Source: Hydrogenophilales bacterium 28-61-23 | GTDB taxonomy: Bacteria; Pseudomonadota; Gammaproteobacteria; Burkholderiales; Thiobacillaceae | Assembly (NCBI GenBank): GCA_002281555.1 | Contig: NCGJ01000004.1 | Location: forward strand, 124,001 to 188,000 | DNA: 64,000 bases | Direction: 5' to 3' | Shown: positions 1 to 64,000 of the stretch, piece after piece | How the letters are laid out: each line of letters opens with the position of its first letter | Numbering within the stretch: position 1 is the stretch's first letter | Position numbers and translations under genes: made by a program | The notes under the pieces: generated by a model | What the model saw: only the letters and a program-made list of their open reading frames with translations | What the model was told of the DNA's origin: nothing | The model's database searches: none

Positions 1-738
1 ACCGAATTCCTTCGAGTCAAATAGAAGTTCCGACTTAAGAATGTCGTAGTACTCAGTACCGCCATAGGGGGCCAACCCCATGGTTTTTCCTTCTTCGTTC
101 GTTTTGAAACCGATCTTTTTGGTAAAGGCCGCGTAAATTCCGCCAAGGCTATGACGAACCGGTAGCTCCCATAAGGTTTCGATTGAATTCCCTTTGCCGT
201 AGGCCAGGCAACCGGACAACTGGTCGCCTCCCGTCCGGGCCAGAGGCACTCCCTGCCCATCCACCACCATGATCGCAGCCTCTTCGAAAGGCGATGGTAG
301 GAATGCCTGGCAAGCGTGAGAAAAATGGTGTTCCGGCACCAGAAACTCGATCTTTGGATTTTTCTTCTGGAAAAATCGCCGCGCTTGCTCGTTATAGCGG
401 TAGCTATAAACGACGCAGTCGACATCGCCCAGTTCAACGCCACCCGCGCTCAACAGATAATCCAGAAGGGCTTGAAATTTAGGCAGGTTCTCGAATTCAA
501 TTGAATTCGGATCGACATCGAGATCAAACGGCAAATCCAGGTTTTTCTGGTAATTTTCTGGATCGCTGCGCCACCCGAAATCTTCGAGATCCAGTCTTGA
601 AATCGGCAAAAGAATGTCGTTTTTGATCCGCGTAATCCGTTCAAGGCTCGTCGCGACAACAATCTTTCCATCGATACACAACACACCGCTGAAGCCATGT
701 CCGCTCAGGGTAAAACTCAAAATACAGTTTCTTTTCAT
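1..738 (-). CDS. NodU/CmcH-family carbamoyltransferase, N-terminal part (cut by window edge)
   Basis: The frame is open for 246 codons from an ATG at 738 to the left edge, so the C-terminal half lies outside the window. Visible family motifs are the metal-binding HHFSHA near residue 139, VVDGQG near 161 and the GKTMGLAPYG signature near 221, all typical of the NodU/TobZ N-terminal (Kae1-like) domain. These enzymes transfer a carbamoyl group from carbamoyl phosphate through an adenylated intermediate to a hydroxyl of a sugar or antibiotic. As the last visible gene of the glycan cluster it probably carbamoylates a surface sugar. The acceptor cannot be read from sequence. The start is preceded by GGAAAC about 6 bases upstream. 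Confidence 0.85.
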   Translation of the reverse strand, partial: MKRNCILSFTLSGHGFSGVLCIDGKIVVATSLERITRIKNDILLPISRLDLEDFGWRSDPENYQKNLDLPFDLDVDPNSIEFENLPKFQALLDYLLSAGGVELGDVDCVVYSYRYNEQARRFFQKKNPKIEFLVPEHHFSHACQAFLPSPFEEAAIMVVDGQGVPLARTGGDQLSGCLAYGKGNSIETLWELPVRHSLGGIYAAFTKKIGFKTNEEGKTMGLAPYGGTEYYDILKSELLFDSKEFG

Positions 739-762
739 TTTGTTTCCAAAATCCTTAGTCGA

Positions 763-1452
763 TTAATCTCTTCGCCCAACTGGCACGGTGAGTTTTGCGG
801 CATTTATAGCCGACAGAAAACTTGCCGGATCGGCAAAGTAAGGGGCCAAAGTAGCCAGTATTTTGTCGTCCAGCTCCCACCATCTTGTATCGAGCATGCG
901 CAAGCGCATGCTCTCGGGAAATCGGTCCTTGATCGGACGGCACGGGACTCCAGCCGCTACGGTATAGGGTGGAATATCCCGGGTCACCACCGCTCCGGCG
1001 CCAATAACCGACCCGACACCGACACGGACGCCAGCCATGATCTTGGCGCCTTCGCCAATCCAGACATCCGCTTCAATCACTGTCTTGGGCGGTTTCTGGG
1101 AATGCCTATTTTGGCTCGAAAAGAACCGGGGCAGAGGCTGGGTATTGTCGTAAAAAACCGGGCTGGTGCTCACCATGTAAATCGGATGATTCATCAGACC
1201 AATCGTGACTCCGGCCGCTATCGAACAGAACGGCCCCACTTCAACCCCATAAAGCGCCGAGTTTTCCTGGGCATAGCTATAAGCGCCCAGGCTTGAGTCA
1301 ATCAGGTGCACATTGCGAAAAAGCACGGAATAGTCGCCCAATACACTGGAAGAATCGGCTGTAGCACCAGAATGGATCACGCTGGTGGGAAAGCAACGGC
1401 GTAGCCTGAACTCATACAGGGCACGTCTGATAAACATGGGGACAACGTTCAT
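763..1452 (-). CDS. left-handed beta-helix acyltransferase (XAT/CatB type)
   Basis: A 229-residue hexapeptide-repeat protein. The repeats run through roughly residues 25-160 ([19 protein letters not shown] is the last clear set). [11 protein letters not shown] near residue 90 resembles the catalytic-His loop of xenobiotic acyltransferases such as CatB/VatD. Such trimers move an acetyl group from acetyl-CoA to a sugar hydroxyl or amine in the cytoplasm. The chosen start at 1452 forms an ATGA overlap with the end of the upstream glycosyltransferase gene, which supports coupling. A longer start at 1470 would run into that gene. Its likely job is O- or N-acetylation of the glycan made by this cluster. 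Confidence 0.8.
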
Positions 1453-3287
1453 GCCCCGCTCCCGTGCCACCCCTTGTCCAGTAATTCATGGACAAATTCC
1501 AGGTTGCGTTCCAAGTTGCCTCCATCCAGAGGCCCGATGTATTTCTCCATCACGCTGTTCTCCAGAAAAGCGTCGAAGCGTCCGCTGCCAGCCAGAAAAT
1601 CACTGATTGCCTGCTCCAACCCAGCCACGTCGTACGTTGTAACCAACTCCGATTTACCGTCGAATGGCGGCTGCATGAGCTCCTGATCAGTCTTGTGATA
1701 GACGCAGGGAATGCCCAGGCAGGATGCTTCAAACAGCGTTTGGGAATAAATCGACACGAAGAAATCGGTTTCATCCAGCACTGCACGCATCGACACCCTA
1801 TCCTCAATGCGGTCAACCCGGTCTGGAAAGTATTCGTCAATGAACTGGCGATATTGCGAAGCGTAACCGTTGGCACGCACCTTGAGCACTACACGGAACT
1901 CCTGTCCTCGCCGGGACAGGTTTTCGATTGCCGTAAGCACCTCGGCCAGAAATGCAAATTCGACGGCCAAATAAGAATTCAGATCGATACTGTTGAATCC
2001 AGACGCGCCTATCGTGATAGTTGGCGTTGTTCGATTTATCGAACGCAAAGGAGCTTTCGCGTAATCATCCATGCGCGGATCCCCCAAGCAAACGATGTTG
2101 TCCATGCCCCTGAAATAGTGGTCGCGAATACTGGTTGAATAGGCATTGATTACGCTTGCATATTTACCTTCGTCAAGATATTCGCTAATCAGCATGCCGT
2201 TGATAATCAGGTAGACAGGAACACCGCGACTCCTCGCAACGCTATCGACCAACATGGCGACCTGACCCAGATTCGCGATCAGGATTTCCAGCCTGATCGG
2301 GTGTCGATCCAGGTATCGGATAACACATTCGAGCGTACGCAACGATTCAGGCAGAACACCGGATATGCGCTGCTCAATCAACCGATTGGCCGCATCCGTG
2401 ACATCGACCCCGGTCGACAGAACCAGACGCGCCACGCTCCTCTTTCTGAATTCATCGATCAAGCCGCGCGCATTCGACTGATATTTCTTTCTATTCCCGT
2501 AGACAGGTATCGGACGCTCGCGCAAAAACCTGGAAACACCGGGTGTGGCGGAGAAGTGCCCCTGCACGACCCGAACACCCGGCTGCCGCTGCAGTCGCAG
2601 CATCAATTTCCTGGTCGGGTGATATTCCTGCACAAAAACACGTGTCTTCGGGGCGAAGCCCTCGACCAATCGGTCGTACCAGCTCATGGCGATACCCTGA
2701 ACGATAGTCGCCCAATCCCGGATGACGTGACGCGTTCGACGGATACGCAAACGCTCGTCCGTCCAGCGATGAATCGGGAAAAAATAAGTGCCACGCTGTG
2801 TTAGGGCGACGCTTGGCAGCACGTTGAAATCAAGCCCCATGTCGCCCAGGATTTCTTCCATCAAGTCCTGTCCTGCGCCGACAAAAACCGACTCATAGCC
2901 AATAGTCCGCAATTGCTCCAGGCATAGCCGGCTACGCACGTAGAAGGTGAAATCGTTCCATATCTCGATGCGGAAGCTGAAGCCGAAGTCCACATCGCGA
3001 TAACGAAAAATATCCGCTCCGTTGGCATCGAGATGCCAGTCCCGGAAGAATCGGTACATGAGGAAATTGTTCTCCTGCATGAGCGACTGTTCGCACAAGT
3101 GGTCGACATAGCGCACCACACCGCCGAGCGCTTCCACTTCCCGCCGCAACCCGAAGTCGTAGGTCAGCACCAGATCCCGAGCGGGATCATAGAGAGGCCG
3201 CGCAACTGACCAGCAGTCGCGTGACTCCAGGATGAACACGTTCCGGAAAGTGGCCCCCGGCACGATAACGTTGCTATTCAGTTGCAA
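1449..3287 (-). CDS. GT-B-like glycan transferase of unknown specificity, TTG start
   Basis: A 612-residue protein with no signal peptide or membrane segment. I do not recognise a named family. The C-terminal third has the feel of a GT-B donor-binding domain: a [19 protein letters not shown] segment near residue 510 followed by a stretch rich in short helices, as in CDP-glycerol transferase-like and capsular glycosyltransferases. The start is a TTG at 3287, supported by AGGAAG six bases upstream (3294-3299). An ATG at 3292 is out of frame and stops after four codons. It sits between a methyltransferase and an acetyltransferase in the glycan cluster, so a role in building or modifying the surface glycan is inferred from context only. 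Confidence 0.6.
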
Positions 3288-3324
3288 CTCATACTTCCTG
3301 ATAGCGGGTCAGCCGTAAACGCGC

Positions 3325-4167
3325 TCAAGCAACCCGGCAGACGAAATGAATCAATGGACGCCCCTTGCTGCCCTTAACGGTCGGCATGCCCGTATCCATT
3401 ACAGATTCGATAGAAAAACCAGCGGCTTTGAGCGCCTTCTCCCAATACCACATCGGATAATCGCGATCCCCGAGTTTAGGGTCGTACAGATATCCCGACG
3501 ACGAGATCGACGGCGACAGCGGCCGGTAGCGATGCAGAAGGAGGTCGCGAACGACCCGAGCCGCGGCAGCCATCACGGAAACGAGATGCCGCCAGCCCGG
3601 CCAAGGTGTTTCGTTCAGGATGACGAGCCGCCCTCCGGGCTTGAGAGCACGACGAATCTCGATTAACACCGATTCCAGGTTGTCGGCATGGTGCAGGGCC
3701 GACGATGCGACGACAGCATCCAGATGCGCATCGTCGAACAGAAGCGGTTGAAACAATCCCTCAATGACCACGATTTTTTCCGGATGCCCGTTCATCAATT
3801 CGACCACTTGAGGCAACAGGGTGCGCAGAAAATGCCGGCTCGAATCGAGCGCATAAACCATTCGCACCGTATCGATCCGCGTCAACATGGCAACCAGCCA
3901 GCCGCCCCCACATCCGATATCGAGCACCTTGGCGTCGTGAGGGAGACAAGCCTTCCAATCCAGCTTCTCGGCCGCAGCGATGTAGTTGCAGGTTTCCCCT
4001 ACCGTGCGCAGGTATTCCCGCGCGCCCTGCAGATACGCATCCGATTCCGGATAGGCGCTGATCATCGCTTGATCGAACTGCGTAATCCCCCGGATTGTCT
4101 GCTCACCAATCCAGCTTTGGTCGTCTCGAGTCATTTCGCGATTTCTTGCATCAGTAGATAACGGCAT
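3325..4167 (-). CDS. class I SAM-dependent methyltransferase
   Basis: About 280 residues. The SAM-binding motif I is VLDIGCGGGWL near residue 85. The later ASSALHHADN and RALKPGGRLVILNE stretches match the Methyltransf_11 fold (UbiE-like). The start is ambiguous: ATG at 4167 gives a 19-base spacer after the preceding gene, ATG at 4134 is also possible, and neither has a strong ribosome site. The frame stays open further upstream, but that part only shadows the preceding gene. The enzyme probably O- or N-methylates a sugar of the cluster product; methylation of nonulosonic acids and of terminal O-antigen sugars is known in other bacteria. Confidence 0.8.
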   Translation of the reverse strand: MPLSTDARNREMTRDDQSWIGEQTIRGITQFDQAMISAYPESDAYLQGAREYLRTVGETCNYIAAAEKLDWKACLPHDAKVLDIGCGGGWLVAMLTRIDTVRMVYALDSSRHFLRTLLPQVVELMNGHPEKIVVIEGLFQPLLFDDAHLDAVVASSALHHADNLESVLIEIRRALKPGGRLVILNETPWPGWRHLVSVMAAAARVVRDLLLHRYRPLSPSISSSGYLYDPKLGDRDYPMWYWEKALKAAGFSIESVMDTGMPTVKGSKGRPLIHFVCRVA

Positions 4168-4186
4168 GTGCGAGCTTCGATACCCA

Positions 4187-5605
4187 TCAGTCTTGTGGAG
4201 AGAGACGCAATGGCTGTTCATTGACCAGGCATTGAACCAGGAACGCCAAGCGCTTCGCATACGGCGTAGCGTCGCGATAGACCACATACTGCGTCGCCTC
4301 CGCCAGAAGGTGTCTGGCATCGTGGTCTTGGGAAAGTCGAATAATTTGTGCAAAACACGCCGCCAAATCGGATTCCGCGTGGCATGCCACGACACCCGGC
4401 ATGGCAAGCACCTCTTCCACACTTTCGTATTGACACATCTGGTCCGGCGACAGCCATGTATTTCGTCCGTCCCCATAACAAATCATCAGACAGGGTGCGC
4501 CGTTCATCGCGCCTTCGACACCGAGCGTGGTGGGGGGGCAAACGACAGCGACAACGGCCTTCAATAGGGCTGGGTAATAGTCCAACTCTGCGTTGTTGAT
4601 GTAGGACTTTTCACTGTCGACCGCCTTGTCAAATCTTGACATGTAGTAGGCGGCAACCTGCCGATCGAGATGAACATGACTGAAATGGCAATCCGCGAAC
4701 GCTCGCTCGCCGGACCGCTTCATCATTTCGGGATGGGGCCGGAACAGGATCACATAGTCCGAGTACGCTGGATCGGATGATATGAATCGGTCGAGAATTT
4801 CGATGGCTGAGATGTCGTCAAACGGGATCGACGTCGCTGCGTACAGAATGATCTTCTTGATTTTAGGAATTCCATTGAATTCGTGGATATCGATTTCCGG
4901 CTTGGCTTCATCTTGCCGGAAATAGCGGTCAAACCTCGGCACCCCCAGCGCGACCACACGTTCACGCGGCACATTTTGCACGCGAGTCGCCTGATTGATT
5001 CCCTGCTGCCCCCAGACGCCAACACAATCAGGCGGTAAAGGCAGAACCCCCTTGCTGACCAGATTGTCCCAACTGTTGATCAACAACATCGACTTGATCC
5101 CTAGCTTCTTCGCCGTATAGGTCATGTCAATCGTGAAACTGTCCGCCGCCAGCGATGGTGCGATCACCGCCACGGGATTGATCCGGTGAACGATTTGCGC
5201 AAACTGCGCCCATGTCGGAAGACCGGCACGAACCGCCAGCAGGAAAGCTTCATAGACCACCGGCAATGCCAGGAACTTGTAGAACCCTGCCCATTTTTGA
5301 CGAACAAAGCGCATCTTGATGCTGAACGCCCTGGATTTCCGCGTGTGCTTGAACATCGTGACCGTCAGCAAACGACGCAGCAGAAACTTGCGGTAAGCCG
5401 GCTGCTCAACAACCGTGTACTCGGCGATCCCGAAATCCTTCAACATAGCCGGATCCCAATAGTCGCGAGCCACGACATAGTGCAGTTCATAATCGGCCCG
5501 TAACTGCTCGAACGCCCCCGCCCGAATCCAGTTTCTGAGGTAATTTTCATTCGAGATAAAAATCACCAGGGATTTTCGGTCATTCATGTTGATACTTGAA
5601 TCCAT
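4187..5605 (-). CDS. GT-B-fold surface carbohydrate biosynthesis protein
   Basis: 472 residues, cytoplasmic. The central SWDNLVSKG segment near residue 190, followed by VWGQQG and GVPRFDRYF, is a pattern I associate with putative glycosyltransferases in surface-polysaccharide clusters that share the CDP-glycerol transferase/GT-B core. RPHPEMMKRSG near residue 290 and PPTTLGVEGAMNG near 375 fit the donor-binding half. Donor and acceptor are unknown; because two CMP-sugar synthetases are nearby, a CMP-nonulosonate transferase is one possibility. Translation is taken from the ATG at 5605; the ATG at 5587 is an alternative. A 105-base gap separates it from the transketolase gene upstream. Confidence 0.6.
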   Translation of the reverse strand: MDSSINMNDRKSLVIFISNENYLRNWIRAGAFEQLRADYELHYVVARDYWDPAMLKDFGIAEYTVVEQPAYRKFLLRRLLTVTMFKHTRKSRAFSIKMRFVRQKWAGFYKFLALPVVYEAFLLAVRAGLPTWAQFAQIVHRINPVAVIAPSLAADSFTIDMTYTAKKLGIKSMLLINSWDNLVSKGVLPLPPDCVGVWGQQGINQATRVQNVPRERVVALGVPRFDRYFRQDEAKPEIDIHEFNGIPKIKKIILYAATSIPFDDISAIEILDRFISSDPAYSDYVILFRPHPEMMKRSGERAFADCHFSHVHLDRQVAAYYMSRFDKAVDSEKSYINNAELDYYPALLKAVVAVVCPPTTLGVEGAMNGAPCLMICYGDGRNTWLSPDQMCQYESVEEVLAMPGVVACHAESDLAACFAQIIRLSQDHDARHLLAEATQYVVYRDATPYAKRLAFLVQCLVNEQPLRLSPQD

Positions 5606-5710
5606 TGATTTGGGTACATTGATGCGGCATCGCTCGGCGTTAGCTCAGCGCCAAAACCGGCCGCTGAATTTCATTCAACTGGCTATCAGCAACTGCTTGA
5701 ACCGAACAGG

Positions 5711-7648
5711 TCAAAGCAATGCCCGAATTTTTTCGGCGATGAGCATACCTGTCAGGCCATGGAATTGAAGCACTTCGTCATTGCGCCCACAGGCCGGAAT
5801 GGTATTGAGCGCAAGTCGGTGCAGCTTCTTGTCGGCAAGCCCTAGCGTAGCCATGGCATCTGCCACCCGATCGCCTTGGCCGCCGATCAGGTAATGGTTA
5901 TCGATCGAGAAAATGGCTTTGTAGCCAGCCAATGTCTCAGCCAGCCAGCCGGCGTCGACATGATTCAGCCAGGGCAGATTGATGACTTTCACGGTGATTC
6001 CGTTCTCGCTTTTCAATATCCGCGCGGCCTGGATCGCCGAGGTCAACATGACTGGGCCGTAGGCGACGACAACCGCATCCTGGCCTTCAGTCAGGGCGAC
6101 GCCCTTACCCCACTCTGGCTGGTAAGCCGTCGGCAATGCATATGGCAGCACCCAGGGCAGACTGACAAGACGCAAGTAACTGCTGGACTTGTTCGTGTTG
6201 ATCGCCCAGTCCAGGAGCAGACCGACTTCCGCCTCGCAGGATGGCTCCATCATAACAAGGCCTGGCATGGCCGCTAATGCGGAGATGTCCCGCACCGCTT
6301 GGTGAGAATGTCCTGGCCCGCCGGGCACCACTCCCGCCAACGAACCCACATAAATGATTTTTTTCAACTCGGTGGCGTTGGTATAAATCTGCTCATTCGG
6401 CCTGGCCGACAAGAAGCAGGCGAAGGAATGAACGATAGGCAGCAGCCCCTGCAAAGCCATGCCTCCCGCCTGCGAAACCATGTCCTGCTCCGCAATTCCG
6501 CACTCGACAAAACGATCTGGGAATGCCTTCTGAAACGGAATCAGGCCTGTGTCGAGAATGAGATCCGCATCCAGTGCGACGATCTTCGGGTTCTTCCTCG
6601 CCTGCCCGATCAAGGCATCCGAGTAGGCGGCAATCAGGCGTTGCGGGTTTTCCGGCACAACGGCCGCGGGACGACTGACAGTTTCCAGTTCGAGTGCCGA
6701 GGTTCCGGCAGACTTCAGGCACGCGTTGGCGGCATCAATCAACTCCTGTGCGGCCTTGACATAGGCATCATCGGTCGGTGCGCCGCTGTGAAACTTGTAG
6801 AACTCGATATCGGAATCGATCGCGGTATGTTCCATAAAGGACACGCCCTTGCCCTTGATCGTGTCCGCGATGATTACTTTTGGCTTGTCCGTGACGTTTT
6901 TGCTGGCCGCAAGCGTTTGCGAGAAGGCATTCAGGTCGTTGCCATCACAACGGCTGACGTGCCACCCAAAGGCGGCCAACTTTGCTTCGAGATCTCCGAA
7001 ATCGCTGACCTTGGAAACCAGCGTATCCGATTGCAATTTATTGTGGTCGATGATGACGGTGAGTTCATGCAGCTTGTGGTTGGCGGCGGAAATCAGGGAT
7101 TCCCAGAACTGGCCTTCCTGAAGTTCGCCGTCGCCGGTCAGCACATAGACATTGCCAGGATGCTTAAGGAGGCGGTTGGCAAAAATCATGCCCTTGGCCT
7201 TCGAAACCCCCATGCCCAGAGAACCGGTATTGGTGACGATATTGGGTGTGGAAACATCGGGGTGGCCCGGCAGGCCACCAAGGCGGCGCAACTTGTCGAT
7301 CAATCCGAAATCCAGTTTGCCGAGACCGATCAAGGTGTTGTAAAGCGCTGGCGCATCGTGCCCTTTCGAGGAGAAGAAAATATCGCGTGGGGAGGTGATA
7401 TCGCCTTCAGGAGGCGTTCGGATTTCATTGAGTTGCAGCCAGGACATGATGTCCATGCTGCTGAAGCTGCTACCGATATGACCAGAACCGGCACAAGCAA
7501 TCATGTAAAGAGTATTGATTCGGCAGAGCGCCGCAAACAGAATCGCCCTCTCGATATCAGACACCGGCAAAGCACGAACACGCTCGAACTCCTTGTATGG
7601 CGCGTAATACAGCGTACCGCTGACGGCTACCCCAACTTGATCACCCAT
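5711..7648 (-). CDS. transketolase, full-length, embedded in glycan cluster
   Basis: A 645-residue ThDP enzyme with both transketolase halves in one chain. The N-terminal half carries GSGHIGSS near residue 55 and the ThDP/Mg motif GDGELQEGQ near 172 with the following DHNKLQSD. The C-terminal half has ECGIAEQDM near 385, whose Glu activates the cofactor, and PGGPGHSHQ near 444. The start at 7648 has GAGGAG six bases upstream, the best ribosome site in this stretch. Transketolases move a two-carbon ketol unit between sugar phosphates. Its place beside a cytidylyltransferase and a NeuB-type synthase suggests that it makes or rebuilds a sugar precursor rather than serving the general pentose pathway. 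Confidence 0.9.
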   Translation of the reverse strand: MGDQVGVAVSGTLYYAPYKEFERVRALPVSDIERAILFAALCRINTLYMIACAGSGHIGSSFSSMDIMSWLQLNEIRTPPEGDITSPRDIFFSSKGHDAPALYNTLIGLGKLDFGLIDKLRRLGGLPGHPDVSTPNIVTNTGSLGMGVSKAKGMIFANRLLKHPGNVYVLTGDGELQEGQFWESLISAANHKLHELTVIIDHNKLQSDTLVSKVSDFGDLEAKLAAFGWHVSRCDGNDLNAFSQTLAASKNVTDKPKVIIADTIKGKGVSFMEHTAIDSDIEFYKFHSGAPTDDAYVKAAQELIDAANACLKSAGTSALELETVSRPAAVVPENPQRLIAAYSDALIGQARKNPKIVALDADLILDTGLIPFQKAFPDRFVECGIAEQDMVSQAGGMALQGLLPIVHSFACFLSARPNEQIYTNATELKKIIYVGSLAGVVPGGPGHSHQAVRDISALAAMPGLVMMEPSCEAEVGLLLDWAINTNKSSSYLRLVSLPWVLPYALPTAYQPEWGKGVALTEGQDAVVVAYGPVMLTSAIQAARILKSENGITVKVINLPWLNHVDAGWLAETLAGYKAIFSIDNHYLIGGQGDRVADAMATLGLADKKLHRLALNTIPACGRNDEVLQFHGLTGMLIAEKIRALL

Positions 7649-7734
7649 AAATCACTCCTCAGGCCATAAACAAAATAACAAGCTGCGCCTTGATGGCATG
7701 GCTCGCTGGAAACATTTTTACGCGGTTCGTCGAT

Positions 7735-8463
7735 TTAGCGTTCCATCGCCATCAAATGCTCCGCGATGTAAAAATCAACCAGATTGTCGATATCAACCGC
7801 CCGCTCCTGCGGAATGATGTGATACCGAACCAAATCCCCTGTAAGCGAACCGGTGTCAAACACGACATGAGTCCGGCATGCGATGACGTTGGCGCGAAAA
7901 TAAGCGGGCTGGTAATTCTGCCTCGCGATCGGCGTCACCTCACGTCCGGAGTCGGTGAAATAGGTCACCAACTTGGTTCCACCCTCACCATCGTCAACAA
8001 TCTTTAGCGCCTTCAACGGATGTTGCCGCGCTTCCGCGACAACAACCGCGGAATCGGCCAACGGATCGTTTTCCAGAATCCGGACCACGGCATCGATATC
8101 CTCCGGCGCCTGCAAAGGCACCGTGGCCATCATTCGAACCACGATATCCGGGCAATAACCTTCATTTTTTTCCAGCCATTCCAGCATGTGGCGGACATAG
8201 TCAATTTCAGGCGAGTTGTCCCGAGCCAGCTCTGCCGGGCGCAGATAGGGCACTTCGGCGCCAAGCTCCATCGCCACCCTTGCGTATTCTTCCGAATCCG
8301 TCGAAACGACAAGCCGATTTACGCTTTTCGAGCGCAACGCGGCGGTGAGCACCCATCCAACCAGTGGTTTGCCGGACAGATTCCGGATGTTCTTGTTCGC
8401 AACGCCCTTGGAACCAGAACGTATCCCGACGATGCCCAGCACCTTGAATTTATTTTCATCCAT
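7735..8463 (-). CDS. CMP-nonulosonate (acylneuraminate) cytidylyltransferase, module A
   Basis: 242 residues of the NeuA/KdsB nucleotidyltransferase fold. The N-terminal signature is RSGSKGVANKNIRNLSGKPL (residues 15-34), which binds CTP. PLQAPEDIDA near residue 116 and the acidic AVDIDNLVDF near the C-terminus are typical of CMP-sialate synthetases. The reaction is CTP plus a 2-keto sugar acid to CMP-sugar and pyrophosphate. It is one of two such genes in the window; this copy groups with the second NeuB-like synthase (13432-14463). Which keto-acid it activates cannot be told from sequence. Confidence 0.88.
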   Translation of the reverse strand: MDENKFKVLGIVGIRSGSKGVANKNIRNLSGKPLVGWVLTAALRSKSVNRLVVSTDSEEYARVAMELGAEVPYLRPAELARDNSPEIDYVRHMLEWLEKNEGYCPDIVVRMMATVPLQAPEDIDAVVRILENDPLADSAVVVAEARQHPLKALKIVDDGEGGTKLVTYFTDSGREVTPIARQNYQPAYFRANVIACRTHVVFDTGSLTGDLVRYHIIPQERAVDIDNLVDFYIAEHLMAMER

Positions 8464-8497
8464 CGCTCAACCTGCCTAATCACCACATCCGAAGCCG

Positions 8498-9400
8498 TCA
8501 GGCGCTTACCCGCGCCTTGATAAATGAATAACAGCGCTCCATCGCCGGCACGGGCAATCCTAACGACTGCCCGAGCCGGAGAGGCTCCCCCAAGATCGAC
8601 TCGATTTCAGACGGCCTTCCCGCACCAACATCCCGTTGCATCGAGGTCGTCAAGGTCTCAGGCAAACCATCGATCTGATGCATCACATCAGACTCGAACA
8701 ACCGCACCCCCTGAGACTGGGCCACCTGGGATAACTCCCCGACAACAGCCGCCAGCATATCTCGTGACTGCTGATTGGTTCTGACCGCGCCAACCGGGGA
8801 TTGCATATATGTGGTCAAAGTCGCGATGGCTGAAAGTCGAACCAATTTCTTCCAGATCACCTCGTTTTCGTTGGCTCCGATCGTAACGGACAATCCCGCG
8901 CGCCTAACCGTGGATGCGATGGCCGAAACGACGTCCGGGCTGACATCGCCATCCGACGCGAGCTCCATATGGGGAATCATCGATGACCGATGCAGCACAT
9001 CCCGATTATCGCCGAGGGTAACCTCGACTGCACCGATCGTACCGACAACAACCCGCAAACCAAGTACATCGCGAATTCGTTCGCGATGACCGATTCCGTT
9101 CAACAACGGCACAATTGCGGTTTCGTCGCCGATAGCCGCGGAAATGCTACCAAGCGCGACTTCCAGTGCCGACGCCTTGACGGCTATGAAGACCACGTCT
9201 ACCGGGGAGGAAGCGCTCATGCTAGCCATCGGATGCGCATCGAAAGCGCCAAAGACAGCACTTTGGACACGTATTCCGCGCCGCTGAATTGATTCGACAG
9301 CCAACTCTCGACCAAAACAGCAGACCTGATTGCCCGATCTGCAAAGCAATGCGGCCAATAATCCGCCAACCGCGCCCGGACCTAGCACACCTATTTTCAT
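8498..9400 (-). CDS. ketopantoate reductase-like (PanE/ApbA) oxidoreductase
   Basis: About 300 residues. The Rossmann motif GPGAVGG begins at residue 8 of the chosen start, followed by an NADP-type fold and the PanE C-terminal helical domain. The catalytic Lys is present in VIWKKLVR near residue 181, and the later SEIESILGE matches the family. By eye, the two substrate-binding Asn that follow this Lys in PanE are replaced by Leu and Ala, so the substrate is probably not ketopantoate. ATG at 9400 starts 5 bases after the preceding stop; 9421 is an in-frame alternative that overlaps. The neighbourhood points to reduction of a 2-keto sugar acid. Confidence 0.75.
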   Translation of the reverse strand: MKIGVLGPGAVGGLLAALLCRSGNQVCCFGRELAVESIQRRGIRVQSAVFGAFDAHPMASMSASSPVDVVFIAVKASALEVALGSISAAIGDETAIVPLLNGIGHRERIRDVLGLRVVVGTIGAVEVTLGDNRDVLHRSSMIPHMELASDGDVSPDVVSAIASTVRRAGLSVTIGANENEVIWKKLVRLSAIATLTTYMQSPVGAVRTNQQSRDMLAAVVGELSQVAQSQGVRLFESDVMHQIDGLPETLTTSMQRDVGAGRPSEIESILGEPLRLGQSLGLPVPAMERCYSFIKARVSA

Positions 9401-9405
9401 GGGTG

Positions 9406-10584
9406 CTAAGACTTCGGCCATTTGTGTTTTGCGAGCACCTTTTCATCAACATCGGCCCCCCACCCCGGAACCGTCGTAATCTTGAATGAACCGTTCTCGA
9501 TGACTGGCGACGCGGTGAACAACTCATCGCGCCATGGCACGTCATCGACATCGACTTCGGCGATGCGAAGGTTGGGCACAACCGCACAAAGCTGCATGCT
9601 GATCAGCGTTGACAAATGGCCATTGTAGTTATGAGGGCAAATATTCATCTCGTGAAGCTCGGCCATATCGGCAATTCGTTTGGACTCGGTGAAGCCGTTC
9701 CAGATCACGTCGATTGCCGCCGTATCCATCGCGTGGCGTATGAAATACGGTTGATACTGCCGGACGCCGTACAGATTTTCGCAAGAGGTGATCGGGATGC
9801 GAATCGAATCCTTGATTTGGCGCAATGCCTCGGCATCGTAGCTGTCTATTTCCAGCCAGGACAGGTCGTACTGCTCCAACAAGCGACCTATCTTGATGTA
9901 ACCGTCGGTCTTGAAATTGAAATTCAGGTCGAGCGCGATCCCGATATCACCGCCGACCGCCGACCGAAGCGCACCGACCCATTGGTCTATGGCTTTCAAT
10001 ATGGTCGAATCGGCGTTCAGCTCAGGGCCTCCGGCACTCTTGAAAAAGCCTGGCATGTAAACGTGAGGATTACTCCCGAGAATAGCGATGTTGGTCTTCA
10101 ATGTTTTGAAACCGGAGGCTTTGACTTCGTGGCCGAATTCCTCGACGTCGCCGATGGTGGCGATTTGTGGCTTCTGCACCAATTGCCATGCGCGAACCCG
10201 GCTAGTCCCACAATGAGACCAATAAAGCGGAATGGTCTCCCTGATGGCGCCACCCAACAGCTCGTACACGGGAACGCCCAGGGCTTTCGCCTTGATGTCC
10301 CAAAGCGCATTCTCGATACCGCCAATGGCCTTCTGGATGATGGATCCCGGACTCTGCCTTGTCCTTGAATGCATATCGGAAAGCAGTTTCCCGATCCTCC
10401 TTGGGTCTTGTCCGACCAAGAGCGGCGACAGATCCCGAACGACACCTTCCATGCCCAGCGGTGAGCCATGAGAATCGGTACATTCGCTCCAGCCGACCAG
10501 TCCGTCGTCTGTCGTTACCTTTACAAACGACCACGGACGCCATCCGGCATCCGCATGAAACATCTCGACTTTTGCAAGCTTCAT
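9406..10584 (-). CDS. enolase-superfamily sugar-acid dehydratase (MR/MLE, GalD-like)
   Basis: 392 residues with the mandelate racemase capping domain (1-125) and barrel. Likely Mg ligands are the Asp in GIALDLNFN near 214, the Glu in WLEIDSYD near 241 and the Glu in TSCENLYG near 268. The general-base His is plausibly in NICPHNYNGHL near 318. This resembles acid-sugar dehydratases such as galactonate dehydratase, which turn an aldonate into a 2-keto-3-deoxy acid. The start at 10584 has CAGGG 8 bases upstream. With an aldehyde dehydrogenase before it and a ketoacid reductase after it, a three-step conversion of a sugar aldehyde can be inferred, but the substrate is unknown. Confidence 0.8.
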   Translation of the reverse strand: MKLAKVEMFHADAGWRPWSFVKVTTDDGLVGWSECTDSHGSPLGMEGVVRDLSPLLVGQDPRRIGKLLSDMHSRTRQSPGSIIQKAIGGIENALWDIKAKALGVPVYELLGGAIRETIPLYWSHCGTSRVRAWQLVQKPQIATIGDVEEFGHEVKASGFKTLKTNIAILGSNPHVYMPGFFKSAGGPELNADSTILKAIDQWVGALRSAVGGDIGIALDLNFNFKTDGYIKIGRLLEQYDLSWLEIDSYDAEALRQIKDSIRIPITSCENLYGVRQYQPYFIRHAMDTAAIDVIWNGFTESKRIADMAELHEMNICPHNYNGHLSTLISMQLCAVVPNLRIAEVDVDDVPWRDELFTASPVIENGSFKITTVPGWGADVDEKVLAKHKWPKS

Positions 10585-10600
10585 CGAATTACCCTGACCA

Positions 10601-12103
10601 TCAAGAATGCCCGCCGTCGATCTGCCGTACCGGCCCGTTCAATTCACTTTCCCTGACCAGGAAAGAAATATTCTTCAATTCGGAATAGACGTCGAGCGCC
10701 TCGACACCGGGCTCGCGGGTTCCATTGCCTGACGCGCCAAATCCGCCAAAAGGCATGTGTGGCTCGCTACCGTAAGTTCCGATGTTGACATTCACGACAC
10801 CGGCCTTCACTTTCTGGGCAAACCACATCGCGCGATCGACGCTACGAGTATGGATCGCGGCCGTGAGGCCATACTCCGAACTGTTCGAAATCCGAAGTGC
10901 GTCCTGAAGGTCAACAGCCTCATGCAAGGTCGCGACCGGCCCGAATATCTCACGGCAGGACAATTCTGCATCGCCGCCCAATCCGTCAATGATCGTGGGC
11001 TCGATGTAATAGCCTCGGTCAAGCCGCGAATCGGCCGGCACCGATCCACCGCAGAGCATCCTGCCACCATCATCGGATACCGCCTTGGCGATCGCATCAA
11101 GAATCGCCGTGTGCTGCCGCCGGTTGATGACCGGCCCCAGATCGCACCCGAAATCAATGCCCAGCTTGAGACTCTTTGTTTTCGCCACGAAACGTTCGCG
11201 AAACTCGGAATAGACCGCCTTGTAAACAACGATTCGACTCCCCGCCGCACAGCGCTGACCAGCATTACTGAACGCCGACAGGGCTGCCCAATGAACCGCC
11301 TGATCAAGATCGGCATCGTCGCAGACGACGAAAGAATTTTTCCCGCCAAGCTCAAGCGAGACGCGCGCCAACCGCTTGCCCGCCACTTCGGCAATCCACC
11401 GTCCGACCGGTGTCGAACCGGTAAAACTGATGACACTGACGCGTGCATCCTGAACCAGTGCCGAACCTGCCGGCTGACCGGCACCCTGTATAACGTTGAA
11501 TACACCGGGTGGCAGACCCGCATCGCGCGTCAGTTCGGCAAACAATAGTGCGATGCGCGGAGCATCCTCAGCAGCCTTGAGTACCACCGTATTTCCGCAT
11601 ATCAGTGCCGGAAATGACTTCCAGGCAATATTCGCAATTGGCGTATTGGCTGGAACAATTAGCCCCGCCACGCCTCTGGGCTGCCGCACTGTGTGACTGT
11701 ATTTCCCGGGCATACCGGATGTCAGCGACCGTCCATAGAGGCGCATGCCCTCGCCGGCGAAATACTCGCCCAGCAGGATCGCCCCTCCCACCTCGCCTTT
11801 GGCATCTTGCGGTGGCTTGCCGGTTTCCTCGGCGATGCAGTGCGCAAGGTCGTCGGATCGACGCTTCATTTCGCTGACGAGCACCGATAACAATTGACCA
11901 CGCCTGACCGGCGTCAAGGCGCTCCAGCCCTCAAATGCATCGACTGCGGCGCATATCGCCTGATCGACGTCGTCCGCCGTAGATGCCGCAACACGCGAAA
12001 GCAGAGAGTCATTGTGCGGATTGAATTTGTCTAGCCATGCCCCGCCCATGGGCGTGTGGCTCTCGCCATTGATCCAGTTTGGAATCTGCGCAATGTTGTT
12101 CAT
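10601..12103 (-). CDS. NAD(P)-dependent aldehyde dehydrogenase
   Basis: 500 residues, full family length. The catalytic Glu lies in LELGGKNS near 265 and the catalytic Cys in NAGQRCAAGSR near 299; the cofactor loop FTGSTPVGR is near 240. It oxidises an aldehyde to an acid in the cytoplasm. The gene starts 2 bases after the SDR stop and is followed by the dehydratase gene 16 bases later, so it sits firmly within the glycan operon. Aldehyde dehydrogenases are not part of known nonulosonic acid pathways. A sugar or deoxysugar aldehyde is a reasonable guess for its substrate. Confidence 0.88.
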   Translation of the reverse strand: MNNIAQIPNWINGESHTPMGGAWLDKFNPHNDSLLSRVAASTADDVDQAICAAVDAFEGWSALTPVRRGQLLSVLVSEMKRRSDDLAHCIAEETGKPPQDAKGEVGGAILLGEYFAGEGMRLYGRSLTSGMPGKYSHTVRQPRGVAGLIVPANTPIANIAWKSFPALICGNTVVLKAAEDAPRIALLFAELTRDAGLPPGVFNVIQGAGQPAGSALVQDARVSVISFTGSTPVGRWIAEVAGKRLARVSLELGGKNSFVVCDDADLDQAVHWAALSAFSNAGQRCAAGSRIVVYKAVYSEFRERFVAKTKSLKLGIDFGCDLGPVINRRQHTAILDAIAKAVSDDGGRMLCGGSVPADSRLDRGYYIEPTIIDGLGGDAELSCREIFGPVATLHEAVDLQDALRISNSSEYGLTAAIHTRSVDRAMWFAQKVKAGVVNVNIGTYGSEPHMPFGGFGASGNGTREPGVEALDVYSELKNISFLVRESELNGPVRQIDGGHS

Positions 12104-12105
12104 GT

Positions 12106-12918
12106 TTAGATCGCCGTCCAGCCGCCATCGATGACGAGATTGGTGCCTGTCATGTAGCGCGAAGCCGGGCTGGCAAGGAAAACGACCGAGCCGTTGTATT
12201 CATCGACATTAGCCATGCGCCCCACCGGAATGCGCCCACAGTAGACATCGAGGAAGGCCTGTTCCTGATTGTTGAAAACACCGGCGATCGTCAGCGAATT
12301 CACACGCACATTCTTTTTCGCCCAATAGACAGCGAGGTAACGGGTCAAATTAAGGATGCCGGATTTGGATGCCGAATAAGCCACTGGCTTGTAGAAAACT
12401 TCACCCCGCTTGCGCCGGTATTCGTAAAGATTCTGGTCTGGCGAGACCACTCCATAGATCGACGCAATATTGATGATCGAACCCCCGCGTGCCTTGGCCA
12501 TCTCCGCGCCGAAGACCTGGCAGCAGAGATAAACCCCCTTAAGATTGACATCGATCACCTTGTCCCAAGACGCTTCCGGGTAGTCTTCGAACGGCCCATT
12601 TTCTTCTGGCGGCGCGGAGGGTGGCGAATCAATCGCCGCGTTGTTGATCAAGACGGTCGGGGTGCCGAACTTACTTACGACTTCGCTCAATGCCTTCTGC
12701 AAAGAGGACTTGGAGGTAACGTCAGACGTGCAAAACAGGTAGTTGTCCGGGTACTGCGCCGCAATCGCGTCGCTTCCGGCAGATGGCCTGACATCCAGGC
12801 CGACCACGCGCGACCCACGCTCCAGGAAGGCCTTGGCGTATTCGCCACCCAATTGACCAGCGACGCCAGTAATCAGCACGACTTCCCCACCGACATCAAA
12901 AAGCGCATCTTTACTCAT
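12106..12918 (-). CDS. short-chain dehydrogenase/reductase, PtmA-like (module A)
   Basis: 270 residues. Rossmann motif TGVAGQLG near residue 17, NNAA near 93, catalytic Ser in NIASIYG and Tyr/Lys in YSASKSG near 184. ATG at 12918 overlaps the HAD gene stop as ATGA and gives the normal N-terminus; a GTG further up lies inside that gene. The C-terminal pattern (FLDVYCGR ... YMTGTNLVIDGG) closely parallels the second SDR at 16245-17024, so the two are paralogues serving the two modules. The resemblance to PtmA of the Campylobacter legionaminic locus is by recall. The reaction is unknown. Confidence 0.82.
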   Translation of the reverse strand: MSKDALFDVGGEVVLITGVAGQLGGEYAKAFLERGSRVVGLDVRPSAGSDAIAAQYPDNYLFCTSDVTSKSSLQKALSEVVSKFGTPTVLINNAAIDSPPSAPPEENGPFEDYPEASWDKVIDVNLKGVYLCCQVFGAEMAKARGGSIINIASIYGVVSPDQNLYEYRRKRGEVFYKPVAYSASKSGILNLTRYLAVYWAKKNVRVNSLTIAGVFNNQEQAFLDVYCGRIPVGRMANVDEYNGSVVFLASPASRYMTGTNLVIDGGWTAI

Positions 12919-13424
12919 TGCGTTTGTTCCACACTGGCGCCATTTCTGGCGTGAAAAATGAGATCGCACACCTCACGCACCGCGCCAAAGCCACCGGGCT
13001 TTTCGGTACGGTGCAGTACATGCGGGTAAATTTCGGGGTACGCATCGGCAACCGCCACCGGCACACCGATCGCCTGGAACGCCGGAATATCGTTGATGTC
13101 GTTGCCGACGAACACGGTAAGCGCGGGCGCGACTCCGAGCTCACCGCAGATTTCCAGAATCGCGGCGGCCTTGTCCTCAACCCCCTGCTTGCAGGGCAAC
13201 TTCAGCTTATTGGCCCTGACCGTAACAACCGGGTTCACCTCCGTCGAGACGATGAAAGCCTTGACCCCGATGTTTCGTAACCTTGACAGCCCCAGCCCGT
13301 CACTGCGCCAGCAGCGCACAGACTCGACACCATCCTGGCTCACATAAACGGTATTGTCAGTGAATACGCCGTCAAAATCGAAGACTATCAACTGAACGGA
13401 GGCCAGAGTACTTTGACTGATCAT
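12915..13424 (-). CDS. KdsC-like HAD phosphatase
   Basis: 169 residues of the C0 HAD type: nucleophile motif DFDGVFTDN at residues 16-24, Thr/Ser region IVSTE near 60 and the acidic FVGNDINDIP near 104. The family dephosphorylates Kdo-8-phosphate, Kdn-9-phosphate or acylneuraminate-9-phosphate. Sitting directly beside a NeuB-family synthase, it implies that the synthase makes a phosphorylated nonulosonate which this enzyme hydrolyses before CMP activation. The ATG at 13424 has GGAGG touching it and AAGG further up; ATG at 13451, overlapping the synthase gene, is the alternative. It overlaps the SDR start by four bases. Confidence 0.85.
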   Translation of the reverse strand: MISQSTLASVQLIVFDFDGVFTDNTVYVSQDGVESVRCWRSDGLGLSRLRNIGVKAFIVSTEVNPVVTVRANKLKLPCKQGVEDKAAAILEICGELGVAPALTVFVGNDINDIPAFQAIGVPVAVADAYPEIYPHVLHRTEKPGGFGAVREVCDLIFHARNGASVEQTQ

Positions 13425-13431
13425 CCTCCGA

Positions 13432-14463
13432 TCAACCTTCGAGATCGGCATACTGAAGCGGATCGCCTTGGGCGATATCCCTCTTCGCGATACGACCGAT
13501 CACATGGTTTGACTCACGCACCGGTATGTATTGCGCATTGAAGATGCGTCCCGAAAGATTCTGCAAAGTAAGCAGCTCCCCTGCCTGAATATCCACATAG
13601 GCAACCAATGATTTTCCAAGCTTCTTGAAAACGTACTCATTGCCAAGGTCATCATTTGGCTTAGCTGGCAACATGTGGCCTACACGCTTGATATCACGCA
13701 CAAATTTGCGAAAGCCTTCCGGCTCAAGCGCAAAACTGTGGTCTGTTCCTTTCCACGCACGGTTCAATGTAACGTGCTTCTCGAAAACTCGAGCTCCTTT
13801 CAAATACGCCACCGGGCCGGACAAAATTCCATTGAAATGGTCGGAAGAGCCGATCACGCAGTCCGGAAACTCCCTGATAAGCAATTCGATGTTGTCCAAA
13901 CCAAGGCGGTTGTACTCGCACGGATACTCAGACACACAATGCAGAATCGCCACCTCATCATGATGCGAAAGCAAGACTTCCACGCTCGACCTGATCTGTT
14001 CAATTTTTCCGCCCCCGACACTCATGACGACGGGCTTACCCAAACTCGCAATGCGGTGGATCAACGGCAGATTCCCCAGATCGAAAGAGGCGATCTTCAG
14101 AATATCGGCATCTATTTGTTTGAGCACCTCAAGACTGGGTTCATCGAACGGGGTCGACATGAACTTGACGCCATATTTGACGCAGTCCGCTTTTAGGATG
14201 GGCAACCACTCCGGTTTGAGTTCGAGCTTCTCCCTGTGCAGACCATAGGTTTCAGCGAATGCATTCTCGCTAAAGTAAGAAGCCTCATAGGCATCGCGAG
14301 AAAATAGATACTTGTTGTCGCGCGTTTGAAATTTGACGGCATCCGCCCCTTCAAAAGCGAAGATACGTATGTATTCACGCGCAATATCCAAATCACCTTG
14401 GTGGTTTTGGCCAACCTCTGCAATCACGAAAGCGGTATCGCCCAATTCTTGCTTACTGAACAT
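13432..14463 (-). CDS. NeuB-family nonulosonate (phosphate) synthase, module A
   Basis: 343 residues: a TIM-barrel PEP-condensing domain (about 10-265) and a C-terminal SAF/antifreeze-like domain (about 275-340). Family markers are AEVGQNHQGD near 15, the KFQTRDN region near 44, KIASFDLGNLP near 122 and EKHVTLNRAWKGTDH near 224. The enzyme condenses phosphoenolpyruvate with an N-acylmannosamine-like or mannose-like sugar. Because a KdsC-like phosphatase follows it, the Neu5Ac-9-P/Kdn-9-P style with a 6-phosphate sugar acceptor is favoured over direct Neu5Ac synthesis. It is clearly distinct from the LegI-type synthase at 25844-26845. The start has AGAGG eight bases upstream. Confidence 0.88.
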   Translation of the reverse strand: MFSKQELGDTAFVIAEVGQNHQGDLDIAREYIRIFAFEGADAVKFQTRDNKYLFSRDAYEASYFSENAFAETYGLHREKLELKPEWLPILKADCVKYGVKFMSTPFDEPSLEVLKQIDADILKIASFDLGNLPLIHRIASLGKPVVMSVGGGKIEQIRSSVEVLLSHHDEVAILHCVSEYPCEYNRLGLDNIELLIREFPDCVIGSSDHFNGILSGPVAYLKGARVFEKHVTLNRAWKGTDHSFALEPEGFRKFVRDIKRVGHMLPAKPNDDLGNEYVFKKLGKSLVAYVDIQAGELLTLQNLSGRIFNAQYIPVRESNHVIGRIAKRDIAQGDPLQYADLEG

Positions 14464-14464
14464 C

Positions 14465-16261
14465 TCAACACACCTCTACATTTATTGCCTGACTTTGCAA
14501 GCCACTACCCGCAACTTCGCCCACACACCCCTGCTCTACAAGCCGCCCCTTTTCGATACGAACCACCCAGTCACAATGTTGAATTGTTGTGAGTCGATGG
14601 GCAACGATTAAGATCGTCTTGTAGCCATGCAAGGCACCCACGGCGTCAATTATTCCCTTCTCCGTAGCCACATCCAGCGAACTCGTTGCCTCGTCCAGAA
14701 CCAGTACTGGTGGGTCATGGTACAAGGCCCTGGCGATACCGATCCGCTGCCGCTGCCCTCCGGACAATCGAACACCCCGCTCGCCCACAACCGTATCCAG
14801 ACCCTCGGGCAGGTCGGCGATGAACGATTCCAGTTGAGCGGCGTGTATGGCACGGGCCACTGCCAGTTCATCAATCTGATCGTCTGGCACGCCAAATGCC
14901 ACGTTCCGGCGCAGCGTGTCATCCGTCAGATAGATCGACTGCGAAACATAGCCGATCAAACGTTGCCAGCCACGTAAGTTGCCTCGAATATCGACGCCAT
15001 CGACGACGATCGCACCATTATCAGGAACAAGCAGTCCTATCATGATGTCGACCAAAGTACTCTTGCCGGCCCCGCTGCCACCGACGAACCCCACCGACAT
15101 CCCTTTCCGAATGGTCAGACTGACGTCTTGAAGAGACTCCAGGCTAGCCCCCGGATACCGGAATGACACCTTGTCCAGGACGATCGAATGTTCGAACTCA
15201 AATGAGCCCGACTCCGTCGGATTCTGTGTGTTTTCAATAAGCTTCAGCTCACTGTGTAACGTGTCGATGACGGGCAGGGTGAACCGAATCGCCTGCAGAC
15301 CATCAAGAATCCTATTAACCGATGGCATCAATCGAAATGCGGCTGCGGCGAACAAACCCAGGGTCGGCAGCAGAAGTTCAACCGGTTTGCCGCGCTCAAG
15401 CATGACGATAACGAGGCCCACCAAACCGGCTATGGACAATAGCTCGAGCCACAACCTCGGAATAGCCTTGAACGCAACCCGCCTTTGCGTCACCTTCGCA
15501 CTGCCCAGGGTATGCAATGAATACTGGGAGAGGAAATACTGCTCACGCCCGGATAGCTTCACATCCTTCACGCCATTCAGACCCTGCTGAAGGTGCTGCA
15601 TCCGGAAGTTCTCGTGGAACTGCCGTTTCTGGCCCCATACGAGAATCCGCCTTCTCACAAACTTGTTCAAACCCCAACCGGCGACACCAAGAACTCCGAC
15701 GACCAAAATGGCACCGATTGGCTCGATCGCGATCAGCAATACCGATATGCCCACCAAAACGAATATCTCGGCAACCAGCAACAAACCTTGCTGGACAACC
15801 TGAGTTAAATCGCTAACCAATGTCGTCGCATTCCTGAGCAGATGCGCAGAGTTTCTCTGCAAGTGGAAAGTGTATGGCTGATGAAGATAGCCTTGAAACA
15901 GCCGTTGCGAACAAGCCACTTCCAAGTCGAATACAAACTTTGACTGTCGCCACACCAAGTAACCAAGAAAAAACGCCTTGAGTGTATAGACAACCAGCAA
16001 AGCGACCATTCCGATCACAACCAATTGCTCACGACTTGGATTACCTATCCGATCAAGGTAGGGAGAAAGCAGTGACGCCGACTGCATAACATCCGGCTGA
16101 GTCATCAGCGCCAACGCCGGGATTACCAGTCCAATTCCCAGTGTTTCCAGCAGCATGCCGATCAACATCATCACACCAAGAAATACAGCTGCCCGCCGCT
16201 GCGACGGAGTCAGAAATTGCCAAAGCTTCAATGTTGTCGAGGATTTAAAGGGAAAAACCAT
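14465..16261 (-). CDS. ABC transporter with fused membrane and ATPase domains (PglK/MsbA-like)
   Basis: 598 residues. The N-terminal half has about five or six hydrophobic membrane segments (near 25-55, 80-105, 160-205, 265-310). The ATPase half carries Walker A GGSGAGKSTL near 391, the LSGGQRQRIGIARAL signature near 501 and Walker B VLVLDEATSSLD. Half-transporters of this type dimerise and flip lipid-linked glycans (PglK) or lipid A (MsbA). Its position between the two nonulosonate modules makes a role in moving the glycan across the inner membrane likely; no Wzx-type flippase is visible here. ATG at 16261 overlaps the SDR gene by 17 bases; a TTG at 16267 is possible. Confidence 0.87.
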   Translation of the reverse strand: MVFPFKSSTTLKLWQFLTPSQRRAAVFLGVMMLIGMLLETLGIGLVIPALALMTQPDVMQSASLLSPYLDRIGNPSREQLVVIGMVALLVVYTLKAFFLGYLVWRQSKFVFDLEVACSQRLFQGYLHQPYTFHLQRNSAHLLRNATTLVSDLTQVVQQGLLLVAEIFVLVGISVLLIAIEPIGAILVVGVLGVAGWGLNKFVRRRILVWGQKRQFHENFRMQHLQQGLNGVKDVKLSGREQYFLSQYSLHTLGSAKVTQRRVAFKAIPRLWLELLSIAGLVGLVIVMLERGKPVELLLPTLGLFAAAAFRLMPSVNRILDGLQAIRFTLPVIDTLHSELKLIENTQNPTESGSFEFEHSIVLDKVSFRYPGASLESLQDVSLTIRKGMSVGFVGGSGAGKSTLVDIMIGLLVPDNGAIVVDGVDIRGNLRGWQRLIGYVSQSIYLTDDTLRRNVAFGVPDDQIDELAVARAIHAAQLESFIADLPEGLDTVVGERGVRLSGGQRQRIGIARALYHDPPVLVLDEATSSLDVATEKGIIDAVGALHGYKTILIVAHRLTTIQHCDWVVRIEKGRLVEQGCVGEVAGSGLQSQAINVEVC

Positions 16262-17024
16262 CGTCAACCAGGAGATTCTGCCCCGTCATGTATTTCGATT
16301 CATCAGACAACAGAAACAATAGTGCACCAAGATTATCCTCGGGCGTCAGCATGCCCTTGGACGCACAATGCCCGTTGTAGGCGTCCAGGAAGGCAGTTGG
16401 CTGCCCCGCCAGAATGCCGCCAGGACTCAAACAATTGACCCGAATGCCCGTTCCCTTGAAATACTGGGCAAAGTAGCGCGTCAGTTGAACGATCGCCGAC
16501 TTGATTGCCGCATACTCAACCGGCATGGTCATCGGTGTACCCTGGTAAACCTCGAAACGGGGCGTCATCGTGGCGTAGATCGAGGCCATATTGACGAGAT
16601 TGCCACCTCCCTGCGCCTTGAATGCCAGACAAAACTGCTGAGCGACCAGAAAATAGCCGCCAAGATGCATATCCACGTTCTCGCAGAAGTCTGCGTAGGT
16701 CACGTCCTCAAGCTTGCGGCCATAATTTTTATTACGCGGATAAGCGTTGTTGACCACCGCATCGATCCGACCATGCCGCTTTTGCGTATCCGAAATCAGG
16801 GCGCAGATTGAATCCTTGCTGGTGATGTCGAGCCGAGCCGCCTCGATCCGGCCGGGGCAATCCCGACCAAGCTCTCTCGTCAGTCGCTCAGCCGCATCAA
16901 AATCGATATCAGCTGCCACGGCAATACCGCCGTTTTCGGCAATACCCCGCACGAAACACTGACCGATTAAGCCGGCCCCACCGGTGACAACTACCACCTT
17001 TTCTTTAAGAGAAAGCAATTTCAT
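16245..17024 (-). CDS. short-chain dehydrogenase/reductase, PtmA-like (module B)
   Basis: 259 residues. TGGAGLIG near residue 14 binds NAD(P); NNAYPRNKNYGR near 91, the Ser in NMASIYA and Tyr/Lys in YAAIKSA near 171 form the active site. The gene begins directly after the acetyltransferase stop with no spacer. Like its paralogue at 12106-12918 it ends in a conserved FLDAYNGHC ... YMTGQNLLVDDG pattern. PtmA homologues accompany CMP-legionaminate synthetase genes in Campylobacter flagellin loci, but their exact step is not settled. A redox or epimerisation step on the sugar is likely. Confidence 0.82.
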   Translation of the reverse strand: MKLLSLKEKVVVVTGGAGLIGQCFVRGIAENGGIAVAADIDFDAAERLTRELGRDCPGRIEAARLDITSKDSICALISDTQKRHGRIDAVVNNAYPRNKNYGRKLEDVTYADFCENVDMHLGGYFLVAQQFCLAFKAQGGGNLVNMASIYATMTPRFEVYQGTPMTMPVEYAAIKSAIVQLTRYFAQYFKGTGIRVNCLSPGGILAGQPTAFLDAYNGHCASKGMLTPEDNLGALLFLLSDESKYMTGQNLLVDDGFSL

Positions 17025-17591
17025 TTAATCTATTCCTATTCGCTTTAGCACTTTAGCCGGATTGCCGGCCACTACCGTGAACTCCAAAACATCCCGAGTG
17101 ACTATCGATCCCGCACCAACAACGGCATTCTTTCCTATGGTGACGCCAGGAAGAATGATTGCGCCCGCTCCAATCCATGCCCCACTTTTTACGACAATCG
17201 AATCTTCCGACGTTGGTGGCGGATAGCCTTGGAGAATAATCGGCATTGTCACATCGGAAAACGCATGATTATTCGTATAAAAATGAACCCCGGGGCCAAT
17301 GAGAACATCGTCCTCTATAACGATACCGCCGCCACCCGGTGCCGGGTCAGCGAACAGAAAGGTACATGGCCTGATAACAACATTGTCCCCAATCTCAATC
17401 TTTGAACAGCATTCGGCATATGCACCAGGTCTGAAATCGGCCCCCTCTCCGAATCGTTGAAATTTTTCTTTACATAGAGCCTTCATGGTGCTCTTGAAAT
17501 ATAGACGCCAATGCGTAGCCAGCATGTCCGGACCAATACGATCGGCATCTCGCCAAAATTTAATTCGCTGCAGTATCTCGTGAAGATTCAT
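17025..17591 (-). CDS. hexapeptide-repeat acetyltransferase (WbbJ/LacA type)
   Basis: 188 residues with left-handed beta-helix repeats from about residue 65 onward (ENDV-like IEIGDNVVI, IVIEDDVLIGPG, ITIG-like VTIGKNAVVGAG). The active-site His is plausibly in TNNHAFSD near 105. Such enzymes O-acetylate sugars with acetyl-CoA; N-acetylation of an amino sugar is also possible, and then it could replace the missing LegH step of module B. The start at 17591 has GAGAG about 10 bases upstream. The 145 bases before it hold no gene. The gene is richer in A+T than the housekeeping part of the window. Confidence 0.8.
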   Translation of the reverse strand: MNLHEILQRIKFWRDADRIGPDMLATHWRLYFKSTMKALCKEKFQRFGEGADFRPGAYAECCSKIEIGDNVVIRPCTFLFADPAPGGGGIVIEDDVLIGPGVHFYTNNHAFSDVTMPIILQGYPPPTSEDSIVVKSGAWIGAGAIILPGVTIGKNAVVGAGSIVTRDVLEFTVVAGNPAKVLKRIGID

Positions 17592-17736
17592 CCAGAAAGT
17601 TCTCTCAAAGCAGTCGCCCAAGTAGCTGCTGATTTAACTGCCATCCCATGCAAGATGGAGTGACAAAAAACAAATCAATCGCCCCCCCAAGGAGTCTAGG
17701 CATTAATGACGACAAACCAGACAGAAGCGCTAGTAC

Positions 17737-18435
17737 TCAGGCGTCGTGATGGCCCAATATGCATTCAGCTATCTGAAAGTCCAACAACGTATCTATATCG
17801 ATAGAACGCCTTACCGGAACGTGTACCGCATGGACACGGCCTTGAAACATAGAATCGTTGCTGAGAACAAACTCGGGCCGGAGAACATACGCAACCGTCG
17901 CAATATCGAATACAACCGGAGAGTCTTGGCGTCTTGCTATCGATACCGGCGGTGGCATAACCAAGCCAACTGTTTCGTCGTCATTAAGTTTGACCATATT
18001 GAAATAGGGGCTGCGATGGGCATCCGTCACAGTGATCACGACATCCGAATGACCAATTTCGTATTCGTCCAAACAGTTTTCGATATCAATCGGCTGCCGG
18101 AGTGGCGCTGTCGTAGGCACCGAGACCATTGCCTCCGGCAAAACGCCATCCGTACTCAGCAAATAGTTGAGCGCATGCCGCCATGCCAACCATTCCGGGC
18201 TATCGTCGCGCGCCAGGTCCGCCGGGCGAATAAATGGAACTTCCGCACCATATTGACGCGCCACGGCAGCGATTTCTTCCGAATCGGTCGAGACTATTAC
18301 CCGCTCGATGCGCGGCACCGCGCATGCATGCTCAATCGACCAGGCAATCAACGGTTTCCCCGCCAAGGGACGTATATTCTTGCCTGGCAAGCCCTTCGAC
18401 CCTCCTCGTGCGAAGATGAACGCCACGGTTTTCAT
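17737..18435 (-). CDS. CMP-nonulosonate cytidylyltransferase, module B (LegF/PtmB-like)
   Basis: 232 residues with the N-terminal CTP-binding motif RGGSKGLPGKNIRPLAGKPL at about 10-29 and PTTAPLRQPIDIENC near 104. The reaction is CTP plus a nonulosonic acid to the CMP-sugar donor. ATG at 18435 overlaps the oxidoreductase stop (ATGA) and has AAGGAG five bases upstream, a very good site. The pairing with a PtmA-like SDR, a PtmE-like nucleotidyltransferase and Leg-type enzymes makes CMP-legionaminate-type synthetase the best guess. It is a paralogue of the copy at 7735-8463. Confidence 0.88.
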   Translation of the reverse strand: MKTVAFIFARGGSKGLPGKNIRPLAGKPLIAWSIEHACAVPRIERVIVSTDSEEIAAVARQYGAEVPFIRPADLARDDSPEWLAWRHALNYLLSTDGVLPEAMVSVPTTAPLRQPIDIENCLDEYEIGHSDVVITVTDAHRSPYFNMVKLNDDETVGLVMPPPVSIARRQDSPVVFDIATVAYVLRPEFVLSNDSMFQGRVHAVHVPVRRSIDIDTLLDFQIAECILGHHDA

Positions 18436-19469
18436 GCAGACTCCTTTTTCGGGTTGCTGACTTCGGTCATCCGAACCTTGCAGCACTTATCAGATGCCAG
18501 CCGCGCGGCCATGATGACTTGCATGACACTCAGGCCATCCTCACCCGATACCAATGGCGCCGTTCCATCGTTTAAGCAGGAAAGAACGTGCCGCCATTCG
18601 GCCAAATAACTGTCATCGCGTTGGTGCGGGTAGCTAAAAATGACCTGCCATGTTTTTGCGCCCGGCTCGTGGTACTCAACGTCGCCGGACAAGCCATTCC
18701 AGCGCAAGCTGCCGTTCTCGCCAATCGCCGTACACAGGCGTGTGGTGTCGTGACGAATAAAGTCCAGGTTGACGCTCGCGATCAACCCAGGGTTCGGCGC
18801 CGTTGGCGCAAAGCCGAAGAGCAGATGCGCGGTATCTTCAACATCAATGTCCAGATCGCTCTGCCGGCTGAGTGTAGCGGTGACCCAGTCGATTTCGCCA
18901 AATATCCAGCGCACATAGTCAATCTCGTGGCTGAGTTCCAGCAACGCCCCCCCCCCGAGTTCCCGCTGTGCTGAAACACCCTGTCGGTAATCTGCATCTG
19001 GACGCCATGAAGGAAGATATTGGCCGATCTCGCAGCGCACCGACAAAACCCTGCCGATCAGGCCTTCATGCAGCCGTTCGCGGAAGTGTTGCATTGAGGG
19101 CAAAAAACGCAGGTTGTAACCAGTTGCTAGAACGGCACTTTGACTGCGAGCAATCTCCAGTAATTGCGGCAAGTCATCGAGCGAGGCAGAGAGCGGTTTT
19201 TCAATCATCAGATGAACCCCCGCTCGTACCAGTGGCAACGCAACCTGCATATGGCAAGTCGCCGGATTCGCGATTACCGCAAGTTGTGGCCCGAACGCGA
19301 TAGCCAGTTCCAGGCTGGAAAAACAGCCATCTGCATATTCAGGAACCGATACGCACTCTTGGTGACGCAAGACCCGGATATCCGAATCGGGTAGCAACTG
19401 TCTGGCCAAGCGAAGATGGCGCTTGCCGATACTGCCGAGACCGATGATCAGAATACGATTTATCGTCAT
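18432..19469 (-). CDS. Gfo/Idh/MocA-family oxidoreductase with internal G10 tract
   Basis: 345 residues. NAD(P) motif IGLGSIGKRH near residue 9, the family EKP motif in MIEKPLS near 91, and ELSHEIDYV near 179, whose His is a usual catalytic residue. These enzymes oxidise or reduce sugar hydroxyl/keto groups. The codons for LGGGA just before that His form a run of ten G on the coding strand (18947-18956), which would allow slipped-strand on/off switching. The gene overlaps its neighbours on both sides by four bases, so it is translationally coupled to the cytidylyltransferase and the HisF-like gene. Confidence 0.85.
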   Translation of the reverse strand: MTINRILIIGLGSIGKRHLRLARQLLPDSDIRVLRHQECVSVPEYADGCFSSLELAIAFGPQLAVIANPATCHMQVALPLVRAGVHLMIEKPLSASLDDLPQLLEIARSQSAVLATGYNLRFLPSMQHFRERLHEGLIGRVLSVRCEIGQYLPSWRPDADYRQGVSAQRELGGGALLELSHEIDYVRWIFGEIDWVTATLSRQSDLDIDVEDTAHLLFGFAPTAPNPGLIASVNLDFIRHDTTRLCTAIGENGSLRWNGLSGDVEYHEPGAKTWQVIFSYPHQRDDSYLAEWRHVLSCLNDGTAPLVSGEDGLSVMQVIMAARLASDKCCKVRMTEVSNPKKESA

Positions 19470-20290
19470 CGGACAGCCAGCCGATCCGGGCGTGCCTCAC
19501 CCAGCAAAGTATCAACGGCCGGCCAGCTCGCAAGCTCTATACCAGAAGACAACACATTGGATCGTGCTTGCTTCAATCCATCACCGACAAAATTAAAAAG
19601 ATGCGCGGTAGCCACCGCATCCACGCGTGCATCAGCCAGCCCAACCGCAAGATGGGATGCATTGCCCGCACCGCCCGCAAGAATGACTGGCACAGTCCAA
19701 TTCGCAGGCAACACATCAAGCAGCGCAAGGTCGTACCCCTGGCCGGTGCCATCACGGTCGATGGAATTGAGATACCACTCCCCAACCATGCCATCGCCCA
19801 AGTGAAGCAAATGCCGATCCGCAGTGTCATCAAGCGCCTGCGAGCCCGACTCGATCCAGATTTTGTAGAAGCCCTCTTGCGTGCGTTTCAGATCTAAAGA
19901 ACCGACCACACATTGCTGACCAAACGCCTCGACCAACTCTTTCAGCAACTGCGGCTGCGTAAAGACAGGGCTATTGACCACCACCTTATCCGCGCCTGAA
20001 CGGAGCAAACGACGCGCATGCTCGACTGAACGAACCCCGCCACCCGCCGCAATTGGCATAAAGCAACCTTCCGTCAAAGCTTCCAACGCCTCGCAGAAAG
20101 CGGCCGTATTACGCTCACCCCGAGTCACATCCAGCACGATGAGTTCATCAACAAAAAAGGAGATGTGGGAAAAATTGTAGTTTTTCTGCAACCACGCCAG
20201 ATTTCCCACCTTCTGCAATCGAAAATTACGACTCAACATGAAATTCCCGTTGTCGTAAAGCAAGGTGAAAATAATACGTTTCTTCAGCAT
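19466..20290 (-). CDS. AglZ/HisF2-type acetamidino modification protein (HisF-like)
   Basis: 274 residues of the HisF (beta/alpha)8 barrel. IDRDGTGQG near 178 keeps the second HisF Asp, but the N-terminal Asp of HisF (in its CLD motif) aligns with Leu in TLLYDNG, so it should not make the histidine intermediate. This is the pattern of the HisF2/WbuZ proteins that work with a HisH-like glutaminase and an N-acetyl-sugar amidotransferase, passing ammonia to turn an N-acetyl group into an acetamidino group. All three genes are adjacent here. It ends in an ATGA overlap with the oxidoreductase gene. Confidence 0.85.
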   Translation of the reverse strand: MLKKRIIFTLLYDNGNFMLSRNFRLQKVGNLAWLQKNYNFSHISFFVDELIVLDVTRGERNTAAFCEALEALTEGCFMPIAAGGGVRSVEHARRLLRSGADKVVVNSPVFTQPQLLKELVEAFGQQCVVGSLDLKRTQEGFYKIWIESGSQALDDTADRHLLHLGDGMVGEWYLNSIDRDGTGQGYDLALLDVLPANWTVPVILAGGAGNASHLAVGLADARVDAVATAHLFNFVGDGLKQARSNVLSSGIELASWPAVDTLLGEARPDRLAVR

Positions 20291-20294
20291 AGCG

Positions 20295-20918
20295 TCAGCA
20301 AGCGAGAAAATTGCGCAACAACCTTAAGCCATTCGTTTGGCTCTTTTCGGGATGGAATTGCGTAGCGAAAATATTTTCGTATTCATAAGCTGCAAGAAAA
20401 TCCTGGCCGTAATTGCAGATTCCATGGCAGCCCGAAAGCCCGTTCGCTAGCAAGCGATATGAATGCACAAAATAAAAATCAGCAGGCGATGCGACACCCT
20501 GAAACAAGACGCTTTGGGTCTCACTACGCACATGGTTAAAACCAATATGCGGCACCTTCAGAGCACCCATCTGAGTCTGATCAAATCGATCTACCCGCGT
20601 TGGGATAAGGCCAAGTCCCGCTGTTTCGCCATCCTCATTGCCATGATCGGCCAATAGTTGCATACCCAAGCAAATACCTAACAACTTACGACCCTTGCCA
20701 GTAACCGCTTCCAGAATGGCCTGATCCAACTGGCTGTCACGAAGCGCCTGCATTGCCTTGCGAAAAGATCCGACGCCAGGAAGGATCAGCACATCGGCTC
20801 GCTCAACTTCCGAAGGGTTGCAACTGACGACTGAGTCATAACCAAGGTAGCTCAGCGCACTGCGTACAGACCACAGATTGCCCATGCCGTAGTCAACAAG
20901 AGTAACCGGCGCTCCCAT
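20295..20918 (-). CDS. hisH: HisH-like glutamine amidotransferase (acetamidino pathway)
   Basis: 207 residues, class I glutaminase. Nucleophile Cys in LGICLGMQLL near 80, and His/Glu of the triad in TQFHPEKS near 186. It releases ammonia from glutamine. Gene context (HisF2-like downstream, N-acetyl sugar amidotransferase upstream, no other his genes) says it serves sugar amidination rather than histidine synthesis, like WbuY and HisH2. ATG at 20918 follows the previous stop after 2 bases; an upstream in-frame start would overlap that gene. The spacer to the HisF-like gene is only 4 bases. Confidence 0.88.
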   Translation of the reverse strand: MGAPVTLVDYGMGNLWSVRSALSYLGYDSVVSCNPSEVERADVLILPGVGSFRKAMQALRDSQLDQAILEAVTGKGRKLLGICLGMQLLADHGNEDGETAGLGLIPTRVDRFDQTQMGALKVPHIGFNHVRSETQSVLFQGVASPADFYFVHSYRLLANGLSGCHGICNYGQDFLAAYEYENIFATQFHPEKSQTNGLRLLRNFLAC

Positions 20919-20920
20919 GC

Positions 20921-22024
20921 TCAGGTAACGACAAAACGTGGTTTCCAATAGCCATCCACTTTTTCAAACAAATCTTTATTTGCGAATTTATCCAAAACAC
21001 CAAGAAATTCCCGAAGTGAAATGCCATAATATTTAGCATATCTCTCAAATCCCTGCACAGGCGGCTGATTATCATAAATATTAACAAGATTAATAGCCTG
21101 CTCCCGCGTCATTGCACCACGCCTGATTTCTATCCCGGCATCTTGAGTTGCGCGACCAAACCCGAATTTCAGGTACATAAGATAATAATGAAGCGACGCC
21201 AATTCCTGATCATTCTGAGCAAAATTTGTAAACGTACCTACAACTCCATCCTGATATTCCTCCAACCCACAGAACTCTTTAGCAACAAGATAGTTTCGGT
21301 AGGGATCCCAGGCCTCATAGTAACTAAAATGCGTTACATCAAGGCCGGACATTTCCTTATAAAGCGACGGATCGAACTCAAACCAATAAAGTTCTTGTTT
21401 GCTAAGCCCGGATTCTTTAATCACATGGTCATAAGTTGAGTTCAAGTAAGCTTTTTTCATATACTCAATTCCATATGTTGCAATATTTTTTCTTTCCGTG
21501 CTACCACCATATTCTATTTCACCATCCTCCGAGTAAAAGACCAGATTTATGCCGAAACTATTTGCAATGCGGAGAACTGCCGTATGTATTGCAATCAACC
21601 AACCATAGTATCCTTGTCCAAAATCCAGAAAACCAATCCTATCAAGAATCCGCATAGACTCTTGATTTACCGAGACATGAATGTGCTCAAAACCACTATT
21701 GATAAAAGAAATAAGATTTTTATCACCCAATTCCAGCGGCATCGGCGGCCTTACGGTCAGGCAGAGTGCGTTTATCCCATAGCGAGACTTAAGTGTGTGT
21801 GCAACATAAGAACCATCTTTTCCGCCACTAACAGTTACAATGCAATCAAAATCGCCTTTCCCTCTATGCTTTTCCAGCAATTCGTGCAACTCAGATTCAC
21901 GCTTTGCCCAGTTAAGACTTTTCTTCTCCTCCATCCACTGGCATGCATTACACCAACCACGATGATCAAATTCTATTCTCGGACGGGTTGAGGCATTCAG
22001 GCAGTTCTTGCACCATGAAATCAC
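20921..22024 (-). CDS. N-acetyl sugar amidotransferase (WbpG/PseA/PtmG family), GTG start
   Basis: 367 residues. An N-terminal zinc-ribbon-like CKNC ... CNAC pair (residues 5-28) is followed by a PP-loop ATPase motif SGGKDGSYV near 66. These enzymes adenylate the N-acetyl group of a sugar and add ammonia from the HisH/HisF pair to give an acetamidino (N-acetimidoyl) group, as on pseudaminic and legionaminic acids or FucNAm. The GTG start at 22024 has AGGAG ten bases upstream. The gene is strikingly A+T rich (a sample line is 32 percent G+C) next to 57 percent or more nearby, suggesting separate acquisition. Confidence 0.88.
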   Translation of the reverse strand: MISWCKNCLNASTRPRIEFDHRGWCNACQWMEEKKSLNWAKRESELHELLEKHRGKGDFDCIVTVSGGKDGSYVAHTLKSRYGINALCLTVRPPMPLELGDKNLISFINSGFEHIHVSVNQESMRILDRIGFLDFGQGYYGWLIAIHTAVLRIANSFGINLVFYSEDGEIEYGGSTERKNIATYGIEYMKKAYLNSTYDHVIKESGLSKQELYWFEFDPSLYKEMSGLDVTHFSYYEAWDPYRNYLVAKEFCGLEEYQDGVVGTFTNFAQNDQELASLHYYLMYLKFGFGRATQDAGIEIRRGAMTREQAINLVNIYDNQPPVQGFERYAKYYGISLREFLGVLDKFANKDLFEKVDGYWKPRFVVT

Positions 22025-22055
22025 TTTATTTTCACTCCTAGCTCAATTAGGTTAA

Positions 22056-23138
22056 TCAAACTTTTATAGAACTATTATTTGCCATCACCAAATCATCGGG
22101 TCTGCCCACATCCAGCCATGGCTCATGCATCGGATACGCCACAGTCCGCTTGGCTTTCGCCTGAAGTCGCTCAAATAGTGTGGGCATGTCGCACGCAGCA
22201 TCAGCCGCCAATTCACTCAAGGCTTCCGGGGACAGGGCATAAACTCCAGCATTGATATGGCTACGCGCAACAGGTTTTTCCTCGAAACCAACAATCTCCA
22301 CGCCTTGCGTCTGCACCACACCAAAAGGGTGCTGCCATTCGTGAATGCGCACAGCCATGGTGGCAGTAGCATTATGGCGGCTATGAAAATCCAGTAGTTC
22401 ACCATAGCGAATATCGGTCATCACATCACCGTTGGTGACCACAAACGGCAGTTCAGGCCGCGGGTTGAGCAGGGCCAGAGCGCCGGCCGTACCGAGCGGA
22501 GCTTGCTCACGCAAGTAACCAATCCTCACCTCCAATTGATCGCCACAGCCAAAGTAATCCTCAATCATGTGTCCCAGGTGGTGGATGGCGAGCACAAAAT
22601 GGTTGAAGCCCTCCAATCTGGCCCGCTCGATAATGTGCTCCAGCATCGGCTTACCGGCTACCTTAACCATGGGTTTGGGGCAGTTTTCGGTATGTGGCAG
22701 CAGCCGCGTACCCTTGCCCCCCGCCATGATCACCATCAGATTGGAGCGCGTCGCCGGCGTGGTGATCTCATCCCAAAGGTGCAGCCCAACCAAATGCTGT
22801 CGTTCATCTACGACCGGAATTTGCTGGATTTTATTGGCCATCATCAACTGCATGACCGTTTCGCGCCCCAACCCTGGAGGCACGACCAAGGCATTGTGAT
22901 GAATCACGCTGGTGATGGGGCTATTGAGATCGAGCCCCCGCAGCAACCCGCGGCGGATATCGCCATCGGAAATCGTGCCTACCAATTCGCCCTGCGGATT
23001 GACCACCAGAACGATCTTGATAGCAACATGGTCAAGATTGCGGATCGCTTGCTGTATGGTGGCATCAGCCGGCACGATGGCTTGGCGCCATCGTTCAGAT
23101 CCAACCGGATTTAAGTTCGCATCATGCACTTGCTGCAT
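22056..23138 (-). CDS. CBS-domain sugar nucleotidyltransferase (PtmE-like)
   Basis: 360 residues. The first ~120 residues are a CBS pair (VGTISDGDIRRGL near 56; IPVVDERQHLVGL near 111), the rest a nucleotidyltransferase with VIMAGGKGTRLLPHTENCPK near 140 and a metal Asp in VVTNGDVMTDI near 240. In Campylobacter, PtmE of this layout makes GDP-glucosamine-1-phosphate or GDP-GlcNAc, the entry to legionaminic acid. The same role is inferred here because LegB, LegC, LegG and LegI homologues follow in the operon. ATG at 23138 is chosen; a TTG at 23147 overlapping the deacetylase stop is equally possible. Confidence 0.83.
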   Translation of the reverse strand: MQQVHDANLNPVGSERWRQAIVPADATIQQAIRNLDHVAIKIVLVVNPQGELVGTISDGDIRRGLLRGLDLNSPITSVIHHNALVVPPGLGRETVMQLMMANKIQQIPVVDERQHLVGLHLWDEITTPATRSNLMVIMAGGKGTRLLPHTENCPKPMVKVAGKPMLEHIIERARLEGFNHFVLAIHHLGHMIEDYFGCGDQLEVRIGYLREQAPLGTAGALALLNPRPELPFVVTNGDVMTDIRYGELLDFHSRHNATATMAVRIHEWQHPFGVVQTQGVEIVGFEEKPVARSHINAGVYALSPEALSELAADAACDMPTLFERLQAKAKRTVAYPMHEPWLDVGRPDDLVMANNSSIKV

Positions 23139-23143
23139 TTCTC

Positions 23144-23812
23144 TCAATATCTTTCCCGCAACAACTGAAATGCCTCGGCCGCCATGAAACCAGACTGAGC
23201 CCCGCGCACTTGGGCCAATGCCCGCACCGCCGACTCACTTCGCGGGAAGGGAAATTCGCCCAACTCTGATTGATAGCAACTCAGCAACTGGAGTTTTCTC
23301 TCCAGGTACATACTGATATCGACAAAAACATTGGGTTTGAAGACCGCCTCGGCGTCCAGGATGCAATCTGTTTCTGACAATGTTTCATAGGCGAGAATGC
23401 GTTTTATTGATGGGTAACGGAACCATTTACTGCACGCCGCCACAGCCTCAAAAACAATGCGATGATCGGAATGGATGTCGTGTGCATATGGCACGAAAAC
23501 TTCCTCAGGTTCGAAGCGTTTGAACACTTGGGAAATACGCCCGACCAGTTCGCCTGTCGGCACCCGATCAAGTTTCGTGGTGGAAAACTCCAGTGAAAAC
23601 AGATTATCAGGTTTGATACACAGACCTTCACGGACTTGCAGAATCTCCCGCTCGCGCGCCTGTACCTTCGTGGAATCGTAACCATCTTTTTCCAAAACTG
23701 CAGTGATCAACAGCCACCCAACTGTTCCGCCTTCTGCATGCCGTCGTAGCAGCGCACCTCCGCAACCAAGCAATTCGTCATCTGGATGCGGGGCGACAAT
23801 CAACGTTTTCAA
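23144..23812 (-). CDS. PIG-L/LmbE-family N-deacetylase, TTG start
   Basis: 222 residues. The zinc motif AHPDDELLG at residues 8-16 and HDIHSDH near 110 define the family, which removes acetyl groups from N-acetylglucosamine-type substrates. The start is a TTG at 23812 that overlaps the formyltransferase stop (TTGA) and has GGAGAG five bases upstream. Coupling to a formyltransferase suggests an exchange of N-acetyl for N-formyl on an amino sugar of the legionaminic-type pathway. It is not part of the standard Leg pathway. Confidence 0.85.
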   Translation of the reverse strand: MKTLIVAPHPDDELLGCGGALLRRHAEGGTVGWLLITAVLEKDGYDSTKVQAREREILQVREGLCIKPDNLFSLEFSTTKLDRVPTGELVGRISQVFKRFEPEEVFVPYAHDIHSDHRIVFEAVAACSKWFRYPSIKRILAYETLSETDCILDAEAVFKPNVFVDISMYLERKLQLLSCYQSELGEFPFPRSESAVRALAQVRGAQSGFMAAEAFQLLRERY

Positions 23813-24690
23813 AGATACTCTCCGACAGACATATTCACTGATGGCTCGATTTGAAGCAGTCGAATGGCGCCCTGGCCAGTATTAACAACGACACCCCGCG
23901 CATCACTTGCAAGCACCTTACCCGGCTCAAGGTTAGGTTGGAAGGTTTCAGTGATCTCGGTACGCCACACCCTGATGTCTTGTCCGTCACGCATGAAGTG
24001 GGCGCCGACATAGGGCCGCGTCAAGCCGCGCACCAGATTATGTATAGATAGCGCCGACATGCGCCAATCGATTTGCCCATCCTGTCGACCGCGCTTGCGC
24101 CATGTGTTTCCAGAGCCCTGCTCTTGCGGTCGCCGAACAAAAGTGCATGCACTCAGAAGCGGTAGGAATTCCTCAATCTGCGATAAAGCTACTGCTGTCA
24201 TTCTGGAATACAGGCTGCCAGCATCATCTTCAGCAAGGATAGGCAGAACACGTTGCGACAGGATATCGCCTGTATCCGCGCCTTCATTCATGAAAAAAAA
24301 GGTCGAGCCAGTTTCCCTCAAACCCAGCGCAAGCGCCCAGATGAGCGGATGACGCCCTCGATTGGCAGGCAACAGAGTCGGGTGATAGCCCACAACCCCC
24401 ATGGCTGCCAAGTCCAACAAAGGCCGCTTGATCAGACGCGACCATCCGAAACAAAACACAACATCAGGCTTTAACGCAGAAATCCACTCCAGCGTCTCTT
24501 GACTATTGATATCCGATGCATATCGCACCGGGATCGCCGCGCCTTGGGCGATCGCTGTCAAATCCAGATGATCAGCATTGAAGACAGAGGCTTCCAGCGT
24601 GCACACCCCCACCACATTCGCATGCAACTCGATCAGCTTTTGTAGCGCCTTGGCCGAGAATTCGACCGCACCGATAAAAAGAATTTTCAT
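23809..24690 (-). CDS. formyltransferase-family protein with atypical active site (GYH)
   Basis: 293 residues of the methionyl-tRNA formyltransferase/sugar N-formyltransferase fold. HPTLLPANRGRHP near residue 103 and GADTGDIL near 138 correspond to the catalytic His and Asp loops. The family's catalytic Asn, two residues before the His, is Gly here (GYH instead of NxH). The conserved surroundings argue against a dead gene; a sub-family with changed chemistry or substrate is likelier. It starts in a TAATG overlap with the epimerase gene and is coupled to the PIG-L deacetylase. Donor would be formyl-tetrahydrofolate if active. Confidence 0.8.
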   Translation of the reverse strand: MKILFIGAVEFSAKALQKLIELHANVVGVCTLEASVFNADHLDLTAIAQGAAIPVRYASDINSQETLEWISALKPDVVFCFGWSRLIKRPLLDLAAMGVVGYHPTLLPANRGRHPLIWALALGLRETGSTFFFMNEGADTGDILSQRVLPILAEDDAGSLYSRMTAVALSQIEEFLPLLSACTFVRRPQEQGSGNTWRKRGRQDGQIDWRMSALSIHNLVRGLTRPYVGAHFMRDGQDIRVWRTEITETFQPNLEPGKVLASDARGVVVNTGQGAIRLLQIEPSVNMSVGEYL

Positions 24691-25847
24691 TACTGTGTCA
24701 GATCGTGAAACCGCTTTTTGAGCAGATCATTGAAGGTTATCTGTTCCAGATTCCGCACGATTGCCTCACTGGCACCGCCGACGCCATATGGATTTTGCAC
24801 GCTCGACAAATCAGCCTGGAAACTTGGTTCATAAAGCCTTTGCAGAGCTTGAGCGATAGCCGCCCTGTTTGGCTCACACTCAATCACGCTTGCCGCCTTC
24901 AATCGACCCCGCTGCCGATCGCCGATATTGATGGAGCCTTTTTTGAAGCTGGGCACCTCTATAAGTCCGCTTGATGAGTTGCCGACTACGGCATCCACCT
25001 GCGCGATGGCTGATAAATAGCGAAGCTGGCCCAGCGAGGTATAGGCCTTGGCATAGGAACGCTGGGCAACGAATGCTTCAATCATCTCAAACAGCACACG
25101 CCCTCCGGTATCGGCATTGGGCATGGTGAAAATGAGATGCGTATCTTGCAGCGCATCCAAGGCCGCCAAGAGCTCCCCCATCTGCGCTGCCGCAGTGTCT
25201 TGCTCCAAGGTGACCGGATGAAAGGTAATCAGTAGATTCCTCTTGCCAAGCTTGAAATCCAGTGATGCCTCCAGCGCAGAGCGGTCAAGTAACGGCAACT
25301 TGAGGATATTATCGATGCCCAGTCCGCCCACCAGAAACACCCGCTCTGGGTCTTCGCCCAACTGAATGACGCGCTGGCGATACTCCTCGGCAGCAACAAA
25401 ATGCAGATGAGACATTTTGGTGATGGAATGCCGTATTGGTTCATCGATGAGCCCCTCGGTCGCTTCTCCGCCGTGCAGATGAGCGATAGGGATGCGCGCA
25501 ATCATCGCGGCGGATACGGCGGCGAATATTTCGTAGCGGTCGCCTAGTACCAGCACCAGATCAGGATTCAAGGCAGCGAAAGCATCGGCGAAACCAATCA
25601 TCGCCAGGCCCATTGATTTCGCCACGCCAACAGCCGTATCGGAGCTGAGCAACATTTCAACTTTGCGGTCGATCATGAAGCCATCGGCTTCAATCTCACG
25701 ATAGGTCAGTCCAAACTCCGGCGAGAGGTGCATGCCTGTCGCGATCACCTGCAATTCCAGCTCAGGCGACCGCTGAATTCCATCCAACACCCAACGCAAC
25801 AAACCGTAATCGGCGCGGGTACCGGTAACGACACAGATCTTTTTCAC
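24690..25847 (-). CDS. neuC: hydrolysing UDP-GlcNAc-type 2-epimerase (NeuC/LegG)
   Basis: 385 residues. TGTRADYGLL at residues 8-17 and HGGEATEGLIDE near 124 are hallmarks of NeuC/LegG; GNSSSGLIEVPSFKKG near 298 is the conserved nucleotide-release region. The enzyme hydrolyses the nucleotide-linked sugar and inverts C2, here presumably a GDP- or UDP-linked 2,4-diamino-6-deoxy sugar, giving the free mannose-configured acceptor for the synthase. The start is a GTG at 25847 overlapping the synthase stop. It stands in the usual neuC-neuB arrangement. Confidence 0.9.
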   Translation of the reverse strand: MKKICVVTGTRADYGLLRWVLDGIQRSPELELQVIATGMHLSPEFGLTYREIEADGFMIDRKVEMLLSSDTAVGVAKSMGLAMIGFADAFAALNPDLVLVLGDRYEIFAAVSAAMIARIPIAHLHGGEATEGLIDEPIRHSITKMSHLHFVAAEEYRQRVIQLGEDPERVFLVGGLGIDNILKLPLLDRSALEASLDFKLGKRNLLITFHPVTLEQDTAAAQMGELLAALDALQDTHLIFTMPNADTGGRVLFEMIEAFVAQRSYAKAYTSLGQLRYLSAIAQVDAVVGNSSSGLIEVPSFKKGSINIGDRQRGRLKAASVIECEPNRAAIAQALQRLYEPSFQADLSSVQNPYGVGGASEAIVRNLEQITFNDLLKKRFHDLTQ

Positions 25848-26845
25848 AACGTAATCAATTCGTCTGTGGCGAAGTCACACCCAGCCGCGCGCCCGATAAC
25901 TTCATCCCAACGCATCGGCGATATCCCGGAACCAGGGCGCTTGGTGGTTAGATTTTCTGACGAAAATATCTCGCCCCTACGAATGGCCTTGGCGGCCACT
26001 AACGATTTGCGGACGATAGGCCTGTTCTTCGCCTCGCTCGCACTCGGTCGCTTGATGCCGTCGCCTAGCGCCTGTTCGATGTTGCGAATGGCCGAGACCA
26101 TTGCCTTAAGCTCATCGGGTTCCAGGCTGGCCTTGTGGTCGGGGCCTGGGAGATTGCGATCCAGGGTGAAATGTTTCTCGATCACCGATGCCCCCAGAGC
26201 CACTGCAGCAATCGGCACCTCAATGCCAGGCGTGTGGTCGGAATACCCCACCGCCACGCCAAGCGCCCGGCCAATATTGCCCATCGCCAGCAGATTTACA
26301 TCGGACATAGGCGTGGGATATTCGGTGTTGCAGTGGAGCACCGTAATGCGCTCGCGCGGAGTACCCGCAGTTTCCAGTACATCCAGCGAGGCTTCGATTT
26401 CACCCAGCGTCGCCATGCCGGTTGAAATGATGACCGGCTTGCCCAACCCTCCGATATGGCGCAAATAAGGCAAGTTGGTAATTTCGCCAGAAGGGATTTT
26501 TATACGATCCACGCCAAGCTCAACTAAAAAATCAACGCTTTGTATATCGAAGCCAGTACTACAAAAAACAATGCTCTGCTGCCGGCAATGCTCTATCAAC
26601 ACCCCGTGCATCTCACGTTTGAGCTCCAGGCGATGCAGCATGGCGTGTTGGGATTCGGCCGCATCCGTGGTTTGAGTTTGGTAAGCGGCCTTTTTGGCTG
26701 CGGCAGTTGCGAGGCGGTCCGCCGAGAAGGTCTGGAACTTGACCAGATCGGCCCCCGCTTCAGCCGCGATTTCGATCAGGCGTTTGGCCATATTGATATC
26801 GCCATTATGATTTACACCAGCCTCGGCGATGATTAGCGTTTTCAT
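25844..26845 (-). CDS. neuB: NeuB/LegI-type nonulosonic acid synthase, module B
   Basis: 333 residues: PEP-condensing barrel plus C-terminal SAF domain (about 275-333). AEAGVNHNGD at 7-16, KFQTFSAD near 36, KIPSGEITNLP near 116 and EKHFTLDRNLPGPDH near 222 are the standard NeuB/LegI motifs. It condenses phosphoenolpyruvate with an N-acylated mannosamine-type sugar to give a nonulosonic acid. With LegB, LegC and LegG homologues beside it, a legionaminic-acid-type product is likely. It overlaps both neighbours by four bases (ATGA/GTGA). Confidence 0.92.
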   Translation of the reverse strand: MKTLIIAEAGVNHNGDINMAKRLIEIAAEAGADLVKFQTFSADRLATAAAKKAAYQTQTTDAAESQHAMLHRLELKREMHGVLIEHCRQQSIVFCSTGFDIQSVDFLVELGVDRIKIPSGEITNLPYLRHIGGLGKPVIISTGMATLGEIEASLDVLETAGTPRERITVLHCNTEYPTPMSDVNLLAMGNIGRALGVAVGYSDHTPGIEVPIAAVALGASVIEKHFTLDRNLPGPDHKASLEPDELKAMVSAIRNIEQALGDGIKRPSASEAKNRPIVRKSLVAAKAIRRGEIFSSENLTTKRPGSGISPMRWDEVIGRAAGCDFATDELITL

Positions 26846-27732
26846 TCGAAACGATCCCCTACTTTTAATTTAAGTTCAGTTGTCCAATCGGTGACTCGAA
26901 CAAAGGAATCTGCCGTCTTTACCACAAACGAATCCGAATCAACCTTAATAATCGCCCCTGCAATCCCCTTATAAGAAGGCGCACTATCCACTAAACACAC
27001 CCTGTTTATCCTTACTTCTTTAGTCGCGACAACCCCCCTCGCTTCTGGACCTGGACGACAAATCGCCCGAACAAAATTAAATACTTCCCGGGACGTCATA
27101 CTCCAATCCAGATTCTCATCACCTTCTTTTCTAGCGCTACAATAAAATCCAGTTGGATGTATTTCAGACTGTTTTATTCGAACAACATTGCCAGCCTGGA
27201 TTTTTTTAATTGCGTCATAGAGAACCTGCCCGCACCCAGAGTATGCTCGCTCCAACAAAGTTGCGTAATCATCAGCATCTGTAATAGGGTATGTTTTTTG
27301 CAGGATTATGTCGCCCGTATCGATGCCGTCATCAACATAATGAACGGTTATACCAAATTCAGCTTCATCGTTGATCAGAGCCCAGTTAATAATATTTCGG
27401 CCTCGATAAAATGGCAATTTACCCGCATGACAGTTTATTATCTTGTATTTTGTAGCATCAATTAATCGCTGCCGGAATATCTGATTAAAAGACATCGAAA
27501 CAAAGATATCACACCCATACCGCTCAATCTGGCCCACAAACTCATCCGAATTAACTCTTGGATGAGTCAGGAATGGAATTCCGTTCTCGGCAGCAATGCG
27601 CGCCAAATCCTGATCAGGCCTGTCACTCCTTGCGCAAATAAATGAGACTGAAAGAGTGGCATCCTCCAGAAGTTTATAAAGAGCCCGATGAGACCAAGGA
27701 CCATCTGCGAAATATCCAATTTTCATATTCAT
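26842..27732 (-). CDS. sugar N-formyltransferase
   Basis: 296 residues. The catalytic Asn and His are in INCHAGKLPFYRGRN near 98 and the Asp in DDGIDTGDII near 133, so the Asn-His-Asp set of formyltransferases is complete. It should use formyl-tetrahydrofolate to formylate a free amino sugar. It overlaps the LegC-type aminotransferase gene by four bases, the place where an N-acetyltransferase (LegH) is expected. That suggests the amino group made by LegC is formylated, giving an N-formyl nonulosonate. The gene is A+T rich compared with the aminotransferase and dehydratase beside it. Confidence 0.87.
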   Translation of the reverse strand: MNMKIGYFADGPWSHRALYKLLEDATLSVSFICARSDRPDQDLARIAAENGIPFLTHPRVNSDEFVGQIERYGCDIFVSMSFNQIFRQRLIDATKYKIINCHAGKLPFYRGRNIINWALINDEAEFGITVHYVDDGIDTGDIILQKTYPITDADDYATLLERAYSGCGQVLYDAIKKIQAGNVVRIKQSEIHPTGFYCSARKEGDENLDWSMTSREVFNFVRAICRPGPEARGVVATKEVRINRVCLVDSAPSYKGIAGAIIKVDSDSFVVKTADSFVRVTDWTTELKLKVGDRFE

Positions 27733-28892
27733 GTCAGCCCTGCACTGCTCGGAATATTGACGATGCGACGTTCAAGCGATTCGGCAACCGGCAACTCTGC
27801 GCGCGGGCAGTTTGCATACGGCGTCAGGCGATGCATCGGCGTCCAGGCCGGGCGGGTCATCAGGCCGGCGTCGTTGGTCGCGGCCAGGATGTCGTCGCGC
27901 CGGTCGGCCGAGGCCTCATCGAGCAGCAAGGTCTGCAACCAGTAGTTGCTGCGGCAAGCCGCGGGTTCTTCAACGATATGCGCGCCCGCGATGTCCGAAA
28001 ACGCAGCGCGATAGCGCTGGAACAATTGCCGTTTGCTGTCGAGAAAGCCTGGCAGCTGTTCGAGTTGCGCGCAACCCAGCGCCGCGTTGATGTTGGGCAA
28101 CCGATAGTTGTAGGCCACCATGTCGTGCTCGAACAACCAGCGATGCGGCAATTTGGCCGTCGTCGTGATGTGCTTCGCCAACTTGGCCAGATCGGCATCG
28201 TTGGTCAGGATCGCGCCGCCGCCGCCGGTGGTGATGATCTTGTTGCCATTGAAACTGAGCGCCGAGAGCCGTCCGACGTTGCCGGTATGTCGTCCCTTGT
28301 AATACGAACCGAGCGATTCGGCCGCATCTTCGATCAGCTCAAGGCGAAAACGCGCGGCGACATCGGCCAGCGCATCGAGATCGGACGGATGGCCGAAGGT
28401 ATGCATGGGCAGCAGCGCCCGGATGCGACGTCCGGTAGTACGGTTGAAGCAGGCGCCGGCGCGAAGATCGGCGTTGTTTTCGAGGTAGTCGCGCAATGCG
28501 GGCGCGGCCATGCCGAGTGTGGCTTCGTCGACATCGACAAAGTGCGGCACGGCGCCGCAGTAACTGACCGCATTGGCGGTGGCGACGAAAGTCAGCGCTG
28601 GCATCAGCACCTCATCGCCCGGTTCAACTCCGGCCAGTTTCAGGCAGATGTGCAGCGCGGCGGTTCCGTTCACGACCGCGACCGCATGGCGCGCGCCGGT
28701 TGTTTCGGCCAGGTCATGCTCGAAACGGTCGACGAACTTGCCGACCGACGAAACCCAACCCGTATCCAGGCATTCCTTGACGTAGGCCCATTCATTCCCG
28801 GAAAAATGAGGCTCATGCAAAGCCAGCGGGCCGGGTGGAACGACCGTGCGCAGCGCCGCGATAACGGCTTCCGGCGTCAGGCTAGATGACAT
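27729..28892 (-). CDS. legC: LegC-type PLP aminotransferase
   Basis: 387 residues of the DegT/DnrJ/EryC1 family. The PLP-binding Lys is in SFNGNKIITTGGGG near 196 and the Asp/Ala region in IEDAAESLGS near 167. It transfers an amino group from glutamate to the C4 keto group made by the LegB dehydratase. The N-terminal segment LHEPHFSGNEW is typical of the LegC group. It overlaps the dehydratase end by 11 bases and the formyltransferase by four. G+C is high here, unlike the next gene. Confidence 0.9.
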   Translation of the reverse strand: MSSSLTPEAVIAALRTVVPPGPLALHEPHFSGNEWAYVKECLDTGWVSSVGKFVDRFEHDLAETTGARHAVAVVNGTAALHICLKLAGVEPGDEVLMPALTFVATANAVSYCGAVPHFVDVDEATLGMAAPALRDYLENNADLRAGACFNRTTGRRIRALLPMHTFGHPSDLDALADVAARFRLELIEDAAESLGSYYKGRHTGNVGRLSALSFNGNKIITTGGGGAILTNDADLAKLAKHITTTAKLPHRWLFEHDMVAYNYRLPNINAALGCAQLEQLPGFLDSKRQLFQRYRAAFSDIAGAHIVEEPAACRSNYWLQTLLLDEASADRRDDILAATNDAGLMTRPAWTPMHRLTPYANCPRAELPVAESLERRIVNIPSSAGLT

Positions 28893-29880
28893 AGGTATCG
28901 GACTTGTACATCCTCAGGTTTTCCGGGTTGGAGAACCAGACGGCGGTTTCCGCCAGCCCCCGCTTCATGCCTTCCCGACCGGCATACTCGGGCGCCCAGC
29001 CGGTGAGTTCCAGCGCTTTGGCGTTGTTCGCCCAGAGACGGTCCACCTCGCTTTTCTCCGGGCGCAGACGTACCGCTTCAGTCTCGATCTCGATCTCGAC
29101 ACCCATCGTTTCGGCGATCATCCGCACCGTTTCGCCGATAGACACCTCGAAATTGCTGCCGATGTTGATCACTTCGCCGATGGACCGGCTCGATTCGGCG
29201 ACGGCGAGAAAGCCACGTACCGTGTCTTGCACAAAATTGAAGTCGCGCGTCGGATGCAGCGCGCCCAGCTTCAATTTGCGTTTGCCATTGGCGATCTGGG
29301 TGATCACAGTAGGAATGATCGCGCGCGCCGACTGGCGCGGGCCATAGGTATTGAAAGGTCGGATCACGCTGACCGGCGTATCGAATGCGTTGTAGAACGA
29401 CAACGCGATCTGGTCGCTGCCGATTTTGGTCGCGGAATACGGCGACTGCCCTTGCAGTGGATGCGCCTCGTCGATCGGCACATAACGCGCCGTGCCGTAA
29501 ACCTCGCTGGTCGAGGTGTGGACAACCTTGGCGACGCCCAGATCGCGCGCAGCCTGGACGACATTGAGGGTGCCCTTGATATTGGTATCGACGTAGGTAT
29601 CCGGGGAATGGTAGGAGTATGGAATGGCGATCAATGCCGCCAGATGCAACACCAGGTCGCATCCCTCCATCGCCTTGCGCACGCCATGGGGATCGCGAAT
29701 ATCGCCGGCAAAGACCTCAAACTGACCGCGCACATCGGGCCCGCATTGATCCAGCCAACCCCAGCTATTGAACGAGTTGTACAACACGAAAGCACGTACC
29801 GAGTAACCCGCGCGGATCAAATGCTCAGTCAAATGCGAACCGATAAAACCATCCGCTCCGGTCACCAGTACTTTTTTCAT
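28882..29880 (-). CDS. legB: LegB-type NAD-dependent sugar 4,6-dehydratase
   Basis: 332 residues of the extended SDR class. TGADGFIGSHL at 7-17 binds NAD; HTSTSEVYGTA near 120 and YSATKIGSD near 147 hold the catalytic Ser/Thr and Tyr-x3-Lys. RPFNTYGPRQSARAIIP near 173 is characteristic of LegB/PseB-like dehydratases. It starts the legionaminic pathway by making a 4-keto-6-deoxy nucleotide sugar. ATG at 29880 has GAGG eight bases upstream and overlaps the end of a possible small reading frame. Confidence 0.9.
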   Translation of the reverse strand: MKKVLVTGADGFIGSHLTEHLIRAGYSVRAFVLYNSFNSWGWLDQCGPDVRGQFEVFAGDIRDPHGVRKAMEGCDLVLHLAALIAIPYSYHSPDTYVDTNIKGTLNVVQAARDLGVAKVVHTSTSEVYGTARYVPIDEAHPLQGQSPYSATKIGSDQIALSFYNAFDTPVSVIRPFNTYGPRQSARAIIPTVITQIANGKRKLKLGALHPTRDFNFVQDTVRGFLAVAESSRSIGEVINIGSNFEVSIGETVRMIAETMGVEIEIETEAVRLRPEKSEVDRLWANNAKALELTGWAPEYAGREGMKRGLAETAVWFSNPENLRMYKSDTYVI

Positions 29881-30041
29881 TCAGAACACCTCTGTTGCCA
29901 GGCCTCAAAGTCGGGGCAAATCGCCGCGAAATTGCGCCTGGCGGCCGGCGGATCGAGATCGTTTTCGCGTTTATTGCGCGCATGGCACGCTACAGCGATA
30001 GGGATTGCTTTACCCCGGTTGGCGACGAAACCCTTTAGCAC
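29877..30041 (-). CDS. possible small ORF between epimerase and legB
   Basis: A GTG at 30041 opens a 54-codon frame ending in TGA that overlaps the legB ATG as ATGA. The product is basic, with ACHARNKREND near residue 18 and FEAWQQRCSE at its end. No ribosome site is seen before the GTG. The frame is the same as the upstream epimerase and begins just after its stop, so it could also be the tail of a longer ancestral gene. No family is recognised. It fills the 176-base gap between the two genes. Confidence 0.35.
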   Translation of the reverse strand: MLKGFVANRGKAIPIAVACHARNKRENDLDPPAARRNFAAICPDFEAWQQRCSE

Positions 30042-30056
30042 AAGCGGCTCGTAAAT

Positions 30057-31064
30057 TTATTGGCCGGTATAGTCCCGATACCACTTCGCCCAATTGGCTA
30101 TCCCCACCGCCAACTCGGTTTTCGGCTCGAATCCGACATCGCGCTTGAGGTCGTCGATATTGGCATAGGTGGCGACGACATCGCCCGGCTGCATCGGGAG
30201 GAAGTTTTTCTTCGCTTCCTGGCCGATGGAATCCTCAATCGTCTTGATGAAGGTCATCAGCTCCACCGGCTGGTGGTTGCCGATGTTGTAGACGCGGTAA
30301 GGCGCATAGCTGGTGCCGGGATCGGGCGCGTCGGTGGTGAAGTCGGGGTTGGGCGTGGCGATTTTGTCGAGCACGCGCACGGTGCCTTCGGCGATGTCGT
30401 CCACATAGGTGAAGTCGCGCTGCATCTTGCCGTGGTTGAACACGTCGATGGTGCGGCCTTCCAGAATCGCGCTGGTGAACAACCAGGGCGACATGTCCGG
30501 CCGACCCCAGGGGCCATAGACCGTGAAATAACGCAGGCCGGTGGTGGGCAGGCCGTACAGATGGCTGTAGGTATGCGCCATCAACTCGTTGGCCTTTTTG
30601 CTGGCGGCGTACAGGCTGACCGGGTGATCCACGTTGTCGTGCACCGAGAACGGCATATGGGTATTGGCACCGTAGACGCTGGAACTGCTGGCGTAGACGA
30701 AGTGTTCGACGTTGTTGTGCCGGCAGCCTTCGAGCAGGTTGCCAAAACCGACCAGGTTGGTCTGGATGTAGACGTAGGGGTTCTTCAGCGAGTAACGCAC
30801 GCCGGGTTGGGCGGCGAGATTGATAACGCGGTTGAATTTCTCGGCGGCAAACAGGTCTTCAACCGTGGCGCGGTCGGCAATATCGCCGCGCACAAATTTG
30901 AAATTGGGATAGGGCTTGAGTTGTTCGAGGCGAGCCAGCTTGAGTTTGGGGTCGTAATAGTCGTTCAGGTTATCGATACCGACGACGGTATCGCCGCGTT
31001 TGAGCAAAATTTGCGCGACGTGCATCCCAATAAAACCTGCCGCGCCAGTGACTAAGACTTTCAT
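30057..31064 (-). CDS. UDP-glucuronate 4-epimerase-like NAD-dependent epimerase
   Basis: 335 residues. TGAAGFIGMHV at 6-16 binds NAD; the active site is SSSSVYG near 126 with Tyr/Lys in YAASKKAN near 152. IDNLNDYYDPKLK near 35 is typical of UDP-glucuronate 4-epimerases (LspL, WbnF), which make UDP-galacturonate. It is the first gene after the cluster promoter, so it probably feeds an acidic hexose into the same glycan or lipopolysaccharide. The ATG is 28 bases from the predicted promoter -10 box. Confidence 0.87.
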   Translation of the reverse strand: MKVLVTGAAGFIGMHVAQILLKRGDTVVGIDNLNDYYDPKLKLARLEQLKPYPNFKFVRGDIADRATVEDLFAAEKFNRVINLAAQPGVRYSLKNPYVYIQTNLVGFGNLLEGCRHNNVEHFVYASSSSVYGANTHMPFSVHDNVDHPVSLYAASKKANELMAHTYSHLYGLPTTGLRYFTVYGPWGRPDMSPWLFTSAILEGRTIDVFNHGKMQRDFTYVDDIAEGTVRVLDKIATPNPDFTTDAPDPGTSYAPYRVYNIGNHQPVELMTFIKTIEDSIGQEAKKNFLPMQPGDVVATYANIDDLKRDVGFEPKTELAVGIANWAKWYRDYTGQ

Positions 31065-31091
31065 TGCTTGCCCCCCTAAATGAGGCGTCGG

Positions 31092-31120
31092 ATATTAGAC
31101 GCCGATCGACAGGCTGTCAC
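31092..31120 (-). promoter_or_regulatory. sigma70-type promoter for the glycan cluster
   Basis: On the minus strand GTGACA (31120-31115), a 17-base spacer and TAATAT (31097-31092) match the sigma70 consensus at ten or more of twelve positions. The start of transcription would fall near 31085, about 20 bases before the epimerase ATG. It is the only strong promoter seen ahead of the 31-kb leftward gene series. Confidence 0.65.
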
Positions 31121-31211
31121 TAGGGTTACACACAGCACTTCAGCAGATTCGAGAGCGCTTCAGCGTTTACGAATTCGGCGCACTCGCAAGGAGTGCAATA
31201 ACATCCGCTCC

Positions 31212-32489
31212 ATGCGACTGCTCTACTCCCTGGCCTGGCTCCTGCTGCTGCCATTTGCTTTTCTATACCTTGTCTGGCGCGCTCGTCGGCAACCGGAATA
31301 TTTGCGCCATTGGCCTGAGCGCCTGGGCTGGATTCGGGCCTGGCGTGGCGGAAAACGCCTCTGGATACATGCGGTTTCGGTCGGAGAAACGCGCGCGGCG
31401 GCGCCATTGATTTCCGCTTGGCGGGCGCGGCATCCCGAATGCGCCATCCTGCTGACTCACGGCACGCCAACCGGTCGCGAAACAGGCAGAGCCCTGTATG
31501 CCGACTCCAGTGACCGGTCGAACGACACAAAAATCGAACAAGCCTATCTGCCCTATGACTTCCCGCCGCTGGTCTGGCTGTTTCTAAAGCGCGCGCGTCC
31601 GAGCATGGGCGTGATCATGGAAACCGAAATTTGGCCGAATCTGTTTGTCGCCAGCCGGAAACGCAATTTGCCCATCTTTCTGGTCAATGCGCGTCTTTCC
31701 GAACGCTCGGCGCGTAACTATGCGCGCTTTGGCAGACTGGCTGCATTGGCGGTGCAGTCATTGCGCGGCGTGGCGGCGCAAACCTCGGATGATGGCAATC
31801 GCCTGGCGGCGCTGGGCGCGGATTCAATCCGCGTCACCGGCAATCTCAAATTCGATGTCGGCGCGCCAGCCAAAACCGAACACAGCGCATTGGAATTACG
31901 CCAGCGCTTTGGTGACCGTTTTGTCTGGCTGGCCGCAAGTACACGCCAGGGCGAAGAGGCGCTGCTGCTCGATGCACTCGACCGGCTCGCGCTGCCGGAT
32001 GTTTTGTTGGTTCTGGTGCCACGCCACCCTCAGCGCTTCGAGGAGGTCGCTCAACTGATCGCGGCGCGAAACGCGCCTTGGGCGCGCCGCAGTAAAGCCG
32101 GCGACAACCATCTCGGCAACGTATTTCTCGGCGACAGCATGGGGGAAATGGCGGCTTATTACGCCTCGGCGGACATTGCCTACGTTGGCGGCAGCCTGTT
32201 GCCATTTGGCGGACAAAATCTGATCGAGGCGGCTGCGGCGGGATGCCCGGCCCTGATTGGCCCGCATACGTGGAATTTCAGTGAAGCCGCGACTGAAGCG
32301 GTATTGGCTGGCGCGGCGCGGCGCGTGGAAGATAGCGCGGCGCTCGTGGCAGAACTGCGTTTACTGCATGACGACATGGCAAGCCGGCATGCCATGTCGG
32401 TGGCGGGCAGACAATTCGCCGAGAAGAACCGTGGCGCCACGGAACGGACGCTTGAATTGATCGAGACCGCCTGGACAGATGCCGCGTAG
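31212..32489 (+). CDS. waaA: 3-deoxy-D-manno-octulosonic acid (Kdo) transferase
   Basis: 425 residues, glycosyltransferase family 30. An N-terminal membrane anchor (residues 5-22) precedes RRQPEYLRHWPERLGW. The conserved acid is in IMETEIWPNLF near 133, and the C-terminal GT-B half has GGSLLPFGGQNLIEAAA near 325. It adds Kdo from CMP-Kdo to lipid IVA in the inner leaflet, the base of the lipopolysaccharide core. ATG at 31212 gives the normal N-terminus. AAGGAG lies 18 bases upstream, too far, inside a hairpin (GCACTC/GAGTGC at 31180-31196). It converges on tolC. Confidence 0.93.
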   Translation: MRLLYSLAWLLLLPFAFLYLVWRARRQPEYLRHWPERLGWIRAWRGGKRLWIHAVSVGETRAAAPLISAWRARHPECAILLTHGTPTGRETGRALYADSSDRSNDTKIEQAYLPYDFPPLVWLFLKRARPSMGVIMETEIWPNLFVASRKRNLPIFLVNARLSERSARNYARFGRLAALAVQSLRGVAAQTSDDGNRLAALGADSIRVTGNLKFDVGAPAKTEHSALELRQRFGDRFVWLAASTRQGEEALLLDALDRLALPDVLLVLVPRHPQRFEEVAQLIAARNAPWARRSKAGDNHLGNVFLGDSMGEMAAYYASADIAYVGGSLLPFGGQNLIEAAAAGCPALIGPHTWNFSEAATEAVLAGAARRVEDSAALVAELRLLHDDMASRHAMSVAGRQFAEKNRGATERTLELIETAWTDAA

Positions 32490-32506
32490 GCGCGGCCCAT
32501 GCCCCG

Positions 32507-33817
32507 CTACTTGAGCAAAGCGTCTATCGCCTTGAAATCGTCTTCGCTCAATCGACCCGCGGCAGCCTTGAGCTGCAGACCGGCAATCAACGTTTGATAG
32601 CGCGCAGCGGCCAGATCTCGCCGGGTGGTAAACAATTGCTGCTGCGCGTTGAGCACATCGACGCGGGTACGTACCCCCACTTCCAGGCCAAGCTTGGTTG
32701 ATTTCAACTGCGCCTCGCTGGAAACCAGCGCCTGCTCGAGCGCCGTGACCTGCGCATCCCCCGAGAGCACGCCCAGAAAACCCTGCCGGGCATCAAGCCG
32801 GGCCTGACGACGCGAATTATCGAGTTCGTAGCGCGCTTTTTCCCGCAGCGCGACCGCCTCGCGAACGCGGGAATCGACAATCCCCCCCTGATAGAGCAAC
32901 CAGCCCAATTCAAGCCCTATCGAACCGGCGCGACTCGATGCGATCGTTGAAGACGGATTGCGGCTATCGCTATAGTTTGCGGATAAATCCAGCGTGGGAT
33001 GATGGCCGCCACGCTGGCGCAACACATCGCGGCGCGCAAGCTCCAGGGCGGACTGGCCTAGATGCACGGAAACGCTGTCTTCTTCCGCCTGTTTGACCCA
33101 GGCATCCATGTTGTTGGGTTCTGGCAGCACAAGCTTGGCCTCGGTCACCAATCCAGCCAGTTCCGGAGTTTCCCGGCTGATGATTTTTTCCAAAGACCGA
33201 CGCTTAACCTCAAGGTCATTCTGTGCCGCAATTTCCTGCGCGGTAGTCAGGTCATAACGCGCCTGGGCTTCGTGGGTGTCGGTGATGGTGACGGTGCCCA
33301 CCTCAAAACCCTTACGCGCCTGAGCCAGTTGCTCCGCATACGCTTGTTTTTGGGACTGCGCGGTTGCGAGCACATCCTGCGCCTGCAACACCGCGAAATA
33401 CGCTTGCGCTACCGACAACAACAGATTCTGTTCCGCCAATTTCAACTGCTGCTCCGACAGCAACGCCTGCACCTTGGATTGTTCAAAAGCCTCCAGATTC
33501 TGCTTGCGGTACAGCGGCTGGGTGAACGTAAGCGAGAGGCTGCGCGAATCGTAGCTGGTAGAAGGGGAGATGCTGCTGCGAGCCTGGTTGTAACGGGCAT
33601 TTGCGCCCAGGCTGATGGTCGGCAACAAACCGGCCCGGCCCTGAGGAATCTTTTCCTGGCCGGCCTTGAAACTCTCGCGGGCCGCGGCGTATTCGGCATC
33701 GTTCTCGAGCGCCATTTGATACAGCGCGCTCAGGTTCGCGCTACCGGCCCAGGCGGGGAAAGCACAGGTCAAGGCGAAACATACAAAGGATTTGTAAACG
33801 AAGGTCTTGCGTATCAT
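32507..33817 (-). CDS. tolC: TolC-family outer membrane efflux protein
   Basis: 436 residues with a signal peptide (1-24, cleaved around AWAGSA). It then shows the duplicated TolC pattern of two strand pairs and long coiled-coil helices: LTFTQPLYRKQNLEA near 97 and LGWLLYQGGIVDSRV near 300 mark the two halves. It forms a trimeric channel for type I secretion and drug efflux. The start has GAAGAAG eight bases upstream. It is the last gene of the pcm-rhodanese-tolC run, and converges with waaA with a 17-base gap. Confidence 0.92.
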   Translation of the reverse strand: MIRKTFVYKSFVCFALTCAFPAWAGSANLSALYQMALENDAEYAAARESFKAGQEKIPQGRAGLLPTISLGANARYNQARSSISPSTSYDSRSLSLTFTQPLYRKQNLEAFEQSKVQALLSEQQLKLAEQNLLLSVAQAYFAVLQAQDVLATAQSQKQAYAEQLAQARKGFEVGTVTITDTHEAQARYDLTTAQEIAAQNDLEVKRRSLEKIISRETPELAGLVTEAKLVLPEPNNMDAWVKQAEEDSVSVHLGQSALELARRDVLRQRGGHHPTLDLSANYSDSRNPSSTIASSRAGSIGLELGWLLYQGGIVDSRVREAVALREKARYELDNSRRQARLDARQGFLGVLSGDAQVTALEQALVSSEAQLKSTKLGLEVGVRTRVDVLNAQQQLFTTRRDLAAARYQTLIAGLQLKAAAGRLSEDDFKAIDALLK

Positions 33818-33829
33818 TTTTGCGCTTCT

Positions 33830-34153
33830 TCAGTATGTGGGCATCTGATGATCGACCTCTTTTGCCCAGGCATCGACGCCTCCGGACAGGTTGATCACAT
33901 TGTTGAAACCGTTGTGCTCAAGAAAACGTGCAACATGAAAACTGCGCACCCCATGGTGGCAAATCACCACCGTCTCCTGCTCCGGGTCGAGTTGAGCCAG
34001 ATTCGACTGAATCTGGCTCATGGGCAACAACTTCGCTCCGCCGATGTGACAACGATCGAACTCCCAGGGTTCGCGCACATCGAGCAACAGCGGCCGGATG
34101 CGCTGTGGGTCATCAAGCCAGGACTTGAGTTCGGCGGGGCGGAGTTGGCGCAT
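33830..34153 (-). CDS. rhodanese-domain protein
   Basis: 107 residues, a single rhodanese domain. The active-site loop is CHHGVRS near residue 62 (CxxGxRS type), and LLDVREPWEFDRCHI near 23 is the usual N-terminal motif. It probably carries sulfane sulfur as a persulfide in the cytoplasm, like GlpE. The start is taken at ATG 34153, 14 bases after the pcm stop; the longer frame would read through pcm. It is followed 12 bases later by tolC. Confidence 0.88.
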   Translation of the reverse strand: MRQLRPAELKSWLDDPQRIRPLLLDVREPWEFDRCHIGGAKLLPMSQIQSNLAQLDPEQETVVICHHGVRSFHVARFLEHNGFNNVINLSGGVDAWAKEVDHQMPTY

Positions 34154-34167
34154 CCGGTTTGCAACTA

Positions 34168-34821
34168 TCAGAAGCTGAATCGTTCCGGTTCCAACGCATT
34201 CTTCAATGCCGAGACATGCGTTTCGAACAAGCGGTCTGTGTGGAAGACCCCATGCGTTGTACAAGTCACCAAGGTAGCTTGCATCGCATCGCCTTCCCCC
34301 ACGATGGCAAACAAACGGCCACCGGGGCTGAGGCGTTTCAGGAAGGCATCCGGCGGCATCGGCGTGGATCCGGTCAGCACGATAACGTCGAAACTGGCAT
34401 CCTCGGCCCAGTCGCGCGCCGCGTCACCCAGACGACACTGAATATTGACCAGACCATGCGCCTTGAATTTTCGCTCCGCGTCTTCCTTCAGATCGGCGCG
34501 CAACTCAACACTCACCACCAGACCCGCCTGTTGTGCCAACAAGGCGGTGAAATAACCGCTGCCGGTACCCACTTCAAGCACACGCTCGTGTTTTTTCAGC
34601 TGCAAAGCTTGCAAAACACGCGCTTCGGTTTTTGGCGCCCACATCAACTCGCCGCCACCCAGCGGAATTTCCATGTCGACAAAAGCCAGAGATCGGTAAA
34701 CCTCCGGCACATAATCTTCACGTTTGACCTTGTAAAGCAGATCCAATACGTTGGGATCGAGAACCTCCCAGGGCCGAATCTGCTGTTCCACCATATTGAA
34801 GCGCGCTTGTTGGATGTCCAT
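34168..34821 (-). CDS. pcm: protein-L-isoaspartate O-methyltransferase
   Basis: 217 residues. VLEVGTGSGYFTALLA near 81 is the SAM-binding motif. The N-terminal NMVEQQIRPWEV at 9-20 and the loop before motif I belong to the PCMT family, although the usual GQTIS loop reads APKTEA here, as in the divergent copies found next to tolC in betaproteobacteria. It repairs isoaspartyl residues or may act on another carboxylate. It is the first gene of the pcm-rhodanese-tolC operon. The 184 bases upstream, shared with the divergent gene at 35006, show no clear promoter. Confidence 0.85.
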   Translation of the reverse strand: MDIQQARFNMVEQQIRPWEVLDPNVLDLLYKVKREDYVPEVYRSLAFVDMEIPLGGGELMWAPKTEARVLQALQLKKHERVLEVGTGSGYFTALLAQQAGLVVSVELRADLKEDAERKFKAHGLVNIQCRLGDAARDWAEDASFDVIVLTGSTPMPPDAFLKRLSPGGRLFAIVGEGDAMQATLVTCTTHGVFHTDRLFETHVSALKNALEPERFSF

Positions 34822-35005
34822 TTCCCGTTTGCTCGAGTTGAATTGAAACTATCCGGTATCTTAGCCGATCTGCCCGCGGCAAATTATTTTTGCCCAGCTG
34901 TTTAGCTCTCTGGCCTACGGCAACATTGGTCATTTCCTTGTTCCGTGACCGGATCGGCGCCACTGCAGTATTCTCGGTCTAACCTTCTTTTCCATTGAAA
35001 CATTC

Positions 35006-35779
35006 ATGAACTTCTTTCGCCGCCGCAGTCCCGGCCATGCACCGGTTGAAATCAGTGAGCGCAACGACACCCGCTTTCTGCACCTGGGCGGCCCAGCCGT
35101 GCAAAGCGCGATGCGCATCAAGGAACCTTATGCGCTGGATCTGGAGTACACCCGGGCGATGATGGCGTTTTTGCTTTTTTGTCGGGAACCCGAGGACATT
35201 GCGCTGATCGGTCTGGGTGGCGGCTCCATCGCAAAATATATCCATCGACATCTACCGGAAAGTCGACTTACCGCGCTGGAAATCAACCCGGAAGTAGTCG
35301 CCGCCGCGCGCGCCTATTTCATGTTGCCGCAGGATGATGAACGGCTTTCCGTCATCACCGGAGACGGCGCGGCATTCGTGCACGAAAACCCGGATAGCCA
35401 GGATGTATTGCTGGTCGATGGTTATGACGCCAAACGCATCGTCGATGCGCTCGCCAGCCCCGAGTTCTATCGCGCCTGCAAGGCCATGTTGCGGCCGGGC
35501 GGTGTGGCCGTGTTCAACCTCTGGGGCTCCGACGAATATTACCCACGTTATTTCGATCGGCTCGCGCGTGCTTTTGGCGAACATGTGCTGCAACTGCCGG
35601 CGGAGAAAAAGGGCAACATTATTGTTTTCGCCTTTCGCAAACCACTGCCTATAGTCACGATGGCGCCATTGCTAAGAGAAGCGCACCGCCTGGAAGCCGA
35701 GCTGGGTCTTGAATTCGAGGCATTCGTTACGCGCATGCGTAACTGGAACCCCACCTCCACCGACAACTTCATCGTCTGA
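35006..35779 (+). CDS. spermidine synthase-like methyltransferase-fold protein
   Basis: 257 residues. IGLGGGSIAKYIHRH near 72 and LTALEINPEVVAAAR near 91 are the Rossmann motifs of spermidine synthases. The catalytic segment reads LLVDGYDAKRI near 136 in place of the usual DSTDP-like loop, so aminopropyl transfer is uncertain. Stand-alone proteins of this kind are common near rppH in betaproteobacteria. The gene is transcribed away from pcm; the nearest ribosome-like sequence before the ATG is weak. Confidence 0.75.
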   Translation: MNFFRRRSPGHAPVEISERNDTRFLHLGGPAVQSAMRIKEPYALDLEYTRAMMAFLLFCREPEDIALIGLGGGSIAKYIHRHLPESRLTALEINPEVVAAARAYFMLPQDDERLSVITGDGAAFVHENPDSQDVLLVDGYDAKRIVDALASPEFYRACKAMLRPGGVAVFNLWGSDEYYPRYFDRLARAFGEHVLQLPAEKKGNIIVFAFRKPLPIVTMAPLLREAHRLEAELGLEFEAFVTRMRNWNPTSTDNFIV

Positions 35780-35872
35780 TCGAATCAGCAAAGCGGTTCG
35801 AATCACGATGCTTTTCATCCCCATTGAAGGGTGGGAAAATTCCAATCAGTTAAGTATTGATTCGAGGCGGCC

Positions 35873-36415
35873 ATGATCGACAAAGACGGTTACCGGCCAA
35901 ACGTGGGCATCGTCATCTGCAATGCGCGCAACGAAGTATTCTGGGGCAAGCGAATTCGCCAGAACTCTTGGCAATTTCCCCAAGGCGGCATCAAGCACGG
36001 CGAAAGTCCCGAGCAGGCCATGTATCGCGAACTGATGGAAGAAGTAGGGCTCGCCCAGGAACACGTCCGAATTCTTGGACGCACCCGCAACTGGATGCGC
36101 TATGACGTTCCGCGCGACTGGATGAAACGGGAATGGCGCGGACATTACCGCGGTCAGAAGCAAATCTGGTTTTTGCTTCGACTGGTCGGTCGTGAATGCG
36201 ATGTCAAGTTACGCGCGTCCGAGCATCCCGAGTTCGACGCATGGCGCTGGCATAAGTACTGGGCGCCGGCTGAAGATGTTGTCGAATTCAAACGCGAGGT
36301 CTACCGTACAGCGTTGAGTGAGTTGGAGCGCTATTTGAGCGTCGGAGCGGAACAGCCCAGAGTTTGTCATCCCTACATGCTGGCCATGCGCGCCAACGGG
36401 ATAGGCCGCACCTGA
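35873..36415 (+). CDS. rppH: RNA 5'-pyrophosphohydrolase (Nudix)
   Basis: 180 residues. The Nudix box runs from GGIKHGES to RELMEEVG (about residues 38-59), and the N-terminus [15 protein letters not shown] is the RppH/NudH signature. It removes pyrophosphate from the 5' end of mRNA and so starts RNase E-dependent decay. The start has GAGG six bases upstream. Length and motifs are normal. Confidence 0.95.
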
Positions 36416-36501
36416 TTCGACGAACATAACGCCACCAGTTAACGGCACTTGCCACTCCAACCAGTCCATTTCTCTGGTCTATCGACCCTGCAACTCATAC
36501 A

Positions 36502-37107
36502 GTGAGCCATATCGTGAGCAGAAACTTTACCGTCATCCCCAATTCCCCGCTGCATAAGGGCGCCACTTTCCACAAACCCAGGCAAGCTCTGCCTGAGTCG
36601 GTAGGGCTTGAACAGCGCGCATCCACGGTAATGACCGATTTCACCATCGTCACCGCATACACCATTTTTCCATTGGAAACGATCGAAGCGGCACGCGCCA
36701 AAATGATTCACCGTGGTGTGCGGATGTTGCTGGTCGTTGACGACCAGAACCATATTCTGGGGCTGATCACCTCAACCGACCTGTCCAGCGAAAGGCCCAT
36801 GCAGGTCGTGCGAACCCAAGGCATACGGCATTCCGATGTCATGGTAAAGGACGTCATGACGCCACGGGAAAAGCTTCAGGTTTTGTGTATGAATGAACTT
36901 GAAAAAGCTTGCGTCGGCGACATTGTCGCCACCCTCAGTGCGCATGGCCGGCAGCACGCACTGGCAGTGGAACGCGCTCAAGACAACAGCCAGATCATTC
37001 GCGGCATGTTCTCGATCACCCAAATCAGCCGCCAACTCGGAACACAGGTGGAAACCGCCGGGGTGGCCGGCTCATTCGCCGAATTGGGCGTCGAACTCGG
37101 CCGCTAG
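36502..37107 (+). CDS. CBS-domain protein, GTG start
   Basis: 201 residues with a CBS pair: RMLLVVDDQNHILGLITSTDL near 75 and a second, weaker one from VKDVMTPREKLQ near 112 to the C-terminus. CBS pairs bind adenosine nucleotides and act as sensors; no effector domain is attached. The first ~40 residues are a short N-terminal extension. The start is a GTG at 36502 with weak ribosome signals; the ATG at 36631 would remove the extension. The next gene starts 1 base after the stop, so the two form a pair. Confidence 0.75.
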   Translation: MSHIVSRNFTVIPNSPLHKGATFHKPRQALPESVGLEQRASTVMTDFTIVTAYTIFPLETIEAARAKMIHRGVRMLLVVDDQNHILGLITSTDLSSERPMQVVRTQGIRHSDVMVKDVMTPREKLQVLCMNELEKACVGDIVATLSAHGRQHALAVERAQDNSQIIRGMFSITQISRQLGTQVETAGVAGSFAELGVELGR

Positions 37108-37108
37108 C

Positions 37109-37474
37109 GTGAGACTCGCCACCCGCAATCAGTCGCTGCCAAGCGGCATCGGACGGTGGGTGAGTGGCGAACCATTATGGAAACTGGCGCCTACGCGTGA
37201 CAGCGAAGGCCGCGCGTACACCGATTTCATGTTGCTGGCGCCAGGTTTGAAAAAACGCCCAGCACATGAAATTGAATGTTTGATGCACATTATTCAAGGC
37301 GTGTTGAGCCGGTTTGATGCTTGGGTGGTGTTTGCCGATTTCAATCTGAAGCTCAATGTGCTCTGGATTTCCTTGAAATATTGCCCTGGCATCATGTCTG
37401 AAATAGTCGTTGCATTACGCAATGCGGCGCCGGAACTGAAGCTGATAGCACATAACCCAGATCCACGGGCATGA
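37109..37474 (+). CDS. small conserved-looking protein coupled to CBS gene, GTG start
   Basis: 121 residues from a GTG at 37109 that directly follows the CBS gene stop. The product begins VRLATRNQSLPSG and has a core of FMLLAPGL, CLMHIIQGVL and FADFNLKLNVLWISLK; it is a compact mixed alpha/beta protein without signal peptide or membrane segment. Frames upstream of the GTG only shadow the CBS gene. No function is recognised. The tight pairing suggests that it works with the CBS protein. Confidence 0.6.
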   Translation: MRLATRNQSLPSGIGRWVSGEPLWKLAPTRDSEGRAYTDFMLLAPGLKKRPAHEIECLMHIIQGVLSRFDAWVVFADFNLKLNVLWISLKYCPGIMSEIVVALRNAAPELKLIAHNPDPRA

Positions 37475-37475
37475 A

Positions 37476-38114
37476 ATGGCTGCGCTGCGCGGATTGATCC
37501 CTATCGCAATCGCTCTGTTCTCCGCAACGGCATTGGCACAAACCGGCGCATCGCCACAACCCGTACCAGCCGCACACCCCATATTCTGGCCGGTGATCAT
37601 TTTTTGGCCGGTACCGCAAGCATGGCCGGCCGTGCCTCAAGCGCCAGCCCAAGCGCCAACCCAAACGCCACCCCAGCCAATCCCCTTTCCAACGCCTTTC
37701 TGGCTCTGGCCCGTGCCTGTTTGGAGCCCACCCCAGAAGGAGTCTTTGCCCGCCCCCCCCGCCGCCGCAGTCAATACGCCAAGCCAGGAAACACCTCAGC
37801 CTGGCGAGGCAGCAGGCAAAAGCAATGCGATTCCGGATGTTTCCGCCGCACCGTTCAACGAGACAGGAATACCGAAAAATCCGACCGTTCAAACCAGTGA
37901 ACCAGCCACGGCATCGCCAACAATATCGCCCCAACAGGCTGTATTACCCCTTCCCACCCCCGGCATCACACCTAGGCCGACCAAGGTCGACAAATCGCCA
38001 AACCGGACCTCGGCAATACCCAAGACAATCAAAAAGCCCCCCGCCAAGAGCAAGTCCAACAAGAAACTGCGCAAGCTGTGCTGGAAGGATGGGCGGCTTG
38101 ATGTGTGTCCCTGA
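37476..38114 (+). CDS. exported Pro/Trp-rich protein of unknown function
   Basis: 212 residues. A signal peptide (1-21, cut after ALAQ) is followed by repeated FWPV/WPVP-like units between residues 35 and 85 (FWPVIIFWPVPQAW, FWLWPVPVW) and then a Pro/Ala/Thr-rich linker. The C-terminus is basic (KKPPAKSKSNKKL) and ends in CWKDGRLDVCP with two Cys. The ATG at 37476 follows the previous stop by one base; an ATG at 37471 stops after eight codons. It could span the periplasm or bind the wall, but this is a guess from composition. Confidence 0.6.
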   Translation: MAALRGLIPIAIALFSATALAQTGASPQPVPAAHPIFWPVIIFWPVPQAWPAVPQAPAQAPTQTPPQPIPFPTPFWLWPVPVWSPPQKESLPAPPAAAVNTPSQETPQPGEAAGKSNAIPDVSAAPFNETGIPKNPTVQTSEPATASPTISPQQAVLPLPTPGITPRPTKVDKSPNRTSAIPKTIKKPPAKSKSNKKLRKLCWKDGRLDVCP

Positions 38115-38213
38115 ATCGCCGAGATAGCCTGTTCGGCCGCCACGCTACCCTTCTGGGTAGGATGGGCCTCAGGCTAACCCGAGTAAAATAATCGGGTAAT
38201 GTGGACTTTGACA

Positions 38214-38251
38214 AAATGATGGCCTTGAAATGAGGGTGATCAACATCATTT
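38214..38251. promoter_or_regulatory. 8-base inverted repeat upstream of apbC
   Basis: AAATGATG (38214-38221) and CATCATTT (38244-38251) are exact inverted repeats with 22 bases between, in the 200-base gap before apbC. They could be an operator half-site pair. The same gap also holds a CTACCC/GGGTAG hairpin at 38147-38162 and no recognisable gene. No regulator can be named. Confidence 0.3.
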
Positions 38252-38314
38252 AGACACGAGATTCAAAACCCCACCCGCTTTTCAACCCCCCTTTTCCAAC
38301 TCAGAGGTCAAACC

Positions 38315-39403
38315 ATGTCGGTTTCCGTCGAACAAGTGCAAGCCGCACTCAAAGAACTCATTGATCCCAACACTCAGAAAGATTTCATCGCCACGAAATC
38401 CGCGCGCAACATCAAGATAGATGGCGGCAAAGTCAGCCTTGATGTCGTTCTGCCCTACCCCGCCAAGATGGTCATGGCCGGAATCGGCAAGATGATCGAT
38501 GACAAGATCAAAATGCTGGCCGGCGTGGAAAGCGTGCAAACCAACCTGTCCTGGAAGATCGTCGCGCACAGCGTGCAAAAGGGCGTCAAGCTGATCCCAG
38601 GCGTCAAGAACATCATCGCGGTCGCTTCCGGCAAAGGCGGCGTCGGCAAATCCACCACCGCCGTGAACCTGGCTTTGGCGCTGGCCGCCGAAGGCGCCAA
38701 TGTCGGCATGCTCGACGCCGATATCTACGGCCCGTCGCAACCCATGATGCTGGGCATTCACGGTCGCCCGGAATCGCCGGACGGCCAGAATCTGGAACCC
38801 ATGATCGGCCACGGCCTGCAAGCCATGTCCATCGGTTTCCTGATCGACGTCGAAACCCCGATGGTCTGGCGCGGCCCGATGGTCACCCAGGCGCTGGAGC
38901 AACTCCTCAACAACACCAAGTGGAAAGACCTCGATTACCTGGTCATCGACCTCCCGCCCGGCACCGGCGACATCCAGCTCACGTTGGCGCAGCGCGTCCC
39001 GGTCACTGGCGCGGTGATCGTCACCACCCCACAGGACATCGCCCTGATCGATGCCCGCAAGGGTCTGAAGATGTTCGAAAAAGTCGGCGTGCCCATCCTC
39101 GGCGTGGTGGAAAACATGAGCCTGCACATCTGTTCCCAGTGCGGCCACGAAGAGCGCATCTTCGGCGAGGGCGGCGGCGAGCGCATGTGCAAGGACTACG
39201 GCAACGAATTCCTGGGCGCGCTGCCGCTGGACATCCGCATCCGTGAAGAAACCGACTCCGGCAAACCGACCGTGGTTGCCGAACCGGAATCGCGCATCGC
39301 TGAAATCTATCGTCAGATCGCACGTCGTGTCGCGGTCAAGGTCGGCGACCTGGCGGTTGACCACTCCTCGAAATTCCCCAGCATCGTGATTCAGAACACC
39401 TGA
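38315..39403 (+). CDS. apbC: iron-sulfur cluster carrier protein (Mrp/ApbC)
   Basis: 362 residues. The N-terminal DUF59/MIP18-like domain (1-85) precedes a ParA-type ATPase with the deviant Walker A ASGKGGVGKSTT near 106. The cluster-binding CSQC is near 272. It assembles and transfers Fe-S clusters in the cytoplasm. AGAGG lies seven bases before the ATG. A strong terminator follows at once, so the gene is probably transcribed alone. Confidence 0.94.
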   Translation: MSVSVEQVQAALKELIDPNTQKDFIATKSARNIKIDGGKVSLDVVLPYPAKMVMAGIGKMIDDKIKMLAGVESVQTNLSWKIVAHSVQKGVKLIPGVKNIIAVASGKGGVGKSTTAVNLALALAAEGANVGMLDADIYGPSQPMMLGIHGRPESPDGQNLEPMIGHGLQAMSIGFLIDVETPMVWRGPMVTQALEQLLNNTKWKDLDYLVIDLPPGTGDIQLTLAQRVPVTGAVIVTTPQDIALIDARKGLKMFEKVGVPILGVVENMSLHICSQCGHEERIFGEGGGERMCKDYGNEFLGALPLDIRIREETDSGKPTVVAEPESRIAEIYRQIARRVAVKVGDLAVDHSSKFPSIVIQNT

Positions 39404-39420
39404 TCCTTTCGCTTCACATC

Positions 39421-39457
39421 AAAAAAACGCCAGCGAGTTGTTTGCTGGCGTTTTTTT
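39421..39457 (+). terminator. rho-independent terminator after apbC
   Basis: ACGCCAGC and GCTGGCGT pair around a nine-base loop, flanked by seven A before and seven T after. The symmetric A/T runs would let it act in both directions. Confidence 0.93.
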
Positions 39458-39592
39458 ATGTCCGCGGGAAACGGGTATCGATAGCCCCTGGCGCTAAGTA
39501 ACCAATGTCACTGAGTTGAACAAAGCGGACGGATAATCTGCGCGCGTTCCCATCGGGAGCAAAATCCTGATCCACTTATTTGGAGAATTATC

Positions 39593-39787
39593 ATGAATGC
39601 AAACGTCGGCGGTATCGATCGCATTTTGCGTATTGTTGTGGGCCTGGCTTTACTGGGTGCCGCGCTTGCGGGCATCGCGACCCCATGGACCTGGATCGGT
39701 GTGGTTCCTCTGGCGACCGGCCTGTTCCAGTTCTGCCCGCTCTACCCGCTGCTGGGCATGAGCACCTGCCCAATCAAAAAAGACTGA
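39593..39787 (+). CDS. DUF2892 (YgaP-like) small inner membrane protein
   Basis: 64 residues. Two hydrophobic segments (about 12-30 and 32-50) with NVGGIDRILRIVVG at the start and LFQFCPLYPLLG followed by TCP near the end match DUF2892. Two Cys near the C-terminus are typical. In other bacteria the domain is sometimes fused to rhodanese; here it stands alone. GGAG is eight bases before the ATG, and a terminator follows after about 20 bases. Confidence 0.85.
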   Translation: MNANVGGIDRILRIVVGLALLGAALAGIATPWTWIGVVPLATGLFQFCPLYPLLGMSTCPIKKD

Positions 39788-39808
39788 GCTCTGCCCCCCG
39801 CGCCATGA

Positions 39809-39834
39809 AAAAAACGCCCCGAGGGGCGTTTTTT
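39809..39834. terminator. bidirectional terminator between DUF2892 gene and ilvA
   Basis: CGCCCC and GGGGCG form a stem with a two- to three-base loop, flanked by six A on the left and T6 on the right. It serves the plus-strand DUF2892 gene; on the minus strand it begins right after the ilvA stop codon, with which its last base coincides. Confidence 0.9.
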
Positions 39835-41342
39835 CATTTCAGGAACAGAGCGTAGGCCGGATTACGCGATTCGTTCCAATAGCGATAGCCAAGGCCATCG
39901 AGGAAAGACTGGAACTCCTCTTTTTGCTCCGGCAGAACCTGAATGCCGGCCAAAACGCGGCCGTAGTCCGCGCCGTGATTGCGGTAGTGGAACAGGCTGA
40001 TATTCCAGGCATGGCTCATGCTGTTGAGAAATTTCATCAGCGCACCGGGACGCTCCGGGAATTCAAAGCGATACAACACCTCGTTATCCGCCTGCGGCGC
40101 GCGTCCACCAACGAGATGGCGGATATGCAGCTTGGCCATTTCGTTTTCCGACAAATCGAGCACCGGTAGCTCGTGTTCGGTCAAAGTGGCGAGCAACTTG
40201 TCCACTTCGGACTGATCCGGCACCTGCACACCGACAAAGATATGCGCCACGCTGGGATCGGCGAACCGGTAATTGAATTCGGTAATCGCACGCGCGCCCA
40301 GCAAGGAACAGAACTGTTTGAAGCTGCCCGGTTTTTCCGGAATCGATACCGCCAACACGGCCTCGCGCTTCTCGCCCAATTCCGCGCGCTCGGCGACAAA
40401 TTCCAGACGATCGAAATTCATGTTGGCGCCGCTGGCAATGGCAACCAGATTCTTGCCCATTACTTTTTCACGCTCGACCCAGAACTTTGCGCCTGCCACC
40501 CCGAGCGCGCCGGCGGGTTCGAGAATCGAACGGGTATCCTCAAACACATCCTTGATCGCCGCGCAGATGGCGTCGTTACTGACCCGGATGACTTCATCCA
40601 CATAAAGCTGACAGAGACGGAAGGTTTCCTCGCCGACCAGTTTCACCGCGACGCCATCGGCAAAGATGCCCACCTGCTGCAAGGTGATGCGTTCCTTCTT
40701 GCACAGGCTGCGCGCCATCGCATCGGCATCCTCCGGTTCCACGCCGATGATCTTGATCTCTGGCCGCAGACGTTTGATATAGGCGCCGATGCCGGCGATC
40801 AAACCGCCGCCGCCGACCGGGACAAAGATCGCGTCTATCGGCGTACGCGCCTGGCGCAGCAATTCCATGCCTATCGTGCCCTGGCCGGCGATGACTTCCG
40901 GGTCATCGTACGGATGCACAAAAACCTTACCCTCAGCCTCCGAAATCTCCTTGCCACGCTTGTAGGCGTCATCGTACGAATCGCCATGCAACACCACCAT
41001 GGCGCCCCGTTTGGCGACGGCATCCACCTTGATAGCCGGCGTCGTGGCCGGCATCACGATGGTGGCTTCGCAGCCCAGAACCTGTGCCGCCAGAGCAACG
41101 CCCTGGGCATGATTGCCGGCGCTGGCGGCAACCACGCCACGATTGAGCTGTTCACGCGTCAGGCCAGCCATCTTGTTGTACGCGCCACGCAATTTGAACG
41201 AGAACACCGGCTGCATGTCCTCGCGCTTCAGCAGGACGGTGTTGCCCAATCGACGCGACAGATTGGCCGCCGTATCGAGCGGAGATTCGATCGCCACGTC
41301 ATAAACACGGGCGAGGAGGATGCGTTCCAGATAATCGATCAT
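39834..41342 (-). CDS. ilvA: threonine ammonia-lyase, biosynthetic
   Basis: 502 residues. The PLP Lys lies in FSFKLRGAYN near 50; SAGNHAQGVA near 82 and PVGGGGLIAG near 176 bind phosphate and cofactor. Two ACT-like regulatory domains fill about 325-400 and 420-495, the feedback-regulated form used for isoleucine. It makes 2-oxobutanoate from threonine. The gene is divergent from rpiA, sharing the 133-base gap. Confidence 0.95.
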   Translation of the reverse strand: MIDYLERILLARVYDVAIESPLDTAANLSRRLGNTVLLKREDMQPVFSFKLRGAYNKMAGLTREQLNRGVVAASAGNHAQGVALAAQVLGCEATIVMPATTPAIKVDAVAKRGAMVVLHGDSYDDAYKRGKEISEAEGKVFVHPYDDPEVIAGQGTIGMELLRQARTPIDAIFVPVGGGGLIAGIGAYIKRLRPEIKIIGVEPEDADAMARSLCKKERITLQQVGIFADGVAVKLVGEETFRLCQLYVDEVIRVSNDAICAAIKDVFEDTRSILEPAGALGVAGAKFWVEREKVMGKNLVAIASGANMNFDRLEFVAERAELGEKREAVLAVSIPEKPGSFKQFCSLLGARAITEFNYRFADPSVAHIFVGVQVPDQSEVDKLLATLTEHELPVLDLSENEMAKLHIRHLVGGRAPQADNEVLYRFEFPERPGALMKFLNSMSHAWNISLFHYRNHGADYGRVLAGIQVLPEQKEEFQSFLDGLGYRYWNESRNPAYALFLK

Positions 41343-41382
41343 GCTGTTTGCCGTTCTTCAGGTGGATAGATAAACATGACGT

Positions 41383-41411
41383 TTGATAGGGCCGGGAAAG
41401 CTCGTTATTCT
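41383..41411 (+). promoter_or_regulatory. possible rpiA promoter
   Basis: TTGATA, a 17-base spacer and TATTCT resemble a sigma70 promoter; the predicted transcript would start about 58 bases before the rpiA ATG. Confidence 0.5.
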
Positions 41412-41475
41412 CGGGCCTAATCAGCCAACTTCAAACACGCAACTTCAAACCGCAAACGACAAAGAGAAACACATC

Positions 41476-42135
41476 ATGATGACCCAAGACGAAATGAAAC
41501 AAGCCACCGCGCGCGCCGCGATCGAATACGTTCCCGCCGGCATCATCGGCGTCGGCACCGGTTCCACCGCCAATTTTTTCATCGATGCCCTCGCCGATAT
41601 CAAAGGCCGCATCGACGCCGCCGTCGCCTCATCGGTCGCCACCGCCGAACGTCTGAAGAAAGTCGGTATTCGTGTAATCGACCTGAATGAAGCCGGAGAA
41701 ATGGAAGTCTATGTCGATGGCGCCGACGAAATCACGCAACACATGGCCATGATCAAGGGCGGCGGCGGCGCGCTGACGCGGGAAAAGATCGTCGCGGCCT
41801 GCGCGAAAAAATTCGTCTGCATCATTGACCAGAGCAAGCTGGTCGATGTGATGGGCAAGTTCCCACTACCGGTTGAAGTCATCCCGATGGCGCGTTCCTA
41901 CGTGGCGCGACAACTGGTCAAGATGGGCGGCAACCCGGTACTGCGTAGCGGTTTCACCACCGACAACGGCAACGTCATCCTGGATGTGCATGGCATGAGC
42001 ATCCTCGACCCGGTGGCGATGGAAACCGAGATCAACCAGATCGTCGGCGTGGTAACGGTCGGCTTGTTCGCTCGCCGCGGCGCCGATGTCTGCCTGATGG
42101 GCACGCAAGACGGCGTGCAAACGTTCAAACGCTGA
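41476..42135 (+). CDS. rpiA: ribose-5-phosphate isomerase A
   Basis: 219 residues. [13 protein letters not shown] near 26, DGADEI near 82 and [11 protein letters not shown] near 95 are the RpiA substrate-binding and catalytic motifs. It interconverts ribose-5-phosphate and ribulose-5-phosphate in the pentose phosphate pathway. ATG at 41476 is chosen because the family N-terminus is TQDEMKQ-like and AAGAGA lies upstream; the frame is open earlier but has no family match there. Confidence 0.95.
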
Positions 42136-42158
42136 GCGCGGACAACGGCCCTGCCGGT

Positions 42159-42347
42159 TCAGGGTCGCTCGACATCATCCTCGAAAGTACCCTGTTCGGC
42201 TGGCACCTTGTAGTTCTCATTCGCCCACGCGCCCAAGTCAATCAGCTTGCAGCGTTCGCCGCAAAACGGGCGAAAAGCGTTTTCCGGACGCCATTCCACT
42301 TCTTTGCCACAGGTCGGACAGGCTACTTTGGTGAATTTCTCTGCCAT
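42159..42347 (-). CDS. yacG: YacG zinc protein (DNA gyrase inhibitor family)
   Basis: 62 residues. The zinc ligands are CPTC near 9 and FCGERC near 28, the complete four-Cys YacG finger, followed by the acidic tail. Homologues bind and inhibit DNA gyrase in vitro. The ATG at 42347 gives the normal length; a longer frame crosses the erpA terminator and is not credible. Confidence 0.88.
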
Positions 42348-42362
42348 GCTGATTCCAACTTG

Positions 42363-42389
42363 AAAATAAAAAAGGCGGCTTGCGCCGCC
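42363..42389 (-). terminator. rho-independent terminator after erpA
   Basis: On the minus strand GGCGGC-GCAA-GCCGCC is followed by a T-rich run (complement of 42363-42373). It lies between erpA and yacG. Confidence 0.88.
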
Positions 42390-42408
42390 CATCCGGATTG
42401 TCTGAAGT

Positions 42409-42756
42409 TCAGACCGAGAATGAAGAGCCGCAGCCGCAGGTCGATTGGGCGTTCGGGTTCTTGATGACGAATTGAGCGCCCTCCAGACCTTCGGTGTAAT
42501 CGACTTCAGCGCCCATCATGTACTGCATGCTCATCGGGTCGACCAGCAAGGTGACCCCGTTTTTTTCCATGATCATGTCGTCTTCGTTGGTCACTTCATC
42601 GAAGGTAAAACCGTACTGGAAGCCGGAACAGCCGCCACCGGTAACAAATACGCGCAGTTTCAGTTCAGGGTTTCCTTCTTCTTCAATCAGGGACTTCACC
42701 TTGTTGGCGGCACTGTCGGTGAAGTTGAAGGGGGTCATTTCGGCAACGGCATTCAT
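42409..42756 (-). CDS. erpA: iron-sulfur cluster insertion protein ErpA
   Basis: 115 residues of the A-type carrier family. The three cluster Cys are in GGGCSGFQY near 43 and STCGCGSSF near 107. It delivers Fe-S clusters to apoproteins such as IspG. A good site AAAGGA lies upstream of the ATG. It has its own promoter at 42793-42821 and its own terminator. Confidence 0.95.
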
Positions 42757-42792
42757 AAGATATTCCTTTCAAATCGAATCGGTATGCGGGGC

Positions 42793-42821
42793 ATTATTGG
42801 CGCCGGACAGGGCACCGTCAA
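42793..42821 (-). promoter_or_regulatory. sigma70-type promoter of erpA
   Basis: On the minus strand TTGACG (42821-42816), 17 bases, AATAAT (42798-42793), each box one mismatch from consensus. The transcript would start about 30 bases before erpA. Confidence 0.65.
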
Positions 42822-42853
42822 CCACGCCATAGGTGGGGCTTAGCATTAATTAA

Positions 42854-43882
42854 TCAAGGCATTACCGGAATCTGGCTGAGCGCCATGTTTTCCGGCAGGT
42901 CAAACAGCAGATTCATGTTCTGCACCGCCTGCCCCGCCGCGCCCTTGACCAGATTGTCGATCACCGAAAGCACCACCACAGTATCGCCGCCCTGGGGCCG
43001 ATGCACCGCGACGCGGCACATGTTGGACGCGCGTACAGAGCGCGTTTCAGGGTGCGACTTGGCGGGCATCACGTCGACAAAATACTCGTTGGCATAACGC
43101 GCCTCGAACAAGGCCTGCAAATCGACATCCTTGCTCAGCTTGGCATAAAGCGTGGCCTGGATACCGCGAATCAGCGGCGTCAAATGCGGCACGAAGGTCA
43201 AACCGACCTCATGTCCAGCCATGCGCGCCACACCTTGCCGTATCTCCGGTAAATGCCGATGCCCGGCAACCGCATAAGCCTTGAAGGAATCGGAACATTC
43301 AGCGAACAAGGCGCCGATCTCGGCCTTGCGCCCGGCGCCGGAAACGCCGGACTTGCAGTCGGCCACCATCCAGCCGGTGTCGATCACGCCAGCCTCGACC
43401 AAAGGCAGAAAACCAAGTTGCACGGCGGTGGGATAACAACCTGGATTGGCAATCAGGCGCGCGCCCTTGATCTTTTCACGGTTGACCTCGGGCAGGCCAT
43501 AGACCGCTTCGGCCACCAGATCCGGGCAGGCGTGTTCCATGCCGTACCACTTGGACCACTCCGCGACGTCCTGGATGCGGAAATCGGCCGCCAGATCGAT
43601 GACTTTCACGCCGGCATCGAGCAATTCCCGCGTCTGCTGCATCGCGACCCCGTTCGGGGTGGCGAAGAACACCACATCGCAAGACTTGAGCGGAGCTTCA
43701 TCGGGCGTTGAAAACGCCAGGGAAACCCGGCCGCGCAGCGAGGGAAACATCTCGGCCACCGGCATCCCCGCCTCTTTGCGCGAGGTGATCGCGGTCAATT
43801 CCACTTCTGGATGCTGGGCGAGAAGCCTGAGAAGTTCGACGCCGGTATAGCCCGTTCCGCCGACGATGCCTGCCTTGATCAT
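42854..43882 (-). CDS. argC: N-acetyl-gamma-glutamyl-phosphate reductase
   Basis: 342 residues. [14 protein letters not shown] near 7 binds NADP; the catalytic Cys is in ANPGCYPTA near 149 and the active-site His in GHRHLPEI near 213. It reduces N-acetylglutamyl phosphate in arginine synthesis. AAGGAG sits eight bases before the ATG at 43882. The open frame upstream of it crosses the rpsI terminator and is not coding. Confidence 0.95.
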
Positions 43883-43903
43883 GAATTTTCTCCTTGAAGA
43901 AAA

Positions 43904-43933
43904 CAAAAAGCCGCCCTGATAGGCGGCTTTTTG
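43904..43933 (-). terminator. terminator after rplM-rpsI
   Basis: On the minus strand CAAAAAGCCGCC and GGCGGCTTTTTG pair around a six-base loop (43916-43921). It separates the ribosomal operon from argC and looks partly bidirectional. Confidence 0.9.
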
Positions 43934-43952
43934 AACATCCAAACCCGATAAA

Positions 43953-44345
43953 TCAGCGCTTGGAGAACTGCTTACGACGACGCGCCTTGTGGAAGCCGAC
44001 TTTCTTACGTTCGACTTCGCGAGCATCGCGGGTCACCAAGCCAGCTTTCTTCAGCGTGCCTTTGAGACCTGCGTCATATTCGATCAGCGCGCGGGTGATG
44101 CCGTGGCGAACCGCGCCGGCCTGACCCGTTTCGCCACCACCGTTGACGTTGACCATGATGTCGAAATTGGCGACACGCTCGGTCAGCACCAGAGGTTGGC
44201 GAACGATCATGCGGCCGGTCTCGCGCGAGAAATAAATATCGACCGGCTTGCCGTTTACGACGATGTTGCCGGAACCCGCTTTGATGAACACGCGCGCCAC
44301 AGAACTTTTGCGGCGGCCAGTGCCGTAGTAGTAATCACCGATCAT
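43953..44345 (-). CDS. rpsI: 30S ribosomal protein S9
   Basis: 130 residues, the usual length. [15 protein letters not shown] near residue 5 is the S9 signature, and the C-terminus ends in the conserved basic RRKQFSKR that reaches the P-site tRNA. It is cotranscribed with rplM 11 bases upstream. AGGAA lies before the start. Confidence 0.97.
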
Positions 44346-44356
44346 GGGCGTGTTCC

Positions 44357-44785
44357 TCAGATTTCCAGAATTTGCGGTTGCTGCGCGGCGTGCGGATGTT
44401 CGCCACCGGCATAAACCTTGAGTTTTTTGATCATTGCGTAACCCAGGGGACCCTTGGGCAGCATGCCTTTGACCGCCTTCTCAAGCGCGCGACCGGGGAA
44501 ACGATCCTGCATCTTGGAGAAGTTGGTTTCCTTGACGCCGCCAGGATAACCGGTGTGGCGGTAATACTTCTTGTCCTCCGCCTTGTTGCCGGTAACGCGG
44601 AGCTTATCGACGTTCACAACGACGATGTAATCACCGGTATCAACGTGGGGGGTGAAGATGGCCTTGTGCTTGCCACGCAAGCGGCGGGCGATCTCGGAGG
44701 CCATACGGCCCAGCACTTTGTCGGTGCCGTCCACCAGATACCAGCCGTGCTGGACCTCGTGCGACTTGGCGGAGAAAGTTTTCAT
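44357..44785 (-). CDS. rplM: 50S ribosomal protein L13
   Basis: 142 residues, exactly the family length from ATG 44785. [16 protein letters not shown] near 15 and [15 protein letters not shown] near 110 are L13 motifs. An upstream in-frame start would add four residues without family support. A consensus promoter lies about 35 bases ahead, giving a short leader. Confidence 0.97.
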
Positions 44786-44821
44786 GTTGCGATCCAAAGG
44801 GGGACTACAGAAAAGCCGTGG

Positions 44822-44850
44822 ATTTTATGGGGGGAACCCGGCGCTGTCAA
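44822..44850 (-). promoter_or_regulatory. sigma70 promoter of rplM-rpsI
   Basis: On the minus strand a perfect TTGACA (44850-44845), 17-base spacer and TAAAAT (44827-44822). It is the closest match to the sigma70 consensus seen in the window, as expected for a ribosomal operon. Confidence 0.8.
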
Positions 44851-44983
44851 ACGGGCTTTCATGTCCGAGACAAGTTACAGAGCGTTAGGCGATAAATCAG
44901 GGATGTCCCGGGCTGCAAAAGCTGGAAAGTCCGGCGTGGATAAGCAGGAAAGTGCTGGGGGGTAAAAGCAGGATAATCCGGAT

Positions 44984-45733
44984 ATGTCGACAACCTGGCT
45001 GATCACCAACTTCATCGCGGCTTTCCTGTTGCCGCCGCTGTCTTTGATCATTCTCGGCCTGCTCGGCCTGGGACTACTCAAACGCAGGCGCAACCTCGGT
45101 CAAACCTTGATTGCATCCAGCCTGATCTCGATCGTGTTGCTGTCCACACCGATTGTCGCCGGTTTCCTGCTCGATAGCCTGAAACCGGCACCCGTCGCCT
45201 TCACCGGCAAAGAAGCCGACGCCATTGTCATCCTCGGCGGTGGCCGGATTTCCGACTCGGTCGAATTCGGCGGCGATACTTTGGGGCGTTTTACCTTGGA
45301 GCGTGTGCGCTATGGCGCTTGGCTCGCCAGGAAGTTGCACAAACCGCTTCTGGTCACCGGCGGCGCGCCCGATGGCGGTATCCCGGAAGGTGAAATGATG
45401 CGCGCCAGCCTGGACCGGGAATTCGGAATCAAGGATGTTCGCTGGGTCGAAGCCGCCTCCAACAACACCCGCGAGAACGCACGCTACTCCGCGCGTCTGC
45501 TCAAGGACTCCGGCATCGATCGCATCTATCTGGTCACCCACGCCTGGCACCTGGCCCGCGCCATACCCGAGTTCGAAGCCCTGGGTTTGCGCGTCATCCC
45601 GGCCGGCACAGGCTATTCGTTGTCCGTACCAGCCATTCCGCTCGATTTCCTGCCCAACGCCAAGGCGCTGCAGGACAGCACGTTGGCCACGCATGAATGG
45701 ATCGGCCTGCTCTGGTACCGTATCCGTACCTGA
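44984..45733 (+). CDS. YdcF/ElyC/SanA-family (DUF218) membrane-anchored protein
   Basis: 249 residues. Two N-terminal membrane segments (about 8-32 and 40-63) precede a DUF218 domain with AIVILGGGRISDSVE near 80, LLVTGGAPDGG near 122 and VTHAWHLARA near 184. This is the ElyC layout, a protein linked to envelope and lipid-carrier homeostasis in E. coli. It is followed 18 bases later by the OsmC gene. The 186-base gap before it is shared with the divergent rplM promoter. Confidence 0.8.
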   Translation: MSTTWLITNFIAAFLLPPLSLIILGLLGLGLLKRRRNLGQTLIASSLISIVLLSTPIVAGFLLDSLKPAPVAFTGKEADAIVILGGGRISDSVEFGGDTLGRFTLERVRYGAWLARKLHKPLLVTGGAPDGGIPEGEMMRASLDREFGIKDVRWVEAASNNTRENARYSARLLKDSGIDRIYLVTHAWHLARAIPEFEALGLRVIPAGTGYSLSVPAIPLDFLPNAKALQDSTLATHEWIGLLWYRIRT

Positions 45734-45751
45734 ACCATTGGAGACATCTCG

Positions 45752-46183
45752 ATGAAAACACGCGTCAAATGGGTTGAAAACGTCTGCTTCATGGCCGAAT
45801 CCGAAAGCGGCCACGCCATGATCATGGATGGTTCGCCGGATATCGGCGGCCGCAACATGGGGCCGCGACCGATGGAAATGCTGCTGATGGGCACCGGCGG
45901 CTGCACCTCGGTCGATGTCGTGATGATCCTGCAAAAGAGTCGTCAGGATGTCACCGGCTGCGAAGTCGAGGTCAGCGCCGAACGCGCGACCGACCATCCC
46001 AAGGTATTCACCAAAATCCACATGCATTTCACCGTGCGCGGCCGCAATCTGAAGCCGGAAATCGTCGACCGCGCGATCAAGCTGTCGGCCGAAAAATACT
46101 GCTCCGCCAGCATCATCCTGGGCAAGACGGCCGAGATGACGCACGACTTCGAAATCATCGAAGAAGCGGCCGGCTGCGCCTGA
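45752..46183 (+). CDS. OsmC family protein (YhfA-like)
   Basis: 143 residues. GTGGCTSVDVV near 47 and KYCSASIIL near 113 hold the two Cys conserved in the OsmC/Ohr fold, and PRPMEMLLMG matches the YhfA subgroup. Family members act as thiol peroxidases; this subgroup is not well characterised. GGAG lies nine bases before the ATG, and the gene is likely cotranscribed with the DUF218 gene. Confidence 0.85.
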   Translation: MKTRVKWVENVCFMAESESGHAMIMDGSPDIGGRNMGPRPMEMLLMGTGGCTSVDVVMILQKSRQDVTGCEVEVSAERATDHPKVFTKIHMHFTVRGRNLKPEIVDRAIKLSAEKYCSASIILGKTAEMTHDFEIIEEAAGCA

Positions 46184-46198
46184 ACAGCGACGAAATTC

Positions 46199-46224
46199 CG
46201 GCCTGCCGCGCGAGCGACAGGCCG
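46199..46224. terminator. hairpin between convergent genes
   Basis: CGGCCTG and CAGGCCG form a seven-base stem with a 12-base loop in the 46-base gap between convergent genes. There is no U run, so intrinsic termination is uncertain. Confidence 0.45.
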
Positions 46225-46229
46225 TGACG

Positions 46230-46577
46230 TTATCCCTCTTGCAGCCACTCCATGGCCATGCCGGGATCGTCGAACACGCGCAACTCCGCGTCGACGAACA
46301 AACGATTCAGCCAGGAAATCCACACCATCCATTCGTCGGCGGTCACCACCGCGATCTTGCGGAAATCGTAGCGATGCTCGCGCGCAAAGCGGATTTCCTC
46401 CCAGACCACATCCAGCGTGTAACTCACCATGTCGCGCAAATCCAGCAACAGATTCACGCCGCCCTGGAACTCGATACTGTGCTCGATGTGTTGCTCGAAC
46501 TCCTGATAGTCCGCCAAGGTGAACTCACCCATTACGGATGCGGAAATCAGATTGTTCTGGCTGTTGATAGCGATCAT
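46230..46577 (-). CDS. STAS/SpoIIAA-like protein
   Basis: 115 residues. LDLRDMVSYTLDVVWEEI near 45 and the following VTADEWMVWISW fit the SpoIIAA-like family (PF11964), small alpha/beta proteins proposed to bind lipid or act in regulation. No Ser of the anti-sigma-antagonist type stands out. AAAGGG lies eight bases before the ATG, which overlaps the EamA gene stop. Confidence 0.75.
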   Translation of the reverse strand: MIAINSQNNLISASVMGEFTLADYQEFEQHIEHSIEFQGGVNLLLDLRDMVSYTLDVVWEEIRFAREHRYDFRKIAVVTADEWMVWISWLNRLFVDAELRVFDDPGMAMEWLQEG

Positions 46578-47443
46578 TTTGAGACCCTTTCGTTAAACCG
46601 CGCCGCCTGCACACCAGACAGCACGGTGATAAAAATTCCGACCCAAGCCAATATCGGCATCTTCTCATCGAAGAGCAAGGCATCCAGAATACTGGCGTAG
46701 ACCACCGTGCTGTAGGCGAAGCTGGCCACCACGACAGTCTGTCCGGCGCGATAGGCGCGCGTCATCGCGAGTTGCCCAAGCGTGGCGAACACGCCCAACG
46801 CCAACAGCAATGCCGCCTGATCGAAACTGACCGCGCCATGCCAGCCGCCATCCACGCTGGCCAGCACACTGGCGCCGAGCGCGCAAACCAGTGCGAACCA
46901 GAACACCGTGCGCCATTCCGGCTCATGCAAACGACCCAGTTTGCTGACATGGATATACGCAAACGCCGCCATGACTCCGGAAAACAACCCAACCAGGCCG
47001 GCAACCAGATCGCTGGCCGGAGTTTGCCAGGGCCGCAACAACAGCAACACACCGACGAATCCGGCCGCCACCGTCACGTACTGCGCGCGACTCGGACGCT
47101 CGCCCAATTGCCAGGGCATCAACACAGCCAGGAACAAGGGCGAGGTGTAGTTGAGCGTCATGGCCACGGAAAGCGGCAGCCGAGTCAGCGCGTAAAAAAA
47201 AGCCACCAGCGCGACGAAACCGATCAGCCCACGCCGTATCTGCAATCCGGTATTCGGGCCGAGTAATTTGACTTCGCCCCGCATGCCCCGATGCAACGCA
47301 ATCCCCACCGCCAACAACAGCAAACCGACCAGCGAGCGGTAGAACACCAGTTCGTGGCTGGAAAACCAGGCCCCGCCCAGCTTGACGAATACCCCCATGA
47401 GCGCGAAACACGCCCCGGCGAGCAGCATCCAGGCCGAACCCAT
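46574..47443 (-). CDS. EamA/DMT-family transporter
   Basis: 289 residues, ten hydrophobic segments in two EamA repeats (about 1-140 and 145-285), the drug/metabolite transporter layout. RSLVGLLLLAVG near 35 and SPLFLAVLMP near 103 are typical of the first repeat. It sits in the inner membrane and probably exports a small metabolite; the substrate is unknown. It starts 2 bases after rmuC and overlaps the SpoIIAA-like gene. Confidence 0.87.
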   Translation of the reverse strand: MGSAWMLLAGACFALMGVFVKLGGAWFSSHELVFYRSLVGLLLLAVGIALHRGMRGEVKLLGPNTGLQIRRGLIGFVALVAFFYALTRLPLSVAMTLNYTSPLFLAVLMPWQLGERPSRAQYVTVAAGFVGVLLLLRPWQTPASDLVAGLVGLFSGVMAAFAYIHVSKLGRLHEPEWRTVFWFALVCALGASVLASVDGGWHGAVSFDQAALLLALGVFATLGQLAMTRAYRAGQTVVVASFAYSTVVYASILDALLFDEKMPILAWVGIFITVLSGVQAARFNERVSK

Positions 47444-47445
47444 GC

Positions 47446-48732
47446 TTATTCGGCTGGAGGAAGCGTGGCAACCAGTTCCGGCGCCTGCACAGCGCGCGTC
47501 GCCTGATCGACCAAAAAGCAGTCCGGCAGCGACTTGCCTTCCGGCGCCACCTGCAAGTCCTCGAACTTGCGCGCGGTCACCAGCACCCGCGTTTCCAGCG
47601 AGCCGGTCGCGTCGTTGTAAGCCTTCACCGCCTGGCCCAGGTTTTTGCCGACGCTGTTCCAGTGTTCGCCCAACTTGGACAAGCGCTCATACAGCAGCGC
47701 GCCGAGATCGCCGACCTGGCGCGCGTTATCGGCCAGCGCCTCCTGCCGCCAGCCGTAATACACCGCCTTCAACAAGGCCAGCAGCGTGGTCGGCGTGGCC
47801 AGAATGACTTTCTGCGCGCTGGCGTATTCGATCAGTTCCGGGTCTTGCTGCAAGGCGGCGCTGAAAAACGCCTCGCCGGGCAGAAACATGACCACGAATT
47901 CCGGCGACTGCTCGAACTGATCCCAATAACTTTTCGCCGCCAACTGCTGGATATGTGTGCGCACATGCTGGACGAAGCGCACCAGGGCGCGGCCGCGCGC
48001 GTCCTCGTGTTCCGCCTCCACCGCTTCAAGATACGCCGCCACAGGCGCTTTCGAATCCAGCACCACGGTCTTGCCGCCGGGCAGGCGCACCAGCATGTCC
48101 GGGCGACGGCCATTTTCGCCGCCACTGCCAACAGTCTCCTGCTCGAAGAAATCGCAGTGATCCAGCATGCCGGCCATTTCCACCACCCGTTTCAACTGCA
48201 CCTCGCCCCAGCGTCCGCGCACCTCGGGCCGGCGCAACGCGGAAACCAGACGACCGGTTTCCTGCTTGAGTTCCTGCTGCGCGCCGAACAAATTCCGCAC
48301 CTGCTCGCTGAGCTGTCCGTAACTCTCGGCGCGCGCTTTTTCCAGCGCCTGAGTCTGCCCGGCCAGCTTGGCCAGTTCCTCGGACAGGGGCTGCACCAAG
48401 CCCGCCACCGCCTGCTGCCGCGCCGCCAGATCGCCCTTGGCCGCTTCCTGGAACACGGCCAGATTCTGCGTCGCCAGATCGAGAAACGCCTGGTTGTTGC
48501 GCGCCAGGGCTTGAGCCGAAAGCGCGTTGAAGGCGTCTGAAAAACGTTTTTCCGTGCTATCCAGCAAAGCCTGTTTTTCCGATTCCAGCCGCTCGGACTG
48601 CGCCAATTGCGCCGACAAACTGGACGCTTCCGCCCGCAGGGTTGCCAGTTGCGCCAACCAATGTCCGCGCTGCCAAAGCAACGCCAGCAAGCCAAGCGCC
48701 AAGCCGGCAAGCGCGGCAAACAGCATTTCCAT
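47446..48732 (-). CDS. rmuC: DNA recombination protein RmuC
   Basis: 428 residues. An N-terminal membrane anchor (3-18) is followed by a long coiled coil (25-165) and the RmuC nuclease-like domain with RGRWGEVQLKRVVEMAGM near 172, VLDSKAPVAAYLEAV near 224 and FLPGEAFFSAAL near 285. It limits inversions between short repeats in E. coli. Length and motifs are normal. It is divergent from the Ubi-type hydroxylase gene. Confidence 0.94.
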   Translation of the reverse strand: MEMLFAALAGLALGLLALLWQRGHWLAQLATLRAEASSLSAQLAQSERLESEKQALLDSTEKRFSDAFNALSAQALARNNQAFLDLATQNLAVFQEAAKGDLAARQQAVAGLVQPLSEELAKLAGQTQALEKARAESYGQLSEQVRNLFGAQQELKQETGRLVSALRRPEVRGRWGEVQLKRVVEMAGMLDHCDFFEQETVGSGGENGRRPDMLVRLPGGKTVVLDSKAPVAAYLEAVEAEHEDARGRALVRFVQHVRTHIQQLAAKSYWDQFEQSPEFVVMFLPGEAFFSAALQQDPELIEYASAQKVILATPTTLLALLKAVYYGWRQEALADNARQVGDLGALLYERLSKLGEHWNSVGKNLGQAVKAYNDATGSLETRVLVTARKFEDLQVAPEGKSLPDCFLVDQATRAVQAPELVATLPPAE

Positions 48733-48843
48733 GCAAATCTCCCAAAGTCGGCGCGATGATACCCGTCAAATAACACCGGTCGCGGGTTGAACTGGGCCGC
48801 ATCCTCAGTCACGATGCGGGCTGTCTTGCCCAAATCCCCCACC

Positions 48844-50004
48844 GTGTCAGATCACTTCGATATCGTCATTCTTGGCGGCGGCCTTAACGGCGCCGCGCTG
48901 GCCAGCGCACTCAAAAACGGGCCGCACAGCATCGCTCTGGTCGAACCGCACCCGCCCTCCCCGCCGGGCGCCGAGGCCACCTGGGATAGCCGCATTTATG
49001 CCTACAGCCCAGGCAACGTCGAATGGCTGCAATCCCTGGGGGCATGGCGCGATCCCGTCCGGGCGCAAGCGGTTTATGCGATGAAGATTCACGGCGACGC
49101 AAGCGGACGCCTGAGCTTCGACGCCATCGACGCCGGCCTGTCGGAACTGGCCTGGATCGCCGAGAACGGACGCCTGCAATCGGCGCTCTGGCAAACGCTG
49201 GCCGGACAACCCAACGTGCGCATCATCCAGGCGCCGGCCAGCGCGGTGACCTGGGACGCGGGGACAAACCCGCGCCACCGGCTGCACCTGGCGAATGGCG
49301 ACAGCATCACCGCCGACCTGTTGATCGGCGCCGACGGCGCGCAGTCCTGGCTACGCACCCAAGCCGGCATCGGCTTCGACGAGGAGGACTACAAACACAT
49401 CGGCGTGGTCGCCAATTTCGAAACCGAAAAACCGCATCGCGGCAGCGCGTTTCAATGGTTCCGCGCCGATGGCGTACTGGCTTACCTGCCGCTGCCGGGC
49501 AATCGCATTTCGATGGTCTGGTCGACGCCGCCGGAACATGCCGCCGAATTGCAGGCGCTACCGCCGGGGGAACTCGCCCGGCGCGCGACCGAAGCCGGCA
49601 AAGGCGTATTGGGCCACTTGCGCTGCATTACCCCGGCGGCCGGTTTTCCGCTCAAACGCCGGCGCGCGCATGAGTGGGTTCGGCCCGGCCTGGTCTTGAT
49701 CGGCGATGCCGCCCACACCGTGCACCCGCTCGCCGGCCAGGGCGTCAACCTGGGCTTCCGCGATTCGCGACTGCTCGCCGAAGTCCTTGCCAGCGGTGGC
49801 AACCCGGGCGAAATCGGCCGTCTGAGCGCATACGCCGCCCGGCGCATGGAAGATGTCGCCTCGATGCAATTCACCACCGGCAGCCTGAAGAAACTTTTTG
49901 CCCGCGAAGACAGCCTCACTCGCGCAATGCGCAATTGGGGCATGAGCCTCGCCAATCAAATCCAACCGGTCAATCAGGCGTTGACGCGCCACGCCGTGTT
50001 GTAA
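48844..50004 (+). CDS. UbiH/UbiF-family FAD-dependent hydroxylase, GTG start
   Basis: 386 residues. FDIVILGGGLNGAALA (residues 5-20) is the FAD dinucleotide motif; DLLIGADGAQS near 158 and VLIGDAAHTVHPLAGQGVN near 285 are the other two conserved flavin motifs. Family members hydroxylate the ubiquinone ring. A GTG at 48844 gives the usual MSDHFD-like N-terminus; ATG 48814 and TTG 48787 are alternatives and no start has a clear ribosome site. The exact ring position cannot be told. Confidence 0.87.
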   Translation: MSDHFDIVILGGGLNGAALASALKNGPHSIALVEPHPPSPPGAEATWDSRIYAYSPGNVEWLQSLGAWRDPVRAQAVYAMKIHGDASGRLSFDAIDAGLSELAWIAENGRLQSALWQTLAGQPNVRIIQAPASAVTWDAGTNPRHRLHLANGDSITADLLIGADGAQSWLRTQAGIGFDEEDYKHIGVVANFETEKPHRGSAFQWFRADGVLAYLPLPGNRISMVWSTPPEHAAELQALPPGELARRATEAGKGVLGHLRCITPAAGFPLKRRRAHEWVRPGLVLIGDAAHTVHPLAGQGVNLGFRDSRLLAEVLASGGNPGEIGRLSAYAARRMEDVASMQFTTGSLKKLFAREDSLTRAMRNWGMSLANQIQPVNQALTRHAVL

Positions 50005-50035
50005 CACTCACTTTATTCATTACCTTGGGGCACCC

Positions 50036-50779
50036 ATGAAACACCTTTTGAGCGCGATGTTGATCGCATTGATTTCCACATCGGCGCTGGCTGGCGATAA
50101 CGAAATCCGCAAATCCATCGAGACCAGCTTCCCTGGCACCAAAATCACCAGCATCACCAAAGCGCCGCTCAACGGCCTGTTCGAAGTGGTTACCGAAAGC
50201 CCGCAAGGTCCGCTGGTGCTCTATGCCGACAGCAAGGGCGAATATGTGATGCTGGGCGAGCTGCTCAGCGTGGCGAGCAAACGCAACTTGACCCGCGAGC
50301 GCATGGACAAGTTAACGGAAGTTAAGTGGGACAGTCTGCCGCTGAATAACGCGATCAAGGTCGTCAGGGGCAATGGCGCGCGCAAGCTGGCGGTATTTAC
50401 CGATCCGGACTGCCCTTACTGCAAAAAAGCCGAAGTTGAATTGAACAAACTCGACAACGTCACGGTTTACAACTTTGCCTACCCGCTACCGATGCATCCC
50501 GATGCCGGACGCAAGGCCAAGCTGGTCTGGTGCAGCAAAGACCGCGCCAAGGCCTGGCAGGATCTGATGCTGAAAAACATCTTGCCGACGGGAAAATCGG
50601 ATTGCGACAACCCGATTGATGAGAATCTGGCTTTAGGCGCGAAGCTTCGCATCGACGGCACCCCGGCGCTGATCTTCCCGAACGGAAAGCGCGTCCCCGG
50701 CTATGTCGACGCCAACAGGCTGGAAGCCATGTTGAGTTCGATGCCGGGCGGCAACAACAAGGGCACCGCCAAGAACTGA
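50036..50779 (+). CDS. dsbC: DsbC-type periplasmic disulfide isomerase
   Basis: 247 residues. A signal peptide (1-19, ending SALA) precedes the N-terminal dimerisation domain (20-85) and a thioredoxin-like domain with CPYC in DPDCPYCK near 129; E. coli DsbC has CGYC. A second Cys pair (VWCSKD and KSDCDN) fits the structural disulfide, and the cis-Pro is in GTPALIF near 217. It corrects wrong disulfides in the periplasm. It follows the hydroxylase gene by 31 bases. Confidence 0.9.
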   Translation: MKHLLSAMLIALISTSALAGDNEIRKSIETSFPGTKITSITKAPLNGLFEVVTESPQGPLVLYADSKGEYVMLGELLSVASKRNLTRERMDKLTEVKWDSLPLNNAIKVVRGNGARKLAVFTDPDCPYCKKAEVELNKLDNVTVYNFAYPLPMHPDAGRKAKLVWCSKDRAKAWQDLMLKNILPTGKSDCDNPIDENLALGAKLRIDGTPALIFPNGKRVPGYVDANRLEAMLSSMPGGNNKGTAKN

Positions 50780-50786
50780 GCCTGTC

Positions 50787-50816
50787 CGCGCGACGATGCG
50801 GCCACATCGCCGCGCG
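50787..50816. terminator. strong GC hairpin between convergent genes
   Basis: CGCGCGACGATG pairs with CATCGCCGCGCG (one mismatch) around a six-base loop, just after dsbC and before the end of the convergent exported-protein gene. It lacks a U run. Confidence 0.5.
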
Positions 50817-50836
50817 GGAATTTCAGCGCTCGATGA

Positions 50837-51382
50837 CTACAGGCGTTCGTCCATCGGCGACTGTTCCCGAATCAGCTTTTGCGCTTCTTTTGCCACCGCC
50901 CGCAACACCGTGGTTGCCGTTTGCATGCCTTCCGCCGCCATGCCGCTAACGACCGGAACCAACTTGGCCGCGAGTTGTTTGGCATCGATATTTTGTCCGA
51001 GCGAACAACCATCGCCGCCTGAAGCCTTGCCGGCGCGATTGCCTTCCAGGAAGCCGCGTTGAAACTGCACGGCTTCCCATTGCTCGCGCATCAGCTTGCC
51101 GGCCTGCATCGGTGAAATCTGGCCGCCGCGCAGCCCTTGTTCGATGCGCTCCAACTGCTGATTCAGGCGCGCCTCCATCGAGTTCAACATCATCTGCTCG
51201 CCGGCGTCATTCGCGCTGGCGAGCATTGCCGGCGCGGTCGTTTGTGTATTCATTTGCGCATTCATTTGCGTATTGGATCCGAGCAGACAAGAACCGTTAT
51301 CGGCACTTGCCAGACCTGCGCCGCTAGCCAAAGCAACAAGCGCGCCGATACGCAGCGTTTTCAACATCGAAGTGGTTTTCAT
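50837..51382 (-). CDS. small exported helical protein of unknown function
   Basis: 181 residues. Signal peptide 1-27 (cut near GLASA), then a Met/Gln/Asn-rich stretch (NTQMNAQMNTQT) and a helical middle with EARLNQQLERIEQGLRGG near 69. Two Cys (GSCLLG and GDGCSLG) could form a disulfide. AGGAG is seven bases before the ATG. No family is recognised; the amphipathic helices recall periplasmic or surface-associated small proteins. Confidence 0.65.
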   Translation of the reverse strand: MKTTSMLKTLRIGALVALASGAGLASADNGSCLLGSNTQMNAQMNTQTTAPAMLASANDAGEQMMLNSMEARLNQQLERIEQGLRGGQISPMQAGKLMREQWEAVQFQRGFLEGNRAGKASGGDGCSLGQNIDAKQLAAKLVPVVSGMAAEGMQTATTVLRAVAKEAQKLIREQSPMDERL

Positions 51383-51547
51383 GACAAGACTCCTGGATAA
51401 ATCCCGCTCGCGGGCTGCGAAGCGGGTAAATCCAGTCTAGGGAGACGATGTAAGCCAGACGTTTGCGCTCTGTAGTTGATTTGTAATGATACGTTTCAAC
51501 CAAAAAACAAAGCCGTTCCGGCAACCGGGAATGGCCCGCGCCGCGAC

Positions 51548-52279
51548 TCAGCGCCCCGCCCTGCCCACCCGCGCGGCGTTGAGTATGCCGCGCCAGATAG
51601 CCACCTCTTCCTTCTCAAGACCGGCCCGGGCAAAAAAACGGCGCAGACGCGGCATCAAGCGCTTGGGATTGCCCGGATCGAGAAAGCCGATTTCCACCAA
51701 TACGTTTTCCATCTCGACCAGCAGGCTTTCCTGAGCGGCATGCGGCGCCGCGTCGAAGTCTGGCAGCGGCAACACGGTGTCCTCCAGGGTGCAACGCAGC
51801 TCGTAAGCCAGCACCTGGACGGCGGAGCCCAGATTGAGCGATGCGTAGTCCGGATTGGCCGGGATATTCAATAACCAGCGACATTTCATCAGTTGTTCGT
51901 TGGACAAACCGTAGGTTTCCGAACCGAACACCACCGCCACCGGCCCGCCGCGCGCCGTCGCCAACAATTCCGGCGCGGCCTGGCGCGGCGTAAAGGCGGG
52001 ATGCGGCAAATCGCGGCGGCGCGAGGTACATGCCGCCGCCAGCACCGTATCGGCCAAGGCTTCGTCCAGACTGGCGCAAATACGCGCCTTCTCCAGCACA
52101 TCCGCCGCGCCGGACGCGCGCGCGCGGGCTTCATCGTCGATAGCGCATTTCGGATCGACCAGCACCAGATCGGTCAATCCCATCACCTTCATGGCCCGCG
52201 CGACCGCGCCCAGATTGCCGGGATGACTGGTTTGCACCAGCACGATGCGGACTTGAGAGAGAGATATGGCTGTGTTCAA
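51548..52279 (-). CDS. trmJ: tRNA (Cm32/Um32) methyltransferase TrmJ, TTG start
   Basis: 243 residues, SPOUT class. [16 protein letters not shown] near 18, [14 protein letters not shown] near 117 and [15 protein letters not shown] near 144 are the knot motifs; a helical C-terminal extension (about 165-243) is normal for TrmJ. It 2'-O-methylates position 32 of tRNAs. No ATG precedes the conserved [11 protein letters not shown]; the TTG at 52279 gives a fitting 12-residue lead. The longer open frame upstream is antisense to suhB. The two genes are divergent, with 39 bases between starts. Confidence 0.9.
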
Positions 52280-52318
52280 GGTAAAATCCAGTCTGAATTC
52301 ATTGCTCTTTGGAAAATC

Positions 52319-53131
52319 ATGCTCCCGATGCTCAACACTGCGGTCAAGGCCGCCCGGCGCGCTGGCGCCATCATCAACCGCGCCTCCAACGACGTGGACC
52401 GCTTGACGGTCCACTCCAAAGGAGAAAACGACTTTGTCAGCGAAGTCGATCAAAAAGCGGAACAAGCCATTATTCAGACCCTGCTCGACGCTTATCCGAA
52501 GCACGCGATTTTAGCCGAGGAGTCGGGCGCTTCCGGCGAACCGGGCGACTCCGAATATCAGTGGATCATCGACCCGCTCGATGGCACCACCAACTTCCTG
52601 CATGGCTTTCCGCAATATGCGGTCTCCATCGCCCTGCTCTATCGGGAGCAACTTTCCGTGGCGGTGATCTACGACCCGGTGCGTAACGACCTGTTCACCG
52701 CCACGCGCGGCGCGGGCGCATTCCTGAACGAACGGCGCATCCGGGTTTCCAAGCGCGACAAACTGCAGGGCGCGCTGATCGGCACCGGTTTCCCGTACCG
52801 CGATTTCACCCATCTCGACGCCTACACCGCGATGTTCAAAGACCTGGTGCAAAAAACCTCCGGCCTGCGTCGCCCCGGATCGGCCGCGCTGGATCTGGCC
52901 TGGCTGGCCGCCGGCCGCATCGATGGCTTCTTCGAAATCGGCCTCAATGCCTGGGACATCGCCGCCGGCTGCCTGTTGATTCAGGAAGCGGGTGGATTGG
53001 TGAGCGACTTCGCGGGCGCGGAAAACTACCTGCGCTCCGGCAACGTGGTGGCGGGCAATCCCAAGGTATTCGTGCAGTTGCTGCAGACCATCACGCCGCA
53101 TCTGACCGACGCCTTACGCGATCAGGCTTGA
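52319..53131 (+). CDS. suhB: inositol monophosphatase family protein SuhB
   Basis: 270 residues. Metal and substrate motifs are EESGASG near 66, [13 protein letters not shown] near 84 and [15 protein letters not shown] near 215, the full IMPase set. In E. coli SuhB also acts in rRNA antitermination complexes. The ATG at 52319 follows GGAAA closely; the open frame upstream shadows trmJ. It is a normal-length copy. Confidence 0.94.
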
Positions 53132-53185
53132 AGCGGCGGGCCTGAGGCCGGCGGCATGATCGACTGACGATTCACTGCTCGCTCC

Positions 53186-54163
53186 ATGTCGCATGGCCAC
53201 GAAACCTACCAGGCCCCGTTCTGGCTGCCCGGCGGCAATCTGCAAACCATCTGGGGCGCGCTGATCCGCGCGCCCAAGGTCGATTACCGGCGCGAGCGCT
53301 GGGAATTGCCGGACGGCGACTTCATCGATCTCGACTGGCTCGACGGACACGCCGAAGCGCCCTTGGTCGTGCTGTTTCATGGTCTCGAGGGCGATTCGCG
53401 CAGCGTTTACGCCTTGCACCTGATGGCGGCCGTAAAACAACTGGGCTGGCGCGGCGTCGTGCCGCATTTCCGTGGCTGTTCCGGCGAAGCCAACCGCCTG
53501 CCGCGCGCCTATTTCGCCGGCGACAGCGCGGAAATCGGCCAGATCCTGCGCCGCCTGCGTCATGCCAACAGCCATGCCAACGGCCACGCGCCGATCTATG
53601 CCGCCGGGGTCTCGCTGGGCGGCAATGCCCTGCTGAAATGGCTGGGTGAACAGGGCGAATCGGCGCTTGAAGTGGTCCGCGCCGCCGCCGCGATCTCCGC
53701 GCCGCTCGACCTGCCGGCAGCCGGCGCGGCGCTGGATCGCGGCTTCTGCCGGGTCTACACGGCGCGCTTCCTGAAAACCCTGAAGTCGAAAACGCTGGCA
53801 AAACTGGATCGCCACCCCGGCCTGTGGGAGCGCGCGGCGATTGCCCGCGTCCATAGCATCAAAGCCTTCGACACGCTGGTGACCGCGCCGCTGCATGGTT
53901 ATCGCGACGCCGACGATTACTGGGCGCAAGCGGCCAGCAAACCCGGACTCGGATCGATCGTCGTGCCCACCTTGCTCATCAACGCCCGTAACGACCCGTT
54001 CATGCCGGGCGACACGCTGCCCGGGCCAGATCAGGTCTCACCCTGGGTGACGCTGGACTTCCCGGACACTGGCGGGCATGTCGGCTTCGTCACCGGGCCA
54101 TTCCCCGGCGCTTCCAACTGGCTGCCCAAACGTTTGCTGGACCACTTCGCGGCACCCGCGTGA
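53186..54163 (+). CDS. yheT: YheT-family alpha/beta hydrolase
   Basis: 325 residues of the EMB8/YheT group. FHGLEGDSRS near 64 is the oxyanion region, GVSLGGNALL near 138 carries the nucleophile Ser, NARNDPF near 272 the Asp and GGHVGF near 299 the His. Probable esterase of unknown substrate. The N-terminal FWLPGGNLQTIWGAL is a hallmark of the family. It ends 28 bases before convergent nudB. Confidence 0.9.
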   Translation: MSHGHETYQAPFWLPGGNLQTIWGALIRAPKVDYRRERWELPDGDFIDLDWLDGHAEAPLVVLFHGLEGDSRSVYALHLMAAVKQLGWRGVVPHFRGCSGEANRLPRAYFAGDSAEIGQILRRLRHANSHANGHAPIYAAGVSLGGNALLKWLGEQGESALEVVRAAAAISAPLDLPAAGAALDRGFCRVYTARFLKTLKSKTLAKLDRHPGLWERAAIARVHSIKAFDTLVTAPLHGYRDADDYWAQAASKPGLGSIVVPTLLINARNDPFMPGDTLPGPDQVSPWVTLDFPDTGGHVGFVTGPFPGASNWLPKRLLDHFAAPA

Positions 54164-54191
54164 CCGGTTCAGTCCGCGCCCTGAATCGAAC

Positions 54192-54632
54192 TCAAGGGCG
54201 GGCGATCACCGGCAAACGCCTGATCGCGGCCGCATTGCTCCAGGAAAAACATTTCTCCGCCGCCTGCTCGAACGGCAGCCAGAGCTGGCTCAAATGTTCG
54301 CGCTCCGCCAAGCTGACCGTCAGGGCCCGCGGCAACATCAAACCGAATACGTGCTCGCTGTTCGTCGTCACGCCAGGCGCATAGCGATGGCGCCAGCGCG
54401 GGAAAATTTCATACTGGTTGCGCATCCGCCAATCGGTCAATTTGAACGCCTCGGCGGCCAGGCCGGTTTCCTCCCGCACTTCCCGAATCGCCGTTTCGCG
54501 CAAGGATTCTCCCCGCTCCTGGCTGCCGGTCACCGATTGCCAGAAACCTGGCGCATCGGCGCGCTCCAGCATCAACACGCGCAGATCGACGCTATGAATC
54601 ACGACCAGAACCGAGACGGGAATTTTGAACAT
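54192..54632 (-). CDS. nudB: dihydroneopterin triphosphate diphosphatase (Nudix)
   Basis: 146 residues. The Nudix box GSQERGESLRETAIREVREE runs from about 36, preceded by PGFWQSVTG as in NudB. The N-terminal KIPVSVLVVIHS matches the same group. It removes pyrophosphate from dihydroneopterin triphosphate in folate synthesis. The nearby C-terminal pattern (EREHLSQLWLPFEQA) is also NudB-like. Confidence 0.9.
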   Translation of the reverse strand: MFKIPVSVLVVIHSVDLRVLMLERADAPGFWQSVTGSQERGESLRETAIREVREETGLAAEAFKLTDWRMRNQYEIFPRWRHRYAPGVTTNSEHVFGLMLPRALTVSLAEREHLSQLWLPFEQAAEKCFSWSNAAAIRRLPVIARP

Positions 54633-54687
54633 GGAAATCGACGAAATCAGTGGGCTAACGATTTTCCACCGGCGATTCGCGCCTCAA

Positions 54688-55257
54688 TCAGAACAATTCG
54701 ATATCCGACGAGCTGCCGGCTTGCTCCTGCTTCAGCATCACGTATTCATCCAGAGCAGACTGGACATCGCCGGTTTCGATCAGTTTGTCGAACATCAGCT
54801 TCTCGTCTTCCATCGTGTATTTGGCGCGGATTTTCTGTTGCAGGGCATGCCAGGAGAAGGGGTTGTAGAGCCGGGCGGGATCGCTTACGATGCCGGTCAG
54901 TTCATCCAGGCTGCGGCAGGCATGGGATAAACGCTGCGACAAACGGTCATAAAACTGGAACGCGACAATCACATCCTGCATCTGGCCTGAAACCACCGCG
55001 CCGCTTTCTTCGATGGACTGCTTGACCGGCGAATCCGGCAATGCATGCGCGGCTTGTACCAACGCCATCAAATTGCCATACATGCCGGTAAACGAGTTGG
55101 TGAGCACATCGACCGAACCGCTGGATTCCTTCAAGGCCATCTCGATTTGCGCGATGGCAAGATTCAACATCAGGATGGTTTCCCGTATCTGGCTCCAGTC
55201 CAGATCGGGTCGCGCGGCGGTGGAAGGCGGTAGTGCGATATTTTGTGGCGTATCCAT
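54688..55257 (-). CDS. CheZ-like helical protein (putative phosphatase)
   Basis: 189 residues, nearly all helix. A central segment QDVIVAFQFYDRLSQRLSHA near 90-109 resembles the CheZ active region, where an Asp and a Gln four residues later (DRLSQ here) act on phospho-CheY. The C-terminal part (YVMLKQEQ onward) lacks the clear CheZ CheY-tail. The ATG at 55257 has GGGAG six bases upstream; ATG 55269 is an alternative. No chemotaxis genes lie nearby, so this is an orphan and the assignment is tentative. Confidence 0.55.
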   Translation of the reverse strand: MDTPQNIALPPSTAARPDLDWSQIRETILMLNLAIAQIEMALKESSGSVDVLTNSFTGMYGNLMALVQAAHALPDSPVKQSIEESGAVVSGQMQDVIVAFQFYDRLSQRLSHACRSLDELTGIVSDPARLYNPFSWHALQQKIRAKYTMEDEKLMFDKLIETGDVQSALDEYVMLKQEQAGSSSDIELF

Positions 55258-55355
55258 GATGACTCCCATTCGGAGGGTGCTGGTTATAGCGTCTCTGCGC
55301 TGTTTTCTACTGCATTTCAAGATAAATCATGCGTCCAAGCCATCGAACAACCCGT

Positions 55356-56018
55356 TCAAGGCAAGGTTCCCAAGTAACTGGCAAGAGCGGCAATCTCCGC
55401 ATCGGATAGCCTTTGGGCGACCCCGGTCATGCGCGGATCCGCGCGCAGACCACTGCCGCTGCGGTAATTCTTCAACGTCGTCATCAGATATCCGTTCCGC
55501 TGTCCGGCCAAACGCGCGACCTCGCGCGTGCCATGTCCCTGGGCGCCATGGCAGCCGACACAAGCGCGCGCAAAATGGCTGGCGCCGGAAGCGGCCTGGG
55601 CCGGATTTTTCGCCGGGGTTGGCGGCACCGCCTGGTTGGCATAAAAAACGGCGAGGTTGAAACGCTCATCCGGCTTCAGCACCTTGACCAGACCGGACAT
55701 GAAAGCATCTTTGCGCCGGCCATCGCCAAATTTATCGATCTGCACCAACAGGTAGTAAGCGTTCTGCCCGGCCAGATTCGGCACATCCTGCAACGCGCTC
55801 ACCCCGCTATCGCCGTGGCAATTGACGCAAAAAAAGGCGGCGCGCCTGCCCGCCGCGATTGCCGACTTGTGTCCGTCCGGGTCGGCCTGAAGCCTGGACA
55901 GGCGGGCTTCTATCTCTTGCCGCGGCGCGGAGGGCATCCAGCCCTGGACGGCCTGGGCCGGCGTCGCGGCAAACCAGATCAATGACATCAACAACAGCAG
56001 TGAAGTGCGCGGACTCAT
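55356..56018 (-). CDS. dihaem cytochrome c (c4 type)
   Basis: 220 residues with a signal peptide (1-22, ending AQAV-like) and two CXXCH haem sites, CVNCH near 64 and CVGCH near 153; Met ligands are plausibly in DAFMSGLV near 105 and DPRMTGVA near 197. The two-domain c4 layout suggests periplasmic electron transfer to a terminal oxidase. ATG at 56018 has GGAGC seven bases upstream; longer frames shadow the next gene. Confidence 0.9.
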   Translation of the reverse strand: MSPRTSLLLLMSLIWFAATPAQAVQGWMPSAPRQEIEARLSRLQADPDGHKSAIAAGRRAAFFCVNCHGDSGVSALQDVPNLAGQNAYYLLVQIDKFGDGRRKDAFMSGLVKVLKPDERFNLAVFYANQAVPPTPAKNPAQAASGASHFARACVGCHGAQGHGTREVARLAGQRNGYLMTTLKNYRSGSGLRADPRMTGVAQRLSDAEIAALASYLGTLP

Positions 56019-56112
56019 ATCAGAGCTCCAGAAACAGGACGATCCAGTCAAAAACCAGGCGATATCCGCAGCGCCATCAGCCGCGCTCGGCGCCCACACC
56101 CGCATAACGCGT

Positions 56113-56769
56113 TCAGCCGAGCCGAAAGAAATCGACCGGTTTGAATTTCTGCTCCAGAAATGCGCCGTTTTCAGCCAGCGCGCGGGCGTCATCCCGCAAA
56201 GCGTTGGCCAGCATCTGGCGCATCTGTTCATCGAGCAAGCCAAGCTGATCCAGCAACATGGACTGCGCTGTCTTGCCGTCTTTCAAAGTGTGCATGCGGG
56301 CAAAGGCGGGCGGCAAGCGCAGATAATTTTCCAGCGTCGCGGGCAGGTAATCGCGCACGGTTTTTTCCACGTTGTGGCCTTCCTGGGAAAACACCGTGTT
56401 GTCGGCCAGCCGGGGCAGCAGTTCGGCCAGGGTCTGGCGCAGCCTTTGCAGCAAGACCTGGGCTTCGCGCGGCAGGTGTTTGTGCACCCGCTTGACCAGC
56501 TGTTCGAGTTCGCCCAGCAAAGCCTCGGCGCGCACCTCGCGGGCGATTTCCAGATGCATTTCGCGCGGCGCGAACTGCCAGGCCAGCAACCAGCCCAGGC
56601 CATACAGGCCGGCGACGATGTAAGGCCAGCCCGGGCCGATGATGCCCAGAAAAAACAGCGCCAGGCCGACCAGCCCCAGTACCGAACCGGCGATGTTCGG
56701 GTAGCCGTAGAGGAACAGCCAGAAGCGAAGCGAGAGTGGCAAACCCGGCAAATGCGGCAACGACGGCAT
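56113..56769 (-). CDS. XpaC-like membrane protein
   Basis: 218 residues. Two membrane segments (about 26-44 and 46-66) are followed by a long helical cytoplasmic domain with ETVRDYLP-like EKTVRDYLPATLENYLRLP near 132. This layout and its place 2 bases after the vWA gene in a telA operon recall the XpaC family that accompanies TelA (5-bromo-4-chloroindolyl phosphate hydrolysis protein), but the match is by pattern only. It probably helps assemble or anchor the TelA/vWA system. Confidence 0.5.
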   Translation of the reverse strand: MPSLPHLPGLPLSLRFWLFLYGYPNIAGSVLGLVGLALFFLGIIGPGWPYIVAGLYGLGWLLAWQFAPREMHLEIAREVRAEALLGELEQLVKRVHKHLPREAQVLLQRLRQTLAELLPRLADNTVFSQEGHNVEKTVRDYLPATLENYLRLPPAFARMHTLKDGKTAQSMLLDQLGLLDEQMRQMLANALRDDARALAENGAFLEQKFKPVDFFRLG

Positions 56770-56771
56770 GA

Positions 56772-58376
56772 TTACTGATAACCCCGGATGCTCTTGAACA
56801 TCCTGGACAGAGACGTCTTGCGGCTGTCGAACATATGGCCGCCGGTGAGTTCGGCCAGCGTTTTCATTTCGGCCGGATCGCCGTCGCCAAACAGCACGGT
56901 AAACACCCGGACCTGGCGCACGTCTGGCGGCAGGCTGGCATGGAAACGCTTGAACTCCTCCAGCGTCATGCCGGTATTGGACTCGCCATCGGTCATCGCG
57001 ACGATGGTGTAGTAACGCTGCGGATCGGCCTGCATCGCCAGCGCGGCCTGGCGATAGGCTTCGGCCACCGCATCGTAAAGCGCGGTGCCGCCGCGAACGC
57101 CCAGTTGGCCGGCGTAAGAACGGATCTGATTCAGGGTTTTATCGTTTTCCGGCTCCGATTTGCCCATGTCGGCGGCCAGCAGCAGGTCTTGCTCGACGCC
57201 GCTGGAGAACGGGATCAGGCTGATCCGTTCACGGTTCTGGAAACGGGCGAAGCGGCCGGTCAGACTGGTATCGCCGCCGGCCAGGCTGGTCAGCGCGGCG
57301 CGCAACCCTTGCAGGCGCTCGCCTTCCATCGAACCGGAAATATCGAGCACAAAGAACGCATGCGCCGGGCGACGCTGGTCGTTGAGATAGGAGAACAACA
57401 GCTTGTTGACGACCTCGATCCGGTTCGGGAAGGGCAGTTCGGACAGCAACGCATCCGGGAACAAGCCTTTGGCGGGAACCACCGTCGGATTCACCGGCCG
57501 GCGCCGGGTGTCATTCATCAACGCCTGCTGTGTCGCCGGGCTTTTCAGCCAGGCGACGACCTTGTCGTAAGCGGCGCGTTTGGCATCGTTGAGCAACAGC
57601 AGCGGGTAATCGGCCGTGACGATGCCGTCGCGCGGGTAAACCAGATGCAGCTTGTCCTTCAGCGGCGCGAGATTCGGCGCGCCCGCATTCAGGCCGAGCA
57701 ACACCGATTCATAGTTGATCATGCCGTCCAGACGATCCGCCTCGGCCAGATAACGCTCCGCCAGCCAGCCGGAGCTGCCGGCGGTGAGCTTCAGGCCTTT
57801 GAACAAGCCGGTCAGATCGAGCTGGGCGACATCCTGTTCGGTCAACGCATCGGCCTTGCCGGCAAACGCGGCGGCCACGCCCATCAGCGCGGAGAAACCG
57901 GTATTGCTGGAAGTGGGGTTGGTCATGGCGTAGCTGAACTGGCCGGACGCCGCCGCCTGGGCGATATCTTTCCAGGTCAGATCGGGGTTTTTATCCCAGC
58001 CCAAGGCCTTGAATTTGCTTTCCTTGACGCCCAGCACCACCGGCGAAAGCATGATTTTTTCCGACGCCTTGACCTTGGCGTGGGTGGTCGGATCGAGCAT
58101 CAGATACTTGGCGTGCGAGAACCAGGCCGCGTCGAACGCTTCGCCGGCCTGCAAGCGCTCGACGCCATCCAGCGTGCCGGAATATTCGAACTTGAGGCGG
58201 ATGCCGGTTTCGGCTTCCAGCTTGGGCAACAGCGGCTCGACGTCCTTCAATTCGGAACCGGCCAGCACGGTCAGCATGCGTTCGGGCGGCAACGCTTCCT
58301 GGCCGCCCTCCCCGCACGCGGCGAGCAGCACGGCCAGCGCCGGCAGGATGAACAGTGTTTTCAGCCAGTGGCGCAT
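56772..58376 (-). CDS. lipoprotein fusing a solute-binding domain to a von Willebrand A domain
   Basis: 534 residues. A lipoprotein signal (lipobox LLAAC near 17-21) is followed by a periplasmic binding-protein fold (about 33-320; VLAGSELKDVEPLLPKLE start, TNPTSSNTGFSAL near 153). A vWA domain (about 345-530) has a full MIDAS: DISGSM near 349, the Thr in GGTALYDAV near 436 and the Asp in AMTDGESN near 469. The protein should be anchored in the periplasm and bind a ligand and a protein partner in a metal-dependent way. It sits between telA and the XpaC-like gene; ribosome site GGAG before the ATG. Confidence 0.85.
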   Translation of the reverse strand: MRHWLKTLFILPALAVLLAACGEGGQEALPPERMLTVLAGSELKDVEPLLPKLEAETGIRLKFEYSGTLDGVERLQAGEAFDAAWFSHAKYLMLDPTTHAKVKASEKIMLSPVVLGVKESKFKALGWDKNPDLTWKDIAQAAASGQFSYAMTNPTSSNTGFSALMGVAAAFAGKADALTEQDVAQLDLTGLFKGLKLTAGSSGWLAERYLAEADRLDGMINYESVLLGLNAGAPNLAPLKDKLHLVYPRDGIVTADYPLLLLNDAKRAAYDKVVAWLKSPATQQALMNDTRRRPVNPTVVPAKGLFPDALLSELPFPNRIEVVNKLLFSYLNDQRRPAHAFFVLDISGSMEGERLQGLRAALTSLAGGDTSLTGRFARFQNRERISLIPFSSGVEQDLLLAADMGKSEPENDKTLNQIRSYAGQLGVRGGTALYDAVAEAYRQAALAMQADPQRYYTIVAMTDGESNTGMTLEEFKRFHASLPPDVRQVRVFTVLFGDGDPAEMKTLAELTGGHMFDSRKTSLSRMFKSIRGYQ

Positions 58377-58420
58377 GTCGATCTCCGTGTTATTGATATT
58401 CCAAGCGAAGCGAAACCGGC

Positions 58421-59653
58421 TTAAAGCCTGACCACGCCATCCGAAGTCGCCGCCACCCGGGTCGCGCTGCGGGCTTCGTCTTCACGCACCTGATCGAGAT
58501 ATTTCTGCGCGCGGCTCATCTGGCCGCTGAGCGCCTCGACCGTCTGCTTCATGCTGTCCAGCGCCTGCACCTTGTAGTCGCTGATCATATCCATGGTGGC
58601 GAACACGTTGTCGAACGACTGCTGCAGTTTCTCGACGCCGATCATGCTGCCGCTGGCCTGCTGGTGGATTTCCGCGCTCTGGGTTTTCAACAGCTCGCTG
58701 GTCGCCACGATCATGTCCTCGGTGGTGCTGTTGAGCGCCTTGACCTGCTCCAGCACCAGCTTCTGGTTGGTCAGCGCCTGCGCCACCATCACCGCCGTGC
58801 GCAGCGCCGAGATGGTCGTGGTGGAGGCGCGATCGACGCCTTTCGACAGCTCCAGATTGTTCTTGCGGATCATGTCCAAGGCCAGATAGCCCTGCACGCT
58901 GACCGCCTGCTGGGTCAGCAGATCGGTGACTTTCTGGCGGGTATAGAACAGCAACTCTTCCTTGACGATGCGCGCCTTGTCCGGGTCGGACGCCTCGATT
59001 TCGCCGATGCGCTCGGACAGCTTGGCGTCCAGGTGTTTGCCGATGTAGACGAACTGTTCAAGCCGCTGCATGGTCTCCCACAGCGCCACTTTTTCCTGTT
59101 CGATGGCGACGTTGTCGCGCAGCAGCTCGTCCTTGCCGTCAGCCAGGCTTTCCAGTATCGAATTGATATGGCTCTGCGCGGAGTGGTACTTGTCGAAATA
59201 ATCCTCGATCTTGCTGCCGAACGGAATGAAACCGAGCAACTTGCGCGGCTGGAATAAATCGCCCTGTTTGGCCGGATTCAATTCCTCCACCTTGCGGCGC
59301 AGGTCGACCAGGCCCTTGCCGATGCCGGAACCTTCGCTGAACAAACCGTCTTTCATCAGCCGCACCGGCCGCTCCAGCATCCGGTTGCTGACGCTGGCGG
59401 ACTTGACCACATCGGCGTTGCCCATGTGATGAATGCTTTCCACCCGCTCCTTGAAACCGGCGCTGTTCTTGTCCAGGGTCAACGTATCGGTGATGAACTG
59501 CTCGACCTGGGCATCCAGTTCCGGAATCAGCTTGGCATCGACCTGCACCATGCCGCCGGCCTGTTCCGGCTCGATCACCGCCACTGGGGCGGGTGGTGTC
59601 AACGCGGGCGGCGTCAGAATGACTGGGGGCGTGAGGACGGTTGTTTCGCTCAT
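58421..59653 (-). CDS. telA: TelA family toxic-anion/stress resistance protein
   Basis: 410 residues, soluble and largely helical with coiled coils. The N-terminal region is Pro-rich (1-35). The conserved TelA core runs from about 95 to 385, including KQGDLFQPRKLLGFIPFG near 127, DYFDKYHSAQSHI near 156 and LEQVKALNSTTEDMI near 303. TelA homologues are linked to tellurite and other envelope stresses, with unknown biochemistry. AGGAG six bases before the ATG. Second gene of the four-gene operon. Confidence 0.9.
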   Translation of the reverse strand: MSETTVLTPPVILTPPALTPPAPVAVIEPEQAGGMVQVDAKLIPELDAQVEQFITDTLTLDKNSAGFKERVESIHHMGNADVVKSASVSNRMLERPVRLMKDGLFSEGSGIGKGLVDLRRKVEELNPAKQGDLFQPRKLLGFIPFGSKIEDYFDKYHSAQSHINSILESLADGKDELLRDNVAIEQEKVALWETMQRLEQFVYIGKHLDAKLSERIGEIEASDPDKARIVKEELLFYTRQKVTDLLTQQAVSVQGYLALDMIRKNNLELSKGVDRASTTTISALRTAVMVAQALTNQKLVLEQVKALNSTTEDMIVATSELLKTQSAEIHQQASGSMIGVEKLQQSFDNVFATMDMISDYKVQALDSMKQTVEALSGQMSRAQKYLDQVREDEARSATRVAATSDGVVRL

Positions 59654-59705
59654 GACTAGCTCCTGAGTAGGGGGTGTACGGAAAACTTGGCGTTCTGGAA
59701 TGAAC

Positions 59706-60836
59706 CTACTTGGCCATCTGCTGTTCGATCGCCGTGATCATCTTTTCCAGAATCTCGTAGGCCGGCGGATCGATCACATCGAGCAGGTTGTCCGGCGCTT
59801 CAATGCCACGCGCCTGATTGACCTCGCGGAACAGATTCGGATTGTTGACCCGATAGCCATATTCCACCGCCAGACGCTGCAACGTCGCGTCATTGGCCAG
59901 CAATTCGCCCAGGCGACGGCCCTTGTCGTTCAGCGGCGTCAGCACGTGTTTGGTGTAAACGGTGGGCTCCGGATAGAGCAGGACCATGTCCGGATTGCGC
60001 GCCGCCTTGGGCGTCTTGGCCAGGTATTCGATGAACTGCGACTCATACACCAGCACCAGCGGCGCCTTGCCCATGCCCATCGAAACATAGTCCTCGAACG
60101 GCCCGGCGGATGACGACTCCTGATAGCCCTGCTTCAAAAACAGCGGCGTCACCAGTGGCAAGACCTGATGCAACTGTGCCTCGTCCTGCACCACGTTGCG
60201 CTCGTTGGCCAGATAGCTCAGCAAGGACAGATACATCGCGGCGGAGTTCGACGTGCGCACATCGGTGGTGGAAACCAGAATGCTCTTGCCGACCGGGTAT
60301 TGGCTATTGCCGGGGATGTCGCGCCAGCGCTTGCCTTCTTCCATCCAGCGCATCAGCTTCATCATGTCGACGATGTACCAAGCCTTGCCGCGTTGCTCGA
60401 CGATGCCGTTCGCCTGCAACACCGCCACCACCGGTTTCCACGACGCCAGCGCCATCGGCGTGAAGAAGGTCGGGTAGGTCTGCCGGATGTTCTGTTCCTT
60501 TTGCAGCTTGGTCGCGGCCGGAACGCCGGCGGGATAGGCGTAATCGAATTGCTTCAGGTCCGGCCGCAGCGCGATCTCGCGCGAACCCGCCTTCATCGCC
60601 TCCAGCCTGATGCCCTGCTTTTCCAGATAAGCCAACACGCGCGGGGCTTGCAGAAAGGGCAGCTTCTCCGATCCGGTCAGGCCCTTGACCGTCACCATCG
60701 CCGCCGCCCTTTCGGCCACCTTGTCCGCCTCCAGCTTGTCCGTCGAGGAATACCAGATGCCCGTGCCAACGCCAGCCACCAACAACAGCGTGAGCAAGGG
60801 GCCAACAAATTTGCGTACCGAATCCGCTGCGAACAT
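59706..60836 (-). CDS. membrane-anchored binding-protein-like gene, first of telA operon
   Basis: 376 residues from ATG 60836, which has AAGGAAG just upstream. A single N-terminal membrane segment (about 12-30) precedes a region that looks like a type 2 periplasmic binding fold (VLVYESQFIEYLA near 273, VLLYPEPTVYTKH near 298). The longer frame upstream lies over the mutS start. The pairing with a second binding domain fused to vWA in the same operon suggests that both take part in one envelope-stress or metal-sensing system. No ligand can be named. Confidence 0.65.
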   Translation of the reverse strand: MFAADSVRKFVGPLLTLLLVAGVGTGIWYSSTDKLEADKVAERAAAMVTVKGLTGSEKLPFLQAPRVLAYLEKQGIRLEAMKAGSREIALRPDLKQFDYAYPAGVPAATKLQKEQNIRQTYPTFFTPMALASWKPVVAVLQANGIVEQRGKAWYIVDMMKLMRWMEEGKRWRDIPGNSQYPVGKSILVSTTDVRTSNSAAMYLSLLSYLANERNVVQDEAQLHQVLPLVTPLFLKQGYQESSSAGPFEDYVSMGMGKAPLVLVYESQFIEYLAKTPKAARNPDMVLLYPEPTVYTKHVLTPLNDKGRRLGELLANDATLQRLAVEYGYRVNNPNLFREVNQARGIEAPDNLLDVIDPPAYEILEKMITAIEQQMAK

Positions 60837-60936
60837 GCGCTTCCTTTCCCGAAACGCGGCAATCGTAACACCGGCGCGCCGCCCGATTTTTCCAGATTTA
60901 TGACATTGCACAGCTTGGCGCCACCGATTGAAACGC

Positions 60937-63612
60937 ATGGCCAATTCGGTTCAAACCCGGCGTTGCGTACAAGTAGAATTCAGCCGATTCAATACGTTCC
61001 CGCCCACGCAGTTGCCCAACCCCGACACCCCCGCCCAACAAACCCCGATGATGCAGCAGTACCTGCGCATCAAGGCCGAGCATCCCGGCATGTTGCTGTT
61101 CTATCGCATGGGCGATTTTTACGAGTTGTTCCATGACGACGCCGAAAAAGCCGCGCGCCTGCTCGATATCACCTTGACCTCGCGCGGCGCCTCGGCCGGG
61201 CAGCCGATCCGCATGGCCGGCGTGCCCTACCACGCGGCCGAGCAATACCTTGCCAAGTTGTCGCGTCTGGGCGAATCGGTCGCAATCTGCGAACAGATCG
61301 GCGATCCAAAAACCAGCAAGGGGCCGGTCGAACGCAAGGTGATGCGCATCGTCACGCCCGGCACGGTCACCGACGAAGCCCTGCTGGACGACAAGCGCGA
61401 CGCGGTGATGCTGGCTTTGCTGCCCCTCTCCCTAACCCTCTCCCCCGGGGGGCGAGGGGATAAAAACATGGCGCTGGCCTGGCTGACGCTTTCCAGCGGC
61501 CGTTTCGCCGCGAAAACCATCCCGGCCGACCGTTTGGGCGCCGAACTGGTGCGCCTGAATCCGAGCGAGATTCTGCTGCCGGAAGGCTACGTTCACGCCG
61601 ACTTGAACAACCTGAAATGCGCCCTCACGCGTCGCCCGGACTGGCAGTTCGACGCGGAACGCGGGCGGCGTCTGTTGCTGGACCAATTCGGCGTCGGCGA
61701 TCTGGCAGCGTTCGGCATCGAAGACCAGCCCGCGCTGCAAGCCGCCGCCGGCCTGCTGCTGGAATACGCCCGCCATACACAAAACACCAGCCAGCAAGCC
61801 GCCCTGCCCCACATCGCCAGCCTGGCGCTGGAACAGGACAGCGAATACGTGCTGCTCGACGCCGCCGCGCGGCGCACGCTGGAAATCAGCGAAACGTTGC
61901 GCGGCGAGCCAGCCCCGACGCTGTTTTCCGAACTCGACACTTGCGCCACAGCCCCAGGCAGCCGGCGCCTGAAACACTGGCTGCATCATCCGCTGCGCGA
62001 CCGCGCCGTGCTGCGCCGGCGCCACGCCGCCATCGCCGCGTTGATCGCCGCGCCGGACGCGATACGCGGCGCGGGTGCTGCCTTGAAAGGTATGGCCGAT
62101 CTGGAACGCATCGCCGCCCGCATCGCGCTGAAGAGCGCCCGCCCGCGCGATCTTTCCGGCCTGCGCGACAGCCTGTTGCGCCTGCCCGCGTTGCAGGACG
62201 CGCTGCTGCTGGCCGGCCCCGATCTGGCCAGACTGATCGAACGCCTGATCTACCCGGCCGAATCGATCGATCATCTGGCGCGCGCATTGAAACCGGAACC
62301 CGGCGTGGTGTTGCGCGAAGGCGGCGTCATCAATGATGGCTACGACGCCGAGCTCGACGAACTGCGCGCGCTGCAATCCGATTGCGGCAGCTTTCTGATC
62401 GACATGGAAACGCGCGAACGGGCGCGCACCGGCATTGCCACCTTGCGCGTCGAATACAACCGCGTGTCCGGTTTTTTCATCGAAGTCGGCCGCGCCCAGG
62501 CCGACAAGATTCCGGCCGACTATCACCGCCGGCAGACCTTGAAGAACGTCGAGCGCTATCTGACGCCGGAACTGAAAGCCTTCGAGGACAAGTTCCTGTC
62601 CGCCGCCGAACGCTCGCTGGCGCGGGAAAAATGGCTTTACGACGCGCTGCTCGACCACCTCGCCAGCCACCTCGGCGCGCTGCAACAGGTCGCCGATGCC
62701 GTCGCCGAGGCCGATGTCTTGAGCGGCCATGCCCGGTTGGCCGGCGAACGCCGCTACAGCGCGCCTGAGTTCTCCGCGCAATGGGGCATCCAGATCCAGG
62801 CCGGCCGCCATCCGGTCGTGGAAACCCGCGTCGATGCGTTCATCCCGAACGACCTCCAGCTCGACCCGACCCGCCGCATGCTGCTGATCACCGGCCCCAA
62901 CATGGGCGGCAAATCGACCTACATGCGCCAGATCGCGCACATCGTTCTGCTCGCCTGCTGCGGCCTGTATGTGCCGGCGAAAGCGGCGACGATCGGCCCG
63001 GTCGACCAGATTTTCACCCGCGTCGGCTCATCGGACGACCTTGCCGGCGGCCGCTCTACCTTCATGGTGGAAATGACCGAAACCGCCGGCATCCTGCACG
63101 GCGCCACCGAATACAGCCTGATCCTGATGGACGAGATCGGCCGCGGCACTTCCACCTTCGACGGCATCAGCATCGCCTGGGCGGTGGCCCGGCACATGGC
63201 CGAGAAGACGCGCGCCTACACGCTGTTCGCGACGCATTATTTCGAGCTGACCCAGCTCAACCAGGAATTCCGCACGCTGGCCAACGTGCATCTGGACGCC
63301 GTTGAAACCGCCGCCGGCCTGACTTTCCTGCACGCGGTGGAAGACGGCCCCGCCTCGCAGAGTTACGGCCTGCAGGTCGCCAAACTGGCCGGTGTGCCCG
63401 GCCAAGTCATCAACGCAGCCCGGCGCAAGCTGGTGCTGCTGGAAAACCAGCAGATAACCCCTTCCGGCCAGGGCGATTTATTCGCCCCCGCCGCCCCGGC
63501 GCCGGAACCCACGCCAAGCCCCGCGCTGGAACGCCTGGCGGAAATAGAACCGGATGAACTCAGCCCGAAGCAGGCGCTGGAAGCTTTGTACGAATTGCGT
63601 CGGCTGCTTTAA
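60937..63612 (+). CDS. mutS: DNA mismatch repair ATPase MutS
   Basis: About 891 residues. The mismatch-wedge Phe is in [15 protein letters not shown] near 55; the ATPase has Walker [15 protein letters not shown] near 650 and [16 protein letters not shown] near 730; a family-typical C-terminal tail ends in [10 protein letters not shown]. It detects mismatches. The start is uncertain: ATG 60937, TTG 61012 and ATG 61048 all precede TPMMQQY-like sequence. An extra segment [16 protein letters not shown] near 163-178 comes from a GC-rich palindrome inside the connector domain. Confidence 0.93.
61423..61461. repeat. GC-rich palindromic (REP-like) element inside mutS
   Basis: A CCCTCTCCC-rich run, then CCCCCGGGGGG and GAGGGG, form a near-palindrome of about 39 bases. 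It is unlike the codons around it, and the resulting residues break the family spacing between LLDDKRD and LTLSSGRF. The sequence resembles intergenic REP-type repeats of proteobacteria. Confidence 0.7.
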
Positions 63613-63676
63613 TGCGGTCGTCACCTTTTAAAGACAATAAAGCTGACATACGCTCCGCTACCAGCGCCGATAACCG

Positions 63677-64000
63677 ATGAAAAATTCAACCATGCCGCTG
63701 CCGCGCCACGCCTTGCCACACACCGGACACACACGATCCGCACAGCAAAACGAAGCATCCCTGCGCAGTTTGCAGCACACTTTTTTGCTCGTCCTGGTCG
63801 TCGTTTATCTGCTCGCCGTTTACGTCATCTGGCAAGAGACGCTGCGCGACACCCGAATCCAGCTGACCCACGTCACCGCGACCCTCGCCCAGGGCGTGCG
63901 CAACACGCTGAAGCAACACGAACTCCTGCTGCGCGGCCTGGGCAGCGAGTTGCTGATACTGGATGCGCTCAACCATCCCGAAAACGGGCGTGGCCTGATC
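63677..64000 (+). CDS. N-terminus of a membrane sensor protein (cut by window edge)
   Basis: ATG 63677 opens a frame of 108 codons to the right edge. Residues 1-35 are polar; a membrane helix lies at about 36-52 (FLLVLVVVYLLAVYVIW) and is followed by an amphipathic region LTHVTATLAQGVRNTLKQ and LLLRGLGSELL. This is the layout of the N-terminus of a sensor kinase or diguanylate cyclase with a periplasmic cache-like domain. The output domain is outside the window. The 64-base gap after mutS shows no terminator. Confidence 0.55.
   Translation, partial: MKNSTMPLPRHALPHTGHTRSAQQNEASLRSLQHTFLLVLVVVYLLAVYVIWQETLRDTRIQLTHVTATLAQGVRNTLKQHELLLRGLGSELLILDALNHPENGRGLI

Follow-up and report, generated by a model that had tools for sequence, protein, structure and literature searches.

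The window analyzed here is a 64,000-nucleotide stretch of the genome of Hydrogenophilales bacterium 28-61-23. It contains a single run of genes, all on the minus strand, that holds two modules of ulosonic acid genes, A and B, with an ABC transporter between them (14465..16267), an MsbA/PglK-like flippase candidate whose best NCBIfam match, PglK at 333 bits, is far below the cut-off of 1000. A preliminary description of this DNA had claimed such an exporter together with two NeuB-family synthases and two CMP-sugar synthetases, and all are present: the synthases at 13432..14463 (NeuBA) and 25844..26845 (NeuBB) and the synthetases, both matching PF02348, at 7735..8463 (CMPsynA) and 17737..18486 (CMPsynB). 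It had also given the cluster an extent of 31 kb, which has to be revised because the run continues about 8.9 kb beyond base 1 of the window, reaching genome position C4:115146.

An NAD-dependent sugar epimerase/dehydratase (30057..31064, profile matches) stands at the head of the run. From the LegB gene of module B to the transketolase-like gene of module A the spacing between genes is near zero, with a largest gap of 115 bases (17622-17736); a simple promoter scan of positions 12500-18800 returned 0 sites, the mean of the shuffles being 5.0, and searching the window with Rfam (at the gathering threshold) and for tRNA genes gave no hits. Beyond module A lie a GT-B-like protein with weak Glyphos_transf and BFO_1060-like matches (4187..5605), which is a candidate ulosonate transferase, a methyltransferase-domain ORF recognized by profile matches (3325..4476), the start of which is doubtful because of a 290-base overlap with the preceding ORF, a 612-amino acid protein with no Pfam match and weak similarity to the BFO_1060 glycosyltransferase (1449..3287), a hexapeptide acyltransferase (763..1470, profile match), and the start of a 595-amino acid carbamoyltransferase (1..738, profile match). 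The part of the run outside the window includes the remainder of the carbamoyltransferase, two epimerases, three GT2 glycosyltransferases and one MurJ-domain protein. Single-sequence structure predictions were uninformative for the transketolase-like protein (mean pLDDT 38.9) and the 612-amino acid protein (33.7). The cluster forms a low-GC island, with 54.1% GC compared with 63.3% and 60.0% in its flanks. There are three NeuB-family matches in the whole genome, two in the cluster and one elsewhere, and a third nonulosonate gene set, for pseudaminic acid (Pse), is found on another contig, with PseI, PseG and PseC above cut-off.

The legionaminic acid genes of module B

Module B is a near-complete legionaminic acid (Leg) pathway of the Campylobacter (GDP) type with added formyl and amidine tailoring, and so is of an already known kind; the preliminary description had also matched it to the Leg pathway. 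The 4,6-dehydratase LegB (28882..29880) scores 531.2 bits against a curated cut-off of 475 and the aminotransferase LegC (27729..28892) scores 545.8 bits against a cut-off of 420. The LegI-type synthase NeuBB passes its cut-off of 399.65 with 502.3 bits (332 bits for the Pfam family), retains Arg314 and Glu134, and groups in the tree with Escherichia coli K1 NeuB with support of 98/94; it is adjoined by a NeuC/LegG hydrolyzing 2-epimerase (24690..25847; 492.1 bits, cut-off 235.9). Two sugar N-formyltransferases (26842..27732 and 23809..24690) are above the Pfam cut-off and below those of the NCBIfam models, and a PIG-L family de-N-acetylase (23144..23812, profile match) follows the second. Profile matches identify a protein with CBS and sugar-1-phosphate nucleotidyltransferase domains (22056..23147), presumably PtmE-like and part of a GDP route, and a Gfo/Idh/MocA oxidoreductase (18432..19469) that we take, from its position, to be PtmF-like. 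Between these two are the amidination genes: the N-acetyl sugar amidotransferase WbuX (20921..22024; 317.2 bits, cut-off 203.2), a HisH-like amidotransferase (20295..20948; 219.8 bits, cut-off 105.4) and its HisF-like (WbuZ/AglZ) partner (19466..20290), which at 223.9 bits falls below the WbuZ cut-off of 299.7.

The LegF/PseF-like synthetase CMPsynB is above the Pfam CTP_transf_3 cut-off; among the curated models no LegF model matched it, and the best, PseF, gave 139.7 bits, below the cut-off of 205.7. A search of module B for an N-acetyltransferase of the LegH type yielded the hexapeptide acyltransferase (17025..17621) alone, with a NeuD score of 60.1 bits against a cut-off of 160.8, and the formyltransferases may stand in for LegH. 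The last gene of the module encodes a PtmA-like short-chain dehydrogenase (SDR; 16245..17024). It passes the PRK09186 cut-off of 255 with 337.6 bits and, with 246.1 bits, stays below the PtmA cut-off of 350. Two PtmA-like SDRs had been described; there are indeed two SDRs, but the module A enzyme, SDRa (12106..12969), is not PtmA-like, as it exceeds the cut-off of neither PRK09186 (152.7 bits) nor GolD/DthD (162.3 bits). Module B would be expected to yield an N-formylated and/or amidinated legionaminic acid via the GDP route. One genome of the same genus (G006) encodes a NeuB that is 73% identical to NeuBB, but its cluster is built differently.

The aberrant synthase and conserved cassette of module A

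NeuBA belongs to the NeuB superfamily, possessing both PF03102 and the SAF domain PF08666 (Pfam approximately 219-220 bits) and intact phosphoenolpyruvate (PEP) and metal residues. It falls below both NCBIfam equivalog cut-offs, scoring 243.4 bits for TIGR03569 (cut-off 399.65) and 204.9 for TIGR03586 (cut-off 340.25). In the synthase phylogeny, which the preliminary description had proposed as a check, NeuBA sits in a separate clade of 24 rows with support of 100/99, in a tree whose long deep branches call for a long-branch warning. Arg314 (Neisseria numbering), in the SAF domain, is found in none of the 24 clade rows, NeuBA having Ile at this position, and in all 16 of the other NeuB-family rows, a comparison set that leaves out characterized Kdn-9-P synthases. 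Glu134 is replaced by Asp throughout the clade (24/24), and an HRE motif is present in every clade row and in 0/16 of the others. Immediately before position 134, the 21 close members of the clade have Phe and the 3 distant members Gly, and therefore the configuration at C2 is uncertain. Phe at this position is described as a feature of Pse synthases in a study in which NeuB sequence serves to predict the nonulosonate product (PMC7371886). Arg314 of Neisseria NeuB is considered to position the N-acetyl group of ManNAc, and the R314A mutant is inactive whereas R314K is active (PMC6795526).

The order synthase, HAD phosphatase, SDR, aldehyde dehydrogenase (ALDH), CMP-synthetase and transketolase recurs in Pseudomonadota, Zixibacteria and Bacteroidetes records, with Methyloversatilis thermotolerans 3t and Rhizobium leguminosarum Tri-43 among the carriers. 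Among 20 loci with a full-length NeuBA, SDRa, ALDH and the transketolase are each present in 18, and HAD and the CMP-synthetase each in 17, with the genes in one order. Two loci, L022 and L023, have NeuBA and HAD and lack SDRa, ALDH and the transketolase in the sequence covered, which for L023 is only 9 kb. In a separate sample, all four other genomes bearing the transketolase encode relatives of the remaining five cassette genes, which are sometimes split by 13-20 kb, with one synthase approximately 200 kb away. Searches of 22 other genomes of the same genus gave no NeuBA orthologue (best matches ≤40% identity), and 102 plasmid records gave no close relative (all <60%). The preliminary description had not noted that module A is conserved and widespread as a cassette, or that an aberrant synthase and a transketolase belong to it.

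All eight module A reading frames are open, with catalytic residues intact. The HAD phosphatase (12915..13451) is of the KdsC/KDN-9-P phosphatase type, so that the claimed KdsC-like phosphatase is present, with scores below the cut-offs (82.3 bits against 180 for the KDN-9-P phosphatase model NF058599). Glu and Lys, which we take to be typical of KDN-9-P phosphatases at the two positions concerned, are present in 17/17 rows of its alignment, the corresponding E. coli KdsC residues being Arg and Thr. SDRa is a polyol/sugar dehydrogenase, and 90% or more of 23 rows retain its YxxxK motif. The motifs of the catalytic Cys and Glu of the ALDH (10601..12103, profile matches) are retained in 90% or more of 22 rows. 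Two further genes, encoding an enolase-superfamily (MR/MLE) acid-sugar dehydratase-like protein, Enol (9406..10584), and an ApbA/PanE-like 2-keto acid reductase (8498..9421), both assigned by profile matches, occur in 0/20 of the comparison cassette loci, and none of five Enol homologues that we examined elsewhere had cassette genes nearby. The CMP-ulosonate synthetase CMPsynA, placed by profile matches and alignment, belongs to a type that only one further cassette has (L025, 63% identity). Enol and ApbA were considered and rejected as markers of this type, because no Enol was found in L025; a search of the L025, L026 and L009 genomes, run with no positive control, detected Enol in 0/3. With the synthases in different clades, CMPsynA and CMPsynB 35% identical, and module B above the Leg cut-offs, the sequences argue against a single functional clade for the two modules.

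The transketolase-like enzyme TKT (5711..7648), identified by profile match and alignments, shares with canonical transketolase its sequence family and its thiamine diphosphate site, with His37, His77, His110, His258 and Glu366 in 22/22 rows. It differs in that Arg318, Ser345, His416, Asp424 and Arg474 are substituted in all 22; of these, Arg318, Ser345, His416 and Arg474 (human numbering) presumably form the canonical phosphate site, and all five are retained in E. coli TktA and in the canonical transketolase of the host genome. TKT is 21.9% identical to TktA, 23.9% to the host enzyme and 29.7% to the human chain. Most TKT rows have an Arg or Lys two places before position 318, and therefore a shifted phosphate contact is possible. 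Locus L017 encodes a non-orthologous split transketolase (32% identity) in place of TKT, and so the transketolase step seems to be required. The L017 enzyme keeps Arg318, Ser345 and His416, for which reason we rejected an unphosphorylated donor for every cassette transketolase.

A model for the module A product and its alternatives

We propose, with a probability of about 0.6, that the cluster encodes two pathways, one for legionaminic acid and the other, in module A, for a distinct ulosonate tailored by the SDR, ALDH and transketolase. A single surface-glycan operon would then supply two CMP-activated 3-deoxy-2-ulosonic acids, the second by means of a horizontally mobile cassette, and the existence of two different ulosonates is supported at the level of sequence. 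Module A very likely makes an acid other than those of the Neu, Leg and Pse families, and probably one of an undescribed type, because NeuBA lacks Arg314 and travels with a transketolase, an ALDH and a sugar dehydrogenase.

In our model, NeuBA would join PEP to a phosphorylated hexose lacking a 2-N-acetyl group, giving a nonulosonate 9-phosphate from which HAD would remove the phosphate. SDRa would oxidize the C8 hydroxyl to give a terminal ketose end, TKT would take off C8-C9 as a two-carbon unit, and ALDH would oxidize the aldehyde thus exposed at C7 to the carboxylate. The resulting 3-deoxy-hept-2-ulosaric acid (Dha-like) would be activated by CMPsynA. The clipping chemistry is a tentative proposal that we hold at less than even odds, and more doubtful still is the complete scheme of a chain-shortened ulosaric acid route comprising a new NeuB class, two-carbon clipping by transketolase, end oxidation, CMP activation and an optional 5-deoxygenation. 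In that last option, specific to this window, Enol would eliminate the 5-hydroxyl and ApbA would reduce the 6-ketone to give a 3,5-dideoxy acid, a step that we consider unlikely.

It is conceivable, though unlikely, that NeuBA, HAD and CMPsynA suffice to make plain Kdn or an isomer, the SDRa, ALDH, Enol, ApbA and TKT genes being co-inherited to build another part of the glycan such as an acyl or sugar-acid substituent. Loci L022 and L023 and the sub-threshold match of HAD to the KDN-9-P phosphatase model would fit this explanation; however, SDRa, ALDH and transketolase accompany NeuBA in 18/20 loci and in the 4/4 further genomes, which we judge too tight an association for an unrelated pathway. 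TKT might instead lengthen or branch the chain, adding a two-carbon hydroxyacetyl group to the carbonyl product of SDRa, whether aldehyde or ketone, to form a C11 or C-branched ulosonate, with ALDH clearing by-product aldehyde. Sugar-branching thiamine enzymes such as YerE offer a precedent, the cassette has an SDR able to make the needed ketone, and the thiamine site is retained in every TKT row, but such chemistry is rather improbable, as it leaves no main-chain role for an ALDH that is as constant as TKT itself.

That module A makes a second N-acylated acid of the Neu/Leg/Pse family, with the synthase residues merely altered, would account for the 243.4 bits of NeuBA against the N-acetylneuraminate synthase model and for its Pse-type Phe. 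We consider this very unlikely given that NeuBA is below both curated cut-offs, that Arg314 is lost across its clade, and that aminotransferase, 2-epimerase and N-acyltransferase are absent from the eight genes of the module. There is a similarly small chance that one module alone is expressed or that module A is a decaying import: the low-GC island and the absence of a NeuBA orthologue from the 22 genomes of the genus are compatible with decay, whereas the eight open frames and retained catalytic residues are not what would be expected of it.

The cassette reveals, in several phyla, a class of NeuB enzymes that the Neu/Leg/Pse scheme does not cover, and surface glycans could contain the module A acid as a new building block. 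If the clipping proposal is true, C7 acids are made by trimming sialic-acid-like sugars, a transketolase works in surface-sugar synthesis, the pathway has been spread across several phyla by gene transfer, and surveys for C9 masses would overlook the product.

Comparison with known systems

The preliminary description considered a cell making two different nonulosonates notable. The two synthase clades agree with its idea of two acids, but such a capacity is not new: Campylobacter jejuni NCTC 11168 makes Neu5Ac, Pse and Leg (PMC7371886), and the host itself has a Pse set. Module B resembles the 5-N-formyl-legionaminic acid system of Halorubrum sp. PV6, where the Leg gene set includes a predicted formyltransferase gene (PMC6137143), and differs from it in having two formyltransferases, amidination genes and a GDP-type nucleotidyltransferase. 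A literature search for nonulosonates and transketolase turned up transketolase only in a pentose phosphate table, another found nothing joining transketolase, neuB, aldehyde dehydrogenase and O-antigen, and a search for KDN-9-P phosphatase found nothing.

The CMP-legionaminic acid pathway of C. jejuni, a GDP route, was reportedly described by Schoenhofen in 2009. As we understand the Ptm and Leg gene roles, module B shares with it LegB, LegC, LegG, LegI, a LegF/PseF-like CMP-synthetase, PtmE-, PtmF- and PtmA-like genes, and WbuX. Unlike that pathway, it has two N-formyltransferases, a PIG-L deacetylase and HisH/HisF inside the run, and no clear LegH. The Bacteroides thetaiotaomicron Kdn pathway consists of a Kdn-9-P synthase, a phosphatase and a CMP-Kdn synthetase. 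Module A is similar in having a NeuB-type synthase, a C0-type HAD phosphatase and a CMP-synthetase in one operon, but differs in the addition of an SDR, an ALDH and TKT. We know of no nonulosonate pathway that uses the linked SDR, ALDH and TKT enzymes of the cassette. 3-Deoxy-lyxo-2-heptulosaric acid (Dha) is a constituent of plant RG-II and of some bacterial polysaccharides, for which, to our knowledge, there is no described bacterial pathway. Although by our reckoning its lyxo configuration would not come from a mannose-type precursor, Dha is a C7 ulosaric acid, the same type of product as the one proposed for module A.

Cluster layout and the legionaminic acid module

The host genome is a 3.5-Mb draft in 30 contigs. 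Of the records in the plasmid collection, those nearest to its 866-base 16S fragment come from betaproteobacteria (Niveibacterium, 90.6%). All cluster genes lie on the minus strand, from window position 31064 down to base 1. The gene layout in the preliminary description stands with corrections, for example that the run extends beyond the window edge to C4:115146 (C4 is the window's own contig, of which the window covers 124001-188000). From LegB (29880) to TKT, a transketolase-like protein (5711), the genes overlap or almost touch, with a largest internal gap of 115 bases, and the G+C content of the island is 54.1% compared with 63.3% and 60.0% in the flanks. Outside the window, C4:115146-117998 (L005:9146-11998) encodes a protein of 950 aa. 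A MurJ flippase domain is confined to the C-terminal half (489-914), and the family search gave no match for the N-terminal half. Immediately outside the low-GC island is a pair consisting of a DegT aminotransferase (510 aa) and a Polysacc_synt_2 dehydratase (650 aa) (L005:3539-7020). The 612-aa protein at window 1449-3287 has no Pfam match and a weak similarity to the BFO_1060 glycosyltransferase, and is a candidate transferase for one acid or the other.

Module B (window ~16245-29880, minus strand) was rightly matched to the legionaminic acid (Leg) pathway: LegB, LegC, NeuC and the synthase NeuBB, together with WbuX and HisH, score over curated NCBIfam cut-offs, and the PseF-like CMP-synthetase and the HisF-like protein fall below them. 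A PtmE-like CBS/nucleotidyltransferase protein, a Gfo/Idh protein and a PtmA-like SDR complete a gene set that we take to be the Campylobacter GDP route. The two formyltransferases and PIG-L deacetylase encoded in the module suggest N-formyl groups on its sugar, and WbuX/HisH/HisF suggest an amidine. A predicted formyltransferase gene is on record for Halorubrum, a 5-N-formyl-Leg organism (PMC6137143); module B resembles it in this respect, with two such genes. Module B is thus a new representative of an already known kind of pathway, and the Leg half of the cluster is ordinary.

Active sites of the module A enzymes

The module A synthase, NeuBA (module A spans window 5711-14463, minus strand), scores below both curated synthase cut-offs. 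In a 40-row tree, whose long deep branches drew a warning from the tree tool, it belongs to a clade of 24 rows with 100/99 support: 21 are close cassette synthases, NeuBA among them, and three are more distant. NeuBB groups with E. coli K1 NeuB (98/94) and the third NeuB of this genome with pseudaminic acid (Pse) synthases. Arg314 (Neisseria NeuB numbering) is present in all 16 rows outside the NeuBA clade and in none of the 24 inside; position 134 is Glu in 16/16 and Asp in 24/24, respectively; and an HRE motif is confined to the clade (24/24 against 0/16). The PEP and metal residues of NeuBA are intact in the alignment. In Neisseria NeuB, Arg314 is held to position the N-acetyl group of ManNAc, and R314K is active and R314A inactive (PMC6795526). 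Given this role, the loss of Arg314 and the retention of the PEP and metal residues, NeuBA appears to be a PEP-condensing synthase whose substrate lacks the usual 2-N-acyl group.

TKT retains the thiamine-site residues His37, 77, 110 and 258 and Glu366 (human transketolase numbering) in 22/22 rows. Arg318, Ser345, His416, Asp424 and Arg474 are absent from all 22, whereas the full set is seen in E. coli TktA and in the genome's own transketolase. We take Arg318, Ser345, His416 and Arg474 to be sugar-phosphate binding residues. A basic residue, Arg or Lys, stands two positions ahead of 318 in most TKT rows. A split transketolase from another lineage, encoded by two short ORFs in the TKT place of one cassette locus (L017:14116-15885; 32% identical), keeps Arg318, Ser345 and His416 and lacks Asp424 and Arg474. 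PMC8016368 gives Arg318, Ser345, His416 and Arg474 as active-site residues of the human enzyme, with no phosphate role stated at that point.

SDRa is similar to GolD/DthD-type polyol dehydrogenases (162.3 bits, below cut-off); its YxxxK, and the catalytic Cys and Glu of ALDH, are kept in at least 90% of rows. The HAD phosphatase has Glu and Lys in 17/17 rows at two places where KdsC has Arg and Thr, presumably marks of a KDN-9-P phosphatase. In Enol and the nine homologues compared, the metal-binding residues, one Lys and the His base are conserved, and Asn stands at what we take to be the acid His site. ApbA keeps the Lys, Glu and one Asn of the reductase site, residues with roles that we assume from PanE, and not the other PanE residues.

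The cassette and its proposed chemistry

NeuBA served as the query in one pattern-based scan of bacterial and archaeal genomes, a method that detects only close relatives. The scan yielded 21 loci at 65-86% identity, in records of proteobacteria, Zixibacteria and Bacteroidetes. One locus breaks off within the synthase gene; in the other 20 loci the downstream order is constant (HAD 17/20, SDRa 18/20, ALDH 18/20, CMP-synthetase 17/20, transketolase 18/20). In L011, L016 and L018 extra genes, such as methyltransferases, separate ALDH from CMP-synthetase. TKT was found at E 1e-100 or better in five of 398 genomes sampled from the phylum, this one included. The other four all encode HAD, SDRa, ALDH, CMP-synthetase and synthase relatives (39-71% identical), in three genomes within a single cluster split by 13-20 kb and in the fourth with the synthase ~200 kb from the rest. 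Three of the four synthases make up the distant rows of the tree; the fourth (71% identical), outside the tree, carries Ile in place of Arg314, as NeuBA does. Two genomes from a single genus (L080/L072 and L081/L073) have synthase/HAD/SDRa ~13-16 kb from ALDH/CMP-synthetase/TKT in one cluster. None of 22 other same-genus genomes searched has a NeuBA orthologue (best matches at most 40% identical). We interpret the cassette as an old and mobile unit that entered this genome recently.

From these observed genes we infer each conversion of a chain that would use all six core enzymes in turn. A hexose 6-phosphate would condense with PEP to a nonulosonate 9-phosphate and the phosphatase would remove the phosphate; oxidation of C8, adjoining the freed CH2OH, would create a transketolase donor. 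Transketolase would transfer the C8-C9 unit, the C7 aldehyde would be oxidised, and the resulting C7 ulosaric acid would be CMP-activated. Enol and ApbA could afterwards act on the C5 and C6 hydroxyls, adjoining the new carboxylate, to give a 5-deoxy-6-hydroxy unit.

Alternatively, module A may make plain Kdn and the neighbouring genes be unrelated. In favour of this reading are L022 and L023, which within the stretch examined have NeuBA and HAD without SDRa, ALDH or TKT, possibly a simpler form of the pathway; against it is the presence of SDRa, ALDH and a transketolase in 18 of 20 loci. Enol and ApbA occur in none of the 20 comparison loci. With the CMP-synthetases of 20 further cassette loci, themselves mutually 44-99% identical, CMPsynA shares 28-33% identity, and with that of L025 63%. 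Chain extension or branching would be another use of the cassette, and one of the two modules might be silent. The synthase could also be an altered Neu/Leg/Pse enzyme. The alignment around Arg314 is gapless, but the position just before it is basic in NeuBA, so local structure may be shifted there. The residue preceding position 134 is Phe in NeuBA, a Pse-synthase feature, and Gly in NeuBB, a Neu/Leg-synthase feature, by a rule that its authors describe as mostly, though not strictly, obeyed (PMC7371886).

Comparison with known nonulosonate producers

In searches of open-licence PMC papers we found no description of the module A cassette; on that footing the half of the cluster outside the Leg genes is a new variant, and its putative product is testable. 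A third nonulosonate set, for Pse, lies on contig C7 at ~233.6-239.6 kb (L006:11567-17637), with PseI (488.9; cut-off 340.25), PseG (283.8; 153.55) and PseC (567.4; 423.5) over cut-off. It is adjoined by a 1587-aa protein with glycosyltransferase-like and methyltransferase-like stretches (L006:6807-11570). With NeuBA and NeuBB, the Pse set therefore brings the genome to three synthases. Two nonulosonates per cell are already known, and in its synthase number this genome is like C. jejuni, for which three synthases in one genome are reported in PMC7371886.
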